Of a stretch of DNA of 64,000 bases, positions 1 to 64,000 are shown piece by piece. The first letter of the stretch is position 1. Each line of letters starts with the position of its first letter. Below the pieces are notes generated by a model that was not told where the DNA came from, did no database searches, and worked only from the letters and a program-made list of their open reading frames with translations. The position numbers and the translations under genes are program-made. Origin of the DNA: Calonectria ilicicola (Eukaryota; Ascomycota; Sordariomycetes; Hypocreales; Nectriaceae); assembly GCA_020809705.1 (NCBI GenBank), contig CP085827.1, positions 7,456,001 through 7,520,000 of the forward strand, written 5' to 3'.

Positions 1-2680
1 TTTTCCTATCCAGATTTAGAATTTCAGGTCATTAGGTGCAACCGAATATTGATCGCAATTTTATTACATATGACGCACCGCAAGATTAAGCACTACAAGC
101 TCACATGTTTCCCTACAAGACCGTTAATGAGAGATTCCCACACCTCGAACCTCAAATACTTCCGATTTATCTCCCTGTCACATAGAAAGAGGACCTTTTT
201 CCTAGGTGCAAAGATCAGTTACCGCTAAGGCAAAAGATCAAGCAATGAATGCAGTTACCGCATTCATTGGGTCCAGTACATCTGATTATAACAGTACCTG
301 TGCGGTCCCCGCACAGCGCCTTGTTACACTCCCTTGATCATCAATAACTTTACATAAATCGATTTAATAGCACAGGAATGTATTGGAGAGCACATTGAAG
401 TATATGTAAATTACTAAGCCTGCGGCAGTACTTTGACGCCTGCCATACGAGACGGGCCTGGATAGGAAAGGAATTATTATTATTCATAAACTCTACGTGA
501 ATCTATATCACGCGACTTTCTTGTTGTATTGATTCTATTTACACAACGAAAATTCTGATTACTCTCCATCTTCTAAGTTGTTTATGGGCACTGCCCAGTT
601 GGAGGTATTGGGGGTCAATCAATACCAACAGCACAGGAATATTAAATTAAAATGGTCAGTCCCATCCTTGGTAATGACAGTTCTTAAAATAGAAAAGTGT
701 AGAACGCGTGTAACTAATATGTAGATTTTGAACCTCAGCAACAGATGAATCAACGGACACGGAGCTGGTGGGAATCAGGCCCATGCGAGTATGTTAATCC
801 GATAAGTCGTAAGCCTCACTGCCGAGCGACTACCTGCATCTTGAATCCTCCAAATTTGCAGCAGCATGAGGCCTAATTTCCACAAGATCGTCAAAGGCCC
901 CGGTCTCTAAGCTCGCTCTCGCTTATTTGAATCCATCGTGAAATACTTTCGTACAGCAATCCATTGCCATTGAATTTTATTTATAGGGGGCTGACAGGAC
1001 GTGGCGCAGAGGCTGCAGAAGTCAGCTCGCTTCAGTGGTCCCCACGATAAGCAGGCACTACCGTGGGATCTGGACCCCTGGCAATACACAAATGTTTCTT
1101 GCCGCTTCAAGCTAGCGCTGCACATATTGGCAATTACATATAGCGAAAAATCAGGGTAGAGATGAATCCTTCCATTATTCCTTTGAGAGTTGCTTCTACG
1201 AAAAAAAAAAAAAATCAGTGCAGAGCATGGCGAGACAAGACGAATGGGAAAGAGCCTAGCACAAGGAAACATGGTTTTTCTTTTATGGCTATCTAAAGCA
1301 AAAGAAATACCGCTACGCATTAAATTCATTCCAAGTCACCAATCGTCGGATTCGTGTTTTCGCATGTTTAATGATGAACGGCTCCTCGTTAGCCGGGCGC
1401 ATTTGAATGTGGCATAGCAGTCTAAAATGGTTAGCGCCAAGCCTGCGGAGTCAACAATGGAACATGGATTGCAGTCAGTTGTCCCATAACACTTCGTAAT
1501 GTCTCATTTCATGTGTACATCTCCGCGCCCGATCTCCGTTGCAGATTCCCTGCATGGGTAAGGGTCCCCTGTCCATGTTGGAAGGCTGCCAACAGGGGTG
1601 CATCTAAAAAGCCCGTTTCTGGTGAGTTCAGTTCTTAAGAGCCAGGTTTACAACATGGACTTGTCTCACAAATGAATAAACTGGATGAGGAGCGGTCCGG
1701 GTAATACAATTACCATATATACCTAGGCAAGATGATATAGCACGAAAGTTTAACAAATTGAAACCTGAAGAAACGAACTAGGATCCCCAACATCGGTCAA
1801 TTTGTTTTTTTTTTTGTAGCTTGAATGGTACGATCATCACTTGGCAACAAAGAGGACGAATAATACGCCATTTCTTGGCGCTTTACGTCGAGTAGTTTAT
1901 CCCCTCAATTGTTGGTCACATTACGACAAAATAATTGACAAGTCGAAATGCATGCCCCGGTTCGGTTGGAATACCTCATAACGAATGGTGATCGTTTGAT
2001 TTTAGATGGGGCCAAATCTACCGTGTTCTGGGTATTTTTATCGTACCTTCCTGTTCCTGTCTCCATGTCAATATGAAAATGATTATCCTGGAAAGTGTGA
2101 GTTCCAATGCCCGGTCTCTCTGTGTCGTTTTTCTGTGGTGCATATTCACATCGAGGATTGCAGCTGACATGGACGGAGTACAAGCTTTGGCTCCAGTGGG
2201 GTGTTCATCTCCTGTAATTTAGCGTGAATAACCCCTGCAACTACCCTGCTACCTTAGTCATGCACGAGATCCAATTGTGGGGCCAAGGCTGACGACATAA
2301 TTTTCGTCTTTTGGTTCGTAAAACACCAAAAATGTCAAGGCAAAAGAAATCACTACGCCTGGGGGTCTCAAAGGATCGCCTAAAAAGTAATCTATATTAA
2401 ATGCAAATTCATAGTGCCTATTCAGATAAAGTGGTTAAACAAATATGTACAAGGAATGCTACTCGTAGGAAATTCTAGATGCGGCGGATCTATACGTGTT
2501 CTGTTTCGGCGTGAAACCATTATAATCTTGATGCGAGGAGAGAACCAGCTTCATCGCTACCAAGACCGATGACAAAGGAAACCTCCCAGAATGTACAATG
2601 AACCTTGCGTGTGAGCATGTGTGAGCGTGAGTGAGATACGAAAAAACAAGAGAGAGTAGAGCCGTGACAAATGATGAAGC
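1..2680. other. Gene-poor flank left of the cluster
   Basis: I see no convincing gene here. The open frames are short, have no recognisable motif and lack typical codon use. The stretch is AT-rich with homopolymer runs (A-run near 1200, T-run near 1807). The last 150-200 bases probably include the 3' untranslated region of the minus-strand starter NRPS that ends at 2681. Confidence 0.6.
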
Positions 2681-5139
2681 TTATGCGGCAAGGCGCACAG
2701 ATAATGAAGCGATGGTAGGGTGCTGAAGAAGATCCGCCACAGTGATGGCCATACCATATTCTCCAGCAGCAGCGGCCACCTTCATGGCGAGGATGGAGTT
2801 GCCACCAATGCGGAGGAAGTGGTCGTGGATGCCGATGCCAGATGCTTGGACACCAAGAACTGAGGCCCAAACGGCTTGAAGGCGCTGCTCTCGGTCGTTG
2901 GTTGGGCTGACCTTGTCATCTTCATTCACTCCCTGCAGAGCAGAGACCTTGCTTTCCAGGATTGTTGGAGCAAGTTGCCTCAGAATCTTGCGGTCGGTCT
3001 TTCCCGAGATGGTCAGGGGGATACGGTTGATGGGGATGAAAATTTCTGGCACCATGTAAATGGGTGCAGCTTTAGACAGAGCAGCTGTGACAGAGGCACG
3101 TGTGTTCTGAACAAAAGAGATGGCGGCCTCATCGAGGGCCACAGCCTGGTTAGCAGTGGCTTTGTCACCCCTGCCAGCAGAAGGAGCAACAAATGCAGCC
3201 AGTGTCTTGCGGGCCTCGGGGCCAATCTCAACGACCTCTGCAACCACGTCAACAGAGGGGAGGGCCTGGCGCAGATGGTGCTCAACCTCACCAAGCTCAA
3301 TTCGCTGTCCACGAAGCTTGGACTGTGTGTCCTTGCGGCCGTGCAGACTGATGGAGCCATCGGCGTTGTAGTAGCCAAGATCGCCGGTGAGGTAGAGACG
3401 TCCGTACTCCTGGCTGGCAAGCATCTGCTGTCGCCACGTAGGGGGAGCAACAAATCTAGGCTTGCCCTGCTGCTGACCGATGTAACCGAGAGCAACACCA
3501 TAGCTCTCAACCATGACCTCACCAACGGCACCGAAGGGGAGTAGAGTGTTGTGGTTGTCAGGGTGGACGATCCACATACGAGCTCCAGTGGTGGGGCCGA
3601 TGTTGCAAGGGTTGCTGTCCATGTGCAGGGGTTCCGTGGCCGTGTCCCAAAGGCTAGACTCAGTCATGCCCCACGTGTTAATGAGGTTGACCTTGTCACA
3701 AAGGCTCTGAAGGGTGTCTCTGTCCATGGGCTCACCTCCCAGCATCAGGTACTTGAGAGTGGGGGCGTGCTCGGGTTTCAGTTGGCTAGCAACGGAAGGT
3801 GTGAGGAAGGCGTGGGTAGCCTCCAGAGCCTGAATTTCCTTGTTGAGATCATTCAATCTCCCGGCCTCCGAGGGAATGCAAACACAACCACCAGCATAGA
3901 GAGTGGCAAAGATCTCAGAAACACTAACGTCAAAGCTAGGGGAGACAAACTGAAGGCATCTTGTCTCCTCGTCCATGTGCATAGGACCAAGCAGGTCAAC
4001 TGCACCAGTGCAGATGGCAGCGTGGTCGTGCATGACACCCTTAGGTGTACCAGTGCTTCCCGAAGTGAAGAAGCAAGTGGCCAGGCCAGATGGGCGGTTT
4101 ACGGGAACGAACTTGCGGTTAGAGGGTTGCATGCAAATCTCCTGCATGTTCTTGATGCAGTAGACTGCAGGGTTGATCTTACGTCTGCTCTTTGGGGGAA
4201 GATTTGTGAAGTAGGCCTTGGCAGAAATTTGCATGAGAATGCTGTTGATGCGGGTAGGAGGCATCTTGGGGTCCATGGGCACATAAACACCACCAGCCTT
4301 CAGGATACCAATGAGAACAACAGTGTTCCAGAACGACTTCTCCATCACTGAGGGGATGAAGTCGCCCTCCCTTACACCCATGAGACGAAGGAAGTTGGCA
4401 ATCTTGTTTGAGTACTCATCGAGCTTCTGGTAGGTGAGGCTGCCATCCCAAGCGCAGACAGCAGAGGCAAATGGTCTGGACTTGGCGTGCGCCATGACTA
4501 CTTGGTGAAAAGCTTCATTTTGCTTAGTGAGGGCCTGCTTGTTGTATCGCTCATACGACTTGAGGTCGTTCCAGTTGATAAGGTTCAGCTCATTGACTCG
4601 GCGGCCAGCGTCGAGTGAGCCAGAGCAAAATCCTTGCCAGACGGTAGAAAAAGCGTTGAGGAGGGCACGAGCAGTTTCCCTGTTGCCGGGGTTGGGCTGA
4701 ACTACATGAGCCATGAAGTTGCCCAGGCCCTGGGTGAGTACCAAGATGTACTTGGTCTAGAAAATTGGTCAGCGCAAAGGGGATCTACGGTAGAGAGGAA
4801 GAAAAGACATACCTCATCGCTAACTTTGGGAATTGCTAATCCGGAGCGTGTGATGGCGATGTAGAAAGGATCTTCTGTCTTGGTCTGCTCCGACACGGCC
4901 GGAAGCCCCTTGGGGGCAAACAAGTCACCGAGAGTTGTGGTCTCGGCGAAGTCGACTAATCGGCGGCTGAGATCCCATCGTCCTTCACGCTCCTGAAGGC
5001 AGTGGAGTGTCCATCCGTTGGAGTTGAAGTAAAGTTGAACTACGCTCGCCCAAATAGCATGGCTAACGCGTTCAAGGTCGTCGAGTTTTCCATTAAGGAC
5101 AATTCTGTCCGTTTCGGCGTAATAGTCTAGCGAAGGCAT
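2681..5139 (-). CDS. Stand-alone A-T starter NRPS (NRPS9-type)
   Basis: Two exons (5139-4813 and 4756-2681; 56-bp GTATGT...CTAG intron) give 800 residues. The first ~170 residues resemble the C-terminal part of a condensation domain. A complete adenylation domain follows: A3 SGSTGTPKG near residue 337, A5 WGMTES near 465, an A8 with RGQRIELGEVE, and A10 ending SGKTDRK. It ends with a carrier domain whose core is GGNS rather than GGDS (pantetheine serine S763). There is no complete C, E, TE or R domain, so it can only activate and carry one acyl unit. I infer that it loads the first unit of the peptide and delivers it in trans to the large NRPS, as NRPS9 does for GABA or guanidinoacetate in fusaoctaxin synthesis. 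The start at 5139 was chosen because the longer frame to 5208 runs through an apparent intron acceptor. Substrate is unproven. Confidence 0.85.
4757..4812 (-). other. Intron of the starter NRPS
   Basis: GTATGT donor and CTAG acceptor on the minus strand, 56 bp. Removal joins VSDE to TKYI in frame and links the N-terminal remnant to the adenylation domain. Confidence 0.85.
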
Positions 5140-5666
5140 TCTGAAGAAGAGGTTGCACTGCAACGAAACAAAAAAGAGTGTGTGATGAATCTCCTTGACT
5201 AAAATCAAACGAATCTCTGGAGCTCTCCGGACGTTATATGTCGTCTGAAGTTGCGGAAGTCTAAAACATACCGTCTAGAAACACGCCCAGCCGTGAGCCG
5301 CAGACGTATTTCAAAACCGACCGGAAGTGACGGTGCATGGGGGAGCCTGGATTATGCTGCCAAGGACATTCCTAAGGTTTATGCAGAGTCATCTGCTGAA
5401 TCCAAATGATCCCTGGTAGATGCCATTTAGAGTGTGGTCTGACCAGGCCGGCAGCCTGCCATATGCAGAGTCAGCATGCAAGGTCACCAAGATCCTTGCT
5501 AGAACCGCGTGACGATGTGGTGCTAGCAGGCCCACAGACGCGTTCCTGCAGTTCCTCGGGGGGCTGACGGCTACTAGCGCGGCCCACACCACCATCACCA
5601 AGAGCTCGGAGTGCGCGAAACTCTAAGGATTGCCTCACCTCTGGACAAGATATAGAATCCTTCGGT

Positions 5667-5860
5667 TTCTGGAAAACATACTATTCCAGCTAGGATCTGG
5701 CCAAAGTTTCAGCTATCCGTGTCAGACCAGTCACCTGCATTCTGGAAGCTGTACGATTCGAGCTAGCTTCTTGTCAAGGTTCACCCATCTGGTGCCATGC
5801 GGTCATCCGGATTCTGGAAACCGGTTCTTTTGGGTTAGGCAGTTCGGGATCGGGACGACA
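5667..5860. repeat. Diverged ~72-bp tandem repeat, three units
   Basis: Three units begin with TTCTGGAA at 5667, 5740 and 5812 (spacing 73 and 72 bp). Units 1 and 2 match in blocks along their length (TAC, ATTC, AGCTAG, TCT, CAA, GTT), and the third is more decayed. The array lies 530-720 bp upstream of the starter NRPS start codon. Confidence 0.55.
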
Positions 5861-6087
5861 TGAAACACCAGGCTGCTGCCGCAGTCGTCCGACCCGAAGC
5901 ACGGTTCAGGAAATTCGTATCAGATATAAGGATCAGCGGGTAGCTTACTCATTCAGTGTAAGTAACGTGAATTAAGGATTTAATATAACCGTATTGAGAT
6001 TTGGAATCCATCTGGAACATATCTCATCGAGGTCACTACGTCATAATACCATCGATTCTATCTTAAATCATGTCTTGCCGCTGCCAT

Positions 6088-6146
6088 GCCAGCGGCCGCT
6101 GTCAGCGGGCGTATGTCAGCGGAGGTTGTCAGCGGCCACCGCCAGC
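6088..6146. repeat. 13-bp tandem repeat with G[TC]CAGCGG core
   Basis: The core G[TC]CAGCGG occurs at 6088, 6101, 6115 and 6128, with a partial fifth copy at 6141. Spacing is 13-14 bp and orientation is constant. Several NotI/EagI-like GCGGCC strings sit inside. Function is unknown. Confidence 0.7.
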
Positions 6147-6904
6147 ATCTCAATCCGTCTCCAGAATAGAACATTTGAAGCCAAGGGCATTGCTTCGCCC
6201 CCTCCTTAATCCGAGGCTGATCAATCAATCCTTAGGTAGAATCCAGCAAATCCTTAGTTCTATAATTAGTTTGCCAGCTCACGCAGCTGCTGATTATCAT
6301 CTCCAGAATATCGTGAGATGTTTCATGTCCTAGATGGCCCTACTGGCTTGGTGTCGTGGGGAAAATTCCATCCTGCGTAGAGTCTCCCCCAGAGATCCAC
6401 AAGCAGACCCTTTGTAGACAGATCCCACACACGCGACCCATTCCATACAGGGGCCAGCTTTCGTCTTTACAGCTTGGAATAGCTATCTGTTGCTGTGCCT
6501 AACCATCCTATCTCCGGTCTTCGCCGCGGGGCGCCCACGTTTCCACATTTAGTGCGCAAGTTCAGCCCAGAGGTCACTGTGCCTAAATAGGAAGGAAGCT
6601 ATACCACTGGAATTGCAGGCAGCAGCCCTTGTAGATCTACTAAAAATGGAGGCGCACAATTACAACATCACCCACCACTAAGTCACAACGTCTTCAGAGG
6701 CGGGGATGGAAGAAAAATAAACGTAAAATTAAATAAAAAAGAGTAGTATGTATTGACGACATGCTAATTCAGGTCGACTCCCATTCATCAGTTCAAGTGA
6801 AATACCCATGTACCCAGTTCTATATATCATACAAGTTGAAAATGCACAAATGGAAATTAAAGAGTGTAAAAAGTATCATCAGACCCCAGACGCTAGCCTC
6901 CAAA

Positions 6905-9900
6905 TCATTCACGACCAGCCTTCTGAATTGCCCAAAGTTCTCCGAAGCGGGTGCCCGCAGTCTGCACTAGGTCTGAGGGAGAGCCCGTTTCAACCACATG
7001 TCCAGCATCCATGACGACCACAGTGTCAAAGAAGTCCATCACCATGTCTAGACGATGAGACACCATGACAATCGTGTACTCAGAAAATTCTTCCTTGATG
7101 ATCTCCTGCATGATTCTGTCTGTGGCGTAATCGACGTTTGAACTGACCTCATCAAGTAACAGAATACCGCCAGTTCGCCCCCCACAGAGCCTATCCTTGA
7201 CTCTGCGACGCAAGATTGCTCGACCAAGACTGAAGAGTTGTTTTTGCCCAGCACTTAGGTCATCAGCATTCATACCAGAATCAATCGATCCAAGTTCATT
7301 CATAAATTCAGTTAGTTGAACCGCCTCCAATACAGCAAGACACTCTTCGTTGGTAGCGAGGTTAAACGGATCCAAGTTGTCTTTGACCGAACTTCCATCA
7401 GGAAGGAACACGGCATCCTGCGGAACCGCAATGAGGCGACGACGTAATGTTTCACGGTCAATGGTGTGTAGAGGAATGCCGTCCATTTCCATATTCTTAG
7501 AACATGATGGCAAGGGATCAAGTAGACGAAGGAGGAGAAGAATAAGTGAGGATTTGCCACTGTGCCATATTAGATGAGTTTAATTAACGAGGTGAATGTA
7601 AGAAGTAATTCCAACGTACCTGCCCGTTCTGCCGCACAGCGCAACTTTTTGGCCTGGTTTAATGGACATGGTTAGATCTCTCAAGGCGAGCTTGACCGGA
7701 GGCTCAGGACCGAGCGTGTCCTCGCTATTGTTGGTGACAGCACTATGACAGATTTAGTTAGCATATTTTCATAACCATCATTTGGAAGGAATTGTTGAGA
7801 GGGAACATACCCGTATGAGCCAGATACGTTATTAAGCACAATCGAACCGTGTTTTGGCCATTCTTCTGAGGGAGTCTGATCCTCGCCTTCCAATTTCTCG
7901 GGCTTGACTGTGTCTGAAAATGTCTGGATTCGGGAGACAGCACCAATAGATGTCTCCACTGATGTGTAGTGCTGGATGACAGTGGAAATCGTCTCTCCCC
8001 ACGTCATGAGCGTAAGCATAGAAGCACCAGCAAACCCTGAATTACCCTTCAGTTGGGTTGCCAGAGTTACAACAACGACAGCAAGGACCATAACGGTGAG
8101 ATGCATCATGAACGTCAACCAGTGCTGGATAGCAGCCAGGAGATATGCAGGACGCTGTGAGTAGTCAAGAAGTTCGTGATTGAGTGTAACTTCGTAAGGC
8201 ACCCAGTTGAAAGCACGAATAGTAGCGATACCTTTCATGGTATCCATGAAATGGGCACTAGGTCATTATTAGTGACATGAAAAGGAAATTTATCTAAGGT
8301 GAACTTACTATAAAGGACTCTTAGCTTCCAAATCCAATAATCGAAGTTGTCTAGAAGTTCGAAGGTAGAACTTCTGCACTGTATAAAGAATAAGAAGAAG
8401 CGGAGGATAAGTAATAGCCACAAAAGGTGATCCAGTAGCCACAACAGCGGCCATGGCGATAGAATCAGTACCCTGCGTCAATACATTAAGCAGAGCCATC
8501 GGCAGATCACCATCAATCAAGGTCATATCCTGCGAGAAGAGATTTGTGACGACACCAATATCTGTTGTAGTGAAGAACCGAAGAGGTGCATTGATGACGG
8601 TCGTAAGGGCCTGCTGATGAAGCGTAGTACCTGACTCGGTCGTCATCCAAATAATGACGCACACACAGCAAATAAAGATGCAAATAATCTGCAAGGATCG
8701 TGACAGGGCATATATTCCGAGATAAAACGTCTTAGTCTTCCCAAACGAGTCGGCCGCCCAGTATCTCATCCAAATTGTGGGGAAGTTGTGGCAAACAGCG
8801 AAAAGGATGGCCATCACCAAACTCAAAACAGCGGCTGCTATGCTCATAGTACGGAGGTAGTGCTTGTAAACTGTAGTGTCACCGTTTAATCGTGCCTGTG
8901 CTTCAAGTTCATTTTCCACAGTTGCTGCGCGTGCCTGCCTAGGACCTTGGGTTCGTCCCTTGGTCTCAGTAGGCGCTTGTTCCTCATGCTCCTGCTCTGT
9001 TTCGGAAACACCAAGGTTGGCGACATAATTGCCTTTCTGCATTAGATCGGCAAAGTTACCGTCCTCAATCAACGTTCCATCCTTTCCAAGAGCAATGATA
9101 TAGTCAGAAAGAGGAAGATACTGAACTGAGTGTGTGACAAGCACGACCGTGGCGCCGCGCTGACGAGCAAGGCCTTTGGGACCAAATACACGCCTAAAGA
9201 CCTCACCAGCTGTATCGTTATCCAAGCCACTCAAGATGTCGTCGATAATGAGGAAGTCGGAATCGAGATACATGGCTCGGGCAAGAGATACTCGCTGCTT
9301 TTGACCACCACTCAACATAATACCGTTGCTTCCAATCTTGGTCTCGTCGCCCTCGGCAAGAATTGAGAGATCCGTCCTCAACATGCAAGCGTCGATAACG
9401 TCTTCATATCTCCTATGATTGAATTGCGAGTGGCCGATAATGTTTTGTTTAATCGTGCCGTTAGACAAGAAGGGGGATTGTTCACAATAACCGATGGGCG
9501 TGTTGGCCGCGGGCATAATTATCTGTCCGTTCTTGAAAGGGACCTCGCCCAAAAAGGCTTTGCAAAGAGTTGACTTTCCGGAAGCAACAGGACCAACAAT
9601 CATGGTAACTTTTGATGAAGGAATCTTGACTGTGATGTTATGTAGAGTCATTCTCTCAACAGCCCAGCCAAAGCTGGCATCCCAAACGGTGATGCCTGGC
9701 CCGGATCGTTTCTGGAGTCTGGGCTTGAGCTTATCCATTTTAATTGTTTCCAGGAGTGCCTTCTCATCTACATCGAGCGGTACATCATGCAGACTTTCAC
9801 CGTCCGGGCCATGGCTGGGCTCTGGCTGGCTCGTCTCTCGGAAGTCTTCGCGAGGAGGAGCTTCCAAAAATTCTTGGATACGGCCAAAACAGGTAAAGCC

Positions 9901-11588
9901 AGCAACAATCTGAGGGACATATTGGAATAGTTGGCCCAAAGGAGAGGTCAAGAGAATGATGTAAGACATGGCCGTATACATTTTTGTTGTTGTCAAGCTT
10001 ACGCCAGTGAAGGCAAAAGTAACAACGGGTCCCATGGCATCAGGGATGAAAGCAGTCGTGGCGGCAAAGATCATGAGCCAGCGGAACTGGTTTCCAATTC
10101 GAATTTCCTCAACACGCATTTTTTGGATAAATTCACCAACAGGCGCAGTGATACCAGAGATTCGGAGCCCCTTCATGTTCGAGATGACGTTCGACGTGAG
10201 ACCAACACGCTTTTCAATCTGACTCATCCAGCGACTCTGGGTTTCTCCACTGTACATAGCGCAAAGCATTGTTACGAAGACAGAACCCAGAATGACAACG
10301 ATGGGCGACACGAAGGCAGTACCAACTTCATTCTTCAGTAGCCAACAACCAATGCCGACCTCAATCAAATTAGCCCAGAATTCGTGAAGGCCGTGGAATC
10401 CACGAATAATGCGCTCAATATCAGTACTCATAAGCGTCAGGGAGGCCGAATTACTGGCATCTGATATTTTAGCCTTGGCGGTCTTCTGGTAGATCACAGC
10501 AACTAGACAACCGCGAGCGCTGTACAAAGTCCTCTGATGATAATACCAGTAGAGACCATCTGATACGGCGATTCCTCCATATGCAAACGCAGCCGCTCCA
10601 ATAAGACCGTAACCCGTGTTGCGTACAAGAGGTGTATGGCTGAGCCATTCGAGGAGGGCGTGTAAAAACAGAGGCTGGCTATAGGTGAATGCAATTTTGA
10701 AAATTCGCGGCCCAACTGGGAGCAAAAGCTGAATGGCAAGAGTCTTGGCGGTTGCAGTTGCAAGACCAAACTTTTTTCCATTAGTCGGGCTTTTAGCGAG
10801 ATAGCCGAGGAGCCTCTTCTCCAACACACTACTCTGCATTCTTTGGTCGAGTGGAAAGAGATCGTCAATTGTCATGACACTGTTGAATCCCTGAATGAAA
10901 AGGTGGTTCAACCAGGCGTAAACTCCAAGGTTAAAGAAACCACTCGATTCTTCTGGGCTATGCTCAGTGCGATCCCACTTTAACCATTTATCCTTCTTCA
11001 TCGATTCAAGAATCAAGAGAACGAACTTCAAAGCCAAGGCTGACGTGAACAGGCGGACGTATTGATAGGATGCTGAAGAGTCGGCAACGAGCCAATTGGT
11101 TCTGGTTTGAACAACGTCTAGCATCAGCTGGAGCGCTAAGAATACACCGATCAATCCAGATGGTCGAGGGGCTCTAGAGTGTTCGACGTATGAGAGAATG
11201 AGCATGAGAACACTAGAGATGAAGCTAGTGGCGGCCGCAGCGAGGGCAAATCTATCGTATTCCTTGGAGGATTTGGTGACAATCACCATTGCGAGTTGAA
11301 GTGCTGCGATCAGCGCGATAAAGAACTATTTTCAGATTAGAGGGTATGCAGCATTTGGAGATTTGAGAAGCCTTATACCAATTTCGACCATTGGAGCAAG
11401 GCGCCAGTGACAAAGCGAACACGCCGAGCCAGCCATATTACGCGCAGAATTGCCACGAGACTAAAGATTCCAGCAGGCAAGATGGTCATAATAATGCGCT
11501 CGAATCGGAGCGTAAAATCAAAGTCACCACGACATCCTTTGACAGAGGGCCCAAATGAATGGTCATTGAGGCATGTTGAATTAGACAT
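6905..11588 (-). CDS. Full-length ABCC-type exporter
   Basis: Five exons (11588-11379, 11325-8309, 8257-7811, 7742-7620, 7559-6905) join without frame conflict into 1,483 residues. The layout is that of an ABCC (multidrug-resistance-protein-like) transporter: an N-terminal hydrophobic region, TMD1, NBD1, a charged linker, TMD2, NBD2. NBD1 has Walker A GPVASGKST (~646), signature LSGGQKQ (~740) and Walker B FLIIDD (~757). NBD2 has Walker A GRTGSGKSS spanning the exon 4/5 junction (~1266), the variant signature LSAGQKQ (~1365) and Walker B ILLLDE (~1396). All key nucleotide-binding residues are present, so it should be active at a membrane. Its position between the starter NRPS and the PLP enzyme suggests product export or self-protection. 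The start was chosen at the MSNSTCLND frame, typical of this fungal subfamily. Confidence 0.93.
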
Positions 11589-13060
11589 TGCAGAGCGGCG
11601 CCGAGTCCTTTGCAAGACACGACGTTTTGGGAAACAACAATAGCAACAGCGATAGCGACAGCAAGAAAACCAGTGGATCAATGGAGTCTTTTGGACGACA
11701 TTTGGCTCGCAGTTGGAGCTTGATCGGTACGTCAGGCCAGGCACGTCAGGGGCCGGGCCGCTTTTAAATACGGGTACACTAACAGAGGAACAGCGCAGGA
11801 GGGGAAGAGTGGGCTGGAGGAGGAGCGAGCGCCCTAGTCCGGATGAGACGGGACGGGGAATGGCTGGCCGCTGAGTTAAGATGGATATGAAGGTTCCAGG
11901 CACTCGAGGGATGCGAGCATAGGCAATGTCAGGAAATGAGACGTGTGTCGCGTACAAGCCCGGGGCTGTGCTGTTCCATCGTAAGCTAGCAAATCCCTGC
12001 AGCTTACCCCTGTTGTGGTGTAGGGATCAAGGGGTCCTGTCAAGGTTAAGCTCACCCCCCCTTTTTCGAAGAAATCCGGACGTTTATGGTCAGATGGCTC
12101 GGGCATATGATTGGCCCGCAATGTCGCTTAAGTAATCTATCTGAATGAAACCAAAGATCGAAATCGATGAAGGGAATACATAAGGCTGAGAATTCAGATG
12201 ATGAATGCAATTGTGGAGAATGAATGGAAAAGACGTCGATCACGGGAGCGTCCATTCTATTTCTGCATGTTTTTCCTACGGCCTTTTCACAAACCCGTTC
12301 ATTTCAAGTTCATAAGTTGGTCATTCCCTAATAATCAACCACCTATTTCTGGCACACGCCAAAAGAGTCATATCAAGAATGCCTAAGTATTTCTATATTT
12401 ATATTAAAAAAAAACCCCCGCATTCCTAAAAGCACTTCAATCATAGTCGTTTGACTCCATTATGCATGCACTATGCCACTCAAGACTACCAGAGGCGCAA
12501 AATGCCAACGCTTACCCTATACACATTTTGAGCATCTGTCAATGATGTCAAAAATAGCTTGGTCGATGGGTGGCTGAGCTTTGGCGATGTGCACGATGCC
12601 TGGTACTCAAAAGCCAGCCACATGACCATAAAACTCACTTAAGCTCGTGGTACAGTCAAGATGCCCTGGGTCACTCGGCAATGGCCGTTGAGATGAGGTC
12701 CGACCATCGAATGTGGGCATGTACCCTCGTACTGAGCCACTATGAGACCCCTGTGATCACGTCTCACTCTGATCCTTTCGGTTGCGGCACGCAAAAGTAC
12801 AAATAAACGAAAGCGAGGCCTCTCGTTCCACAGAATACTTTTCTGGTCAGCAGAGAATGCCTTACCAACGCAGTTCAACCTTGCGATGTCGAATTCGACA
12901 ACCAGATCCACCATGTCTTGATTTAAAAACCAAGATGTCATTGTTCAATTATGAAAAGTCACATACACATGGGTATTTTAACTTCGAGTCTTAAATTACA
13001 TGCTGGATCTCATTTTCATTATATTTTCTATTTCAATTTCTCATTTCTAGATGAGGGACT
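11589..13060. other. ABC transporter upstream region
   Basis: No gene seen. The 370 bp right of the transporter start form its likely promoter, with two ACGTCAGG elements at 11729 and 11742. The rest, up to the stop codon of the PLP enzyme at 13061, is unremarkable AT-rich DNA with only short random frames. Confidence 0.55.
11729..11754. promoter_or_regulatory. Paired ACGTCAGG elements upstream of the ABC gene
   Basis: TACGTCAGGCC at 11729 and CACGTCAGGGGCC at 11742 form a direct pair about 140-165 bp upstream of the transporter start codon. The core is TGACGT on the gene strand, the half-site type that bZIP proteins bind. The same core occurs twice in the 14.5-15.7 kb divergent promoter. 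Confidence 0.4.
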
Positions 13061-14521
13061 CTAATTTCCGTTCAAAACTTGATCCAAAGCCTTAATAATC
13101 TGATCTACCTCCGCCTCTGAAATACAGTTAGCTTCCGTGTTTTGTAATACAACATGCTTTGATACTTACCAGTGTTGTAATGAACCAAACTGACACGAAC
13201 AACACCGTCATCTTCAAGGCCAAGGTGTTTCTCGACTAATCTCTTAGAGAAGAAATGACCCCAGCGGATACCAACATCCGAGATAGCCTCTACTGCCTCT
13301 ACAATGCCCTGGGAGGATCGTCCAGGGACTGTGAAGCTAATGGTGGGCACACGAACAGCTGAGTCCGTGGACTTTTCACCATACAGAACAACGTCAGAGC
13401 GCGAAACGAGGTATTCGATGAACTTCTTCTGAAGAAGTCCTTCGTGGTGCGAAATGCCCTTCCAAGTCTCTTTGGGATTCTCTCCAAAGTACTTGACAAG
13501 GGGAATGATAGCCTGGATCAGCTCATAGCTAGCAGCAGCCAACTCAAGCTTATCCATTAGGCTTCCCGCAGGATTGAAGTAGTGGCCCAGAGACCTCAAA
13601 GACTTTTGAGCCTCTCGAGATCCATAGAGGAGGGAAACATGAGGACCGTACACCTGTATGGCAGAAATTAGAAATGTTTCTCCAAGATATATTTTTCTTT
13701 TGTTTTTGCACTTGCCTTGTACCATGAAAAGGCGTAAAAGTCGGCACCAAACTCTCTGACATCAACGTGTCGATGAGGGGCGTATGAGACACCATCTACG
13801 CACAGTAGGGCACCTGGAACCTCATGGACGATATCTGCGATTGCCCGAATATCGTGGATACTCCCAATAATATTGCTGACATGGGTGCAGGCAACCAGAC
13901 GAGTCTTGCTGGTCAACAGAGGTCGCAGCGCCTCGGGATCCAACTTAAGGTTCTTAGGGTCACTGGGCAGCCACCATTTCACAGTAACTCCGGCGAGGGC
14001 AGCAAAGTGCAACCAAGGGTCGATATTGGACTCATGGTCGGCTTCGGAGAGAATGATTTCGTCTCCAGCCTTGAACTCGAAAGCAGCCGCTAGGTTGCGG
14101 AAAACCTGCGTCGTCGAGGCTCCCAGGACTAGTTCGAAGTAGATATGGAGTTAGAAAGAATTCAATTGATTTTCAATGGGCGATGGGGCCAGCGAAAGCC
14201 CCAGACTAACCAACTTCATCAGCGTGCGCATTCACATATTGGGCAGCAGTCTTGTAAGCATCGTCAAAAATGGCCGTCGACACCTTGGATGTGTTGTAGC
14301 TGGCACCCAGCTGGACATTGGTGTTGATTAGATAGTCCGAGATGCTGCGCCGCCTTGTCAGCGAGTGCACCAACCAGCAAATTAGCTAGGAAGTGCGGTA
14401 CCCACCTCTTGGCCACGGACTCAAGGACCTGGCTGCCACCAGCATTGTCTCCAAACACCTGCTTCTTGGCCAGAGAGGGGAATTGGGCCCTGGCCTGATC
14501 AACGGAGAAAGTGTCGGCCAT
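13061..14521 (-). CDS. fgm3: Class V PLP enzyme, probable 4-hydroxyarginine lyase
   Basis: Five exons (14521-14406, 14344-14211, 14128-13716, 13653-13170, 13116-13061) give 400 residues. The fold family is aminotransferase class V, near isopenicillin epimerase and cysteine desulfurase. Markers are GDNAGGSQ near residue 24, GASTTQVFRN after intron 2, EADHESNIDPW, a cofactor-binding Asp-Gly pair in CVDGVSYAPH, and the Schiff-base lysine K221 in SWYKVYGPH. Intron 3 uses a GC-AG donor (AAG|GCAAGT), and removal gives exactly the conserved K-V-Y-G-P-H junction. In the fusaoctaxin B pathway the PLP protein Fgm3 cleaves 4R-hydroxy-L-arginine to guanidinoacetaldehyde and L-alanine. The neighbouring P450 and amidohydrolase make that role likely here, but the assignment rests on family and context. 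Confidence 0.85.
13654..13715 (-). other. GC-AG intron in the PLP enzyme gene
   Basis: 62-bp intron with donor AAG|GCAAGT and acceptor TACAG. No GT donor nearby keeps the frame. Splicing restores the lysine motif of the active site. Confidence 0.8.
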
Positions 14522-14788
14522 TGTTGTGAATACGTCGTAAGATGAAAATGCTTGCTTCCTTTGTGTGGCGGCCTATCGATCACGGCTTTATCCTTTGCAC
14601 AAACACGAGAGCGAGAAATGGCGCCTTTTTCCTGCACGTGAAGTGATTGATATGGCCCAGCCCAACCTCAGTACCGCAGGCACGTGCCTAATTAAGTTGC
14701 AACGATGCAAATCCTATTTGACCGCTCGGCTAGACTAATGCACTGTCACCCTGGGGACTTACATGCGTGCTTCCTTGGCTGGCGGTCT

Positions 14789-14801
14789 GGCTGACGTGGG
14801 G
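14789..14801 (+). promoter_or_regulatory. GGCTGACGTGGGG element, copy 1
   Basis: Exact 13-bp match, inverted, to 15267-15279 in the same divergent promoter. It contains a TGACGT bZIP-type core. It lies 268 bp from the PLP enzyme start. Confidence 0.45.
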
Positions 14802-15266
14802 CCATGATTATTGGCCGCATTACAGAAGGATTGGCTGACAATAAAAAAGGAGGAAAGCAAATGGCAGACAAAAAGCTGTGTGGCTTGCTATTGACCAACG
14901 TGCGGGCTATGTCATCGGCATACTTTACGTACATATGCCCACCCCGCTTTGGCTTGAGCGCACTACGACAATTATCTGGAGGGATTGGATCCAAGAAAAA
15001 GAAAAGAAATGGAGGATTGATGCATGTCTGAGACCTCGCTGGCTGGCACTGGCGCTAGAGAATCGTCTAAAAAAATTCGCGCACGATGGCTTATCAGAGA
15101 TTCATTGGTCTTTGATACGTGACACCGATAAAAAAAAAAAAAAAAGGATCCAATGTTTAAGATGATTTCGGTGTCAAGCTCATTTTCAAAATATCTGCCA
15201 ATACCGAACGCGAGGAAAAACGAAGCGGTGTGTGAACCACCCTCCAACAGCCCAGTCTTGAAGATT

Positions 15267-15279
15267 CCCCACGTCAGCC
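15267..15279 (-). promoter_or_regulatory. GGCTGACGTGGGG element, copy 2
   Basis: Inverse copy of the element at 14789, 415 bp upstream of the amidohydrolase start codon. Confidence 0.45.
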
Positions 15280-15693
15280 GGGCGTAATAAGACAAGGCTA
15301 AGGCGCTAAACCCGCAGCCATGATCCCTGCTCCCAAACATTTAAACTTCCTGTCTTGACCTCTGCAACACGTGTTCGGTTTTCGGCGGCATCAGCGGCAG
15401 CTTTTTGAAAGCCGGAGTAACGGACTCGTTATTAAGATTCAGCTCCGTTGCGCACTTGTTGCAGCACGGCACATATCTGGGCTCGCTACGAACCGAAGTG
15501 CCCTGTGCTCTCATAGACTTTGGTGATAACCCAAGTCAACGTGTATTTAAACAGGGCTCCCATAGAGCCGATCTTGGTACCGAGAACCTGGATCCTCATT
15601 ACCGTCCGTGTACATCGGTTGACTTTAGGGCTTTCTAGCATCTTTCCGTTGTGGGCTAGCCATTTCTCGCATATTATTAAACCTGGAATCACC

Positions 15694-16818
15694 ATGAATC
15701 AAGGTAAGAACAATCCCGGCCCGGGACCGGCTTGGTTTGCAACCCAACTGACGAATTGCGAAGAAATCGAGATCCACGGTGCCCGCGTCCGCATCACGCC
15801 AGTCAATGACGGACCCGAGGCAGCTCAGGCGTACCGGGCCATTGTTAATGCACTCCTAAACTCTGCTGCCTTAGCTGAGATCCCACGTGGAGTCCCCGAT
15901 GTTCCTCGTCGAGTCAAGGTCCTTGTCTCTGTGGATTTTGACGCCGTGTCAGCCTGGATGGGCACCGGACAACACCCTCGCAACTGCCTGTCGGACTTTT
16001 CGACCGGTATTTTTGCTGGTCGTGTGGGTGTAGGTCGTCTTCTCCGCCTCTTTTCACGCCTTGGCGTATCCGACAAGGTAACATGGTTCATCCCGGGCCA
16101 TTCGATGGAAACGTTCCCCCAGGAAACAAAATCCATCGTAGATTCAGGTGCCGAGATCGCACTGCACGGATACTGCCACGAGGATTGCACTGAACTTGAT
16201 CTTCAGCAGCAGGATGATATCTTGGAAAAGTGCATTTCTCTATCAGAGGGCTTAACTGGCAAGCGCCCTGTGGGCTTCCGAGCACCATTGTATCGCTTGC
16301 GTCATGAAACCATTGAATTGTTAGATCGCAAGGGGTTTCTCTACGATTCGTCCTTGAGTGGCCACGACTGTGAACTCTACCATCTTGACAGAGGCCTCTC
16401 GTTGGCCCCTGTAGACTACTCCCAGCCCGCACACACATGGATGCAGCCATCAGCGCACCCCGGGTCAACTTCTGTGGTTGAGATCCCAGCAAACTGGTAC
16501 ATGGAAGACATGACTCCTCTTCAGTTTTTGCCCAACGTGACCAACTCCCACGGCTTTGTGTCGGCTCCCACCATTGAGCAAATGTGGAAAGATCGCTTCA
16601 ATTGGCTCTGGACGCATGGTGCGGATGGTTCAGGACCCAGTGATTTTGTCTTCCCGCTGGTGCTTCACCCTGATACATCAGGAATGGCACATATTGCGGG
16701 AACAATTGAAGCCATGCTTCAATGGCTCAAGGCCTGGGGCCCTCAGGTGCAGTTTATGACGTACGAGGCAGCAGCTAGGGAGTTTACGGAGCCGACCGGC
16801 GTAAACAAGGAGTAGAAT
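15694..16818 (+). CDS. fgm2: NodB/PuuE-fold metal-dependent amidohydrolase
   Basis: A single exon encodes about 373 residues. The polysaccharide-deacetylase (NodB) fold is shown by the metal and catalytic motifs: D81 and D83 in SVDFDAVSAW, H158 and H162 in ALHGYCHED, and R196 in GFRAPLYRL. There is no signal peptide and no chitin-binding module, so a cytosolic small-molecule hydrolase of the PuuE/cyclic-imide type fits better than a cell-wall deacetylase. In the fusaoctaxin B route the metallo-amidohydrolase Fgm2 opens glycocyamidine to guanidinoacetate. The location beside the P450 and PLP enzyme supports that role. I chose ATG 15694 (ACCATGAAT context). The same frame stays open upstream to 15520, and a GTAAGA string at codon 4 could be a cryptic donor. 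The last codons end at the TAG near 16813-16818. Confidence 0.85.
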
Positions 16819-17635
16819 CGGTTTCTGTGCAGAGAGCTTTGGAAAAGTTGGATGATGGTTCACGGAGCCGGCCGGATGTCGAGTAGAAGAAAAACATACA
16901 ACATCCGTTTTATCATAATGAATAAGAAGTAAAACAGTCGTTTAGAACAATCCCTCGTTGGCTGATCATTACATCACATCCTCGAGGATTAAGAATGTGC
17001 TTCCGCTTGATCCAAAGAGGCAGCTACTGGTAGGACCAATTGGTCCCCAACAAGATTGAACCCGACCAGCAATCCGAGGATTAAACGCCATGAAGAGTCC
17101 AGAAGCCCGTACAATTAACCGATTGGATCTTGTCAATGATGCTCTCGCCTAATGAAAATTCTTCTCATGACTGAAGGCTAGTGACTCCCGAAGCGCCCGC
17201 ATGAGAATCCTACGACACTGGCAAATCAGCACCCATCGGACTCAACCGTCGTTTCATGATTAGCCCACGTGAAGCTTTGAGTTTCGGCAAAAGAGCCCAA
17301 GGAATAGCGGGATCGACTATCGTAACTGCCCTTAGTGGAAACCAGGGACGGGGGTTCTGGATGCAGAGTCAGCAGTAGTCCGCTGTGTAAGCTTTATGCA
17401 TTTGCATTATTGGTTGGCATGGTGGGGGGAGCAATTCTGGATCCGAGTTTAGGATCCGATGACTTTGCTTAGCCGTCTAGACCGGGTAGGCTATATATAA
17501 GTAAAATGGAGACGCGTTCGCTGAACCCTCCAAACCTCACCCGGCCAACCTCTACTTCAATTCAATGAGAGCAACACCATAAATAAAAAACTTTTGCTCT
17601 TTTGATACTTCAAAACCTGAGGGTTGACCATCATC
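16819..17635. promoter_or_regulatory. P450 promoter region
   Basis: No gene seen in this ~0.8 kb. It holds the 3' end of the amidohydrolase transcript and the P450 promoter, with a clear TATA box at 17492 and a CT/CA-rich leader at 17520-17580. Confidence 0.6.
17492..17501 (+). promoter_or_regulatory. TATA box of the P450 gene
   Basis: TATATATAAG, 135-144 bp upstream of the start codon at 17636, followed by a pyrimidine/CAA-rich leader typical of fungal transcription starts. Confidence 0.65.
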
Positions 17636-19235
17636 ATGCTCACTTCTTATACCCCTTCCACGCTGTCACTTTTAGTGCCTGTCGCTGTCGCGGCTGGCCT
17701 TGTTTTCCTGATCCGTCGCATAGCAAAAGATTGGCATCTACCAGGCCCCTGGCCATGTCGCATCTCACACCATTATATCGCCTTTTTTGAGTTGCTTTGT
17801 TGCCGTCCGCAGATTATTGCCGAATGGCATAAGCAGTATGGTCCTTTCGTGCTCATTGCTCCCGGACAAATCTCAATCTCCGATGTGTCCGCCATGAGGG
17901 ATTTATACAGTTCCTCAAAGCGAAATGAGAAGAGTAGCTATTTCGATCATTTTGTTTACCATAATGCTCGCTCTATCTTTGCGGAGAAGCCACACACTGA
18001 TCACCGAGGCAAGCGAGGACTCTCCTCAGCCTTCTACCAGCCAACCTCCATCTACAGGCAAGATCTCCAGGTGCCTCTGCGTGAAAGAGCCCTGGCTGTT
18101 CGCTCGGTTGTCCAGGAGAAGCTTAAGACCCAGAACACAATCGACGTTTTCCCCCTTGTCAATCACTATGCCTGGGACAACGTTACGTCCCTTGTTTTTG
18201 GACCCAGACATGGATCTCACACCATCTTGGGAGATGAGGGCGTGCAGGATATTCTTTCCCGGCTCAAGAACTCGGAACTTTGGAACTCACTGAAGTACAA
18301 CCTTCCATTTGTTCATTTCGCCGTGGAGAAATCCATCGCGCTTTACACCGGTTCCTCAAAGTTTCTTTCAGCAGAACGCGACCTTGATCAATGGGCTATG
18401 CAACGTCTGGACCGTGCTCTTGCCGATCCCCTTACGCTCTCGGATCGATCGGTGATTCAACTATTCCAGTCTCTTCGCCAAGAGGGTCGAGACCTCTCCG
18501 ACGATTACGTGGCATGTGAGGTTGTTGACAACTTACAAGCTGCCCAGGCGACGATCACTGTGGCCCTGACTTATGCTCTCTATCACATCAGCCGGAACCC
18601 CGAATGGCAATCCAAGATCCAGGAGGAGCTCGATGCCCTCCCCAAGGAACAGGATGGTCTCCCAGTGTGGACTGAACTCGAAAAGGCCCCCATTCTCGAG
18701 GCATGCATGCGAGAGTCGTACCGACTCAACCCCGTATCAAGTGGCCGCGCCGAGCGTGTGTTAGCCGCCGACTGCCATTACGGCAAGATTCATCTACCAG
18801 CAACTGTAAGTTGTGGCTTTTTGTCACCCCCAATAATACCCTAAGAACCCCCAAAGATCTATTCTGCACATCTTGCCAACATTTTTTCCACTCCCAAATT
18901 AGTACGTAGCCTCGGCGTCCACCATTGCGATCCAACTGGATCCAAAGGTATTCCCAGAGCCGCTCGAGTTTGAGCCCCGTCGGTGGCTCGAAGCCTCCAG
19001 CGAAGATCTCCTCAGACTCGAGCGGTCCTACATCCCCTTCGGTTACGGCGCACGACTGTGTCTCGGTAAGGCCTTTTCGGTGCTGGAGACGAAAACCGTC
19101 CTGGCCTCAATCTATCTCAATTTTAACACCCAGCTTGATGTTGCGGGTAGGGTCATGGACCAGTGGGGCACTCAGGATGCTCTCCCGAAGGGTCTAAAGT
19201 GCGACCTCCGCTTCTCGAGACGACCGACTGTCTAG
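17636..19235 (+). CDS. fgm1: Cytochrome P450, probable L-arginine 4-hydroxylase
   Basis: Two exons (17636-18805, 18903-19235; 97-bp intron) encode 500 residues, the usual length of a microsomal fungal P450. There is an N-terminal hydrophobic anchor (residues ~8-28), an I-helix AAQAT segment, the ExxR motif ESYR, and the heme-binding FGYGARLCLG with ligand C443. In F. graminearum the cluster P450 Fgm1 hydroxylates L-arginine at C4 to start the guanidinoacetyl pathway. Presence of both downstream partners (PLP lyase and amidohydrolase) next door suggests the same role. A tailoring role on the peptide cannot be excluded from sequence. The ATG at 17636 is preferred because it begins the membrane anchor and has a TATA box at a suitable distance. 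Confidence 0.88.
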
Positions 19236-20111
19236 ATGAAAATGGACAGGTTGCGGTGAAGAAGAGAAGTGTGGGGCCCAGAGCGAAGAGGGGCGGTGGG
19301 TGAAAAAACGGTGGTAAGTTTGAATGAACATAGTGATGTCCAGCGACCACTTTCCCAATTTTGGGTTTATGTTTTTTTATTTATTTATTTTTATTTTTAC
19401 TTTACACTCTAGTTAGCAAGGGAATTGCATAGGTAGCCAAATCGATTTCTGTTGATTCTTTTGTTCATCTGGCATTCACAATCGGCCGCAGGCTAAAAGC
19501 CGTTTTCAAGTAAATTAATTGTGCTAGAAAGGCATCACTGTCTGAGTCAGAATCACAGTACATGTAAACACATACAATTTCGGCCGTAGATGAAGTACCC
19601 GTTCCTTTCACCATGGGGTAGTAGCGTGCCATTAGTGCACGCTGAATCACCTTGGCTCGCCGCAGGTCATCTTGTGCATTTCGCCCTGCCAACGTTGCGC
19701 CAGCCCCAATGGGCCGCCAACCGGTTGTCGCGGTCGAATAAGTGTCACTAAAGCCGGCATTATTATGAGATAATGATAGAACTTTGACCCACGTCCGGCC
19801 CGCCCGACCCTAGCAGGGATGGCCGCCTCACCCCCTTCACGACCGTGGGATCGCTGACATCATGTATGTCCCGAGACAGGTTCAGCCCGTACCGTATGCC
19901 ATCGGAATCGCTAGATTGTTTCGTGCATGGTTTGGCATGCCTGTCAATGGGTCTCGCGGTTTTGAGTTAGGCAGTGCTGGCGAAGGATCAGTTATCAAGC
20001 GAGCTGTCGTCCCAGTGTGAAATCCTGCGCCGTGCAAGCTCACTACAAGACTCGTTAGTTATTCGGTGTCAGCCGCCCGTGTGCTTGGGCATAATCAATA
20101 TCACCTTCTAA
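19236..20111. other. Regulator upstream region
   Basis: Gene-free ~0.88 kb with a TTTA-rich low-complexity tract near 19372-19402 just after the P450 gene. The right part is probably the promoter of the bZIP-ankyrin regulator. Confidence 0.55.
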
Positions 20112-21175
20112 ATGATTATAACGGTGAATGCAGCTGAGCGTCGCAAGACGCAGAACCGTCTTGCGAAGCGAAAATCACGTAGGTCGCTCGCAGAATCGCC
20201 TCCTTCATCATGCTCTTGTAACATCGTGCGCAAAGCTAACGCTACGGCTACCGAAGGTGCCAAAGAAAAGAAGGCGGCAGCGGCAGCGGCAGCAGCTAGA
20301 GATGTCGCGTCTCCATCGCCGCCTACCACCGCAGCATCCTCCACCTCGTTTACAGCAAGTGTGCATACAGCCCCTACTCAATCTAGCAGATATGAGATTC
20401 CATAACTCATACCTTAGTACAGGATATTCCCTACGGTGTGATGGGCGATACATACGGCACGTTGCACACACCGCCACATGAACCAGCAGGTAGTAGTAGC
20501 CACTGCACGGCGGCGATCCTATCAATGTCAGAATCAGGAATGCCCATTGGACACAACATACCACCAACGCAAGGACCGACTGTTACCTCCGACCACGAAT
20601 CTGCTTTATATTCACCTATAACTCTCGAAGCCTTGGGCTCTGCTAGTTCGGTGGAATCATGGGCTCTTGACTCGACAATGGAACTTTCAGCCATGCGATC
20701 TATGCAAGATGAGCCGCCGCGAGATTCGGCTTCCAGCGATATCTGTTCAGTATCTGGAGTGAGTGCACAAAAAGAGCCTTCTCTCAATGAAGTTTTTTTT
20801 TTTCTCTTCTTTTTTCCATTGCATCATTTCCCACATTCTACGCCGTCACAATTTAACAGAGAATTTGAACAGTACTGCAAACCAATCCAAGGCACACCGT
20901 TACATATTGCGGCCGCCCTCGGCCATAACAGTGTCGCCAAGACGCTGATTATTCATGGGGCAGACATCAACTCCATTGATAAGGCTGGCTTGTCCCCGAT
21001 ACACTATGCAACCCGAAACGGCCAAACATCAGTTGTAGTGATGCTCCTAGAACATGGAGCCAATGTTGATTGCGTGGATCCGGAGGGTTACACACCTCTG
21101 TACAGGGCGGCAGAAAATGGAAACAATGAATTGGTTGAACGACTGTTAAGCCATGGCGCAAGGCTACGCTAAGGC
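20112..21175 (+). CDS. bZIP-basic-region / ankyrin cluster regulator
   Basis: Proposed exons 20112-20354, 20423-20758 and 20873 to the stop codon near 21170-21175 give about 292 residues. The N-terminus has a bZIP basic region, ERRKTQNRLAKRKSR (residues ~9-23), fitting N-x2-A-x-R-x2-R. No clear leucine zipper follows; an Ala/Lys-rich stretch takes its place. After a Ser/Pro-rich middle come three ankyrin repeats (~200-292: TPLHIAAALGH, SPIHYATRNGQ, TPLYRAAENGN). Intron 2 (GTGAGT...GAACAG, 114 bp) is well supported because it removes an unlikely Phe-rich stretch and keeps frame. Intron 1 would need a GC donor (ACA|GCAAGT) and is less sure. Proteins of this bZIP-ANK type are fungal pathway-specific regulators, so this is probably the cluster transcription factor. 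An independent ankyrin protein is the alternative. Confidence 0.72.
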
Positions 21176-22986
21176 TGATTGCGGATGTTACGAAATGGGT
21201 CAAGGAACACAACAAAGAGAAAGGACGGTGAATTTCTTGGAATAATAATTTCTCGACTGGGTCGGCATCGCGTGTTTTGCATTTTGCTTATTACAAAGCA
21301 TGTATGTACATCAATTGTTTTTTTTTTCTTCTTGTTGTTTTACATACCGTCACGTATAATGAAATTCTTGGTCCTATCACCAGCGTGAGAGTACTTACCC
21401 TACACCAGGGCACACTTCAGCTGTAGTGTTGCGATTTGCAGTAAGCGACCAGGCATGAGCTTCGCTGGGCCGGAAAATTATCAGGCCATGGGAAATTTCA
21501 GTGCCAATTGTGCCAAGATGTGTATGCTCCTCGCAAGGATTAGGCGTGATAACACTGGATACATCGCACCACATTGGCCTTATGGCTGGACACAATCATT
21601 TAGCAAAGCCCCCTCCTTCCTAACGGCCATCTGCTAGGCTGTCTCAGGCGATCTTGCTGAACCCTGCCAAGAGGCCGCTGACATAATAGGGAGAAAATGC
21701 GATGTGCGCCCATTGGTGGATATCCGAGGCGTGCGTAATGAAAATAAGGTTAAGGCGGCGCCACTGCACACCCCCGGCGTGGTCGCTGACGTTGGAAACG
21801 TAAGCCACACAACAGGTGCTTACGGGAACTAGAAAGGTAATGGTGGGAGCGGCCCGCTGGTCTCTATCTCGCCGTGGCAGTCTGCTTTCTCTCACTACTC
21901 ACACACATACACATGCATACATGTCCATTCATTCGGCCATTACGGCCATCTTCGTGACTCGAATTGCTCATTTCAGTGCTGGGCGCAGCTGGCCTTTAAA
22001 GATGCCACGTGCTCCACGCCAGCGCTCTCTGATCTCATCTCATCTCATCTCATCTCATCTCAGGTCCGACCTGTGGTGGAGCCCGTGCGTCGTCCAGTGG
22101 CCCATGCACTTTGATTGCCAGGCCACCATCTGCAGCAGGTCATCAATCGCTGAGCGGTGTCGTCCGCATCGACGATGCTGGCAAAGCACATATATTACCA
22201 GTGTACGAGCTGCCCAATTCGTTTTTTAAGTTGTCGGACATTCTGGTGAGTTGCTGTCGTAGATGCGAACCCTTGTAGCCTAGACACGGCAATTATGGAA
22301 CCTCAGCTCTAGCCCTGCGCATGTTCCATGAACCTGTTCGGTAGCCGGCAGTCTCAAAACACGTCGGACTTTTGATGAATCGCACCTTCGCACCACCGCT
22401 CTTCCATCACAGGCGGGGCCTCGCAAGCGGGTCTGCCAGTGACAAGCTTTCACTTGTCACAAAACCCTGACCCTGACATCGCCTATGCCCCATGATGCGG
22501 GTCTCTGCTGACCGTGCATCAGCACTTGCCACCACCACAAACCTTGTGGGGAAGCTTGCAAAGCCTCACCCCTGAGATTGGGTGTGGCGAGGCTTCATTT
22601 CAGCCACTCTTGGCAATCTCATCCATCCAGCAAGCAGGGTTAAAAGGGGAATCCTGATTCCTTCGGATGGACTGTCAACCGTTAGTCCGTGGATGTATTT
22701 ATTTAACTTTGGTGTTGCTATGATCCAGCGATCAATATTTATCTTCAAGAATGTCGTTTAGTTGAACTTCCCATTGGCATGAATAAGCTTTGACTTAATC
22801 TTATTTAATATTTATATCAATTCACTCCTTAGCCTAATCTCGACACTGCTCCATCGCATCACCCGTCTATTCACTCATTTTTTTTTCATTAATAATTTTT
22901 TTATTTTTTATTTTGGGTTTGTTGGTTGTTCCAACACATTTACCCTAGACACCGAACACACCCGGTTCAATTTCGGTACTTTCAAC
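21176..22986. other. Intergenic region before the dehydrogenase
   Basis: About 1.8 kb without a convincing gene. It contains T-runs (21316, 22879), a GCTGACGTTGG string at 21785, and the (ATCTC)6 microsatellite at 22032. The right end, AT-rich and leading to ATG 22987, is the likely dehydrogenase promoter. Confidence 0.55.
22032..22061. repeat. (ATCTC)6 microsatellite
   Basis: Six perfect ATCTC units in the intergenic region between regulator and dehydrogenase. Confidence 0.95.
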
Positions 22987-24044
22987 ATGGGCGGAGTCAG
23001 CTTTCGCGATGTTGTTCGATCGCAGTTTCTCAAGCTTCCTGTGCCTGATCAGGATTTCACTGGACAAACCGTCATAGTCACTGGCGCTAGCCGTGGCCTG
23101 GGTCTTAATGCCGCCGGGCACTTTGTGCGCCTGAACGCCGCCACAGTCATTTTGGCTGTTAGAGACACCAAGCTGGGTCAAGAATGTAAATCCGGCATCC
23201 AACAGGCTCACCCGTCCTCAAAGACTGCTATTGAGGTCTGGGACCTGAACCTGAACAAGGTAGATTCAATCAAGCAATTTGTGGCCAAAGCAAATGGCCT
23301 TGTGCGACTCGATGCCGTTGTGCTTAATGCTGGTGTTGCTACTATGTCATTTGACCTTGTTGATGGTGTCGAAAAAACCACGCTCACAAACATTGTTGGA
23401 ACCATGCTGCTCGCAATCGGGCTCCTCCCAGCTCTACGAAACTCGGCGGCGCAACACAACACCCACCCTAGACTCGTTCTTGTTTCTAGCGAAAGCCACA
23501 CCGAGGCTTATTTCAAAGAGGCAAACTCATCCGATCTATGGGAAGCCCTAAACGACCCCAAGTCGGACATGACGGACCGATACAATGTGACCAAGCTGAT
23601 GCAACTGTACCTCTTCAGAGCCTTGAAGGAAGAGGCTGAAAAAATCCAGCCCGGTGCCGTCATCTTCACGGCTGTTGACCCCGGTCTTTGCGACACCAGC
23701 CTTACGCGCGAAATGCCGTTAATAATCCGCATCCTTCATCGCGGAATGAGAATGGTGTTGGCGCGCCCCCCAGAGGTTGGCAGCAGAGTTCTCGTTCTTG
23801 GTGCGGCCGACAATGGCGTCGAATATAATGGCGCTTACCTGAAAGACTGCGCCTTGGGACAGTAAGCTTTTCTTTGCAGCAATTGGAAGTGATCAACAAA
23901 CTGACCGCATTTGACAGGCCCGGCGAGATTGTCACCTCCCAACAGGGAGTGGAGCACCAAAAACGGGTGTGGACTGAGCTCCTCCCAGTGCTGAGTCGGA
24001 TGGAGCCCGAGCTCGTGGGCAGTGGGCTGCCGGCGAACAATTAG
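22987..24044 (+). CDS. Short-chain dehydrogenase/reductase
   Basis: Two exons (22987-23861, 23918-24044; 56-bp intron GTAAGC...GACAG) give 333 residues. Classical SDR features are the nucleotide-binding TGASRGLG (residues 32-39), LNAG (113-116), a catalytic serine in LVSSES (~167) and the YNVTK pair Y199/K203. The protein resembles the retinol-dehydrogenase-like fungal SDRs. Lying between regulator and main NRPS, it belongs to the cluster. Two roles are possible: oxidising the cyclised guanidinoacetaldehyde (hydroxy-imidazolidine) to glycocyamidine, the dehydrogenation step of the fusaoctaxin B path, or acting on the released peptide aldehyde/alcohol. Sequence alone does not decide. Confidence 0.88.
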
Positions 24045-25540
24045 AATGCCGTTATTGGGCGGCAGCATGGCGGACTCTCAAATGATTGGCTGTTGGAGGG
24101 AAATTTACTTGCAGGGGTTTAGTGGCGAATCAAGCTTCGCAAAACGGGGGCCGAACTTTAAAGCAGGAGAGCAATGTGATTATTATGGCTGTAGACTGTG
24201 TGTGTATTTAATAGAAATATGTGTAATCAACTGCGCCAAGATGTCATGCCGGAGCTTATGTGCTTGCATGCATGCAAGATGGGATCGTGTTTGGCGAGGC
24301 TAGTGTAGCATTCTAGACGCTTTCTGGTAACCACATCGAAGCCGAGCACCTCGCTTCCAGACTTTTTGTTCCGGTTTTATATTTAGCGCGCGGCCGACCC
24401 TCATTCTGCTCCAAACACAAAAACACGAGACCACCTCGCACTTGGAATCATGCTTGCGCGAGACTCGACCCCTTCACCCACGTGCTTCAGCCCCGGGATT
24501 TTCGTATATTTGCCAGGGGCTTGGCAGGGGCATCAGAGTTTCTTCAGTGGCCGGCCGACCCCTCCATAACCCTAAGCCTCATTCAGATCCTCAAGGATGG
24601 GATTACATACTCTGCATGGTCAGCACACCCCTGCTAGGCCTCCCGAGACTCCCGCATCCACTCAGGGCCTGTCGTTCGCAGTTGTCTTGCATCCATCACC
24701 TCTGCAATGATTAAATATGCGGGGAATCGCGTCAATGGAGCAACATAATTAAAGTCATCCCACTATCATACCACGCCTCCGCGTTGCGTCAGAAACCTGT
24801 CTGGGCTCTAATCTTAGACTTTCTGCCCCAAACTGTGTCCTCAAACGTGACCCGAACCGGACCCGGAGTGTCACAATCTAGGTGGCCGGCAACGCACCGT
24901 TCAGCCCTGAAGCGTGATTCTGCACGGTGCCTGGTCATTGGGAGGGGAAGCCCAGTCAGCATCAGGACAGGGCTGAAGGCGGCATAGCGCCAGGTACTCC
25001 GCGGCACACTTATTCAGTCCGATAGGATGCGCTAGGAATCCTTCCCACCACTTCAGCCATTACACTAGACCATCCTTGCTGACGAGATCTGACCGCCACT
25101 TACCAGGTATTAGCGTGGCAGGAAGCTAAAGACGTGCAGGGAGTAGACGTGAAGTCGAAACGTATGCTAAAAGACTAGCTGCGGGTAAATTATTGACAGC
25201 GCACGAAGAAGCCCTCGGAGCGTCCGGCTCTTTTCGCTTTTGTGTGGCCGTGCTAGTGATCTGCTATCTTTTAATGCCAAATTGTAATGGCGGGACCTGG
25301 AGTTAAATAACGAGATTCCCTGATTGTCGACCGCAGATCGGATATCGCTTCCGTCCCCAAATTTGATCCTGAAGGGCGCCTGTAAACTACTCATTGCCGA
25401 TCGATCTTTTGATCACACTCACTCATTATAATTCCCACCAGGCGCGATTTCTGCATCGTAGGCCCTTTTAACATTGAAGACGACCGCTTTTTAATTCTCT
25501 AAGCCTTACACCCAACACTAATTGGTCAGAGGCCGTCGCA
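24045..25540. promoter_or_regulatory. Main NRPS promoter region
   Basis: About 1.5 kb without a gene, separating the dehydrogenase from the NRPS start. The leader just before ATG 25541 is A/C-rich. No clear TATA box lies in the last 150 bp. A GCTGACGAG string is at 25078, a weak relative of the TGACG elements in other cluster promoters. Confidence 0.5.
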
Positions 25541-28080
25541 ATGTCTAGTCGCAGCTCTACCCTCAACGCCGGCGCTGAAAGCGCCGTGCCCACCGATTTT
25601 CCAAGCGTGGCCGCCGACGCTTCTGTTGGCCGCCTCGACACCCACTGGTCCCTGGACTTTACTCCCGATGATGAATCTCCCGTCCAAGGCTTGGTTAGTG
25701 CCTTGACTCCTGCCCAGTTGTTTTTGGCCTGGGGCATGGTTGTCAAGGCGCACGCCGGAACTGATGATACCGTCGTCTTTGGCGCCAATGTCTCTGATGA
25801 CACCGCCGAGGCTGCCGAGGCCCAAGAGCCTGCCAAGCCTTTTGCCATTGACCTGGATTCCGAGAAGGCTATTGGAAGCCATCTTGATGTTATCCAGCAA
25901 CAAATTGATAGCTGGACGACTCCCGAGTCGTCCTCTCCCGTTCTGCACACGGACGATGCTGAGACCAGCTCTGCGTTTCGGTCTGCCTTTTACTATAGCT
26001 CCAGCACTCCTCTCACCGAACAGCACGAGATTCTGCAAAACGACGATGGTGTCGTTAATGGCACTACCCCACTTGTCGTTCTCTGCTCTGGTGAAGGGAG
26101 CAATCTTAGTGCTGAAATGGCCGTCAATTCCAACATTGTCGGCCAGCATGTCCTACCTTACCTTGCCGCCCAGCTTTCGCGGGCATTTACCCAACTGCGC
26201 TCTGCAGATAATGATGACCCTTTGAAGTCCATCTCCCTAGTCGGCCCCCAAGACTTGGACAAAGCTCGCATGCTTGCGGGTCGCATGCCTTCGAGCGAAT
26301 CGTCGTGCATCCATGAATTAATCACTGACCAAGCAGAAACTACTCCTGACGCCGAGGCCAGTATTTCTTGGGACACCCGTTTGACCTACAATGAATTGGA
26401 TCAATATTCTGACGCCCTTGCACTGAAGTTGATTGGACTTGGACTTGGCGCAGGACAGATTGTTGCCACTTGCTTGGACAAGTCAGGCTGGGTCGCTGTC
26501 ACTTATTTGGCTGTTCTTAAGGCTGGTGGCGCCTTTGCGCCTCTGAACCCTACTCTTCCCGTGGACCAGCTTGCGCTCTCGCTCCGCACTCTCAACGCTT
26601 CGATTATTCTCACCACACCAGAGTACCAAACTAAACTCAATGGATTTGCGCGAACCGTCTTGGGAATTTCCAAGTTGGATGAATCTTTGACTATTTCAGA
26701 CCGCCGCCCCGAGGTTGATGTCCAGCCTCACCAACCTGCATTTATTGTTTCGACTTCTGGTAGTACTGGGGCCGCCAAACATATGGTCGTCACCCATGAA
26801 GCCTTTTCTTCATCCATTGAGGCCAACTGTGACGGCCTCGATCTTTCGGAGGACACTCGCATGCTGCAGTTTTCTTCCTATGATCACCACACTAGCATTT
26901 CTGAAATTTTCCTTACCCTTACCCAAGGTGGCTGCATTTGCACTCCCTCTGAGAAGGAGAGATTGAGTGACATTCGTGCTGCCTGCCAGCGCATGTCTCC
27001 CAACACGGCTTTCTTGACTCCTGCCACTGCTGATCTTTTCGAGCCTGATGAGCTTGTAGATGTCGAGTCACTCAACCTGTCCGGCGAGCCTATGACCGAG
27101 ACCAACGTTCGCAAGTGGGCATCCCGATCACTTCTTATCAATGCCTATGCCCCGGCTGAGGCTAGCGGTTTCCCTTTCATGACCGTTCCATTGTCGGATG
27201 ATGCCGTCTCCTCTAACCTTGGATGGCCTCATGGATGTTCTGCTTGGTTGATGGACCCCGAGGACTCCTCCCGTCTCGCACCTATTGGTGCAATTGGAGA
27301 GCTTTTGTTGGAAGGTCCTACTATTGCACAATCCTATCTTGGAAACAGTGATGCGTCTCGATCTGCCTTTATTCCTCGACCTGCTTCCCTCCCCGAGCCT
27401 GTTTTTGGTGCCCAGGACGCCAGTGAACGTCGCTGCTTCTTGACTGGTGATCTTGTTCGCTTCAACCTTGCTGATGGTACGCTTCAATTTGTGCGTCGTA
27501 AGGACCCACGATATATTCTCAACAAGGTCATCCACACCGAACAGCTGATTCGAAAGAACCTTGATTCTGTTCGGCAAGTTGCTATTGTGGCTCCTGAGCG
27601 AGGCGCTTGCGCCAACCGTTTGGTAGCGTTGGTTAGCTTTGAAGGTGAAAAGAAAGCTGGCAGACTTGGCTTTCTCACCTCCGAGAGACGTCTCAAGTAT
27701 GTCGGCCAACCTAATGCGGTTTGCGATGAACTGCGTCGCCACATGCCAAGTCACGCCGTTCCCTCCGTCTGGCTTGCAGTTACTGAGCTTCCTATTACCT
27801 CTTCTGGCAAGATTGACCGAAAGACTCTCGTCACTTGGGTCAATGGGATCAATGAGCACAGCATTAAGCAGCGCATTGACAACCAGTTGAAGCCCGAGAT
27901 TGACGCAAGCGAGTGGCTTGCTAGCTCTACCTCTCTTGGAGAGGTTGAGAGCAGCAATGCCCAGGAGACCAGCAGTCAATCAACTGTTGAGGATGTCGCT
28001 GATCGTTTCACCTTACTTGAGCTGGACGGCGATAAGGTTGGAAAACTGGAAGCCGCCCTGAAGAAGATTGGCGTGACTGG
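25541..28080 (+). other. Degenerate first module: partial C, dead A, no carrier
   Basis: The N-terminus is only the C-terminal half of a condensation domain, followed by an A domain with damaged cores. A3 reads TSGSTGAAKHM instead of TSGSTGxPKG, A5 reads NAYAPAE instead of NxYGPTE, and the A8 GQRxE segment is gone. The next C domain follows directly with no GGxS carrier. It cannot load or hold a substrate. It may survive as a docking platform for the stand-alone starter protein. Confidence 0.85.
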
Positions 28081-31000
28081 AGGCACTCGCGCTGTTGAAG
28101 ATTGCTATCCATGCGCTCCTGTTCAGGAAGGTATTATGGTTAGCCAAGTCAAGGCTCCTGGTACTTATAACATTCTTGTGGTTTGGGACATGATTGCACC
28201 CCCTAACAAGAGAATTACTCAAGAAAGTCTGAAAGCTGCTTGGACACGAGTCGTAAAGCATCACGCTTCTCTGCGAACCGTGTTCATTGATAGTGTGCGA
28301 GATGGTGCCCTCTTCGACCAGGTTATCCTCAAGCCTACTGATGTGGATGTTGTTGATGTGCCGTGGATCCAGGAACCCATTGAGAGTGACGACCTACTCG
28401 AACTTACGTCTGCTGACTGGAACACCGGAGAGCTTCAGCACCGCTTGGGCTTCTCCAAGTCTGCTGATGGCAGGGTTCAGTGCCAGCTGCTCATCAGCCA
28501 TGCCATCATTGATGGTCTTTCCGTGCCCAATCTTCGCCGTAGCCTCGAGGGTGCCCTTAACGGAACTTTGAGTGACACACCCGAACCACACCACCACCAG
28601 AACTATATTTCACAGATCCAGAAGGCCTCCAAAGATGCCGCTCGTGAATTCTGGCGCACATACATGGATGGCCTGGATGGATGCAAATTGCCTCAGCTCA
28701 TCGATGGAGCTCACCCTCCAAAGATTCCTAAGGTGTCAATGATTCGCCACGAAGTGCCTAACGTGAAGCAACTCAGAGTGTTTTGCCAAAACAACGGAAT
28801 CACTCTATTTAACCTTATTCAGGCAGCATGGGCCCTCACTCTTCGAGCTTACACCCTGTCTGACGAAGTTTGCTTTGCGTTCATGGCCACTGACCGACAT
28901 TTACTTGGGGATCAGGCCGATGATGCCGTTGGCTTTTTCATCAACCTCATGCTCTGCCGCGCCTCTCTCCAAGGTTCCACACCAGTCGTTGAAGTATTGA
29001 AGAAGCTTCAGCATGGTTTCTATGCTAGTCTACAACACCAGCATCTTCCTCTTGCTGAGATTGCCCATCAGCACAACATCCCTGCTGCTGATCTGTTCAA
29101 CACCACCATGACTTTCTACGCTCTTGACCAAGACGATGAGACCGAAGTTTCTAATATCCGACTTCGCCAGGATCTTCTCCAAGATGTAGCCGAGTATGAT
29201 GTAGTAGTTCGCATTCACGAATCAGATGAGGCCAACATGAAAGCCGAGCTTGCTTACTGGAACACAGCTTTGTCTGACTCGCAGGCTGAGAACGTGTTTG
29301 GCGCCTTCCTGGCTGCCATCGCCTCAATTCCTTCAGCGACCACCGTGGACGACGTAAACCTGCTTGATAACCGCATGTCCAGCCAAATTCAGGAGTGGAA
29401 TCAGGAACAGCCTGAGCTATTCGATGTCTGTCTCCACGAGATGATCCATGAGAGGCTTCAAGAGGCTCCTAATGCTCCTGCCGTCGATGCTCATGATGGT
29501 CAGTTCACATATGCCGAGTTTGATCGCGTCGCGAGTCAGCTCGGTAAGCACCTCACTGAACTCGGAGTTGGTCCAGAAGTGGCTGTTGGTATTTGCTTTG
29601 AAAAGTCTGCCTGGGCTGCCGTTGCCGTCATTGCCATTCTCAAGGCTGGTGGCTTCTTTGTCCCTATTGACCCAGCCTTCCCCCCGGAACGTCAGCAGCT
29701 TATTTCTGACAACATTGGCATCAAGGTTTTGCTCTACTCAGATGCTACTAGCCATGTCTCATTGAACGGTGTGCGACACCATATCGTGGTCGATCAGAAG
29801 TTGTTCGACCAGCTCCCTGCTCCCTCGGCCGCTTGGTCTTCCAACAGAGTTAAGTCTCACAATGCGGCATACACCCTGTTTACCTCCGGTAGTACTGGAA
29901 CACCCAAGGGTGTTGTGGTGGAGCACCGAAACATCAGCAGTAGTGTCATGGCACATGGTATTACTTTTGGCTTCAACTGCTCCTCTCGTGTTCTCCATTT
30001 CAGTGCCTACACGTTTGATGGTGCTGTTTGTGAGATTCTTACCACTCTGTCACACGGTGGTTGCATCTGTATTCCATCCGAGCATGATAGATTGAGTAAC
30101 CTTGCCGGTGCGATTACTAAACTTCAGTGCAACTGGGTTCACTTCACTCCCACCACTATGAGTACCCTTCGCCCTCAGGATGTATCATCTCTAAAGACGA
30201 TCGTTGCCATGGGTGAAGCCCTCAACTGGGCCACCAAGGATGCTTGGTCTCCCCATGTCCGTCTCTTCAACGGATATGGACCCACCGAGACATCTATCTA
30301 TGCTGTTGTCTGCGATACCACAAGCCCTGATGTTGGGCCGATGGTTATTGGTAACACAATTGGTAGCCGAGGTTGGATCGTTCGCCCCTCCAACCACAAA
30401 CAGCTTATGCCTATTGGCGCTGTCGGCGAGCTGGTCCTCGACGGACCTATGGTTTCTCGTAAGTACTTCAATGACCCTGAACGAACTAAACAGTCCTATT
30501 TAGAACATCCCCTCCCCCCTTACATGGGATCAACTCCTTTCCGCGCCTACCGCAGTGGTGACTTGGTCCGATACAATGCCGATGGATCCATCACTTACGT
30601 CGGTCGCAATGACAACCAAGTTAAGGTTCGTGGTCAGCGAACGGAATTGGGAGAAGTCGAGCAAAAGATCAAAACTGGCAAGGTTAAGGTTGCCCAGTGT
30701 GTCGTTTTACTGCCCAAGTCTGGACCCTGTGCCGGTCGTGTCATTGCGACTGTCTCCTTCAATGACGAATACCCGGTTGACAATTCTGTCTCCACTGGTG
30801 ATATGAAACTTCTTGATGTTGACAAGATCACGGATGTCCTTGATACACTCCGGGAAGATGTATCACAGAAGTTACCCGTCTTCATGGTTCCCAAGATCTG
30901 GTTCCCCGTGCAATCATTCCCTCAAACCACCTCGTTTAAGGTAGACCGTCGCGCTGTCACCCGGTGGATTGAGCAGCTCAGTCAGGACGCTATTGACAAG

Positions 31001-34000
31001 GTCATTCACGTGTCCGCCGCCCAAGGGGCCGTTCAGATCGCTGAGGGCCCCGTTGAAACCGTCATTGCTGAGGCCTGGGGCAAAGCCCTGGATGTTCCCA
31101 TCACCCAGATACCGACGGACCGATCATTCTTCAGCCTTGGAGGTGATTCTATCTTGGCTATGAACATTGTCACTCAATGCCGCGGTAACGGCGTCGATCT
31201 TTCTGTTCGAGACATTCTTCGTGGAACCACCATCCAGGAGCTTGCTGGACGCATCTCGGGCACAGAGCCCTCTGGTTCTTCGAAGGATCACTCCGCTTCA
31301 CCCCAATCTGAACTCACTCCCGTCGAAAGCTTGGCCCTTGGCGAGGGTCTCGACCTCCCTGCCGATCGCCTTCAGAATTCTCGAAGTGTGCAGGTTCGAC
31401 TGAACCAATCCACTAGTTCTACGGCTCTCAAAACCGCTGCCCAGAACTTGGTTGCTCGCCATCCTACATTGCGAACCATCCTCGCCAAAGAAGACGGAAA
31501 GTGGTTCCGCCATGCGCGACTTGACTTTCCCAAGGCTGTTGCTCTTACTGTTCACGATGGCTCTGCAGCGGTTGCCGCAAAACTCTCAGTATCACGATCT
31601 CGTTTGGACCTTTCAACCGGTCCATTGCTGGCCGTCGACTATTTCCCTAGCACCCAAACTCTTGCTCTTACTGCCTCTCAACTCACATTGGACCTTCCAT
31701 CGTGGAATATTGTTGTAAAGGATCTTGATGCTCTTCTCAGCGGCTCAACTCTCCCTGCCGTTCCCTCTGTCAACGAACCCGCAGTTTCAATCAAGAACCC
31801 TCACACTATCGTCGAGCCTGACCTGGAATACTGGGAGCTCGAAGAGACCGAGGAAGCTTATCTTCCCCGTGAGATGAACTATGAGCTCCGCCTCGATCCT
31901 GATGTCACTGAGAAGCTCCTTCAGATCACCAAGAGCGCTAACACCACGCCATCTGATCTCATTGTTGCTGCCGCCACCCAATCATTCTCAGAGAGCTTTA
32001 CCGATCGAAACATGCCGACTATTTACATGGTGGGCAGCGAGCAAGGACTTGAGCAGACTACCGCGGGTTACTTTGAGACAGCTTTCCCCATCCATGTCGA
32101 CACAGACGCGCTCGTTACCGCCACCCCTGAGTTCGTTGCCCAAGTTACCAAGGCTCGAGTGGGCATCACTTCTACTGGTATTCCTCGAGTTTTTCCCGAC
32201 CAACCACCTGAGCTGTTGGTTAGCTTTTTGGAGAACCAGCAATATTCTTTTAAGGGCAAGGCCCTCGAGCAGATCGATGATAACCTCGACAATGCCAAAG
32301 CAGCTACATTGGCCTCCTTAATTCCAGCCTGTCTTAGCATCACTGCTAACATTCAGGATGATGGTATTCTGAGCGTTGTTGTGGCACATAGCTGGGATCT
32401 AGGACGCCAGAAAAAGATTCGCAAATGGGTTCGCCAACTCGAGAGTACTCTTGGTGCCGTCATCCGTGCTACCGCTAGTGAGGCTGTTCCTCTCTCTGAT
32501 ACCGACTTTCCCTTCATCAAAGTTGAGAACAATGATGCCTGGCAACAGGTTCACAAGGCCATTTCCTCCAAGATCGGCCCCGTTTCTCGACACACAGTCG
32601 AAGACTTGTACCCTTGCTCGCCTGTCCAACAGGGCATCCTTCTGAGTCAAGCCAAGAGTATGTCTTCGTACCAAATTGATATTGTCTGGAAGGTTCGAGA
32701 TAACAGATCTCGTGTTTCTCTTGCCAACATCGAGCGCGCTTGGGAAGCAGTTGTGCGACAGCATCCTGCCATGAGAACCATTTTTGTCGATGGTCTTGGT
32801 GCCGGCGAGGCCTTCTTGGCTGTTGTTTTGCGTGACCCATCTACCATTGTCCGGAAGGAATCTGTTTCCGGCGATAGAGAAGACATTGAGATTTTCTTGC
32901 AATCCCAGCCTCCTCTGAAAGTCGCCGATCATCAACCTCCTCACATGTTGACAATCGCTTCCACAAGTGTCCCAGGTGAGGCTCTCGTCCATCTCCGAGC
33001 TAGTCACGCTATCACCGATGGTATCTCTCTCGATGTGATTCAGCAGGATCTGGCTAGAGCTTATAGCGACGAGCGTATTGCTACGCTATCCATTGATGTT
33101 GTCCAGCAGCAGCCCGTTTACAACGCCTTCCGCGACTACATTGGCTACATCCGCGAGCAGGATAACCAGACTTCTCTTGACTTTTGGAAGAAGCACTTGG
33201 CAAATGTAAGCCCTTGCCACTTCCCGAAACTGACCGTTCCCGATGTCGAAACCGCAAATGTGAAGCGGCTCTTCAAGGCAGAGCTCGGAAAGGCGCACAT
33301 CACCGCACTTAACAAGCTGTGCCAGGAGCACAATGTCACAATCTCGAGCCTGGCTCAGATTACCTGGGCCTTGATCCTTCGAGCATACACTAGCAACCCG
33401 TATGTGTGCTTTGGATACATGACTTCCGGTCGTGATGCTCCAGTGGATGGCATTGACAGTGGTGTTGGTGTTTTCATTAACATGCTTGTTAGCAGTCTTA
33501 CTTTGGAAGACGACATGACCCTCAAACAAGTTTTGATTGAGGCAAGTGCTGCCTTTGCTGACAGTCTTGAACACCAATATTGCCCTCTGGTCAAGATTCA
33601 GAGCGCGCTGCAACTTGGAACACAGCCTTTGTTCAATACTGCGATGTCATGTTACCGTGAACTTGAACCTGAACAAATGACTTCAGCAACAGATGTTACT
33701 GTCGACCCTGTGCACATTGATGATGTCAGTGAGTACAGCATTGGCGCCAAGGTCAGCTACACGAGGTCAAAAATTGAGATGACCTTGACATATTGGACTG
33801 GAGCATTGTGCCCCGAGGCTGCTGAGGTTGTGGGCAAGGCCTGGGTTGAGACGCTCAAGTCTTTGCCTACTATTCTTGACGAGAAGGTCGCCAACATTGC
33901 ATTGTTTGACTCGGCAAGTGAAACCCTTATTCGAGAATGGAACCACCATATGGCTGGCACTGTTGACTTGTGCATGCATGACGTGCTCTCGAAGCAGGCA

Positions 34001-37000
34001 TCTGAGGTTCCCAACAAGGTCGCCCTGAACTCGACCGCTGGCAACCTGACATATAGTGAGCTTGATGACTATTCCACTCGCCTGTCCCATCACTTGGTTA
34101 AACTTGGCGTCGTCGTTGAATCCATTGTTCCTTTGATCTTCGAGAAGTCAGTTTGGACTGTTGTAGCCATGATGGCTGTATGGAAAGCTGGTGCCGCGTT
34201 TGTCGCCCTTGACCCTGGCCACCCGATAGATCGACAGACCATGATTTTGAGCGATCTCAACAGCCCTGTCGCCGTTTTGTCTGCCGAACAGTCCGCCCGA
34301 CCGGCCATTGCTGAATTGATCGCAACGACTGGAGTGAGACAGTGGATTCTTACTCCTGAATCAGTTCTGGCATTGCCCAAGAAGTCAACCAAGGCTTGCA
34401 CAACCGTTACTCCCGATAACGCTGCCTATGTTATCTTTACATCAGGTAGTACTGGTAAGCCCAAGGGTGTTGTTGTTCACCACCGTGCTATCTCCACCAG
34501 CACCAAGGAGCACGGTGAAGCCTTTGGCTTCCACTCCGAAGTTCGGATCATGCATTTCGCGTCATATGCCTTTGATGCTAGTTTCACGGAATTCATCACT
34601 CCTCTTGTATTCCAGGGATCGGTCTTCATCCCGTCCGAAACGGAAAGAATCGAGGATCTCCCCGGTTTTATCAACCGCAACGAGATTACTTGGATCATTT
34701 TGACACCAGCTGTTGCAAGAATGATGAACCCTGAAGATGTACCCAAGGTTACCACTCTCATTTGCGGTGGTGATGCCATGGGCGATCTCACACCCCGTAA
34801 GTGGAGTAACAAGGTACGCTTCATCCAGGGATACGGTCCCACTGAAGCCACTATCGTTGTTTCAATCAGCAACCGTCAAAACAAGGAAGTCCGACCAGCT
34901 ATGATCGGTCACATGATTGCTAGTGCGGCCTGGATTGTGAATCCCAGAAATCATGATATCCTGATGCCAGTCGGAGCTGCTGGTGAGCTGCTAATTGAAG
35001 GTCCTGTACTCGCTCGCGGTTACCGCAATGATCCAGAGAAGACGAGCGCGGCCTTCATTGAGAACCCACTGTGGTCGAAGAACTATCCACGACATTCTCC
35101 ATCGCGCCGTCTTTATAAGACTGGTGATTTAGTACGACTCAACATGGATGGTTCACTGGACTTTATCCAACGTAAAGATACTCAGATTAAGATCCGTGGT
35201 CAACGTGTTGAGGCTGGAGAAATCGAGAACACCATTGATGCGGCAAATGAGAGCATCCAACACGTCTTTGTGACCTTCTTGAAGGAGGGCTTGCTAAAGT
35301 CACGTCTCATTAGCGTCATCTCTGTTCAGGGTCTTGGCCCCGCTGTTGCGTCTGGGGAAGGTCCTCAGCTGCTCTCAGGACAGGACCAAGTTCGAGCCAA
35401 GGAAATTTTGAACGAACTGACTGAGTACCTATCTGCTAAGCTGCCCCGGCACATGGTTCCCCAGGTGTGGGCGGTTGTCGAGGGCTCTTCCGTACCCCTC
35501 AACAGTTCCGGTAAGATGGATCGTCGCCGCATCACTACCTGGTTGGAGAAGGCAGATGAGGCCCTAGCCCAAGAAATCTTGTCCTTGGATGAGGAAGAGG
35601 CCGTATCTGATGATAACATGAATGACCTGGAGGGCGCCCTTCGTTCTATCTGGGCCTTGGTTCTGAACATTGACCGACAGAAGATTGGTTTAGATCGATC
35701 ATTCTTCAGCCTGGGAGGTGATTCGATTTCTGCCATGCAGCTCGTCTCACACTGCCGAGCTCAGAGAATCCCCATTAACGTGCAAGATGTCTTCAGATGC
35801 AAGACCGTAGCAGCACTAGCCACAGTTGCTCAGGAGAACGGCGCCGGAGCTGACTATGCAGCTGATCAGTCCGACTTCGTCGAGCGTGTGGATGAGTACT
35901 TTTCACTTTCTCCCGTTCAGAAATTCCACTTTGAGATGAATCCTGAGGGTGTTAACCACTTCAATCAAAGTTGGCTGGTCCAGATTCCCTCATCCCGCTC
36001 GGTTTCTCCTGACACGGTTCGAGACGCCTTGCACCAGCTGGTTGATCGCCATTCAATGCTCCGCGCTCGCTTCCGTCGTTCTGATGGCCAGTGGAAGCAA
36101 CGTATCACCAACGACATCGAGGGCTCACTCGCCTTCAATGAGCACCTTCGTGTCGCTCCCCGCGCAGTCGATGGCATTATGGCCCAAACTCAGACCAGCT
36201 TGGATATCCAAGCTGGTCCCGTTATGGCTGCAGACCTTATTCAATTACCTGATCGTCAGCTACTCTTCATGGTTGCTCACCACTTAGTAATTGATCTGGT
36301 CTCCTGGCGTGTAGTCCTAGAGGAGCTTGAGACTATCCTCACTGGTGGTTTCAGCACCCTGGCCGAGGTCAAGCCATTCTCTTTCCAACAGTGGGTTGAG
36401 CTTTTGGCTGCCCAGGCCGAGAAGTGGACATTGACAGACGTCCTGCCATACAATCTACCTGCTCCTCAAATGGACTACTGGGGATCTGGTGCTAGTCTTA
36501 GCAACACGTTTGGATCCACACGCGATCTCAACTTCACATTGGACGAGGCTATCACCAAGTCGCTATTGGGTCCTGCTAACGATGCCTTGCAAACTGACCC
36601 TCAAGATCTTTTCCTTGCTGCCGCTTTCCAATCCTTCAGCGAAGTTTTCATTGACCGACCACTTCCTACCATCTTTACTGAAGGTCACGGTCGTGAAGCG
36701 GATGTTGTGGGTCAGATTGATCTCTCACGCACCGTATCTTGGTTCACCTCATTGTCACCTGTAGCTCTCCCAAGCGGCGCACAATCTGATCTCATTGAAA
36801 CACTGAAGAGGACCAAAGACGCTCGTAGAGCTATTCCTAACAAGGGTGTGCCATATTTTGCCAGCCGCTACATGACCTCGCAAGGTGCGAAACAGTTTAG
36901 CAAACACTCTCAGATGGAAATCTTGTTCAACTACCAAGGACAGTTCCAGCAATCAGAGCGGTCCGATGTTTTGCTCCAGGCCGTGACAGACACCAAATAT

Positions 37001-40000
37001 GTGGAGGGTGATATTGATCCCACAGTTCCACGCCTTGCTCTGGTTGATATTGCTGCCGCCATCAATGAAGGCAGAGCAACTGTCAGTCTCACAGTCCCTA
37101 AGAGCTTCAACATCGACACCATGGATAGGGTTTCACACTGGCTTCGACGATTCCAGTTGCTCTTAGTCGACCTCGTTAAGCAAACCACGGACCTAGAGCC
37201 TTCGTTCTCCCTCAGTGACTTGCCTCTTGTCAAAGACATTACTTATTCTGACTTGGCCGAAATCGAGGCACTTTGCGAGGAACACATCGGAGAATCAGGA
37301 CCTCGGGCTATTGAAGAGATTTTCCCCTGTTCACCAATGCAACAGGGTATTTTGATGAGCCAGTCCCGCAAGTCTGAACTCTACGATGTCCGTATCGCTA
37401 TGCAAATCACCACCCCTGGAGTTGAAGTGGACCAACTCAAGGACGCCTGGAGCCAACTCATCCGCCGTCAACCCATGCTGCGAACTGTCTTCATTCCCAA
37501 CCTCCGTGGAACAGGATCATTCGATCAAGTTATCCTTCGAGACGCCGAGCCTATCATCCGCGAGGTTGAAGCTTCTGAAAGCGACCTGGAGGCTGAAGAG
37601 CAGTGGATTCGCTGCGAGACCTCTGCTGCTCCGGTCAATGGCTTCGAGTATGGACAACTGCCACATGAATTCGTTATCTACACCGCTGGTAGTCGATTGT
37701 ACATGATGATTCGTCTGAGCCACGCTTTGGTTGATGGAGCCTGCTTGCCCTTGATCATCCAGGAGCTCCGACAGGCATATGCCCAGCGCCTTCCGGCTGG
37801 TTCGGCTCGCAGCTACCGCGAGCTTATCGCCTTTACTCAGAAGCAATCTCAGAACAAGATCCTTGAATACTGGTGCGATTACCTTCGAAACATCATTCCA
37901 TCTCGATTGCCACCACTGCTTGACGGCGTTATCCATCGAGGCCCCTCGGAACTTAAGGTTCGAGAACTTGTTGTTCCCAATGTTGCCGGCCTGAAGCAGA
38001 TTTGTGCTGAGCATGGCTTCACTCTTTCCAACCTGGTGCAAGCGGCTTGGGCTCTTGTCCTCCGCGCGTACACCGGCGAAGATTCGGTCTCATTCGGCTA
38101 TCTTGCATCTGGTCGTGACGCGCCTATCGACGGAGTCCAGCAGATCCTTGGTCCTTTCATCAACATGCTGATTTGCCGCGTTGAATTCACCGATGAGAAG
38201 ACTTCCGTTTTGCAGCTCTTGCAAAATATGCGCGAGGACATCCTCACCGGCATTGGTAACCAGTATGTTTCTCTGGCAGAAGTACAACACGCCCTTGAAA
38301 TGGGATCTGAGCCTCTTTTCAATTCCACCATCTCTTTCCAGCGTAATGATCCCGTGACGGATGGTGCCAACGGCACTGACGGTGATGATGGCCTTGCATT
38401 GGCTCCCGTTGACGCCAGAGATCCTACCGAATACGACATCTCTCTGAATGTCGTTGATGTCGATGATCTTGAGATCTCCTTCTCTTACTGGACTAGCAAA
38501 GTGTCTGACAAGCAAGCCACCCACGTTATCCGTGCCCTTCTCACTGCATTGGCTGGCTTCACAGAGGACATCAACCAGCCCGCTACGCGCCTCAACCTCG
38601 TTAGCCCAGAAACTCGAGCGGAAATGGATGAGTGGAACTTGCTGGCTATGCCTGTTCCTGTTCCCGCCTGTGTACACAAGCTCATTGAAATGCAAACCCA
38701 GGTGGTGCACTCGCAGAAGGCTGTGGAGGCCTGGGATCGCGACTTCACATACCGAGAGCTAAACCAAGCCGCGAATGCTTTCGCCCACCATATTCAAGAG
38801 CTTGGCAATCTGAAACCAGACGGCTTCGTGGTTACTTGCTTTGAAAAGTCAGCCTGGACCGTGGTTGCTCAGCTGGCCATTCTGAAAGCCGGTGCCGCCT
38901 TCGCCGCCGTTGATCCCACTCACCCTGTTGAACGTATTGCCGGCATCGTGTCCGACCTTGGCCACCCGTCCCTTCTCTTGACTAGCAGTAAATACGAGGA
39001 CCGGCTTCGAGAGTTGTTCCCTCACGTCGTTCTGGTTAATGAGGAGAGCTTCAAGAAGCTGGGCCCTCGCAAGGATGCCCCCAAGACCGATGTGCAACCC
39101 GAAAACACGGCTTACTCTATTTTCACATCCGGCAGTACGGGTCGCCCTAAGGGTATCAATATCGAGCATCAGTCTATTTCCACCGCCGCCGCTGTTCATG
39201 CTAATCGCCTCCGCCTCGGACGAAGCAGCCGTGTCTTGCAGTTTGCGGCGTATACCTTCGATTTATCTGTCGGCGATATCTTTTACACTCTGGTCAACGG
39301 TGGTTGCATTTGCGTTCCTTCGGACCGACAGCGTGTAGAGGATCTTGCTGGTGCTATCAATGCCTTCAAGGTTAACTGGATGTTCTTGACTCCCACTCTC
39401 GCTGATATGCTGGAGCCGGATTCTGTTCCTACTCTCAAGACCCTTCTTCTGGGAGGTGAAGCGCCCACTGCCGAGAATGTTCGTCGTTGGTCTGAGAGAG
39501 TGCACCTCATCTTAGCATACGGTCCTGCCGAGACCACCATCTGGTCTAACTGTAACACTAATGTCAACCCTACCACTGATCCAGCCAATTTTGGTCCTGC
39601 CTTTGGCTCTGCCATCTGGGTTGCGGATATGGAGAATCCAGAAGTCCTTCTTCCTGTTGGTGCAATGGGAGAATTGCTCGTTGAAGGACCTTTGGTTGCT
39701 CGTGGATACATTGCTGATCCCGCCAAGACAGCAGCGGCCTTTATACCTCGACCGCAGTGGCTCCCAGATGGCTATGATCGTCACATGTACCGCTCCGGTG
39801 ATATTGTTCGATATAACCCTGACGGTAGCTGCTCGTTCGTTCGTCGTCGCGATAACCAAGTAAAGGTTCGTGGCCAGCGTGTCGAACTCAACGAAGTCGA
39901 GGTTCATGTCACTCGTGCCAATGCTGGTCTACAGCACGCTATCGTTCTATTGCCCAAGGAAGGTGCCTGCAAGGGTAGATTGAGTGTCGTAATTTCATAC

Positions 40001-43000
40001 ACATCACCTGACGAACGCGAGCCCTTCCGATCCATCGTTCCCATCCGCAACAACAAGGCAAGTCAGGAGAAGATTGCGGGCATCCGAAATTACCTCATGG
40101 AAAAACTCCCTGGGTACATGGTCCCTAAAGTATGGATCGCTGTCGAGGAAATTCCATTCACCGTCAATGGCAAGATTGACCGTCGCCAAGTCACAGGTTG
40201 GGTTCACGCTCTGACCGATAACGATCTTGCTGGCATTGTGGGTCAGACGGCTGAGGCGGGCGAGGGTTCTTCGGCTGCCCTTGCTAAGCTATCTAACATG
40301 GAGAAGCAGCTCGCACACGTCTGGAGCCAAGTACTGAATTTGCCCCTGGCGTCTCTGCCGATTGACCAAAGTTTTACCAGTCTGGGTGGTGACTCTATTT
40401 CCGCCATGCAGGTGGTCTCCCGGGGTCGTGAACGTGGTGTCATTGTCACTGTACACAACATCCTTCGATGCCAGTCTCTTCCCGACCTTGCTAGCCAGTG
40501 CCGCTTCAAGTCCCTAGCCGCAGGAGAGGGTGCAGCACTCAACACGACTGTTGATTACACCAAGGACTTCCCTCTGCTCCCCATCCAGCGCATGTTCTTC
40601 GAGCAAATGCCCCATGGATTAAGCCATTATAATCAGCAGTTCACTGTGCGTCTGAACAAGAACTTTGGTGCTAAGGACATTGAGCGGGCTCTCGCTGCTG
40701 TTGTTCAAGCACACCCTATGCTTCGTGCCCGCTTTTACCAGCAACAAGACAAGAACGGACAGTGGACCCAGAAAGTGACCCCAGATATCAAGGGTAGCTT
40801 CCACTTCGAGACTAATGTCTTCAACACGTTGCTTGAGGCCCAAGATAAAATGAACGAGACCCAAGCCTCATTGGACATTCGCCAAGGTCCCCTCTTCGCT
40901 GTTGACCTGATCGATTTGCCGGAATACCAAGTGCTTTTCCTGGCAGCCCACCACTTGGTCATTGATCTTGTTTCTTGGCGTATCATTCTCGAAGATCTCG
41001 AGAATCTCTTGTCTGGCCAACAACCATCTCCTGAGATTATCCCCGTACCTGCTTGGAGCAACGAGCTAGTCCAACAGGCGACGAAGTACAGTATTGATAA
41101 AGTTCTTCCGTTCCCTGTTCCCGTTGCAGACTTTGCATTCTGGGCCATGGATGGAATGAACAATGTCTTCCGTGACACAACGACTATCGAGCTTCGATTA
41201 GACGGGCCAAGCACAAAGGCTCTATTGGGTTCTGCCAACACTGCCTTCGGAACCGACCCCGTCGACCTAATGGCTGCCGCCCTTTTCTACTCTTTTGGTG
41301 AAGTATTCTCTGACCGCGCTCTCCCTGCTCTCTACACAGAATCGCATGGTCGAGCTGCTTGGGACGATGCCATTGACTTGTCCCGCTCTGTTGGTTGGTT
41401 CACTACAATTTTCCCTCTTGTCCTTCAGAAGAAGTCTGGCTCGGAGCTTGATCTCGTTCGAGCCGTTCGTCAAGTAAAGGATATGAGGCGCAGAATCCCC
41501 GAGAAGGGTCTACCATACTTCATCACCCGATACCTCACCGAGGAAGGCCGCAGCGCATTCAAGGACCACACCAACATGGAGATTCTCTTCAACTATCTTG
41601 GACAGTTCCAACAATTGCAGCAAGCCGACAATATTATTGAGGAAATCGCAGAGGGTGGCGTTGAGACTGAGGATGCACCACCCACAACTCCCAGATTGGC
41701 TCTTCTCGATGTCATGACTGCCGTCCAGGGAGCCGAGCTTGTCCTTTCATTCACTTACAACAAGAAGATGCAGCACCGGGAGCGCATTCATACCTGGTTG
41801 GAGAAGTTCCATGCTGCTCTCCAACGTCTGTCATCTGACCTACCCGATATGCCAAGCTCCTTTACCAGTGGTGACTTCCCTCTCCTTGGTTTGGATGATG
41901 ACGCCTTGACTGGTTTCGCAGAGACAGTCCACACCAAAGTGGGTGCCTGGGGCCCTAGTGTGATCGAGAATGTATTCCCTGCTTCCCCCATCCAACAGGG
42001 TATGCTTGTCAGCCAGTCGAAGGACACCACCTCCTACCTGGTGAAGGGTGTGTGGAAGATTACACCCCCTGCCGGCAAGTCGTTCCAGCCTGACCAGCTT
42101 GAAAAGGCCTGGCTCAACCTTGTCAAGTACCACGCCATCCTCCGTACTGTCTTCTGCGAAAGCGGTCGCTCTGACGGAGTCTTCGCCCAAGTCATCCTCC
42201 GTGATGAGGCGTTCGCTAGCACCATCATCAAAACTTTCGGCTATGAGGGGCATGATCCAATTGATTTCTTGCAGTCTGCGCCTTCGAAGCTACGATCTGA
42301 CAAGCCTCCTGCGATGATGGAGATGCTTACAACCTCACGTGGAGGCGATGCCTACGTCTGTGTCGAAATCAGCCACACCCTCATCGACGGAACATCATTT
42401 GGCGTCTTGATGGACGACCTTCGAGAGGCTTATCACGATAACCTCCGTGGATCTGGCCCGGCTTATGGCGACTATATCTCCTACATCTACCAGCAGCCAT
42501 TCGCCAAATCCTTGGACCACTGGAAGGAAGCCCTTGCTGACACGCAGGCTTGCCACGTGCCAACACTATCCCCACACGGCACTGCCCGCAAGCTGAACAA
42601 GGTTGCTCGCATGGTACCAAATGCTGACCGCATGCGTAAACTTTGTAGAACTCATGACTTCTCTGTGACCAACATTCTCCAGGTCGCCTGGTCTCTGGTC
42701 CTCCGAGCCTTTACTGGCATGAACCACGTTTGCTTCGGTTACCTTAACTCGGGCCGTGACGTCCCTGTTGATGGCATTGAGAAGGCTGTTGGTCCTTTTA
42801 TCAACATGCTTATCTGTCAAGCTGAGTTTGGCGTTGGCGAAAACGCCAAATCTGCCCTTGATATGGTCAAGGAAATGCGACGCAGCTATATCGACAGCTT
42901 GCCTCACCAGCACTGCTCCTTGGGTGATATTCAGCACGCGCTTGGCTTTGGCAACAAGGCCCTGTTTAACACTGCTATGTCACTCCAGAAGATCTCGGAA

Positions 43001-46000
43001 GTGGAAGAAGAAGACCCTACCCGTGTCCACTTTGAGAGTGTTGAGGGGCATGATCCCAGTGAATACAACATGACACTGAACATCCTTGACGGTGACAAAA
43101 CCATCGAACTGCACCTTGCTCATTGGACTGACGTTCTGTCCGATGAGCATGCTGCTGAAATAATCGACGCTACGATTAGAGCTCTGGACTTCATTGTTCA
43201 GGACCCTAGCCGTAACCTCCCAGTTGTCAACCTGCTCAGCGAAGAATCTCTTGACCGTATTTTGGGCTGGAATAGCAACTACGCGGATCCCATTCAATCC
43301 ACAATTCCCCAGCTCATTAATGCTCATTTCAGGGAGGCTCCTGAATCGCCTGCAATTGTTTCTTGGGATGGCGAGCTGACCTTTGGCGAATTGGATCGTC
43401 TCATTACTCGTATTGCATCCTACCTTCGCTCCATTGGCGTAGGTCCAGACGTCACTGTTCCCTTCTGTTTCCGCAAGAGTCTCTGGGCCCCTGTCGCTAT
43501 GATCGCAATCATGAGAGCTGGTGGTGCATTTGTACCATTGGATCCAGCACACCCACCTGAGCGTATTCGCATGATTGTGCAGCAGCTGCCTACACAGACA
43601 ATCGCACTTGCTTCCCCAGAGACTGCACACCTGCTTGAGCCCCTAATTTCCAAGGTCATTCCTCTCAATGCGGACTTCTGTGATCGTCTCCCCAACGCTC
43701 GATTCGTTCCATTTACTGCCACCCCAGACAACCTTGCATACATTCTATTCACATCTGGATCGACTGGTACACCCAAGGGTGCAGAGCTGCAGCACCGTGC
43801 AGTATGTACCAGTACCACTGCCCATGGCATGCGCATGGGTTTCAATAAGTATACTCGCGCTGCCCAATTTTCCTCGTATAGTTTCGATGCTTGTATTGTC
43901 GAAATATTCACTACCCTCATTTACGGAGGATGCGTCTGTATCTTGTCTGAAGCTGAGCGAATGAACGACCTGGCCGATGCCTTCAACCGCATGAAGGTCA
44001 ACTGGACATTCCTTACACCGGCTGTTGCCAGTACCGTTGATCCTTCCGAGGTACCAACCTTGCGTACATTCTCCGTTGGTGGTGATGCCATTCGACACGC
44101 CGTCATCAACAAGTGGAACAACGGCTCATGCCGTGTCATCCAGGCCTACGGACCCACTGAATGCTGTGTCTTCTGTCTTTCCGAAGATCGAACCGGTCGA
44201 CCTACGGCACCCGAGGTCCTTGGAAGTGCCATGGGCTGCACTGTGTGGGTTGTCGATCAACAAGATCCCAATATTCTGATGCCCATCGGTGCTGTCGGTG
44301 AACTTGTGGTTCAGGGGCCCATTCAATCCCGAGGGTATCTCAATGACCCCGAAAAGACTAAGAACACCTTCGTCAGAGGTCTTGCCTGGTTGCCTGAAGA
44401 GATCCAGGATGAGCCGGTGTACAAGACTGGTGATTTGGTGCGCTATAATGCTAACCACACCATCAGCTTCATTAGGCGTAAGGACACACAGGTCAAGGTT
44501 CGCGGCCAGCGTATTGAATTGGCTGAGATCGACTATCAGATCGCCAGTTCACACAACGATATCCAAGCTCATTATGTGATGCTCGGATCCGAAGGCCGAT
44601 TCAGTGGCAAGATTGTGGTTATCATTTCTTTCCGGGATCTTGGAGACCATCAAGATGGTAACCTCAAACTTCTGGACAGAAAGGATGAGCGTTCCAAGGC
44701 CCAGGAAAAGCTCGCTCAGATTCAGAACTTTATTGCAGACAAGATTCCATCTTACATGCATCCCCACGCCATGATTGTTGTCAACACTCTTCCCACCAAT
44801 GTGTCCTGCAAGGTTGATGCTCGCCAAGTTAAGGCTTGGGTTCATAACCTCGATGATGAGGCCTACAGCCAAGTCATGAACCTTGATGCTACAGATGCTG
44901 CTATGGAGCCCACAGATGAAGCTGAGAAGGTTATCCAATCCGCAATCAGCGAAACAATCAACCTGCCCCTACAACAGGTTGCCATGAACCGATCCTTCAT
45001 TAGTCTGGGTGGCGACTCTATCACTGCCATGCAAGTCATGGCCTTGTGCCGTCGCAACGGTTTCTCTCTGCCGGTGCAGGATATTCTCAAGTCGGCTAGC
45101 ATCCGCGCTATGAGCACTAAGGCGAAGAAGCTCGGGTTTGCCAATTCAGCCCAGGATAACGTTGAGAAGGAGAATGTTCTCTTCCCCTTGTCGCCAGCTC
45201 AAAATATTCACTTCCTGCAGTGCCCTGATGGCGAGAACCACTACAATCAGAGTATGTTAGTCAAGTTCCGACAAAAGGTCTCCAGCTCGGCAATTGAAGA
45301 CGGCATCCAAGAGCTTGTGTCTCGACACTCCATGCTGCGTGCCAGATTCGTGAAGGATACAAAGACTGGACAGTGGAGTCAAAAGATCAGCTCACAGGTT
45401 AAGGAGAGTTTTACCTTTGACACTTTCAAGGCCGAATCTTGGGACGCAGCCCGACCTAAGCTCGCCGTTGCCGAGGAGTCTCTCGACATCACACGAGGCC
45501 CCCTGATTGCTGTCAGACAAGTTGATATCGCGTCGACTTCCGCTCTTTTCCTTGTGGCTCATCATCTTGTCATCGATCTCGTATCTTGGAGAACCCTTCT
45601 TCGAGAACTCGAGCAACTCATTGATGGCGAAGCTTTGCCTGAGGATTCCTTCTCAGCTTCCTTCCAGCAATGGACCAACAGCCTTCACAACTATGCTGCG
45701 TCACATGCGCAGTCTGCCCTCGCCCTGCCCTTCGAGGTTCCCACTGTAGACCTGAACTTCTGGGGTGTAAACGAATTCCGCAACGACTTCAACCATTTGG
45801 TCCAGGGCAGCTTCACCCTGAGCACTGAGACAACAAGTGTCCTACTCCGTGAAGCCAACAGTGTGTTGAATGCCGAGGTCTTCGATGTCCTTCTGGCCAT
45901 CGCTGCCCATACCTTTAATACTGTATTCCCTGAACGCCAGGCTCCTGTCATCAGCACCGAAAGTCACGGTCGAGAGCATCCCCTCGGCCGAGAAGCCAAT

Positions 46001-49000
46001 GTTTCCGTCCACGAAACAGTTGGTTGGTTTACCGGTATCGCTCCCTTTGTCCTTCAAGAGAACAATGGAACCTTCCTTGACTCCCTCATCCGTACCAAGG
46101 ACATACGCCGTGCTATCGCCGGCTCAGGAGTGCCATATTTCACAGCCCAAATGCTCTCCAAAGAGACTGAGTCTCAAAGGACCAAAATGTTCCCACTGGA
46201 AATCCTCTTCAATTACTTTGGTAGATTCCAGCAATTCGAAAAGGCTGAAGGTCTCTTTGAGCCTCTTCCCTCTTCCCTTGGACCTCTAGATGTCAACCTC
46301 GACGCCGAGAGGCTGGCTTTGATTGATCTCGCCGGAGTCATTGAGAAGGACCAACTGACACTCTCTTGGACCTTTAATGAGCGCATCAAGCACCATAACA
46401 AGCTCTCTCGATGGCTCGCTCTCTATGAGCAAACACTCACTGATGTTGCTTCTGATCTTCAGAAGGCCACTACGCAACTCACTCGCAGTGATGTACCGTT
46501 GCTGCCACTGACGCACGCTGAGCTCGGCCAACTGAATGGGGATCTCGCCAAACTCTCTCGTAAGGGTGTTCGTGCTATTGAGGACGTCTATCCATTGTCG
46601 CCTATGCAACGCGGTATTCTTCTAAGTCAGTCTAAGGACTCGGGCTTCTATGACGTGCACGCCGTTTGGGATATCACCAGCCCTGACCACACTGTCGATG
46701 TGCTTCGCTTGCACCAGTCATGGGATCGCGTTGTTCAGCGTCATCCCATGCTCCGAACCGTCTTTTATCGCAGTGTTCGTGAGGATAGTCTATTAGACCA
46801 AGTCGTCCTCAAATCATATCACCCGGCTATCAGCCACTTCACTTATGATGGTGACGAGGAAGACGAAGAGCATGCTCTTCAACAGCTTTGGGAAGCTGCT
46901 GCTGGCCCTTATGCACCCAACTCCCCTAACCATCGCCTCGCCTTGTGCTCTAAACCAGGCGGTGACAAAGTTTTCGCCCATTTGCAGGTTAACCACGCCC
47001 TCATTGACGCTTCTTCCGTAGCTGTCATCCTACGCGACTGGAAACGTGCTTATGGCGGCACTCTCCCAGAGGAGGTCGGCCCCGCTTACGCCGCCTACAT
47101 TGGCCACATCCAAAAGACAACTCCCCAAGCCTCCATTCGCTTCTGGTCCAATCTTTTGCGGGGTGTCACCACCTGCAAGCTGCCCAAACTCACAGATGTC
47201 GGCGGCATTGGCGAGAAGCAACTCATGAAGCTTGACGTCAACATCCCAGCACCCGATGGCATCCGCAGCATTTCTAAGAAGTTGGGTGTCTCCCTCGCTA
47301 ACATTGTCCAACTTGCCTGGGGTCTGGTCCTCCGGTCTTACACCGGCGAGCGGGAGGTCAACTTTGGCTACATCACCTCCGGCCGAGATGTCGAGATTGA
47401 CGGTATTCAGGATGCCGTTGGTCCTTTTATTAACATTTTGGTTTCGCGACTTTCATTTGACCAGGACAAGACTCTTGCCTCCATGCTCCAGAACTTGTTC
47501 ACCACCTATCTTGACAGCCTTCCTCACCAGTTTGCTTCTTTGGCTGATATCAAACATGCTCTGCATATGGGTAACGAGCAACTTTTCAACACTGCCATGT
47601 CCTACCAAAAGGTGTCGGCATCTGCTGCAGCACAAGAATCTTCGCTGACCTTCACTACGATCCGTGGTAATGATCCTTCAGAGTATGATCTTACGCTGAA
47701 CGTCATCGAAACCGATGACACAATTGACGTCAATCTGGTCTATTGGAACACTTCAGTTTCCGAGGGTCAAATTAACAACCTATTCGCTTCGTTCGTCCGG
47801 TCACTGAAGGTTATTGAGACCCACGTTGACAAGCCAATCGATTCCATTGATCTCCTACCTTCCGAACATGCGTCCCAATTGCTGGAGTGGAATAAATCCA
47901 TGCCTGCTGATAGCACTTCCAGACTCCACGACCTCTGGTATGATGTGGTTCGTCGTCAACCGGAGGCCCCCGCGGTGTGCGGCTGGGACAAGACCTTCAC
48001 TTACGCTGAGCTGGACCGTGCCTCCACTCGCCTTGCCTGCCATCTGATCAAACTGGGTGTCAAGCCTGAGACCTTTGTGGGCGTACTGTTCGAGAAGAGC
48101 GCTTGGATCACAGTTGCATGGCTAGCCATTCTCAAAGCCGGTGCCGCTTTCATGCTGATGGATCCCGAAGCACCCAAGGACCGCCTTCAAACATTGCTTG
48201 CGGGAGCAAAGGCATCCGTGATCGTGTGTTCCACATCTGCCAAGTCAACGGTCGACGCCTTGAGCAAGACAGCCGTTGTCGTCAACGAACAAACAATTTC
48301 CACCATGCGACCTACAAGCAGCTTGCCCGACACTCCTGCTACAAGCCCCGCCTATGTCATCTTCACCTCTGGTACAACTGGCACCCCTAAGGGTGCTGTG
48401 ATCGAGCACCACTCCATCAGCGTCAGTCTTGTTGCACAGGCCAAGGCCTTCTTCATCACAGCCGAGTCTCGCTGCCTGCAATTTGCGTCGTACACATTCG
48501 ACGCCAGCATTACTGAAATGGCTGTTCCCTTGCTCGCTGGTGGCTGTGTTTGCATTCCTCACCAGCAGGACATCACTGGCGACCTTCCTCGAGCCATCAC
48601 GGAAATGAATGTTAACTGGGCCGTTTTGACACCATCCTTCGTCCAAACAATCAACCCCGACTCCGTGCCTTCAATTAAGACGCTGGGTTTGGGTGGTGAG
48701 CCCCTCACACAGCGTGACATGGAGGTTTGGGCTCCTAGAGTCAACTTGCTGAACATTTACGGCCCTAGTGAATGCAGTATCGTTGCATCTTGCAAGCAAG
48801 ACCTCACCGCAACTTCTGAGCCTTCAAACATTGGTTACCCTGTCGGATGTTCCCTTTGGGTCACTGATGCAGATGATCCCAGCCGCCTTGTTCCTATTGG
48901 ATGTATCGGTGAGATGTTAATCGAGGGCCCAACCCTCGCCCGTCACTACCTCAACGAGCCTGAAAAGACTGAAGCCGCTTTCGTCAGCGGCCTATCCTGG

Positions 49001-51112
49001 GCCTCTCGCATGGGACGCGATCTGAAGACGCGCTTTTACCGAACTGGCGATTTGGTCCGACTCAACTCAGACGGCACCGTTGCTATTGTAGGACGCAAGG
49101 ATACTCAAGTCAAGATTCACGGTCAGCGAATGGAGTTGGGTGAAATTGAATACCAGCTTTCTCGTATCACCGATATCCACCACTCTATGGTAATGGCTCC
49201 TAAGAAGGGTCCCTTGAACAACCGCCTGGTTGCAATTCTTTCTCTCAAGGACTACTCTGCCTCCATTACCTCTACTCCTGACACCAAACTTGAACTTCTG
49301 AACCCCAATCTCAGATCTCAAGCCAGCGAAGCTGTTATCCAGTTCCGAGACACTATTTCCAAGTTCTTGCCCAAATATATGATTCCTTCCACTTGGGTCG
49401 TTGTCCAGGCCATGCCTGCCATGCTTTCAGGCAAGCTTCACCGCCCAGCCACCAAGGCCTGGGTAGAGAACATGGACAACGAGACGTACAGGGCCATTGG
49501 AGGGTCAGACGCTATCGCAGCTAGACTTGGCGCCAGCGAGCGCATTGCCATGCAGATTAGTGAAAAGGTCAATAGTCTTCTCGAGGCTACAGAAGGTGGC
49601 AGCCAGGAGGAAGACATCGTTGGCAAGAACATTATCCCGGTTCAATATGGACTTGACTCCATTTCTGCCATCTCATTGTCCAACTGGATCAGAAAGACAT
49701 TCGATGTCACAATTCCTTTGTCTGTCTACCTTTCTTCTGAGACTAGCATTCGAACTTTGGCTGGCCTTGTGGGAGAGACAGCACCCGATGTTGCGCAAGA
49801 TGAGGAGGAGCCCAAGGGCAAGGAACCCGCAACTACTACTGGCCTAGATCTCCGATCAGAGATTCAAAAGTATGAGAGCCAGCTCACAAAGCTTTTCTTG
49901 CCAGATATGAAGAGTTCCCTACAACGCCGTTCCCCAACATCAGTTCTATTGACGGGTGCAACCGGATTCCTTGGTAGCCAAATTCTCAAGGAACTACTCC
50001 AGAGATCTCAGGTCACAAGAGTTGTCTGTTTAGTCCGTGCAGAAAGCGATAGCCACGCCAAGGAACGAGTAATTGAGTCTGCAGAGAAGGGTCAATGGTG
50101 GAGGCCGAGGTTTGATCACCGCCTTGAAGCTTGGAGTGGAGACTTGGCCCAACCCCGCCTTGGACTCGACGAAGCCAAGTGGAAGCGAATCGGCTCAGGT
50201 GAAAAGGATGGTATTGATGCCATCATCCACAACGGCGCTTTGGTGCACTGGCACATCAGTTACAACGAGAGCCGTGACGCAAACGTCAACAGTACCGTGG
50301 ATCTCCTGTCAGCCTGGGCCACGGCTCCTCGCCCTGTGAAGTTCATGTTCGTCACTGGTGGCTACATGAGAGGCGCTAACGAGACTGATGATGAAACACT
50401 TGAGATTCTTAAGGAAGCAGATGGTTACTCTCAGTCCAAGTTTGTCTCTGAGATGCTCATCAGGCGCCAGGGAGAGCGATCCCGTCGCACTCGACCCCAG
50501 ATGCCAATTCCAACCATTGTGGGACCCGGTCTTATTGTTGGTGATGCTGTTCACGGTGTCTCCAATCTGGATGATTTCCTGTGGCGTGTAGTTGCCTCAG
50601 CTGTTCGTATCAATGGCTACAATGCGGAGGAGGGAGAAGACCCCAACAACTGGCTCATTGTGGCTGGCAGTGACCAGATCGCCAGTGCCACAGTGGACAC
50701 CTGCCTTGAAGTTACTGCCAGGGAGACCAAGATGCTCCGATTCGTGGATGGAGTTCCCGTAAAGGACTTCTGGCAGATGATGAAGAATCAGTGCGGATTC
50801 AGACTTCGACCCATGTCTACTAAGTTGTGGATGAAGCGCCTGGAGGAGGATATGGATCGAGAGGGCCCCAGCCATCCTCTATTCCCTGTTTTCGAGTTCC
50901 TAAACCTGAAGGGTGGTGCTCTGGGAGCTCAGAGGTACACTGATGGCAAACCTCTCTTCCCTCAAAAGGATACTCTACTCCGCCTTCAGCGAAGTGTTGA
51001 ATATCTAAAGAGCATTGGATTCCTCGGAAAGCAGCAAGCGAAGAAGGGTGCTGGTCCTCTCTCAGGATTCAAGCGCACCGGTCTCAAGTCCACTAGAACC
51101 GCTTTCTTCTAA
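25541..51112 (+). CDS. Giant NRPS with terminal reductase (NRPS5-type)
   Basis: One uninterrupted frame of 8,523 residues (roughly 0.93 MDa). Domains by core motifs: remnant C and degenerate A1 (A3 at ~405), no carrier; C1 (YPCAPVQEG ~854; H987 in SHAIIDG); A2 (~1449), T2 (S1870), dead E2 (~1920-2320); C2 (H2489), A3 (~2968), T3 (S3395), E3 (H3580/H3581); C3, A4 (~4527), T4 (S4952), E4 (~H5137); C4, A5 (~6071), T5 (S6493), E5 (~H6674); C5 (H7152, NHALIDA), A6 (~7609), T6 (S8040, GLDSIS), R (GATGFLGS ~8137; Y8296/K8300). With a starter from the stand-alone A-T protein it should build a linear hexapeptide with D-residues at positions 3-5 and reductive release as aldehyde or alcohol. This mirrors F. 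graminearum NRPS5 (fusaoctaxins) but with fewer modules. Substrates are not assigned. Confidence 0.95.
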   Translation: MSSRSSTLNAGAESAVPTDFPSVAADASVGRLDTHWSLDFTPDDESPVQGLVSALTPAQLFLAWGMVVKAHAGTDDTVVFGANVSDDTAEAAEAQEPAKPFAIDLDSEKAIGSHLDVIQQQIDSWTTPESSSPVLHTDDAETSSAFRSAFYYSSSTPLTEQHEILQNDDGVVNGTTPLVVLCSGEGSNLSAEMAVNSNIVGQHVLPYLAAQLSRAFTQLRSADNDDPLKSISLVGPQDLDKARMLAGRMPSSESSCIHELITDQAETTPDAEASISWDTRLTYNELDQYSDALALKLIGLGLGAGQIVATCLDKSGWVAVTYLAVLKAGGAFAPLNPTLPVDQLALSLRTLNASIILTTPEYQTKLNGFARTVLGISKLDESLTISDRRPEVDVQPHQPAFIVSTSGSTGAAKHMVVTHEAFSSSIEANCDGLDLSEDTRMLQFSSYDHHTSISEIFLTLTQGGCICTPSEKERLSDIRAACQRMSPNTAFLTPATADLFEPDELVDVESLNLSGEPMTETNVRKWASRSLLINAYAPAEASGFPFMTVPLSDDAVSSNLGWPHGCSAWLMDPEDSSRLAPIGAIGELLLEGPTIAQSYLGNSDASRSAFIPRPASLPEPVFGAQDASERRCFLTGDLVRFNLADGTLQFVRRKDPRYILNKVIHTEQLIRKNLDSVRQVAIVAPERGACANRLVALVSFEGEKKAGRLGFLTSERRLKYVGQPNAVCDELRRHMPSHAVPSVWLAVTELPITSSGKIDRKTLVTWVNGINEHSIKQRIDNQLKPEIDASEWLASSTSLGEVESSNAQETSSQSTVEDVADRFTLLELDGDKVGKLEAALKKIGVTGGTRAVEDCYPCAPVQEGIMVSQVKAPGTYNILVVWDMIAPPNKRITQESLKAAWTRVVKHHASLRTVFIDSVRDGALFDQVILKPTDVDVVDVPWIQEPIESDDLLELTSADWNTGELQHRLGFSKSADGRVQCQLLISHAIIDGLSVPNLRRSLEGALNGTLSDTPEPHHHQNYISQIQKASKDAAREFWRTYMDGLDGCKLPQLIDGAHPPKIPKVSMIRHEVPNVKQLRVFCQNNGITLFNLIQAAWALTLRAYTLSDEVCFAFMATDRHLLGDQADDAVGFFINLMLCRASLQGSTPVVEVLKKLQHGFYASLQHQHLPLAEIAHQHNIPAADLFNTTMTFYALDQDDETEVSNIRLRQDLLQDVAEYDVVVRIHESDEANMKAELAYWNTALSDSQAENVFGAFLAAIASIPSATTVDDVNLLDNRMSSQIQEWNQEQPELFDVCLHEMIHERLQEAPNAPAVDAHDGQFTYAEFDRVASQLGKHLTELGVGPEVAVGICFEKSAWAAVAVIAILKAGGFFVPIDPAFPPERQQLISDNIGIKVLLYSDATSHVSLNGVRHHIVVDQKLFDQLPAPSAAWSSNRVKSHNAAYTLFTSGSTGTPKGVVVEHRNISSSVMAHGITFGFNCSSRVLHFSAYTFDGAVCEILTTLSHGGCICIPSEHDRLSNLAGAITKLQCNWVHFTPTTMSTLRPQDVSSLKTIVAMGEALNWATKDAWSPHVRLFNGYGPTETSIYAVVCDTTSPDVGPMVIGNTIGSRGWIVRPSNHKQLMPIGAVGELVLDGPMVSRKYFNDPERTKQSYLEHPLPPYMGSTPFRAYRSGDLVRYNADGSITYVGRNDNQVKVRGQRTELGEVEQKIKTGKVKVAQCVVLLPKSGPCAGRVIATVSFNDEYPVDNSVSTGDMKLLDVDKITDVLDTLREDVSQKLPVFMVPKIWFPVQSFPQTTSFKVDRRAVTRWIEQLSQDAIDKVIHVSAAQGAVQIAEGPVETVIAEAWGKALDVPITQIPTDRSFFSLGGDSILAMNIVTQCRGNGVDLSVRDILRGTTIQELAGRISGTEPSGSSKDHSASPQSELTPVESLALGEGLDLPADRLQNSRSVQVRLNQSTSSTALKTAAQNLVARHPTLRTILAKEDGKWFRHARLDFPKAVALTVHDGSAAVAAKLSVSRSRLDLSTGPLLAVDYFPSTQTLALTASQLTLDLPSWNIVVKDLDALLSGSTLPAVPSVNEPAVSIKNPHTIVEPDLEYWELEETEEAYLPREMNYELRLDPDVTEKLLQITKSANTTPSDLIVAAATQSFSESFTDRNMPTIYMVGSEQGLEQTTAGYFETAFPIHVDTDALVTATPEFVAQVTKARVGITSTGIPRVFPDQPPELLVSFLENQQYSFKGKALEQIDDNLDNAKAATLASLIPACLSITANIQDDGILSVVVAHSWDLGRQKKIRKWVRQLESTLGAVIRATASEAVPLSDTDFPFIKVENNDAWQQVHKAISSKIGPVSRHTVEDLYPCSPVQQGILLSQAKSMSSYQIDIVWKVRDNRSRVSLANIERAWEAVVRQHPAMRTIFVDGLGAGEAFLAVVLRDPSTIVRKESVSGDREDIEIFLQSQPPLKVADHQPPHMLTIASTSVPGEALVHLRASHAITDGISLDVIQQDLARAYSDERIATLSIDVVQQQPVYNAFRDYIGYIREQDNQTSLDFWKKHLANVSPCHFPKLTVPDVETANVKRLFKAELGKAHITALNKLCQEHNVTISSLAQITWALILRAYTSNPYVCFGYMTSGRDAPVDGIDSGVGVFINMLVSSLTLEDDMTLKQVLIEASAAFADSLEHQYCPLVKIQSALQLGTQPLFNTAMSCYRELEPEQMTSATDVTVDPVHIDDVSEYSIGAKVSYTRSKIEMTLTYWTGALCPEAAEVVGKAWVETLKSLPTILDEKVANIALFDSASETLIREWNHHMAGTVDLCMHDVLSKQASEVPNKVALNSTAGNLTYSELDDYSTRLSHHLVKLGVVVESIVPLIFEKSVWTVVAMMAVWKAGAAFVALDPGHPIDRQTMILSDLNSPVAVLSAEQSARPAIAELIATTGVRQWILTPESVLALPKKSTKACTTVTPDNAAYVIFTSGSTGKPKGVVVHHRAISTSTKEHGEAFGFHSEVRIMHFASYAFDASFTEFITPLVFQGSVFIPSETERIEDLPGFINRNEITWIILTPAVARMMNPEDVPKVTTLICGGDAMGDLTPRKWSNKVRFIQGYGPTEATIVVSISNRQNKEVRPAMIGHMIASAAWIVNPRNHDILMPVGAAGELLIEGPVLARGYRNDPEKTSAAFIENPLWSKNYPRHSPSRRLYKTGDLVRLNMDGSLDFIQRKDTQIKIRGQRVEAGEIENTIDAANESIQHVFVTFLKEGLLKSRLISVISVQGLGPAVASGEGPQLLSGQDQVRAKEILNELTEYLSAKLPRHMVPQVWAVVEGSSVPLNSSGKMDRRRITTWLEKADEALAQEILSLDEEEAVSDDNMNDLEGALRSIWALVLNIDRQKIGLDRSFFSLGGDSISAMQLVSHCRAQRIPINVQDVFRCKTVAALATVAQENGAGADYAADQSDFVERVDEYFSLSPVQKFHFEMNPEGVNHFNQSWLVQIPSSRSVSPDTVRDALHQLVDRHSMLRARFRRSDGQWKQRITNDIEGSLAFNEHLRVAPRAVDGIMAQTQTSLDIQAGPVMAADLIQLPDRQLLFMVAHHLVIDLVSWRVVLEELETILTGGFSTLAEVKPFSFQQWVELLAAQAEKWTLTDVLPYNLPAPQMDYWGSGASLSNTFGSTRDLNFTLDEAITKSLLGPANDALQTDPQDLFLAAAFQSFSEVFIDRPLPTIFTEGHGREADVVGQIDLSRTVSWFTSLSPVALPSGAQSDLIETLKRTKDARRAIPNKGVPYFASRYMTSQGAKQFSKHSQMEILFNYQGQFQQSERSDVLLQAVTDTKYVEGDIDPTVPRLALVDIAAAINEGRATVSLTVPKSFNIDTMDRVSHWLRRFQLLLVDLVKQTTDLEPSFSLSDLPLVKDITYSDLAEIEALCEEHIGESGPRAIEEIFPCSPMQQGILMSQSRKSELYDVRIAMQITTPGVEVDQLKDAWSQLIRRQPMLRTVFIPNLRGTGSFDQVILRDAEPIIREVEASESDLEAEEQWIRCETSAAPVNGFEYGQLPHEFVIYTAGSRLYMMIRLSHALVDGACLPLIIQELRQAYAQRLPAGSARSYRELIAFTQKQSQNKILEYWCDYLRNIIPSRLPPLLDGVIHRGPSELKVRELVVPNVAGLKQICAEHGFTLSNLVQAAWALVLRAYTGEDSVSFGYLASGRDAPIDGVQQILGPFINMLICRVEFTDEKTSVLQLLQNMREDILTGIGNQYVSLAEVQHALEMGSEPLFNSTISFQRNDPVTDGANGTDGDDGLALAPVDARDPTEYDISLNVVDVDDLEISFSYWTSKVSDKQATHVIRALLTALAGFTEDINQPATRLNLVSPETRAEMDEWNLLAMPVPVPACVHKLIEMQTQVVHSQKAVEAWDRDFTYRELNQAANAFAHHIQELGNLKPDGFVVTCFEKSAWTVVAQLAILKAGAAFAAVDPTHPVERIAGIVSDLGHPSLLLTSSKYEDRLRELFPHVVLVNEESFKKLGPRKDAPKTDVQPENTAYSIFTSGSTGRPKGINIEHQSISTAAAVHANRLRLGRSSRVLQFAAYTFDLSVGDIFYTLVNGGCICVPSDRQRVEDLAGAINAFKVNWMFLTPTLADMLEPDSVPTLKTLLLGGEAPTAENVRRWSERVHLILAYGPAETTIWSNCNTNVNPTTDPANFGPAFGSAIWVADMENPEVLLPVGAMGELLVEGPLVARGYIADPAKTAAAFIPRPQWLPDGYDRHMYRSGDIVRYNPDGSCSFVRRRDNQVKVRGQRVELNEVEVHVTRANAGLQHAIVLLPKEGACKGRLSVVISYTSPDEREPFRSIVPIRNNKASQEKIAGIRNYLMEKLPGYMVPKVWIAVEEIPFTVNGKIDRRQVTGWVHALTDNDLAGIVGQTAEAGEGSSAALAKLSNMEKQLAHVWSQVLNLPLASLPIDQSFTSLGGDSISAMQVVSRGRERGVIVTVHNILRCQSLPDLASQCRFKSLAAGEGAALNTTVDYTKDFPLLPIQRMFFEQMPHGLSHYNQQFTVRLNKNFGAKDIERALAAVVQAHPMLRARFYQQQDKNGQWTQKVTPDIKGSFHFETNVFNTLLEAQDKMNETQASLDIRQGPLFAVDLIDLPEYQVLFLAAHHLVIDLVSWRIILEDLENLLSGQQPSPEIIPVPAWSNELVQQATKYSIDKVLPFPVPVADFAFWAMDGMNNVFRDTTTIELRLDGPSTKALLGSANTAFGTDPVDLMAAALFYSFGEVFSDRALPALYTESHGRAAWDDAIDLSRSVGWFTTIFPLVLQKKSGSELDLVRAVRQVKDMRRRIPEKGLPYFITRYLTEEGRSAFKDHTNMEILFNYLGQFQQLQQADNIIEEIAEGGVETEDAPPTTPRLALLDVMTAVQGAELVLSFTYNKKMQHRERIHTWLEKFHAALQRLSSDLPDMPSSFTSGDFPLLGLDDDALTGFAETVHTKVGAWGPSVIENVFPASPIQQGMLVSQSKDTTSYLVKGVWKITPPAGKSFQPDQLEKAWLNLVKYHAILRTVFCESGRSDGVFAQVILRDEAFASTIIKTFGYEGHDPIDFLQSAPSKLRSDKPPAMMEMLTTSRGGDAYVCVEISHTLIDGTSFGVLMDDLREAYHDNLRGSGPAYGDYISYIYQQPFAKSLDHWKEALADTQACHVPTLSPHGTARKLNKVARMVPNADRMRKLCRTHDFSVTNILQVAWSLVLRAFTGMNHVCFGYLNSGRDVPVDGIEKAVGPFINMLICQAEFGVGENAKSALDMVKEMRRSYIDSLPHQHCSLGDIQHALGFGNKALFNTAMSLQKISEVEEEDPTRVHFESVEGHDPSEYNMTLNILDGDKTIELHLAHWTDVLSDEHAAEIIDATIRALDFIVQDPSRNLPVVNLLSEESLDRILGWNSNYADPIQSTIPQLINAHFREAPESPAIVSWDGELTFGELDRLITRIASYLRSIGVGPDVTVPFCFRKSLWAPVAMIAIMRAGGAFVPLDPAHPPERIRMIVQQLPTQTIALASPETAHLLEPLISKVIPLNADFCDRLPNARFVPFTATPDNLAYILFTSGSTGTPKGAELQHRAVCTSTTAHGMRMGFNKYTRAAQFSSYSFDACIVEIFTTLIYGGCVCILSEAERMNDLADAFNRMKVNWTFLTPAVASTVDPSEVPTLRTFSVGGDAIRHAVINKWNNGSCRVIQAYGPTECCVFCLSEDRTGRPTAPEVLGSAMGCTVWVVDQQDPNILMPIGAVGELVVQGPIQSRGYLNDPEKTKNTFVRGLAWLPEEIQDEPVYKTGDLVRYNANHTISFIRRKDTQVKVRGQRIELAEIDYQIASSHNDIQAHYVMLGSEGRFSGKIVVIISFRDLGDHQDGNLKLLDRKDERSKAQEKLAQIQNFIADKIPSYMHPHAMIVVNTLPTNVSCKVDARQVKAWVHNLDDEAYSQVMNLDATDAAMEPTDEAEKVIQSAISETINLPLQQVAMNRSFISLGGDSITAMQVMALCRRNGFSLPVQDILKSASIRAMSTKAKKLGFANSAQDNVEKENVLFPLSPAQNIHFLQCPDGENHYNQSMLVKFRQKVSSSAIEDGIQELVSRHSMLRARFVKDTKTGQWSQKISSQVKESFTFDTFKAESWDAARPKLAVAEESLDITRGPLIAVRQVDIASTSALFLVAHHLVIDLVSWRTLLRELEQLIDGEALPEDSFSASFQQWTNSLHNYAASHAQSALALPFEVPTVDLNFWGVNEFRNDFNHLVQGSFTLSTETTSVLLREANSVLNAEVFDVLLAIAAHTFNTVFPERQAPVISTESHGREHPLGREANVSVHETVGWFTGIAPFVLQENNGTFLDSLIRTKDIRRAIAGSGVPYFTAQMLSKETESQRTKMFPLEILFNYFGRFQQFEKAEGLFEPLPSSLGPLDVNLDAERLALIDLAGVIEKDQLTLSWTFNERIKHHNKLSRWLALYEQTLTDVASDLQKATTQLTRSDVPLLPLTHAELGQLNGDLAKLSRKGVRAIEDVYPLSPMQRGILLSQSKDSGFYDVHAVWDITSPDHTVDVLRLHQSWDRVVQRHPMLRTVFYRSVREDSLLDQVVLKSYHPAISHFTYDGDEEDEEHALQQLWEAAAGPYAPNSPNHRLALCSKPGGDKVFAHLQVNHALIDASSVAVILRDWKRAYGGTLPEEVGPAYAAYIGHIQKTTPQASIRFWSNLLRGVTTCKLPKLTDVGGIGEKQLMKLDVNIPAPDGIRSISKKLGVSLANIVQLAWGLVLRSYTGEREVNFGYITSGRDVEIDGIQDAVGPFINILVSRLSFDQDKTLASMLQNLFTTYLDSLPHQFASLADIKHALHMGNEQLFNTAMSYQKVSASAAAQESSLTFTTIRGNDPSEYDLTLNVIETDDTIDVNLVYWNTSVSEGQINNLFASFVRSLKVIETHVDKPIDSIDLLPSEHASQLLEWNKSMPADSTSRLHDLWYDVVRRQPEAPAVCGWDKTFTYAELDRASTRLACHLIKLGVKPETFVGVLFEKSAWITVAWLAILKAGAAFMLMDPEAPKDRLQTLLAGAKASVIVCSTSAKSTVDALSKTAVVVNEQTISTMRPTSSLPDTPATSPAYVIFTSGTTGTPKGAVIEHHSISVSLVAQAKAFFITAESRCLQFASYTFDASITEMAVPLLAGGCVCIPHQQDITGDLPRAITEMNVNWAVLTPSFVQTINPDSVPSIKTLGLGGEPLTQRDMEVWAPRVNLLNIYGPSECSIVASCKQDLTATSEPSNIGYPVGCSLWVTDADDPSRLVPIGCIGEMLIEGPTLARHYLNEPEKTEAAFVSGLSWASRMGRDLKTRFYRTGDLVRLNSDGTVAIVGRKDTQVKIHGQRMELGEIEYQLSRITDIHHSMVMAPKKGPLNNRLVAILSLKDYSASITSTPDTKLELLNPNLRSQASEAVIQFRDTISKFLPKYMIPSTWVVVQAMPAMLSGKLHRPATKAWVENMDNETYRAIGGSDAIAARLGASERIAMQISEKVNSLLEATEGGSQEEDIVGKNIIPVQYGLDSISAISLSNWIRKTFDVTIPLSVYLSSETSIRTLAGLVGETAPDVAQDEEEPKGKEPATTTGLDLRSEIQKYESQLTKLFLPDMKSSLQRRSPTSVLLTGATGFLGSQILKELLQRSQVTRVVCLVRAESDSHAKERVIESAEKGQWWRPRFDHRLEAWSGDLAQPRLGLDEAKWKRIGSGEKDGIDAIIHNGALVHWHISYNESRDANVNSTVDLLSAWATAPRPVKFMFVTGGYMRGANETDDETLEILKEADGYSQSKFVSEMLIRRQGERSRRTRPQMPIPTIVGPGLIVGDAVHGVSNLDDFLWRVVASAVRINGYNAEEGEDPNNWLIVAGSDQIASATVDTCLEVTARETKMLRFVDGVPVKDFWQMMKNQCGFRLRPMSTKLWMKRLEEDMDREGPSHPLFPVFEFLNLKGGALGAQRYTDGKPLFPQKDTLLRLQRSVEYLKSIGFLGKQQAKKGAGPLSGFKRTGLKSTRTAFF
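31310..32510 (+). other. Inactive epimerisation domain of module 2
   Basis: An E-type domain follows T2, but the HHLVIDLVSW motif seen in the other three E domains reads SQLTLDLPSW, losing both histidines. The later EGHGRE motif reads VGSEQGLE. Epimerisation of residue 2 is therefore not expected. Confidence 0.85.
35880..46500 (+). repeat. Three successive C-A-T-E-type repeat units
   Basis: E3, C3-A4-T4-E4 and C4-A5-T5-E5 share the same order and nearly identical motifs: HHLVIDLVSW in all three E domains and GGDSI[ST]AM in all three carriers. The pattern suggests growth by internal module duplication. Nucleotide-level similarity was not computed. Confidence 0.6.
49925..51109 (+). other. Terminal thioester reductase (R) domain
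   Basis: NAD(P)-binding LLTGATGFLGSQ near residue 8137, followed by the SDR-type YSQSK pair Y8296/K8300 after a TGG turn. It resembles the reductase release domains of peptaibol and fusaoctaxin synthetases. It would release the chain as aldehyde, with possible further reduction to alcohol. No TE or terminal condensation domain exists, so cyclisation is not expected. Confidence 0.9.
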
Positions 51113-51609
51113 AGAGTTTACAATTTTTCCTTTCTGTTCAGATCTATTTAGATAGTTTTAGACCTCTATTATAGATAGATTAAGCTTTTTGCTATTAAAG
51201 AATCTACATGGTACACACCTCTTAGAAACCATTCACCTGTGACTTCCTGACATCATTACACGAAACTCCTTCAGACACCAATCTAAGGTCGGGAAATCCA
51301 GGAATATTAAAATTGAAAGACGCAAATATTTAAAGTCGTTTATCTCTTAAATGTGATATCCTTCTGTTGAAGAAGTGGGAGTAAGGCAATTAACCCAGTG
51401 TCTGGGAAAGCATGACTGGACACACCTGTATATAAAGTAATATGAGTGTAAAGATGTGGGACCAAGAGGACCAATCAAGCACGCATACCGAATGTGTACT
51501 AGCGCAAGACGCTGTAGGGCAAGGACGCCCACAACAGTATCATGTAGTGAGCGCAGGCGAACGGTTCTACGGTTCGTCAAGTTGAAGTCTTGGTAATAAG
51601 AACAGAGGT
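51113..51609. other. NRPS 3' region and LINE 3' flank
   Basis: No gene. The first ~100 bp are an AT-rich NRPS 3' untranslated region. The remainder up to the LINE RNase H stop may be the LINE 3' tail; I see no clear poly(A) and no clear target duplication. Confidence 0.5.
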
Positions 51610-54600
51610 CTATTGCGGTCCCATTCGTGCTTCACCCCAGTCGTGAATCCAGTTCGTTACAATTTCATCAATGCGAACATAGGACATATGATAAGGGAGG
51701 GGAAATACAAAAGAAATATTAGGTCGGGTTGAGTTGCCATAGTGCCCGTTGTCCTGTGACCAGCGATGGAACACCTTTGTGGAGAGGTCTGTCCTCGTCG
51801 CGTACCTGACGAATTTGTCGAAACCTGAACCTACTATGCGAAATGCCGCTTTCTGTGCTGAGGGTGCCAGCCTCAGCCGCAGGCGAGACGGTATCTTGCG
51901 ACAGTGGAGGATGTGTCTCGGGGACTTCTGTCGTCCGCAGCAGCGGTGGCTTTCGTACTCTTCATGTTTGAACCTCTCGTGGTAGCGGACAGAGTCACCG
52001 TGGTGTGATCTGGCCGCGAGGAGGTGCTGGAGTGTGGCTCTTGGAATGCAGAGCTCTCCGGGGCATTCGAGGCTCGCTCTGAGTTCAAGCGGCCGGTAGG
52101 CATCTGGCATGTTTTCCTGACACCACCTTACGAATTTCTTTGTTGTTCTTTCCTTGGCTATTCTTTTAACATAGGCAAGTGTTGGGGTTGGATCCTTCGC
52201 GACTGTCTTTGTTCCTTTCTTTGCGAGCTTGTCAGCTAGCTCGTTGCCTGGGATTTCCATATGTCCCGGGCACCATTTTGCTGTTACTTGTCCATGTGTC
52301 TTTGCTAACTCTTGGTATTCTAGGAACACATGTTGTGATGATTCGGACGGCTTCCCGTTCATTGCTCTGATAACTGATGTATTGTCTAGGCATACATAAA
52401 TCTTTGGTGGGCAAGGGGTGACCTCAAGGGCTCTCTTGAGGCCTTCGAGTGCGCCCCTGGCTTCAGCGTCGAATACTTCGGCCGGTCCGAGCCGTCCGAA
52501 GCCGCAGCTGTATTGTCGGTCATTGCGGTATACTGCGAATCCATATCCAACATTTTCTCCTTCCTTCGAACCATCCGTGTATACCACAATGTCCTGGGGC
52601 GGAACTCGCTCTAGCTACTTAAGGAAGAGCTTTGTTGTGTTTTCTTTGGACAGGTTCTGTGGGGAGTGAGCAGGTGGGGAGGGGTGGAGGAGTTTGGGAC
52701 GTGGCGCATTGAGGGCAAGGTGTGTAGTTATTTGGAGTCTGGTGGCTTCGTGGCCCAGTCTTTTGGATATGTCACGTTTTGTTCTATGGGTGAGTGAATG
52801 GCCTTCGTCGAGGTAACGCATGCGGGCTGCGAACCTCTGGCGTCGGGCTTCCATGATTTGGTTGACCGGCGGGATACCTGTTTCCCTATGAAGGGCCGGG
52901 AGGGGGGTTGTTGACCAAACTGGGGCGATTGATCTGAGTGCTGTCATGAGGGTCTTGTGCATCTTTTTCATCTGTCCAATTGCACCTGTGCGTTGGCCCT
53001 TCCTGTGATGGATTGCTGTTGTTTCGCCCGCGAACTAGACTTCCGTACCATGGAAGAGGACTGGTTCGACGCACGCTCGTACGGCTTTCCCAACCGCCTT
53101 TGGGATGGGGCCACGGATCGTGCTAGTTATGCTGCGAAGCAGGAACGACACCGCCTTGGCTTTGGTAATCCACGTATCTCTGTGGTCGTCAAACTTTAGT
53201 CTACGGTCTAGCCAAATGCCCAACCAGCGGAGTGCCTTGTCCGTTGTCTTTGGCACATCTCCATGAAATACTGCTGGGTTGACATTGCTGTCTTGCTTGC
53301 GGCTAAAGTGCATGGCTTCTGTTTTGTCTGGGTCAAAGGCGATCCCATTATTCTCACCCCATTCGATGAGTTCATCTAAGTCATGTGTGGCGTCCTGGGC
53401 TGTTTGGTGTAGGTCGTCGCCAATTCGGAGGATTGCCGTGTCGTGCGCGTATCCGCTGCGCTTGGCAGAGTTGAGGTGGATTTGTTTTAATCCTTTAGGG
53501 AGGTTTGGTTGTCCGAGCTTGTAAATAGGCTCGGTATATAGCAGGAATAGGATTGGCGATGTGGGGGATCCTTGTGGGAGTCCGCATTTGAGCGGTTTGG
53601 TTTTGGTTGTTGTGCTCTGGAGTCTGATTCTTGCTGCTCTATTCGTCATGAAAGAGGCAGTCCATAATGCGATCTGGATTGGCCACCCTTGCGAGCGGAG
53701 TCTATGTATAAGTCTATTTCTTAGCACTGTGTCAAATGCACCTTGAATGTCGGCTGTGATCTGCGTGGCTACTTGTCCGTTTCTCAGGGCTTGTTCAATA
53801 TCGTGCACGAGGGCTGCTACGAGGTCTGTTGCTGATCTCTTAGGCAGCGCGCCAAACTGTTGTGAGTGCAGGATTTGTTCTGTGACTGCTGTATATGCAA
53901 GGCGGCGCCCGATCAGTCTCTCTAGTCCCTTTCCTATGCAAGGGAGCAGAGATATTGGTCTCCACGACCTTGGCGAGGACATATTTCTTTTGCCAGATTT
54001 GGGGATCATCACTACTTCTGCTATTTTGAATGCCAGGGGGTGGTGTCCGGCTTGGAGGCAGCTCTCATATAGCCACCTCACAAATCTTCCGAGGATTTTC
54101 CATGTTGCTTTTAGAAGATCCGTGGTTATGCCATCCGCGCCTGGGGCTTTATTTCCAGTACGGGTTAGAGAATCTTCAGCTTCGAGGTTGTCTATGGTCA
54201 TCTTAAAGGGGATGGGGCGTGATTGCGGTTCTGGGAGGTCGGCCCACGGATCAGGAATGTCATCGGAGTCGGCTCTCCTTTCGAGCAGTGCTGAACGTAG
54301 TGCTTCTGCTCGGTCGTTGTCTGTAGTATAGACTTTGCCTCCCATTTGCAGGGGTGGCGGTTTGAACTGGGAAGGTGCTCTTAGCCATTTTGTGATTCTA
54401 AATATGTCGTTATCCGTTTTGAGGTCTTCTACGGTTCTGACTCAATAATTGTCTTTCCCCTTTTTCGCTTGTTTTCTGAACTCCTTCTTTGCTTCTTTAA
54501 CAAGGTCACGGTTGCCGATGCGTTTGGCCGCTAAGTAGAACTTATGGGCTTCGATGCACTCCTTTGTCCACCAGGGTGCGGGTTTATTGCGGACGCCAGT

Positions 54601-54672
54601 TGGCTTCCCTATTGTCTTGACACCGGTTTCTAATAGGTCAATGAGGCTTTGAGCATAACGATCTAGTCCCAC
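51610..54672 (-). pseudogene. LINE ORF2: RT and RNase H, broken
   Basis: One reading frame runs from about 54672 to 51610 but is cut by three nonsense codons: TGA at 54442-54444, TAG at 53035-53037 and TAG at 52615-52617. Each fits a TGG to TAG/TGA change (G to A), typical of repeat-induced point mutation. The RT core shows GADGI, QFGALPKRSATD, the ADIQGAFD block and GLPQGSPTSP. The catalytic YADD box reads YAHD at 53440-53451. The RNase H part keeps YTDGSKEG, DAEARGALEGL, CLDNTSVI and the final NELADKLAK. Confidence 0.9.
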
Positions 54673-55204
54673 TGTATGTGATGCGTCCCATATGAGGGAG
54701 CTCTTTCCCGCTTCGGCGAAGTTGACAAACCTCTCGACTTCTTCTCCTCCTACTATTGTGTTTCTTGGGTTCTGGTCTTGGCGCAGCCAAGGAGGGGATT
54801 TCGGTGCATAATGTGAAGTGGTCTGATGTGGTGTCTAGGTGTTGCTAAATCGTGGTTTCTGCAAAGGGGACGTTCGAGAACTCGAGGTCGAGCGTGTTTC
54901 CGTATATGTGTGTTGGTTCGTTTGGGGAGCTTATCGGCGAGAGAGAGTTATCTTCTACCCAGTTTGTGGGCTCCTCTCCTCCTTGCTTTATTTCTCCTAA
55001 TTGCCAGGTTAGGTGAAAAGCATTGAAGTCTCCAGCTACAATACACTTTTCCGGCACTGGCCATTTGAAGAGGGTATCAAAGGTGTCATCTTCTGGTTTG
55101 CGGAATACGTTTACGATTGTTGTGTTGTTAAGGTTGATCCAAACGATCTTCCTTTTTCTTGTGGTTGTAACTGGTGGCAAGCATGGGCAGTCTTTTCCTA
55201 ACAT
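54673..55204 (-). pseudogene. LINE ORF2 endonuclease fragment
   Basis: A 119-residue frame contains VAGDFNAFHLTW and later NTLDLEFSN, hallmarks of the AP-like endonuclease/exonuclease/phosphatase domain of LINE ORF2. It is out of frame with the RT part, with a TAG at 54845 and a frameshift before 54672. Confidence 0.8.
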
Positions 55205-55360
55205 ACATCATTGCTCTTGGCTTGGTGTCATTTTCCTAGTTTGGGACTGGGGAGTATGTATCGGAAGCGGGGTGTGTTTTGGTTTTGCTGATACCGTCGA
55301 TAATGTTTGTCCATGGTTCTCGGAGTACGATTACGTCGTCCCCTACTGTGTCTGCGAGAG

Positions 55361-56607
55361 CTAGTGTTGTATCGTGCTGGGATCCGCCATTCCATACATT
55401 TGCTTGGAATATACGAATCGGGCTAGCTTTTTGTCGAGCTTGTCATTGCACGAGGGTGACGTTGTCACCCTCGTCTTCGTGTGCCTGTGTCTCGCTCCTC
55501 CGTCTCCTCTTGGAGGGGGAGATCGGGTACAGAAGCTCGAGGGGCGGGGGAGACTAAGATGTAAGGTTCGCAGGGGGTCGGATGCTGAGGGTAGCAGGGG
55601 GTTCGGGGGCGGAGACGATTCAGCTGCTGGTTGCGGGTTCTCTTGGTTGAAGAATCTCTTGTCTGTTTGACGCATCTTGTATTCCTCAACTTTGGTAAGT
55701 CTCTTGAGCCTTCCATCTTCGTCCCGCGAGGATTTCGCTGGGCAGTTGACGTAATTAGCCTCATGGGGTCCGTTGCAGTTGATGCGTTGGGGAGGTGCTT
55801 GGCAAGGGGTTTCGGTGTCTGCGTACGCAGGTGCTGCACTTGCTTGTTCGGCTGTACTTCCTGCGAGGATGATGGCCCCAACAGTTGGGCCATTGGTGGA
55901 TGGGCGGATTTTTCTCAATGAGTCGGCATAGTCGGATCGTGCCGAAGAGCTTGAATAAGCGCTTTGACGGTTGCAGGAAGGAGACAATGACAGTCTTCGT
56001 TGGTTTGTCCGGATCGTCGTGTCGTGAGATATGGTAGCCGATTGGCTCCATTCCGGGTTGTGCGATGATTTCATCGCGCAGCCGTTCGTTGTTTGGCATG
56101 ATTTCTCTATTCATTACGACTAATATGCGAGGGCAGTTTGTACGGGTACCACCACTGTACCCCTTCCACTTTGTATCTGCCCATTGATCAGACAATTTTG
56201 GTGGAATTCTCGATAATATTGTACTGGATTGTAATGGCTTTCGGGTGAATTGCCCGTCCTGACTTTATACACACATCGAGGCTTGGCGTCAAGGCTGAGT
56301 TTAGGTTTTGTTGCGATGTAGGGTTGGATTGTGAAGGGGATTTTTCATTGGCGTGCCTGCTCGTATCAGCAGATGAAGACAAGAATATCCCTGTCCCTGT
56401 CTGTCGATCTGATGTGGTGGGTATTGACATTGGAATTGCTGGTGTTGCTATTATTTGTGTTCTGCTGCCGTCTTTCTTGTCTGGCTGGTTTTGGAGTAAG
56501 CTGTGGTCCCCGTTTGTTTGGGCGTTTGTCATTATCGTTGCGTAGGTGCGCGAGTTTCTACTGAAGCCTAGTATCACGGCTCTAGTTCGACTTCCAGAGC
56601 TGAACAA
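55361..56607 (-). pseudogene. LINE ORF1 (gag-like), frameshifted
   Basis: Fragments in different frames (56607-56188, 56195-55761, 56074-55361) together resemble a LINE gag: a nucleic-acid-binding region (KPTKTVIVSF, LFKLFGTIRLCRLIEK) then CCHC zinc knuckles. In the first knuckle two cysteines are lost (HQWPNCWGHHPRRKYS, with Trp and Tyr). A second reads INCNGPHEANYVNCP. At least one frameshift separates them. Confidence 0.75.
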
Positions 56608-56830
56608 ATCTTTGTGCCAGATCCTTGGTGATTATTGCTTTGCGGCCGGTCGTGTATTTCTGTGCAACTTTGACAAAGCTTTCTGCAAGGTCCTAAAGGA
56701 CGGATATCTTTTCTTCCAGATAGGCGCGCTTGTTGGCAGCGACTCCCTTGAAGTGTTAAGTCGTGTCAACTGCCGTGTTGAAGATGGAGGTTTCGAGTCC
56801 TGTTGGGCTTTCCCATGTGATGAATGGGTG

Positions 56831-56881
56831 TTGAGGGGTGGTGGCTGAGTCAGCCACACCAATCCCCTCAATACAGCCTAG
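56831..56881. repeat. Nested hairpin plus CTAG, copy 1
   Basis: Outer arms TTGAGGGG (56831-56838) and CCCCTCAA (56864-56871) enclose a 17-bp near-palindrome GTGGCTGAGTCAGCCAC (56841-56857), with CTAG at 56878-56881. It lies at the presumed 5' end of the LINE. A reverse-complement relative is at 63903-63954. Confidence 0.8.
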
Positions 56882-57640
56882 AGCGAGCTGGTGCGAGAAG
56901 GCTTCTTAGTTCTGGTAAATACACAGGTTGCAGTCCACACATCACTGGCCTTCGACAATGTGTCGCTGCTAGCCAGGCTGCTCAGTGGAGTCGCATTGAT
57001 GTTCGCGTTGTTGAGATCCGGGTTTTTTTCCGGCGTCTGGAGTCGTAGGTTCCTCACCTCCTAGATGTCTAGCATGCATTGTTCTGTTATGTTATTGTCA
57101 CTACATTCTGGGAGCGTGAATCTGGCAAGAGATGCGTCGTCATCGGAGGTAGGATTAAGAACTGTGAGGTTCTCGATTCCTGGCCTGGCCATTGGCCTTG
57201 AGATTGGTTGGTGTTGCGCTATTGTTATAATTTTGGCGTATCCTTGGCAAGTCCACTAACATCAGTAGTTCGGGGACTTGATCGTAGGAAGGAAGTTGCG
57301 TGTAACACGGGCTCTCTCAAACCAAGGGAAGCCCACATCCCTGGAGCCCGCGTTACATACACTCACACCATCATCAACTTTGGAGATCCTCGAATATTTC
57401 AGCACCATCTTGCATCAATATAATAATCACTATGTACTTATATTTGAAACTGTGGGTAGGCTCGGGCTATAGCCACATTCACGCTGCTTTGTAGCTACTG
57501 TTTTTTGTGATTATGACTTGTTGTTGTTTTTCCTAGCTAGTCTAGCTACGCGTGCAAACACCGTAGTAGCCTAGTTTACGTGACCACACAGGGCCACTCC
57601 GACTTGTGTTACCAACAGAAACAGCCCAGCATAGGACTTC
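56882..57640. other. Intergenic between LINE and LTR-like repeat
   Basis: No gene seen. It contains the 57-bp palindromic LTR-like fragment at 57301. The remainder has only short random frames. Confidence 0.55.
57301..57357. repeat. Short palindromic fragment of the LTR-like repeat
   Basis: The 57 bp begin TGTAACACGGGCTC and end GAGCCCGCGTTACA, near-perfect inverted arms of 14 bp. The first ~46 bp resemble the 5' part of the 222-bp repeats at 57641 and 59593, so this is a truncated, possibly rearranged copy. Confidence 0.65.
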
Positions 57641-57862
57641 TGTAATACGTGCTCCTTCACACCAAGGGAAACCTCATCCATTGAGGTCAAAAACAACATA
57701 TCCCTTGCCTTGTACACACAACAGGGCATGGTAGCCTGTTCATTCACTTATTCAAGAAGAAGAGGATAGAGGAAAGATGGAAGGATCAAGCTTTAATCTC
57801 GTATTCAATAGGAACCTACGTCTGCCCTGCTTGACTACCTCTACCAGTGTCGCCCTGTTACA
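57641..57862 (+). repeat. 222-bp LTR-like repeat, copy 1
   Basis: It starts TGTAAT, ends GTTACA, and has the same length as the copy at 59593-59814 in direct orientation. The last ~100 bp are nearly the same in both, while the 5' half is more diverged. Flanks ACTTC (left) and ATTTC (right) match at four of five bases, a possible decayed 5-bp target duplication. Confidence 0.75.
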
Positions 57863-57900
57863 ATTTCTCGATGCTGCCATATTTTCAGACCGTGTTTACA

Positions 57901-59008
57901 TCAACCAGAGCCACTGGATTCAGTGCTCCGCTTATGTACTTCTTTATGACTTACCGCAAATTCATCAACAGCAGGAAATGAACTCAGACGATAGATACTT
58001 AGACAGGGTACTATTGTGGGCAAAATCTTAACTTCATTCCTTTCTGATATTTGAATGTCGGCTAGAATATTGCCCCGGGGTCGTGCATTGCTTGCATCTA
58101 GGGTTGCATGTTTCGGATCGCGTCTGCCGCAAAAGATATCGGCTAAAAACATGCGGATGGAAGGCATGCATGTGCAGACAAGACCAACAAATATCTCCAC
58201 TATAGACCATATGGTAATTGGCATATAATTCCAGGTAGGGTTTGTATCACCGGTGTGGAATTTGATGGCGGAGTGTAGTCGTAATATGCTGACGATCGTG
58301 ATACTGGCGAGTGTTAGATAGACAATATTCCCAAGGTGTATGGAAGTCTTACAAAGTACCAACAAAAAACATACTCCCTACCAAAAGTTTGTTTTTCCAA
58401 TCAAGAGCCAATGATTTGAGTTGCGATAACGGCACAGCGAGCATCCAAACATCCAGAATGATGCTGCTAACTGCGCCCGAGATACTGATAATGTCAAGAT
58501 TTAAACACTTCCCATGGTGTTCTCCATCCCAACCTTGCCAAATGAAACTGATAGGCCAACAAACGAAGGCAATTACCAATGTATATACCGCCCCGACCAA
58601 GGCGCAGAAAACAATTGTTCCCCAAAGGAGATGCCGAATAAGCATTGTTGGAAAAATTCTCAAGTAGAAAAGGAGGAGAGAAATTTTAACAAGGTTGATC
58701 TGAACAAAATATAGCGCTGCGATGATTTGAAAATATCGAAGAAATTCTGTGATCTGCTCTGGAGTTTGGGTATACACGTCACGGCCAAATCCATTTTCGA
58801 GAAGGCCGAAAAATGTCACAAAGGCACTCGCATAACCACTGATGACTGTCAAAATAAAGACCCAGTCATCGGCGCCGAGGCCGATTCCCCTCATATGCTT
58901 GTATAAAATTCTCTGGATAGCACAAATGGTACCCAATGCAAGTAGCGAACCAAAGACAACTCGGCAGACTTGTGATTTATCTCGAATGGGAGCATCACAT
59001 AAAGTCAT
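57901..59008 (-). CDS. Rhodopsin-domain integral membrane protein
   Basis: Two exons (59008-58353, 58303-57901; 49-bp intron GTAAGA...GCCAG) give 352 residues. It belongs to the fungal-specific rhodopsin-domain family of seven-helix integral membrane proteins, which includes Pth11-like receptors. Markers are GADDWVFILTVISG, the QIINLVKISLLLFYLRIF-like helix region, the IWQGWDG loop, LDVWMLAVPL, and after splicing FITIVSILRL with NPTWNY. There is no CFEM domain at the N-terminus. It lies alone between two LTR-like repeats and shows no disablement. A part in the peptide cluster is unlikely given the LINE in between. Ligand and function are unknown. Confidence 0.82.
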
Positions 59009-59592
59009 TGTCAGGTTTTGGGTGACTGCGAATCGTCACTTAGTCGCTGTCCACACACAAATTATTCGCCTTAATAATGAACGTACACAGGGCTTGTTTA
59101 AGTGAACAGGCACTTTTGACACAAATGGTCATTTCAGCTGCGAAGCGCCGATCATGGCAAAGGCAGGTCTGATTTGTGATAGAGCAGGATGATGTGGGAA
59201 GTATCATCGTAAAACACTGTAGCTAAACAAGCACTGGAGTATAAATATCATAATCGACGCAAGTCATATATTTCAGCTGAAACAACTTACAGCACAGTCA
59301 GGTATTTCAGCCATGGCAGTACTTAGGTTGACTTGACCTTCCACGATTGGTAACATGCTCAGGCTGGTCAGCCACCATAACCACAGCCATAGCCACATAC
59401 TGGTTGTTAATCTGAAGGACTGATGCACAATATACCAACGTAATGTAATTTTTCAGTTTCAAGCGCAAAGTGCTGGAGAGGGTACTAAACACAAGAAGCC
59501 TTTTTATGATGGTCAGACATCCGCACAGACCTCGAATGCCTCGCTTGTGCATTGACACGCACGGATGCGATGTGCGTAAAAAGTTGTCTAGT
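59009..59592. other. Upstream region of the rhodopsin-domain gene
   Basis: AT-rich, no gene seen. It probably holds the gene's promoter, and it is bounded on the right by the second LTR-like repeat. Confidence 0.55.
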
Positions 59593-59814
59593 TGTAACGC
59601 GGGCTCCCCCAACCGAAGGGATAGCCTCATCCCTTGAGGTCTAAGACAACAGGGCCCGGGCCCTGTAAGCACATCAGGACACAGTAGCCTTTTCAGGCTC
59701 TATTAAAAGTAAGAGGAATAGCTAGAGGAAAGAAGGATCAAGCTTTAGTCTCGTATTCAATAGGAACCTACGTTTACTCTGCCTGACTATCTCATCAAGT
59801 GTCGCCCTGTTACA
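59593..59814 (+). repeat. 222-bp LTR-like repeat, copy 2
   Basis: It starts TGTAAC, ends GTTACA (TG...CA termini, 6-bp inverted ends), and is a direct repeat of 57641-57862 with equal length. The block containing GGATCAAGCTTTA and CGTATTCAATAGGAACCTACG is shared. Flanks CTAGT and GTGTA do not match, so no target duplication is visible. Confidence 0.75.
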
Positions 59815-60380
59815 GTGTAGCTCATTTTTCTTGTTTTTTTGTGGGGCGGTTGAGGTTGAGAAAGATGTGGAAAGATGGGTCGAATCGGACGGCTTGAGTT
59901 GGGGCAGGGAACGCATTTTAATACTGGCCTCTATTAGACTTTTCTATCAAGTTATTGGAGATGATATTTCTAAGTTATCACGACGTTTGGTAACTTTCTT
60001 GTTTTGGGTCTGTATTTGCAAGCCTATGCTCGAGGAACGAGAGTTACTTCTTACCTCGGTCGTGTTCTAGGGGGGGTAACGACTAGGGTGAAGCAGAAAT
60101 GACTCGATGTCTGTCGATTTAATTGGTCCCAAGTCACCTGATATCAATTCTGGGTCTTCCATTGCCTTCCATGGCTTTCGATAAGCTGCCCAGAGCTTTT
60201 GCGGATTCTTTAGGGTTTATCTGGGTGTTGCTTGTGGTGCTTGAACCCGTGATGAATATAGCCTCAAATCGTAAAAAAAATGACATAAGCTAGAAAGATT
60301 TACTTTTTCTTATCCTTATTCTTATTGGCTACTGTAGAATTACTTTGTTCTCCTTATATCAGTTGTTATTTTAACTATGC
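59815..60380. other. Intergenic between LTR-like repeat and helicase
   Basis: No gene. It may contain the 3' tail of the Helitron relic, whose helicase ends at 60381 on the minus strand. A CTAG beside a C-run at 60067-60080 is a weak candidate terminus. Confidence 0.45.
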
Positions 60381-63300
60381 TTATAGCAGGGTTTGTGCCT
60401 TCTGTATTGTTATCTCGCAGAGTGAGACTAACTGTCTTTCAGCGAGAACCATTTTATCATCTTGCTTATTCTTGACAATGTCATTCGTTCGAATTTTTGA
60501 TATCAACGTAATACCATCTAGCGATTTGCACCGCGATAGCTGGACATAAAGGCTATGCCAGCCACACTTTAGGGGCTCTCCATCGCTGCCTGTTTTAGCC
60601 CCTCTGAGTTCTACTGCAACTTGTTCCAGCGTGCGGCCTTGAACCTTGTAGTCGGTGCATGCAAAAGCTGCTGTGCATGCGAGGCCTTTCCTTGAGACAG
60701 GATGCCGCTGCCAGGATCGTGATGTTTTGTTGGGGTGGATCATGGAGCTCTCTGGGGTTAAGAGTAACGTCCCAGGCGGCATGTGGCGGAAGCAGTAGTC
60801 TTTAGTGCTGTCTGACTTGATGAGAAGCCCAGCCGGAGGTCCGAAATGGACAATAAGCGATGGGGATATCTGATACCCGGGATACATTTTGTCGATGATA
60901 ACCTCCTGTGCTTCGTACATTGCACCATTAACAATCTTGAGGCCGAGGTTCCTGTTCTTGTTGACAACCACTCTCATACCAGGCACGAATATAAACATGG
61001 CTGGGATTGGACAGCTGCTGTCGTCTCCAAGACCTGCCACAAGCCGTGCTTCTCTCTCGCTCACTGCTGCCTTCTTTCCGCCTGCCCATGTATGCTGAGG
61101 CAGAAACAAGCGGGCCACCTTCCCTTCCCTCTCTTGCTGGTCTAGGGTCGCCTCCATGTTCAGATTCCAGCGATTGGAATTTAAGGGCGTGACTGCAGTA
61201 ATACCAGTGCCCCAAGGGATCGCCTGGCCCTCGTGGAAGCATTCATTGTTGAGGAGCTCCATATCAGTTTCGTCTTGTTCTCCTCGTCGAATTTGTTGCA
61301 GCAACCTCTGCAGTCGTGGGTCTCCAGCTGCTCGCATCTGCTCGTCAAGTAGGATGACGTTTGTGAATTTTCGCCAAAGGTGCCGGGCCGATCGCAATTC
61401 TTCACTAGTAACATTGCTATCTAGGGTAAGAATAGATCTGTCCTTCACTGGTCGAAATTGGCTAAAGTCTCCAGAAAATAGGATTACCGGGATCCCTCCA
61501 AAGTCCTGGTCTGTTCCGCGAAATCGGCGCATCTGCTTGTCTGCTGCATGAAGTGTATGTGCGCCAAGCATACTGACCTCATCGACAATAAGAAGCCACT
61601 TTTCCTTCCAGTTCGTTCGCTTCACCGCGTCGATATAGGTTTTAGTGGACTCCGTCGCGAATGAATCTTTAATTTTGATCCGGCAGGCTGTGTGGAGCGT
61701 TACTCCGTTGATATGGGCAGCTGCTGCTCCGGATGGTGCTGTTATTAGAAGTCGATGTGAAATGCTCTTGCGAGAGAAGACCTCTGCTAATGCCTCTATA
61801 ACCCTGGATTTCCCAGTACCACCTTCACCACCCAGGAACTGGCAGAACTGTGGCACCCTTGCGCTAATTTCGTCGCTCTGACCTTCATCGTTGGCTTGCT
61901 CAACTTGATCCAGATGATGGCAAAGCAGGAGAAATGCAATCCTCTGCCGCTTATTAAGTGTTTTTTCATCCGCAATACTTTCCCCAATTTGCTTAAATGT
62001 TGTTTCAGGTGCATACTGCACTGTGATTGTAGTTTGCTGTGCATGCTGAGCATCTGGTTCTGTTATCTCCATTGGATCGCCTCCGAACCCGGTGGCGGCA
62101 TTATTTATCGATAAACCTGTTTCTTGCCCGGCATTGCTGGAGTATTCTGCCGTGCTATCTCCCAGAATCCTCATCTCTATCTTCCTTGACTCTTTGTCCT
62201 GCTGACTCTTTATGGACGCAAGTTTGCTTTGCTCGGGTATTTGCGGTAGTAGACTCGGTTGGTATTGCCGAATAGGCTCTGCTGTGATCAGAGATCCGAG
62301 ATCCTCCTCAAACTCCGATATCTCTTGCTGGACATCACGGAGTTGTTGATGCATTTTAGTAAGCTGTTCGGAACCCTCGGTGATTTGCCCTGGCCCCAAG
62401 GCAGCTTCTATTGTCTCAACTAGCCGACCGAACGTGCCGACCTGGTTGGCTTGGTGCGGTTCCACTGCGCCCGTGTCGGCCTCGTGCGCATCCAAATCGT
62501 CGAGCAGAGCATCATCCCCTGCTGCAGCCCACTGCTCTGCGTCCCGCCGGGCGTCTTCTGCCGACCGTCTGAGTAGCTGGATATTTCCTGCGATCGTCTG
62601 GAGCCTCTTTGGTATACGATCCTTCCATTCCTTCCATAGGTCACTTGGTTGACTGGCTTCGCTGGTAAATAGCTGCCATGGGACAAACAGCGCCAGATGC
62701 TGTACTGCTGCTTTTTGATAGTAGTTTCCCTGTTCCGCTGCTTCAAAGTCCATGTTGAGGAAGCCATTTATACATGGTACAGCATAATTCCCTGGCTGTC
62801 TCAGAATTTGCACCCACTCCTCGCTTGCACTCCAATCTTGGTCAAGCTCAATCCTTACAAGCTTCTTTGAGCGAGCATGCACTTTCCTTTGTATTTGGAT
62901 AAGGGAGAGGTAGTCATAGAGGCACAGTAGCTTTAAGACCTCCCCCCGATGATGGTAGGCCTCAAATACCGAAAGTTTCTTTCCCCCTTCACCGATCAAG
63001 ACTCGACCTTCAATAGGTTCATCTCTTTCTTGCCGAGTACTTCCCAGCTGACCATCGCTAGCCTGATTCCCCTCCACCCTGTGGCTACCTTCTTCATGTA
63101 TCTCCTCAATCTCGACCGTCTCTTCCTCAGATATGTCATCTTCCATAGCATTATTATCAGTGCAAGATGTGTTGGTATTGTTGATGCTGCCAACTGCGTG
63201 ATTATCTGTGCTGAGATCGCTATCATCCAAATCCATCTCTCCGCTCAAGTATCTGAGGTGTGGCCATCTCCGGAATATACTCCAGTAAGATAGTGTCATA

Positions 63301-63896
63301 TTAATATGGGCCCACTGTGAAGTGCTTGAGAATTCGCTAGGATAATGGAGTAAATATGCAAGAACCTCTACATGAGACAAAGGCTGCTGAGTAAATAACC
63401 GATTAGCGATGCTCAATATATACTGTCGGAAGCGGTTAATGAGAGCAGCATTTGGTGTATTAGGTTGTTTTCCCTTGTCGTTCTCAGACGTCTTTGCGTT
63501 GACATTCTCTGAGTATAGTTCTGCTGCTATGGCTGCACGCTTCCAGCTTGGATCCTCGACCTTTGTGGTATAGTTGGTAAGGTAGTAGATGAGTGCTAGG
63601 GACTTGGAAGAGGTTCCTATGAAGGAGACATCGTGGTTGTGTCTTAGACCAACAGCTAAAGCCGTGTTATATCTGTTGATCGTGGGATGCGTGCGACGCA
63701 ACTGTAGCATTCCATTGGGGGTGAAGCCTGACTCTGCGACAAGCTTCCATGGGGCCCCGAACCGACAGCGGTTTCTGGCTCCTTTCTTGATGGCATATTT
63801 TGCACATGAGTCGCCACAAACGTGATTCTGTGTAGTGTTGAACTTAGGGGTGTGTCTCCAATCATGTTCTGTTCTCACTAACTGTGCCGGAGGCAC
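60381..63896 (-). pseudogene. Helitron PIF1-like helicase lacking the Rep end
   Basis: An open frame of about 1,171 codons. The N-terminal part has Helitron features (CGDSCAKYA, the NRYNTALAVGLRHNHD region, YYLTNYTTK). A long acidic, low-complexity middle follows, then a PIF1/RecD-like SF1 helicase: Walker A GGEGGTGKS (~686-694), Walker B LLIVDEVSMLG, and the C-terminal KVQGRTLEQ and YVQLSRCKSLDG boxes. No internal stop occurs in 3.5 kb. The frame begins abruptly at a GTG preceded two codons earlier by a TAG that is part of a CTAG at 63903-63906. The HUH Rep endonuclease expected upstream is absent in the window. I therefore call it a 5'-truncated Helitron gene despite its intact frame. Confidence 0.8.
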
Positions 63897-63902
63897 AGGG
63901 CT

Positions 63903-63954
63903 CTAGCCTGAAGTGATGAGGGGATGCGTGGCTGAGTCAGCCACCACCCCTCAA
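63903..63954. repeat. Nested hairpin plus CTAG, copy 2
   Basis: TGAGGGG (63917-63923) and CCCCTCAA (63947-63954) enclose the same 17-bp GTGGCTGAGTCAGCCAC (63928-63944), and CTAG lies at 63903-63906. It is the reverse complement of the copy at 56831-56881, including asymmetric bases. It abuts the truncated start of the helicase frame. Confidence 0.8.
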
Positions 63955-64000
63955 CATGTAGTCGCTGCTACAAAGCTCGCCTCTGCATTGAACTCTTCAG

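Follow-up and report, generated by a model that had tools for sequence, protein, structure and literature searches.

Peptide engineering has yet to explain how a nonribosomal peptide synthetase (NRPS) gains modules without breakage, and the locus described here poses the question in concrete form: is an assembly line with five working extenders, lying in a cluster of the type that makes the octapeptide fusaoctaxin, a shortened relative of the octapeptide line, or does it keep the form from which that line grew? The window, the whole stretch of 64,000 nucleotides that was analysed, lies at the end of contig C3 (C3:7456001-7520000) of a genome of 69.9 Mb in 12 contigs, which was searched as well. 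The reading that we favor, with a probability of about 0.72, is that the window holds a complete cluster of the fg3_54 type, in a nectriaceous fungus near Thelonectria, which keeps the pre-expansion five-extender architecture of NRPS5 and is predicted to make a hexapeptide.

In Fusarium graminearum the fg3_54 cluster includes NRPS5, NRPS9, Fgm1-5, and Fgm9. NRPS9 has the structure A-T and NRPS5 the structure A2a-C2-A2b-T2 followed by five C-A-T-E modules and C-A-T-R, and assembly by the two proteins is described as colinear in the available text of PMC6389888 and PMC6563249. Residues 4-7 of fusaoctaxin are Ser-Val-Ser-Leu (PMC6389888), and fusaoctaxin B includes guanidinoacetate, made by Fgm1, Fgm2, and Fgm3, in place of GABA (PMC10967133). 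PMC6389888 and PMC6563249 disagree on how much fusaoctaxin matters as a virulence factor in wheat infection. Starships of Gaeumannomyces carry an nrps5-like gene but lack the other cluster genes (PMC12134995).

The window includes the same eight kinds of genes as fg3_54. All of those listed by the initial annotation were found where it had placed them, within nucleotides 2681-51112:

2681-5274, minus strand: stand-alone A-T starter NRPS, counterpart of NRPS9 (frames 2681-4756 and 4702-5274)
6905-12026, minus strand: ABC exporter in several frames, counterpart of Fgm5 (ABC_tran, ABC_membrane, TMD0_ABC)
13105-14572, minus strand: class V PLP enzyme, counterpart of Fgm3 (Aminotran_5; frames 13105-13761, 13668-14150, and 14264-14572)
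15517-16815, plus strand: NodB-fold amidohydrolase, open frame, counterpart of Fgm2 (Polysacc_deac_1)
17621-19235, plus strand: cytochrome P450, counterpart of Fgm1 (p450; frames 17621-18844 and 18903-19235)
20112-21172, plus strand: regulator with a basic region and ankyrin repeats, counterpart of Fgm4 (ankyrin families)
22783-23865, plus strand: short-chain dehydrogenase (SDR), counterpart of Fgm9 (adh_short; 54% to the homologue on contig C7)
25478-51112, plus strand: NRPS, counterpart of NRPS5, a single open frame of 8544 codons with five working extenders and R

Judged by gene content, this region is the complete counterpart of the eight-gene fusaoctaxin cluster, and the earlier assignment to the fg3_54 type holds; an octapeptide cluster on contig C7, described below, has six of the eight kinds. 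The starter (Pfam AMP-binding, 1.5e-59; PP-binding, 1.2e-13) has its best match in Ilyonectria robusta (61%) and matches Fusarium NPS9 at 52-56%; its identity to 14 family members is 52-61%, and the next match is at 39%. Identities to the homologues on contig C7 are 51-65% over the pieces of the ABC exporter, 68-76% for the amidohydrolase, and 58-59% for the P450. The basic part of the regulator has no second match anywhere in the genome, and an Rfam search of the window gave 0 matches. Contig C1 includes a further PLP enzyme piece (C1:7917507-7917935), which shares 55% identity with that of the cluster and could serve another guanidino pathway. The cluster is adjoined by a retroelement, with RNase H and reverse transcriptase frames in a strongly A/T-skewed stretch at window positions 51610-54441, and fungal rhodopsin-domain frames and a PIF1-like helicase frame (1173 codons) lie at 57901-59035 and 60381-63902. 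The same contig includes an NRPS frame of 15376 codons, the size of a peptaibol synthetase, at C3:6974589-7018118, as well as frames of 8790 and 7586 codons.

Local profiles built from the window NRPS's own domains, together with motif checks, gave the order A0(dead)-C-A-T-E(dead)-[C-A-T-E]x3-C-A-T-R, with the following coordinates:

26303-27853, plus strand: A0, degenerate adenylation domain without a carrier
28082-32188, plus strand: module 1 (C1 28082-29341, A1 29420-30982, T1 31040-31258, dead Ex 31382-32188)
32591-37186, plus strand: module 2 (C2 32591-33880, A2 33962-35560, T2 35624-35833, E2 35879-37186)
37295-41857, plus strand: module 3 (C3 37295-38584, A3 38660-40219, T3 40292-40504, E3 40553-41857)
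41948-46474, plus strand: module 4 (C4 41948-43219, A4 43295-44857, T4 44900-45127, E4 45155-46474)
46562-51109, plus strand: module 5 (C5 46562-47839, A5 47915-49480, T5 49505-49777, terminal reductase R 49865-51109)

A frame that stays open over 8544 codons and has its domains in order goes far beyond what chance would produce, and the profiles and motifs confirm the dead start, the five working C-A-T sets, and the terminal reductase that had been noticed initially. No carrier domain follows A0; its pocket, HTSFNSAGF, does not begin with the usual Asp, and its A3 and A5 motifs are altered. The HHxxxD histidines are absent from Ex (SQLTLDLPSW), and E2, E3, and E4 each carry HHLVIDLVSW. Outside A0 and Ex every catalytic motif looked for is present, including xHxxxD in all five C domains, LGGDSI in T1-T4, GLDSIS in T5, and TGATGFLG and YSQSK in R. 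The fg3_54 system likewise has a separate A-T starter and a terminal R, and its first NRPS module includes an additional degenerate A as well as a truncated E; it differs in having seven extenders versus five in the window, NRPS5 having the window layout plus two C-A-T-E modules. The degenerate A0 and inactive first-module E of the fg3_54 type are present in the window, and the octapeptide traits, seven extenders and a duplicated block with the module pairs 3/5 and 4/6, are missing. In domain trees every domain of the window NRPS clusters with the corresponding one of the octapeptide lines, and the starter and NRPS domains share common ancestry with the NRPS9/NRPS5 family.

Although catalytically dead, A0 and Ex are retained in all five family lines compared below (window, C3, C7, P0121, and P0123). 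Between the window and the C3 line, dN/dS is 0.04-0.13 in 10 of 14 domains, with dS of 1.7-2.8, near saturation, and not estimable in the other four; the values are 0.09 for A0 and 0.13 for Ex. These two domains, too, look constrained, and A0 may therefore play a structural role, for example receiving the starter. A structural or docking role is possible for both, and some of the constraint may be older than the loss of C1-A1-T1.

The A-T protein would load GABA or guanidinoacetate, the latter formed from arginine via the P450, the PLP lyase, and the amidohydrolase, a guanidinoacetate pathway reportedly described by Tang et al. in 2021. The five-module NRPS would add five residues and the R domain would release a linear, C-terminally reduced hexapeptide, most likely an alcohol, that the ABC protein would export under the control exerted by the ankyrin regulator on the cluster. 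The six residues follow from colinearity (A-T starter plus five extenders), and the predicted configuration is L at position 2, D at 3, 4, and 5, and L at 6; the D/L pattern given by the initial annotation for positions 2-5 is supported. A described hexapeptide of this form is absent from the literature searched (subscription papers lay outside its scope), as the initial annotation had supposed. Adenylation pockets were read from the alignment at nine positions, presumably corresponding to gramicidin synthetase numbering, the tenth (Lys) being assumed. The starter pocket DVSFMGTLW is like that of the C7 starter (DVTFMGTLW) at 8 of 9 positions, and a GABA or guanidinoacetyl start of the predicted peptide is well supported. 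The extender pockets are DGCHVMGIY (A1), DATIIGGIV (A2), DLGFLGAIW (A3), DAVFSGAVF (A4), and DATVGGIIV (A5). Identities to the C7 octapeptide counterparts are 5/9 for A1, 4/9 for A2, and 3/9 for A5, with A3 at 6/9 to each of octapeptide modules 3 and 5 and A4 at 5/9 to each of 4 and 6. Since the extender pockets match in only 3-6 of 9 positions, the product would not simply be a shorter fusaoctaxin; a Ser-like residue at position 4 is plausible. When compared to the C3 line, the pockets agree at 9/9 positions for A3, 7/9 for A2, and 4/9 for both A4 and A5, and the low values for the last two despite 79% and 74% domain identity suggest a substrate change between the two lines. In addition to the substrates, product length, alcohol end, export, and regulation that we infer for the window cluster, its kinship to fusaoctaxin suggests a role on plants.

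A genome search with the R domain detected, among the 32 matches listed, three with at least 56% identity, the next being at 39%. These correspond to the window itself, C3:5933208-5934446 (84%), and C7:5668308-5669516 (56%), and define two further lines:

C7:5617832-5669516: octapeptide cluster, with the NRPS at 5634571-5669516 (A0-C-A-T-Ex-[C-A-T-E]x5-C-A-T-R)
C3:5933208-5955562, minus strand: NRPS of the C3 line, with A0 joined straight to Ex and C1-A1-T1 missing in frame

The C7 NRPS starts and ends as that of the window and differs by having five C-A-T-E modules (seven extenders) versus three. Counterparts of the A-T, ABC, NodB, P450, and SDR genes accompany it, their pieces being 51-76% identical to those of the window except for the A-T N-terminal piece (31%). 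Its NodB copy is disrupted by a frame change and a stop codon within the frame, the P450 frame is open wherever it aligns, and neither a PLP nor an ankyrin homologue was found within C7:5600001-5679356. Close by, C7:5600001-5610000 has a G+C content of 15%, as expected of heavily mutated repeats. The domains of the C3 line are 74-87% identical to those of the window (Ex, 61%). Within C3:5910001-5980000, searches at 1e-6 found no ABC, PLP, NodB, P450, or ankyrin homologue, the A-T query matched NRPS domains alone so that no starter was found, and matches to an SDR (26%) and to PIF1 (30%) look unrelated. The C3 line may begin synthesis at module 2 or make use of the starter in the window. The window NRPS frame has no interruptions; the C7 frames are broken at four places in C domains, resembling introns, and the C3 line is open save one short intron-like interruption in C4, at the same C-domain place, a pattern of intron loss or gain. 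Another NRPS, at C7:5076238-5096529, was rejected as a family member on weaker domain scores and the lack of an R match. The window and C7 clusters are not recent paralogues: their starters are 53% identical and a clade uniting them was rejected (p-AU 5e-5). The three sizes in one genome could be a native six-residue line of ancestral form, a four-module derivative that lost one C-A-T unit, and a Fusarium-acquired eight-residue line; the window cluster would then make up for the lyase and regulator that this last line lacks and for its disrupted amidohydrolase, with regulator, starter precursor, and starter protein shared across loci. We consider this reading doubtful; if true, one cluster would control a graded peptide family.

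To place the five-extender form in time, domain trees were built from five family lines: the window, the C3 and C7 lines, P0123 (Fusarium sp. DS 682, partial), and P0121 (metagenome, partial). A search for NRPS relatives gave 257 matches, and 2 of the 120 listed, P0123 and P0121, have at least 51% identity; none of the 120 listed is longer than 7994 amino acids, full-length NRPS5 is probably missing from them, and the C7 line stands in for F. graminearum NRPS5 in every module comparison. Octapeptide modules 3 and 5 both correspond to the one module 3 of the window, the C and A domains of octapeptide modules 4 and 6 to its one C4/A4, and window E4 is the counterpart of octapeptide E6. In the A tree (27 rows) octapeptide A3 groups with A5 (100/100) and A4 with A6 (100/99), window A3 and A4 falling outside; the C tree (24 rows) pairs C3 with C5 (81/98) and C4 with C6 (92/93), support being below 95 for both; and the E tree (20 rows) pairs E3 with E5 (99/98), E2 with E4 (100/99), and octapeptide E6 with window E4 (100/100). 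These relationships point to a tandem duplication of E2-C3-A3-T3-E3-C4-A4-T4. P0121 (5945 amino acids), whose A0-C-A-T-Ex-[C-A-T-E]x2-C corresponds to the window start and ends after C4, branches before the duplication and, compared with the window, is nearer to the octapeptide line. A concatenated-block tree (8 rows, with an outgroup formed by module 2 and the last module) united both octapeptide blocks and DS 682 in one clade (100/100), block 2 being on a long branch. Grouping the window and C3 line with block 1 and DS 682 was rejected (logL -89, p-AU 1.5e-5), as was grouping them with block 2 (logL -92, p-AU 1.4e-5) or with block 1, DS 682, and P0121 (logL -32, p-AU 0.004). Trees that kept octapeptide E4 with E6 were rejected (1.7e-46), as were those that kept it with the entire window-E4 group (0.003); the groups tested were picked after the single-domain trees were seen, a practice against which the test itself cautions.

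The junction itself is located inside a carrier domain. Comparison of C7 A2..C4 with A4..C6 in 60-residue steps gave identities of 17-68% before T2/T4, 42-80% from there until T4/T6, and 13-52% after. Upstream of SLGGDS, C7 T4 shares 17/31 positions with T6, 13/32 with window T4, and 9/32 with T2; over the 40 residues after it, T2 and window T2 share 19/40 each, T5 18/40, T6 15/40, and window T4 14/40, a weak hint of a mosaic after the motif. The most economical account has T2 and T4 of a five-extender ancestor undergoing an unequal crossover, which would have copied E2-C3-A3-T3-E3-C4-A4-T4 (about 9.4 kb) in tandem and given the seven-extender fusaoctaxin line. Such a crossover predicts a repeated residue pair, and Ser-Val followed by Ser-Leu in fusaoctaxin agrees. 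The evidence suggests that the five-extender form is older and that the seven-extender line grew from it by duplicating two modules; the initial description of the window line as shortened was probably the wrong way round. The available text of PMC6389888 ('duplicat' 0 times) and PMC2823734 (no NPS5) does not mention a duplicated block, and neither duplication nor transfer of the cluster is described in the literature searched, within the same scope as above.

Conversely, the window could descend from a seven-extender ancestor by loss of two modules, gene conversion having made 3/5 and 4/6 look like recent twins. Module loss does occur in the family, as the C3 line lacks C1-A1-T1 in frame, but the window, the C3 line, and P0121 all fall outside the group of the two octapeptide copies, and conversion would have to extend over about 9 kb while sparing E6. 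Together with the constraint tests this disfavors a recent shortening of a fusaoctaxin cluster, and we regard secondary shortening as quite improbable.

Even with an ancestral architecture, the end product might not have six residues if a module is skipped or reused or if the peptide is cut by the exporter. The five-module NRPS4 of Fusarium produces the hexapeptide fusahexin by using a module twice (PMC10967133), a tetrapeptide was obtained from NRPS5 alone, and deletion of Fgm5 in F. graminearum abolished the cleaved penta- and tripeptide (PMC6563249). Colinearity of such lines can thus fail, by analogy with NRPS4 and NRPS5 alone; nevertheless, NRPS5/NRPS9 are colinear, and the window line is arranged in the same way and keeps its motifs intact, which makes a departure from six residues unlikely. 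The cluster could also be silent or non-functional, as that of F. graminearum is nearly silent in culture (PMC6389888, PMC6563249) and reverse transcriptase and RNase H frames adjoin that of the window. In F. graminearum, deletion of kmt6, which encodes a repressive histone methyltransferase, gave a permissive background (PMC6563249). The open 8544-codon frame, the checked catalytic motifs in place in five modules, and the low dN/dS versus the C3 line, read with its near-saturated dS, speak against this, and we give it very little weight. The preferred reading remains a complete cluster with the pre-expansion line; the sequence itself shows which genes are there, how the domains are ordered and which of them are dead, where they fall in the trees, and the mixed T4.

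The history of the C7 cluster appears to be different. The housekeeping protein TSR1, encoded on contig C8, is 88% identical to that of Thelonectria olida, 84-86% to those of Neonectria, Ilyonectria, and Dactylonectria, and 78-85% to those of the Fusarium species among the matches listed (F. tjaetaba, 83%; F. pseudograminearum, 80%), and its tree groups it with Thelonectria (95/95). A Fusarium setting for this DNA, which the C7 starter had suggested, is not supported. On the other hand, the C7 starter is 90% identical to those of F. beomiforme and F. oxysporum, 84% to that of F. pseudograminearum, and 70-75% to those of F. piperis, F. euwallaceae, and F. duplospermum, and 10 of 11 C7 NRPS domains are 86-91% identical to those of Fusarium sp. 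DS 682 (E1, 70%). A group of ten Fusarium and three unnamed rows without C7 was rejected (p-AU 1.5e-56), and in the starter family tree the window starter branches off deepest (100/99). The nesting of the C7 cluster inside Fusarium, while TSR1 groups with Thelonectria, suggests horizontal transfer; the cluster was likely acquired from a Fusarium. A single housekeeping protein underlies this conclusion, and the affinity could also reflect an error of assembly.

One genome thus harbors unduplicated and duplicated lines of the same family, with the junction between the copies located inside a carrier domain, and the repeated Ser-X pattern of the known product fits the duplicated block. These results suggest that outside Fusarium there is a shorter and older relative of a peptide linked to wheat infection, and that a cluster of the fusaoctaxin type has crossed between genera.
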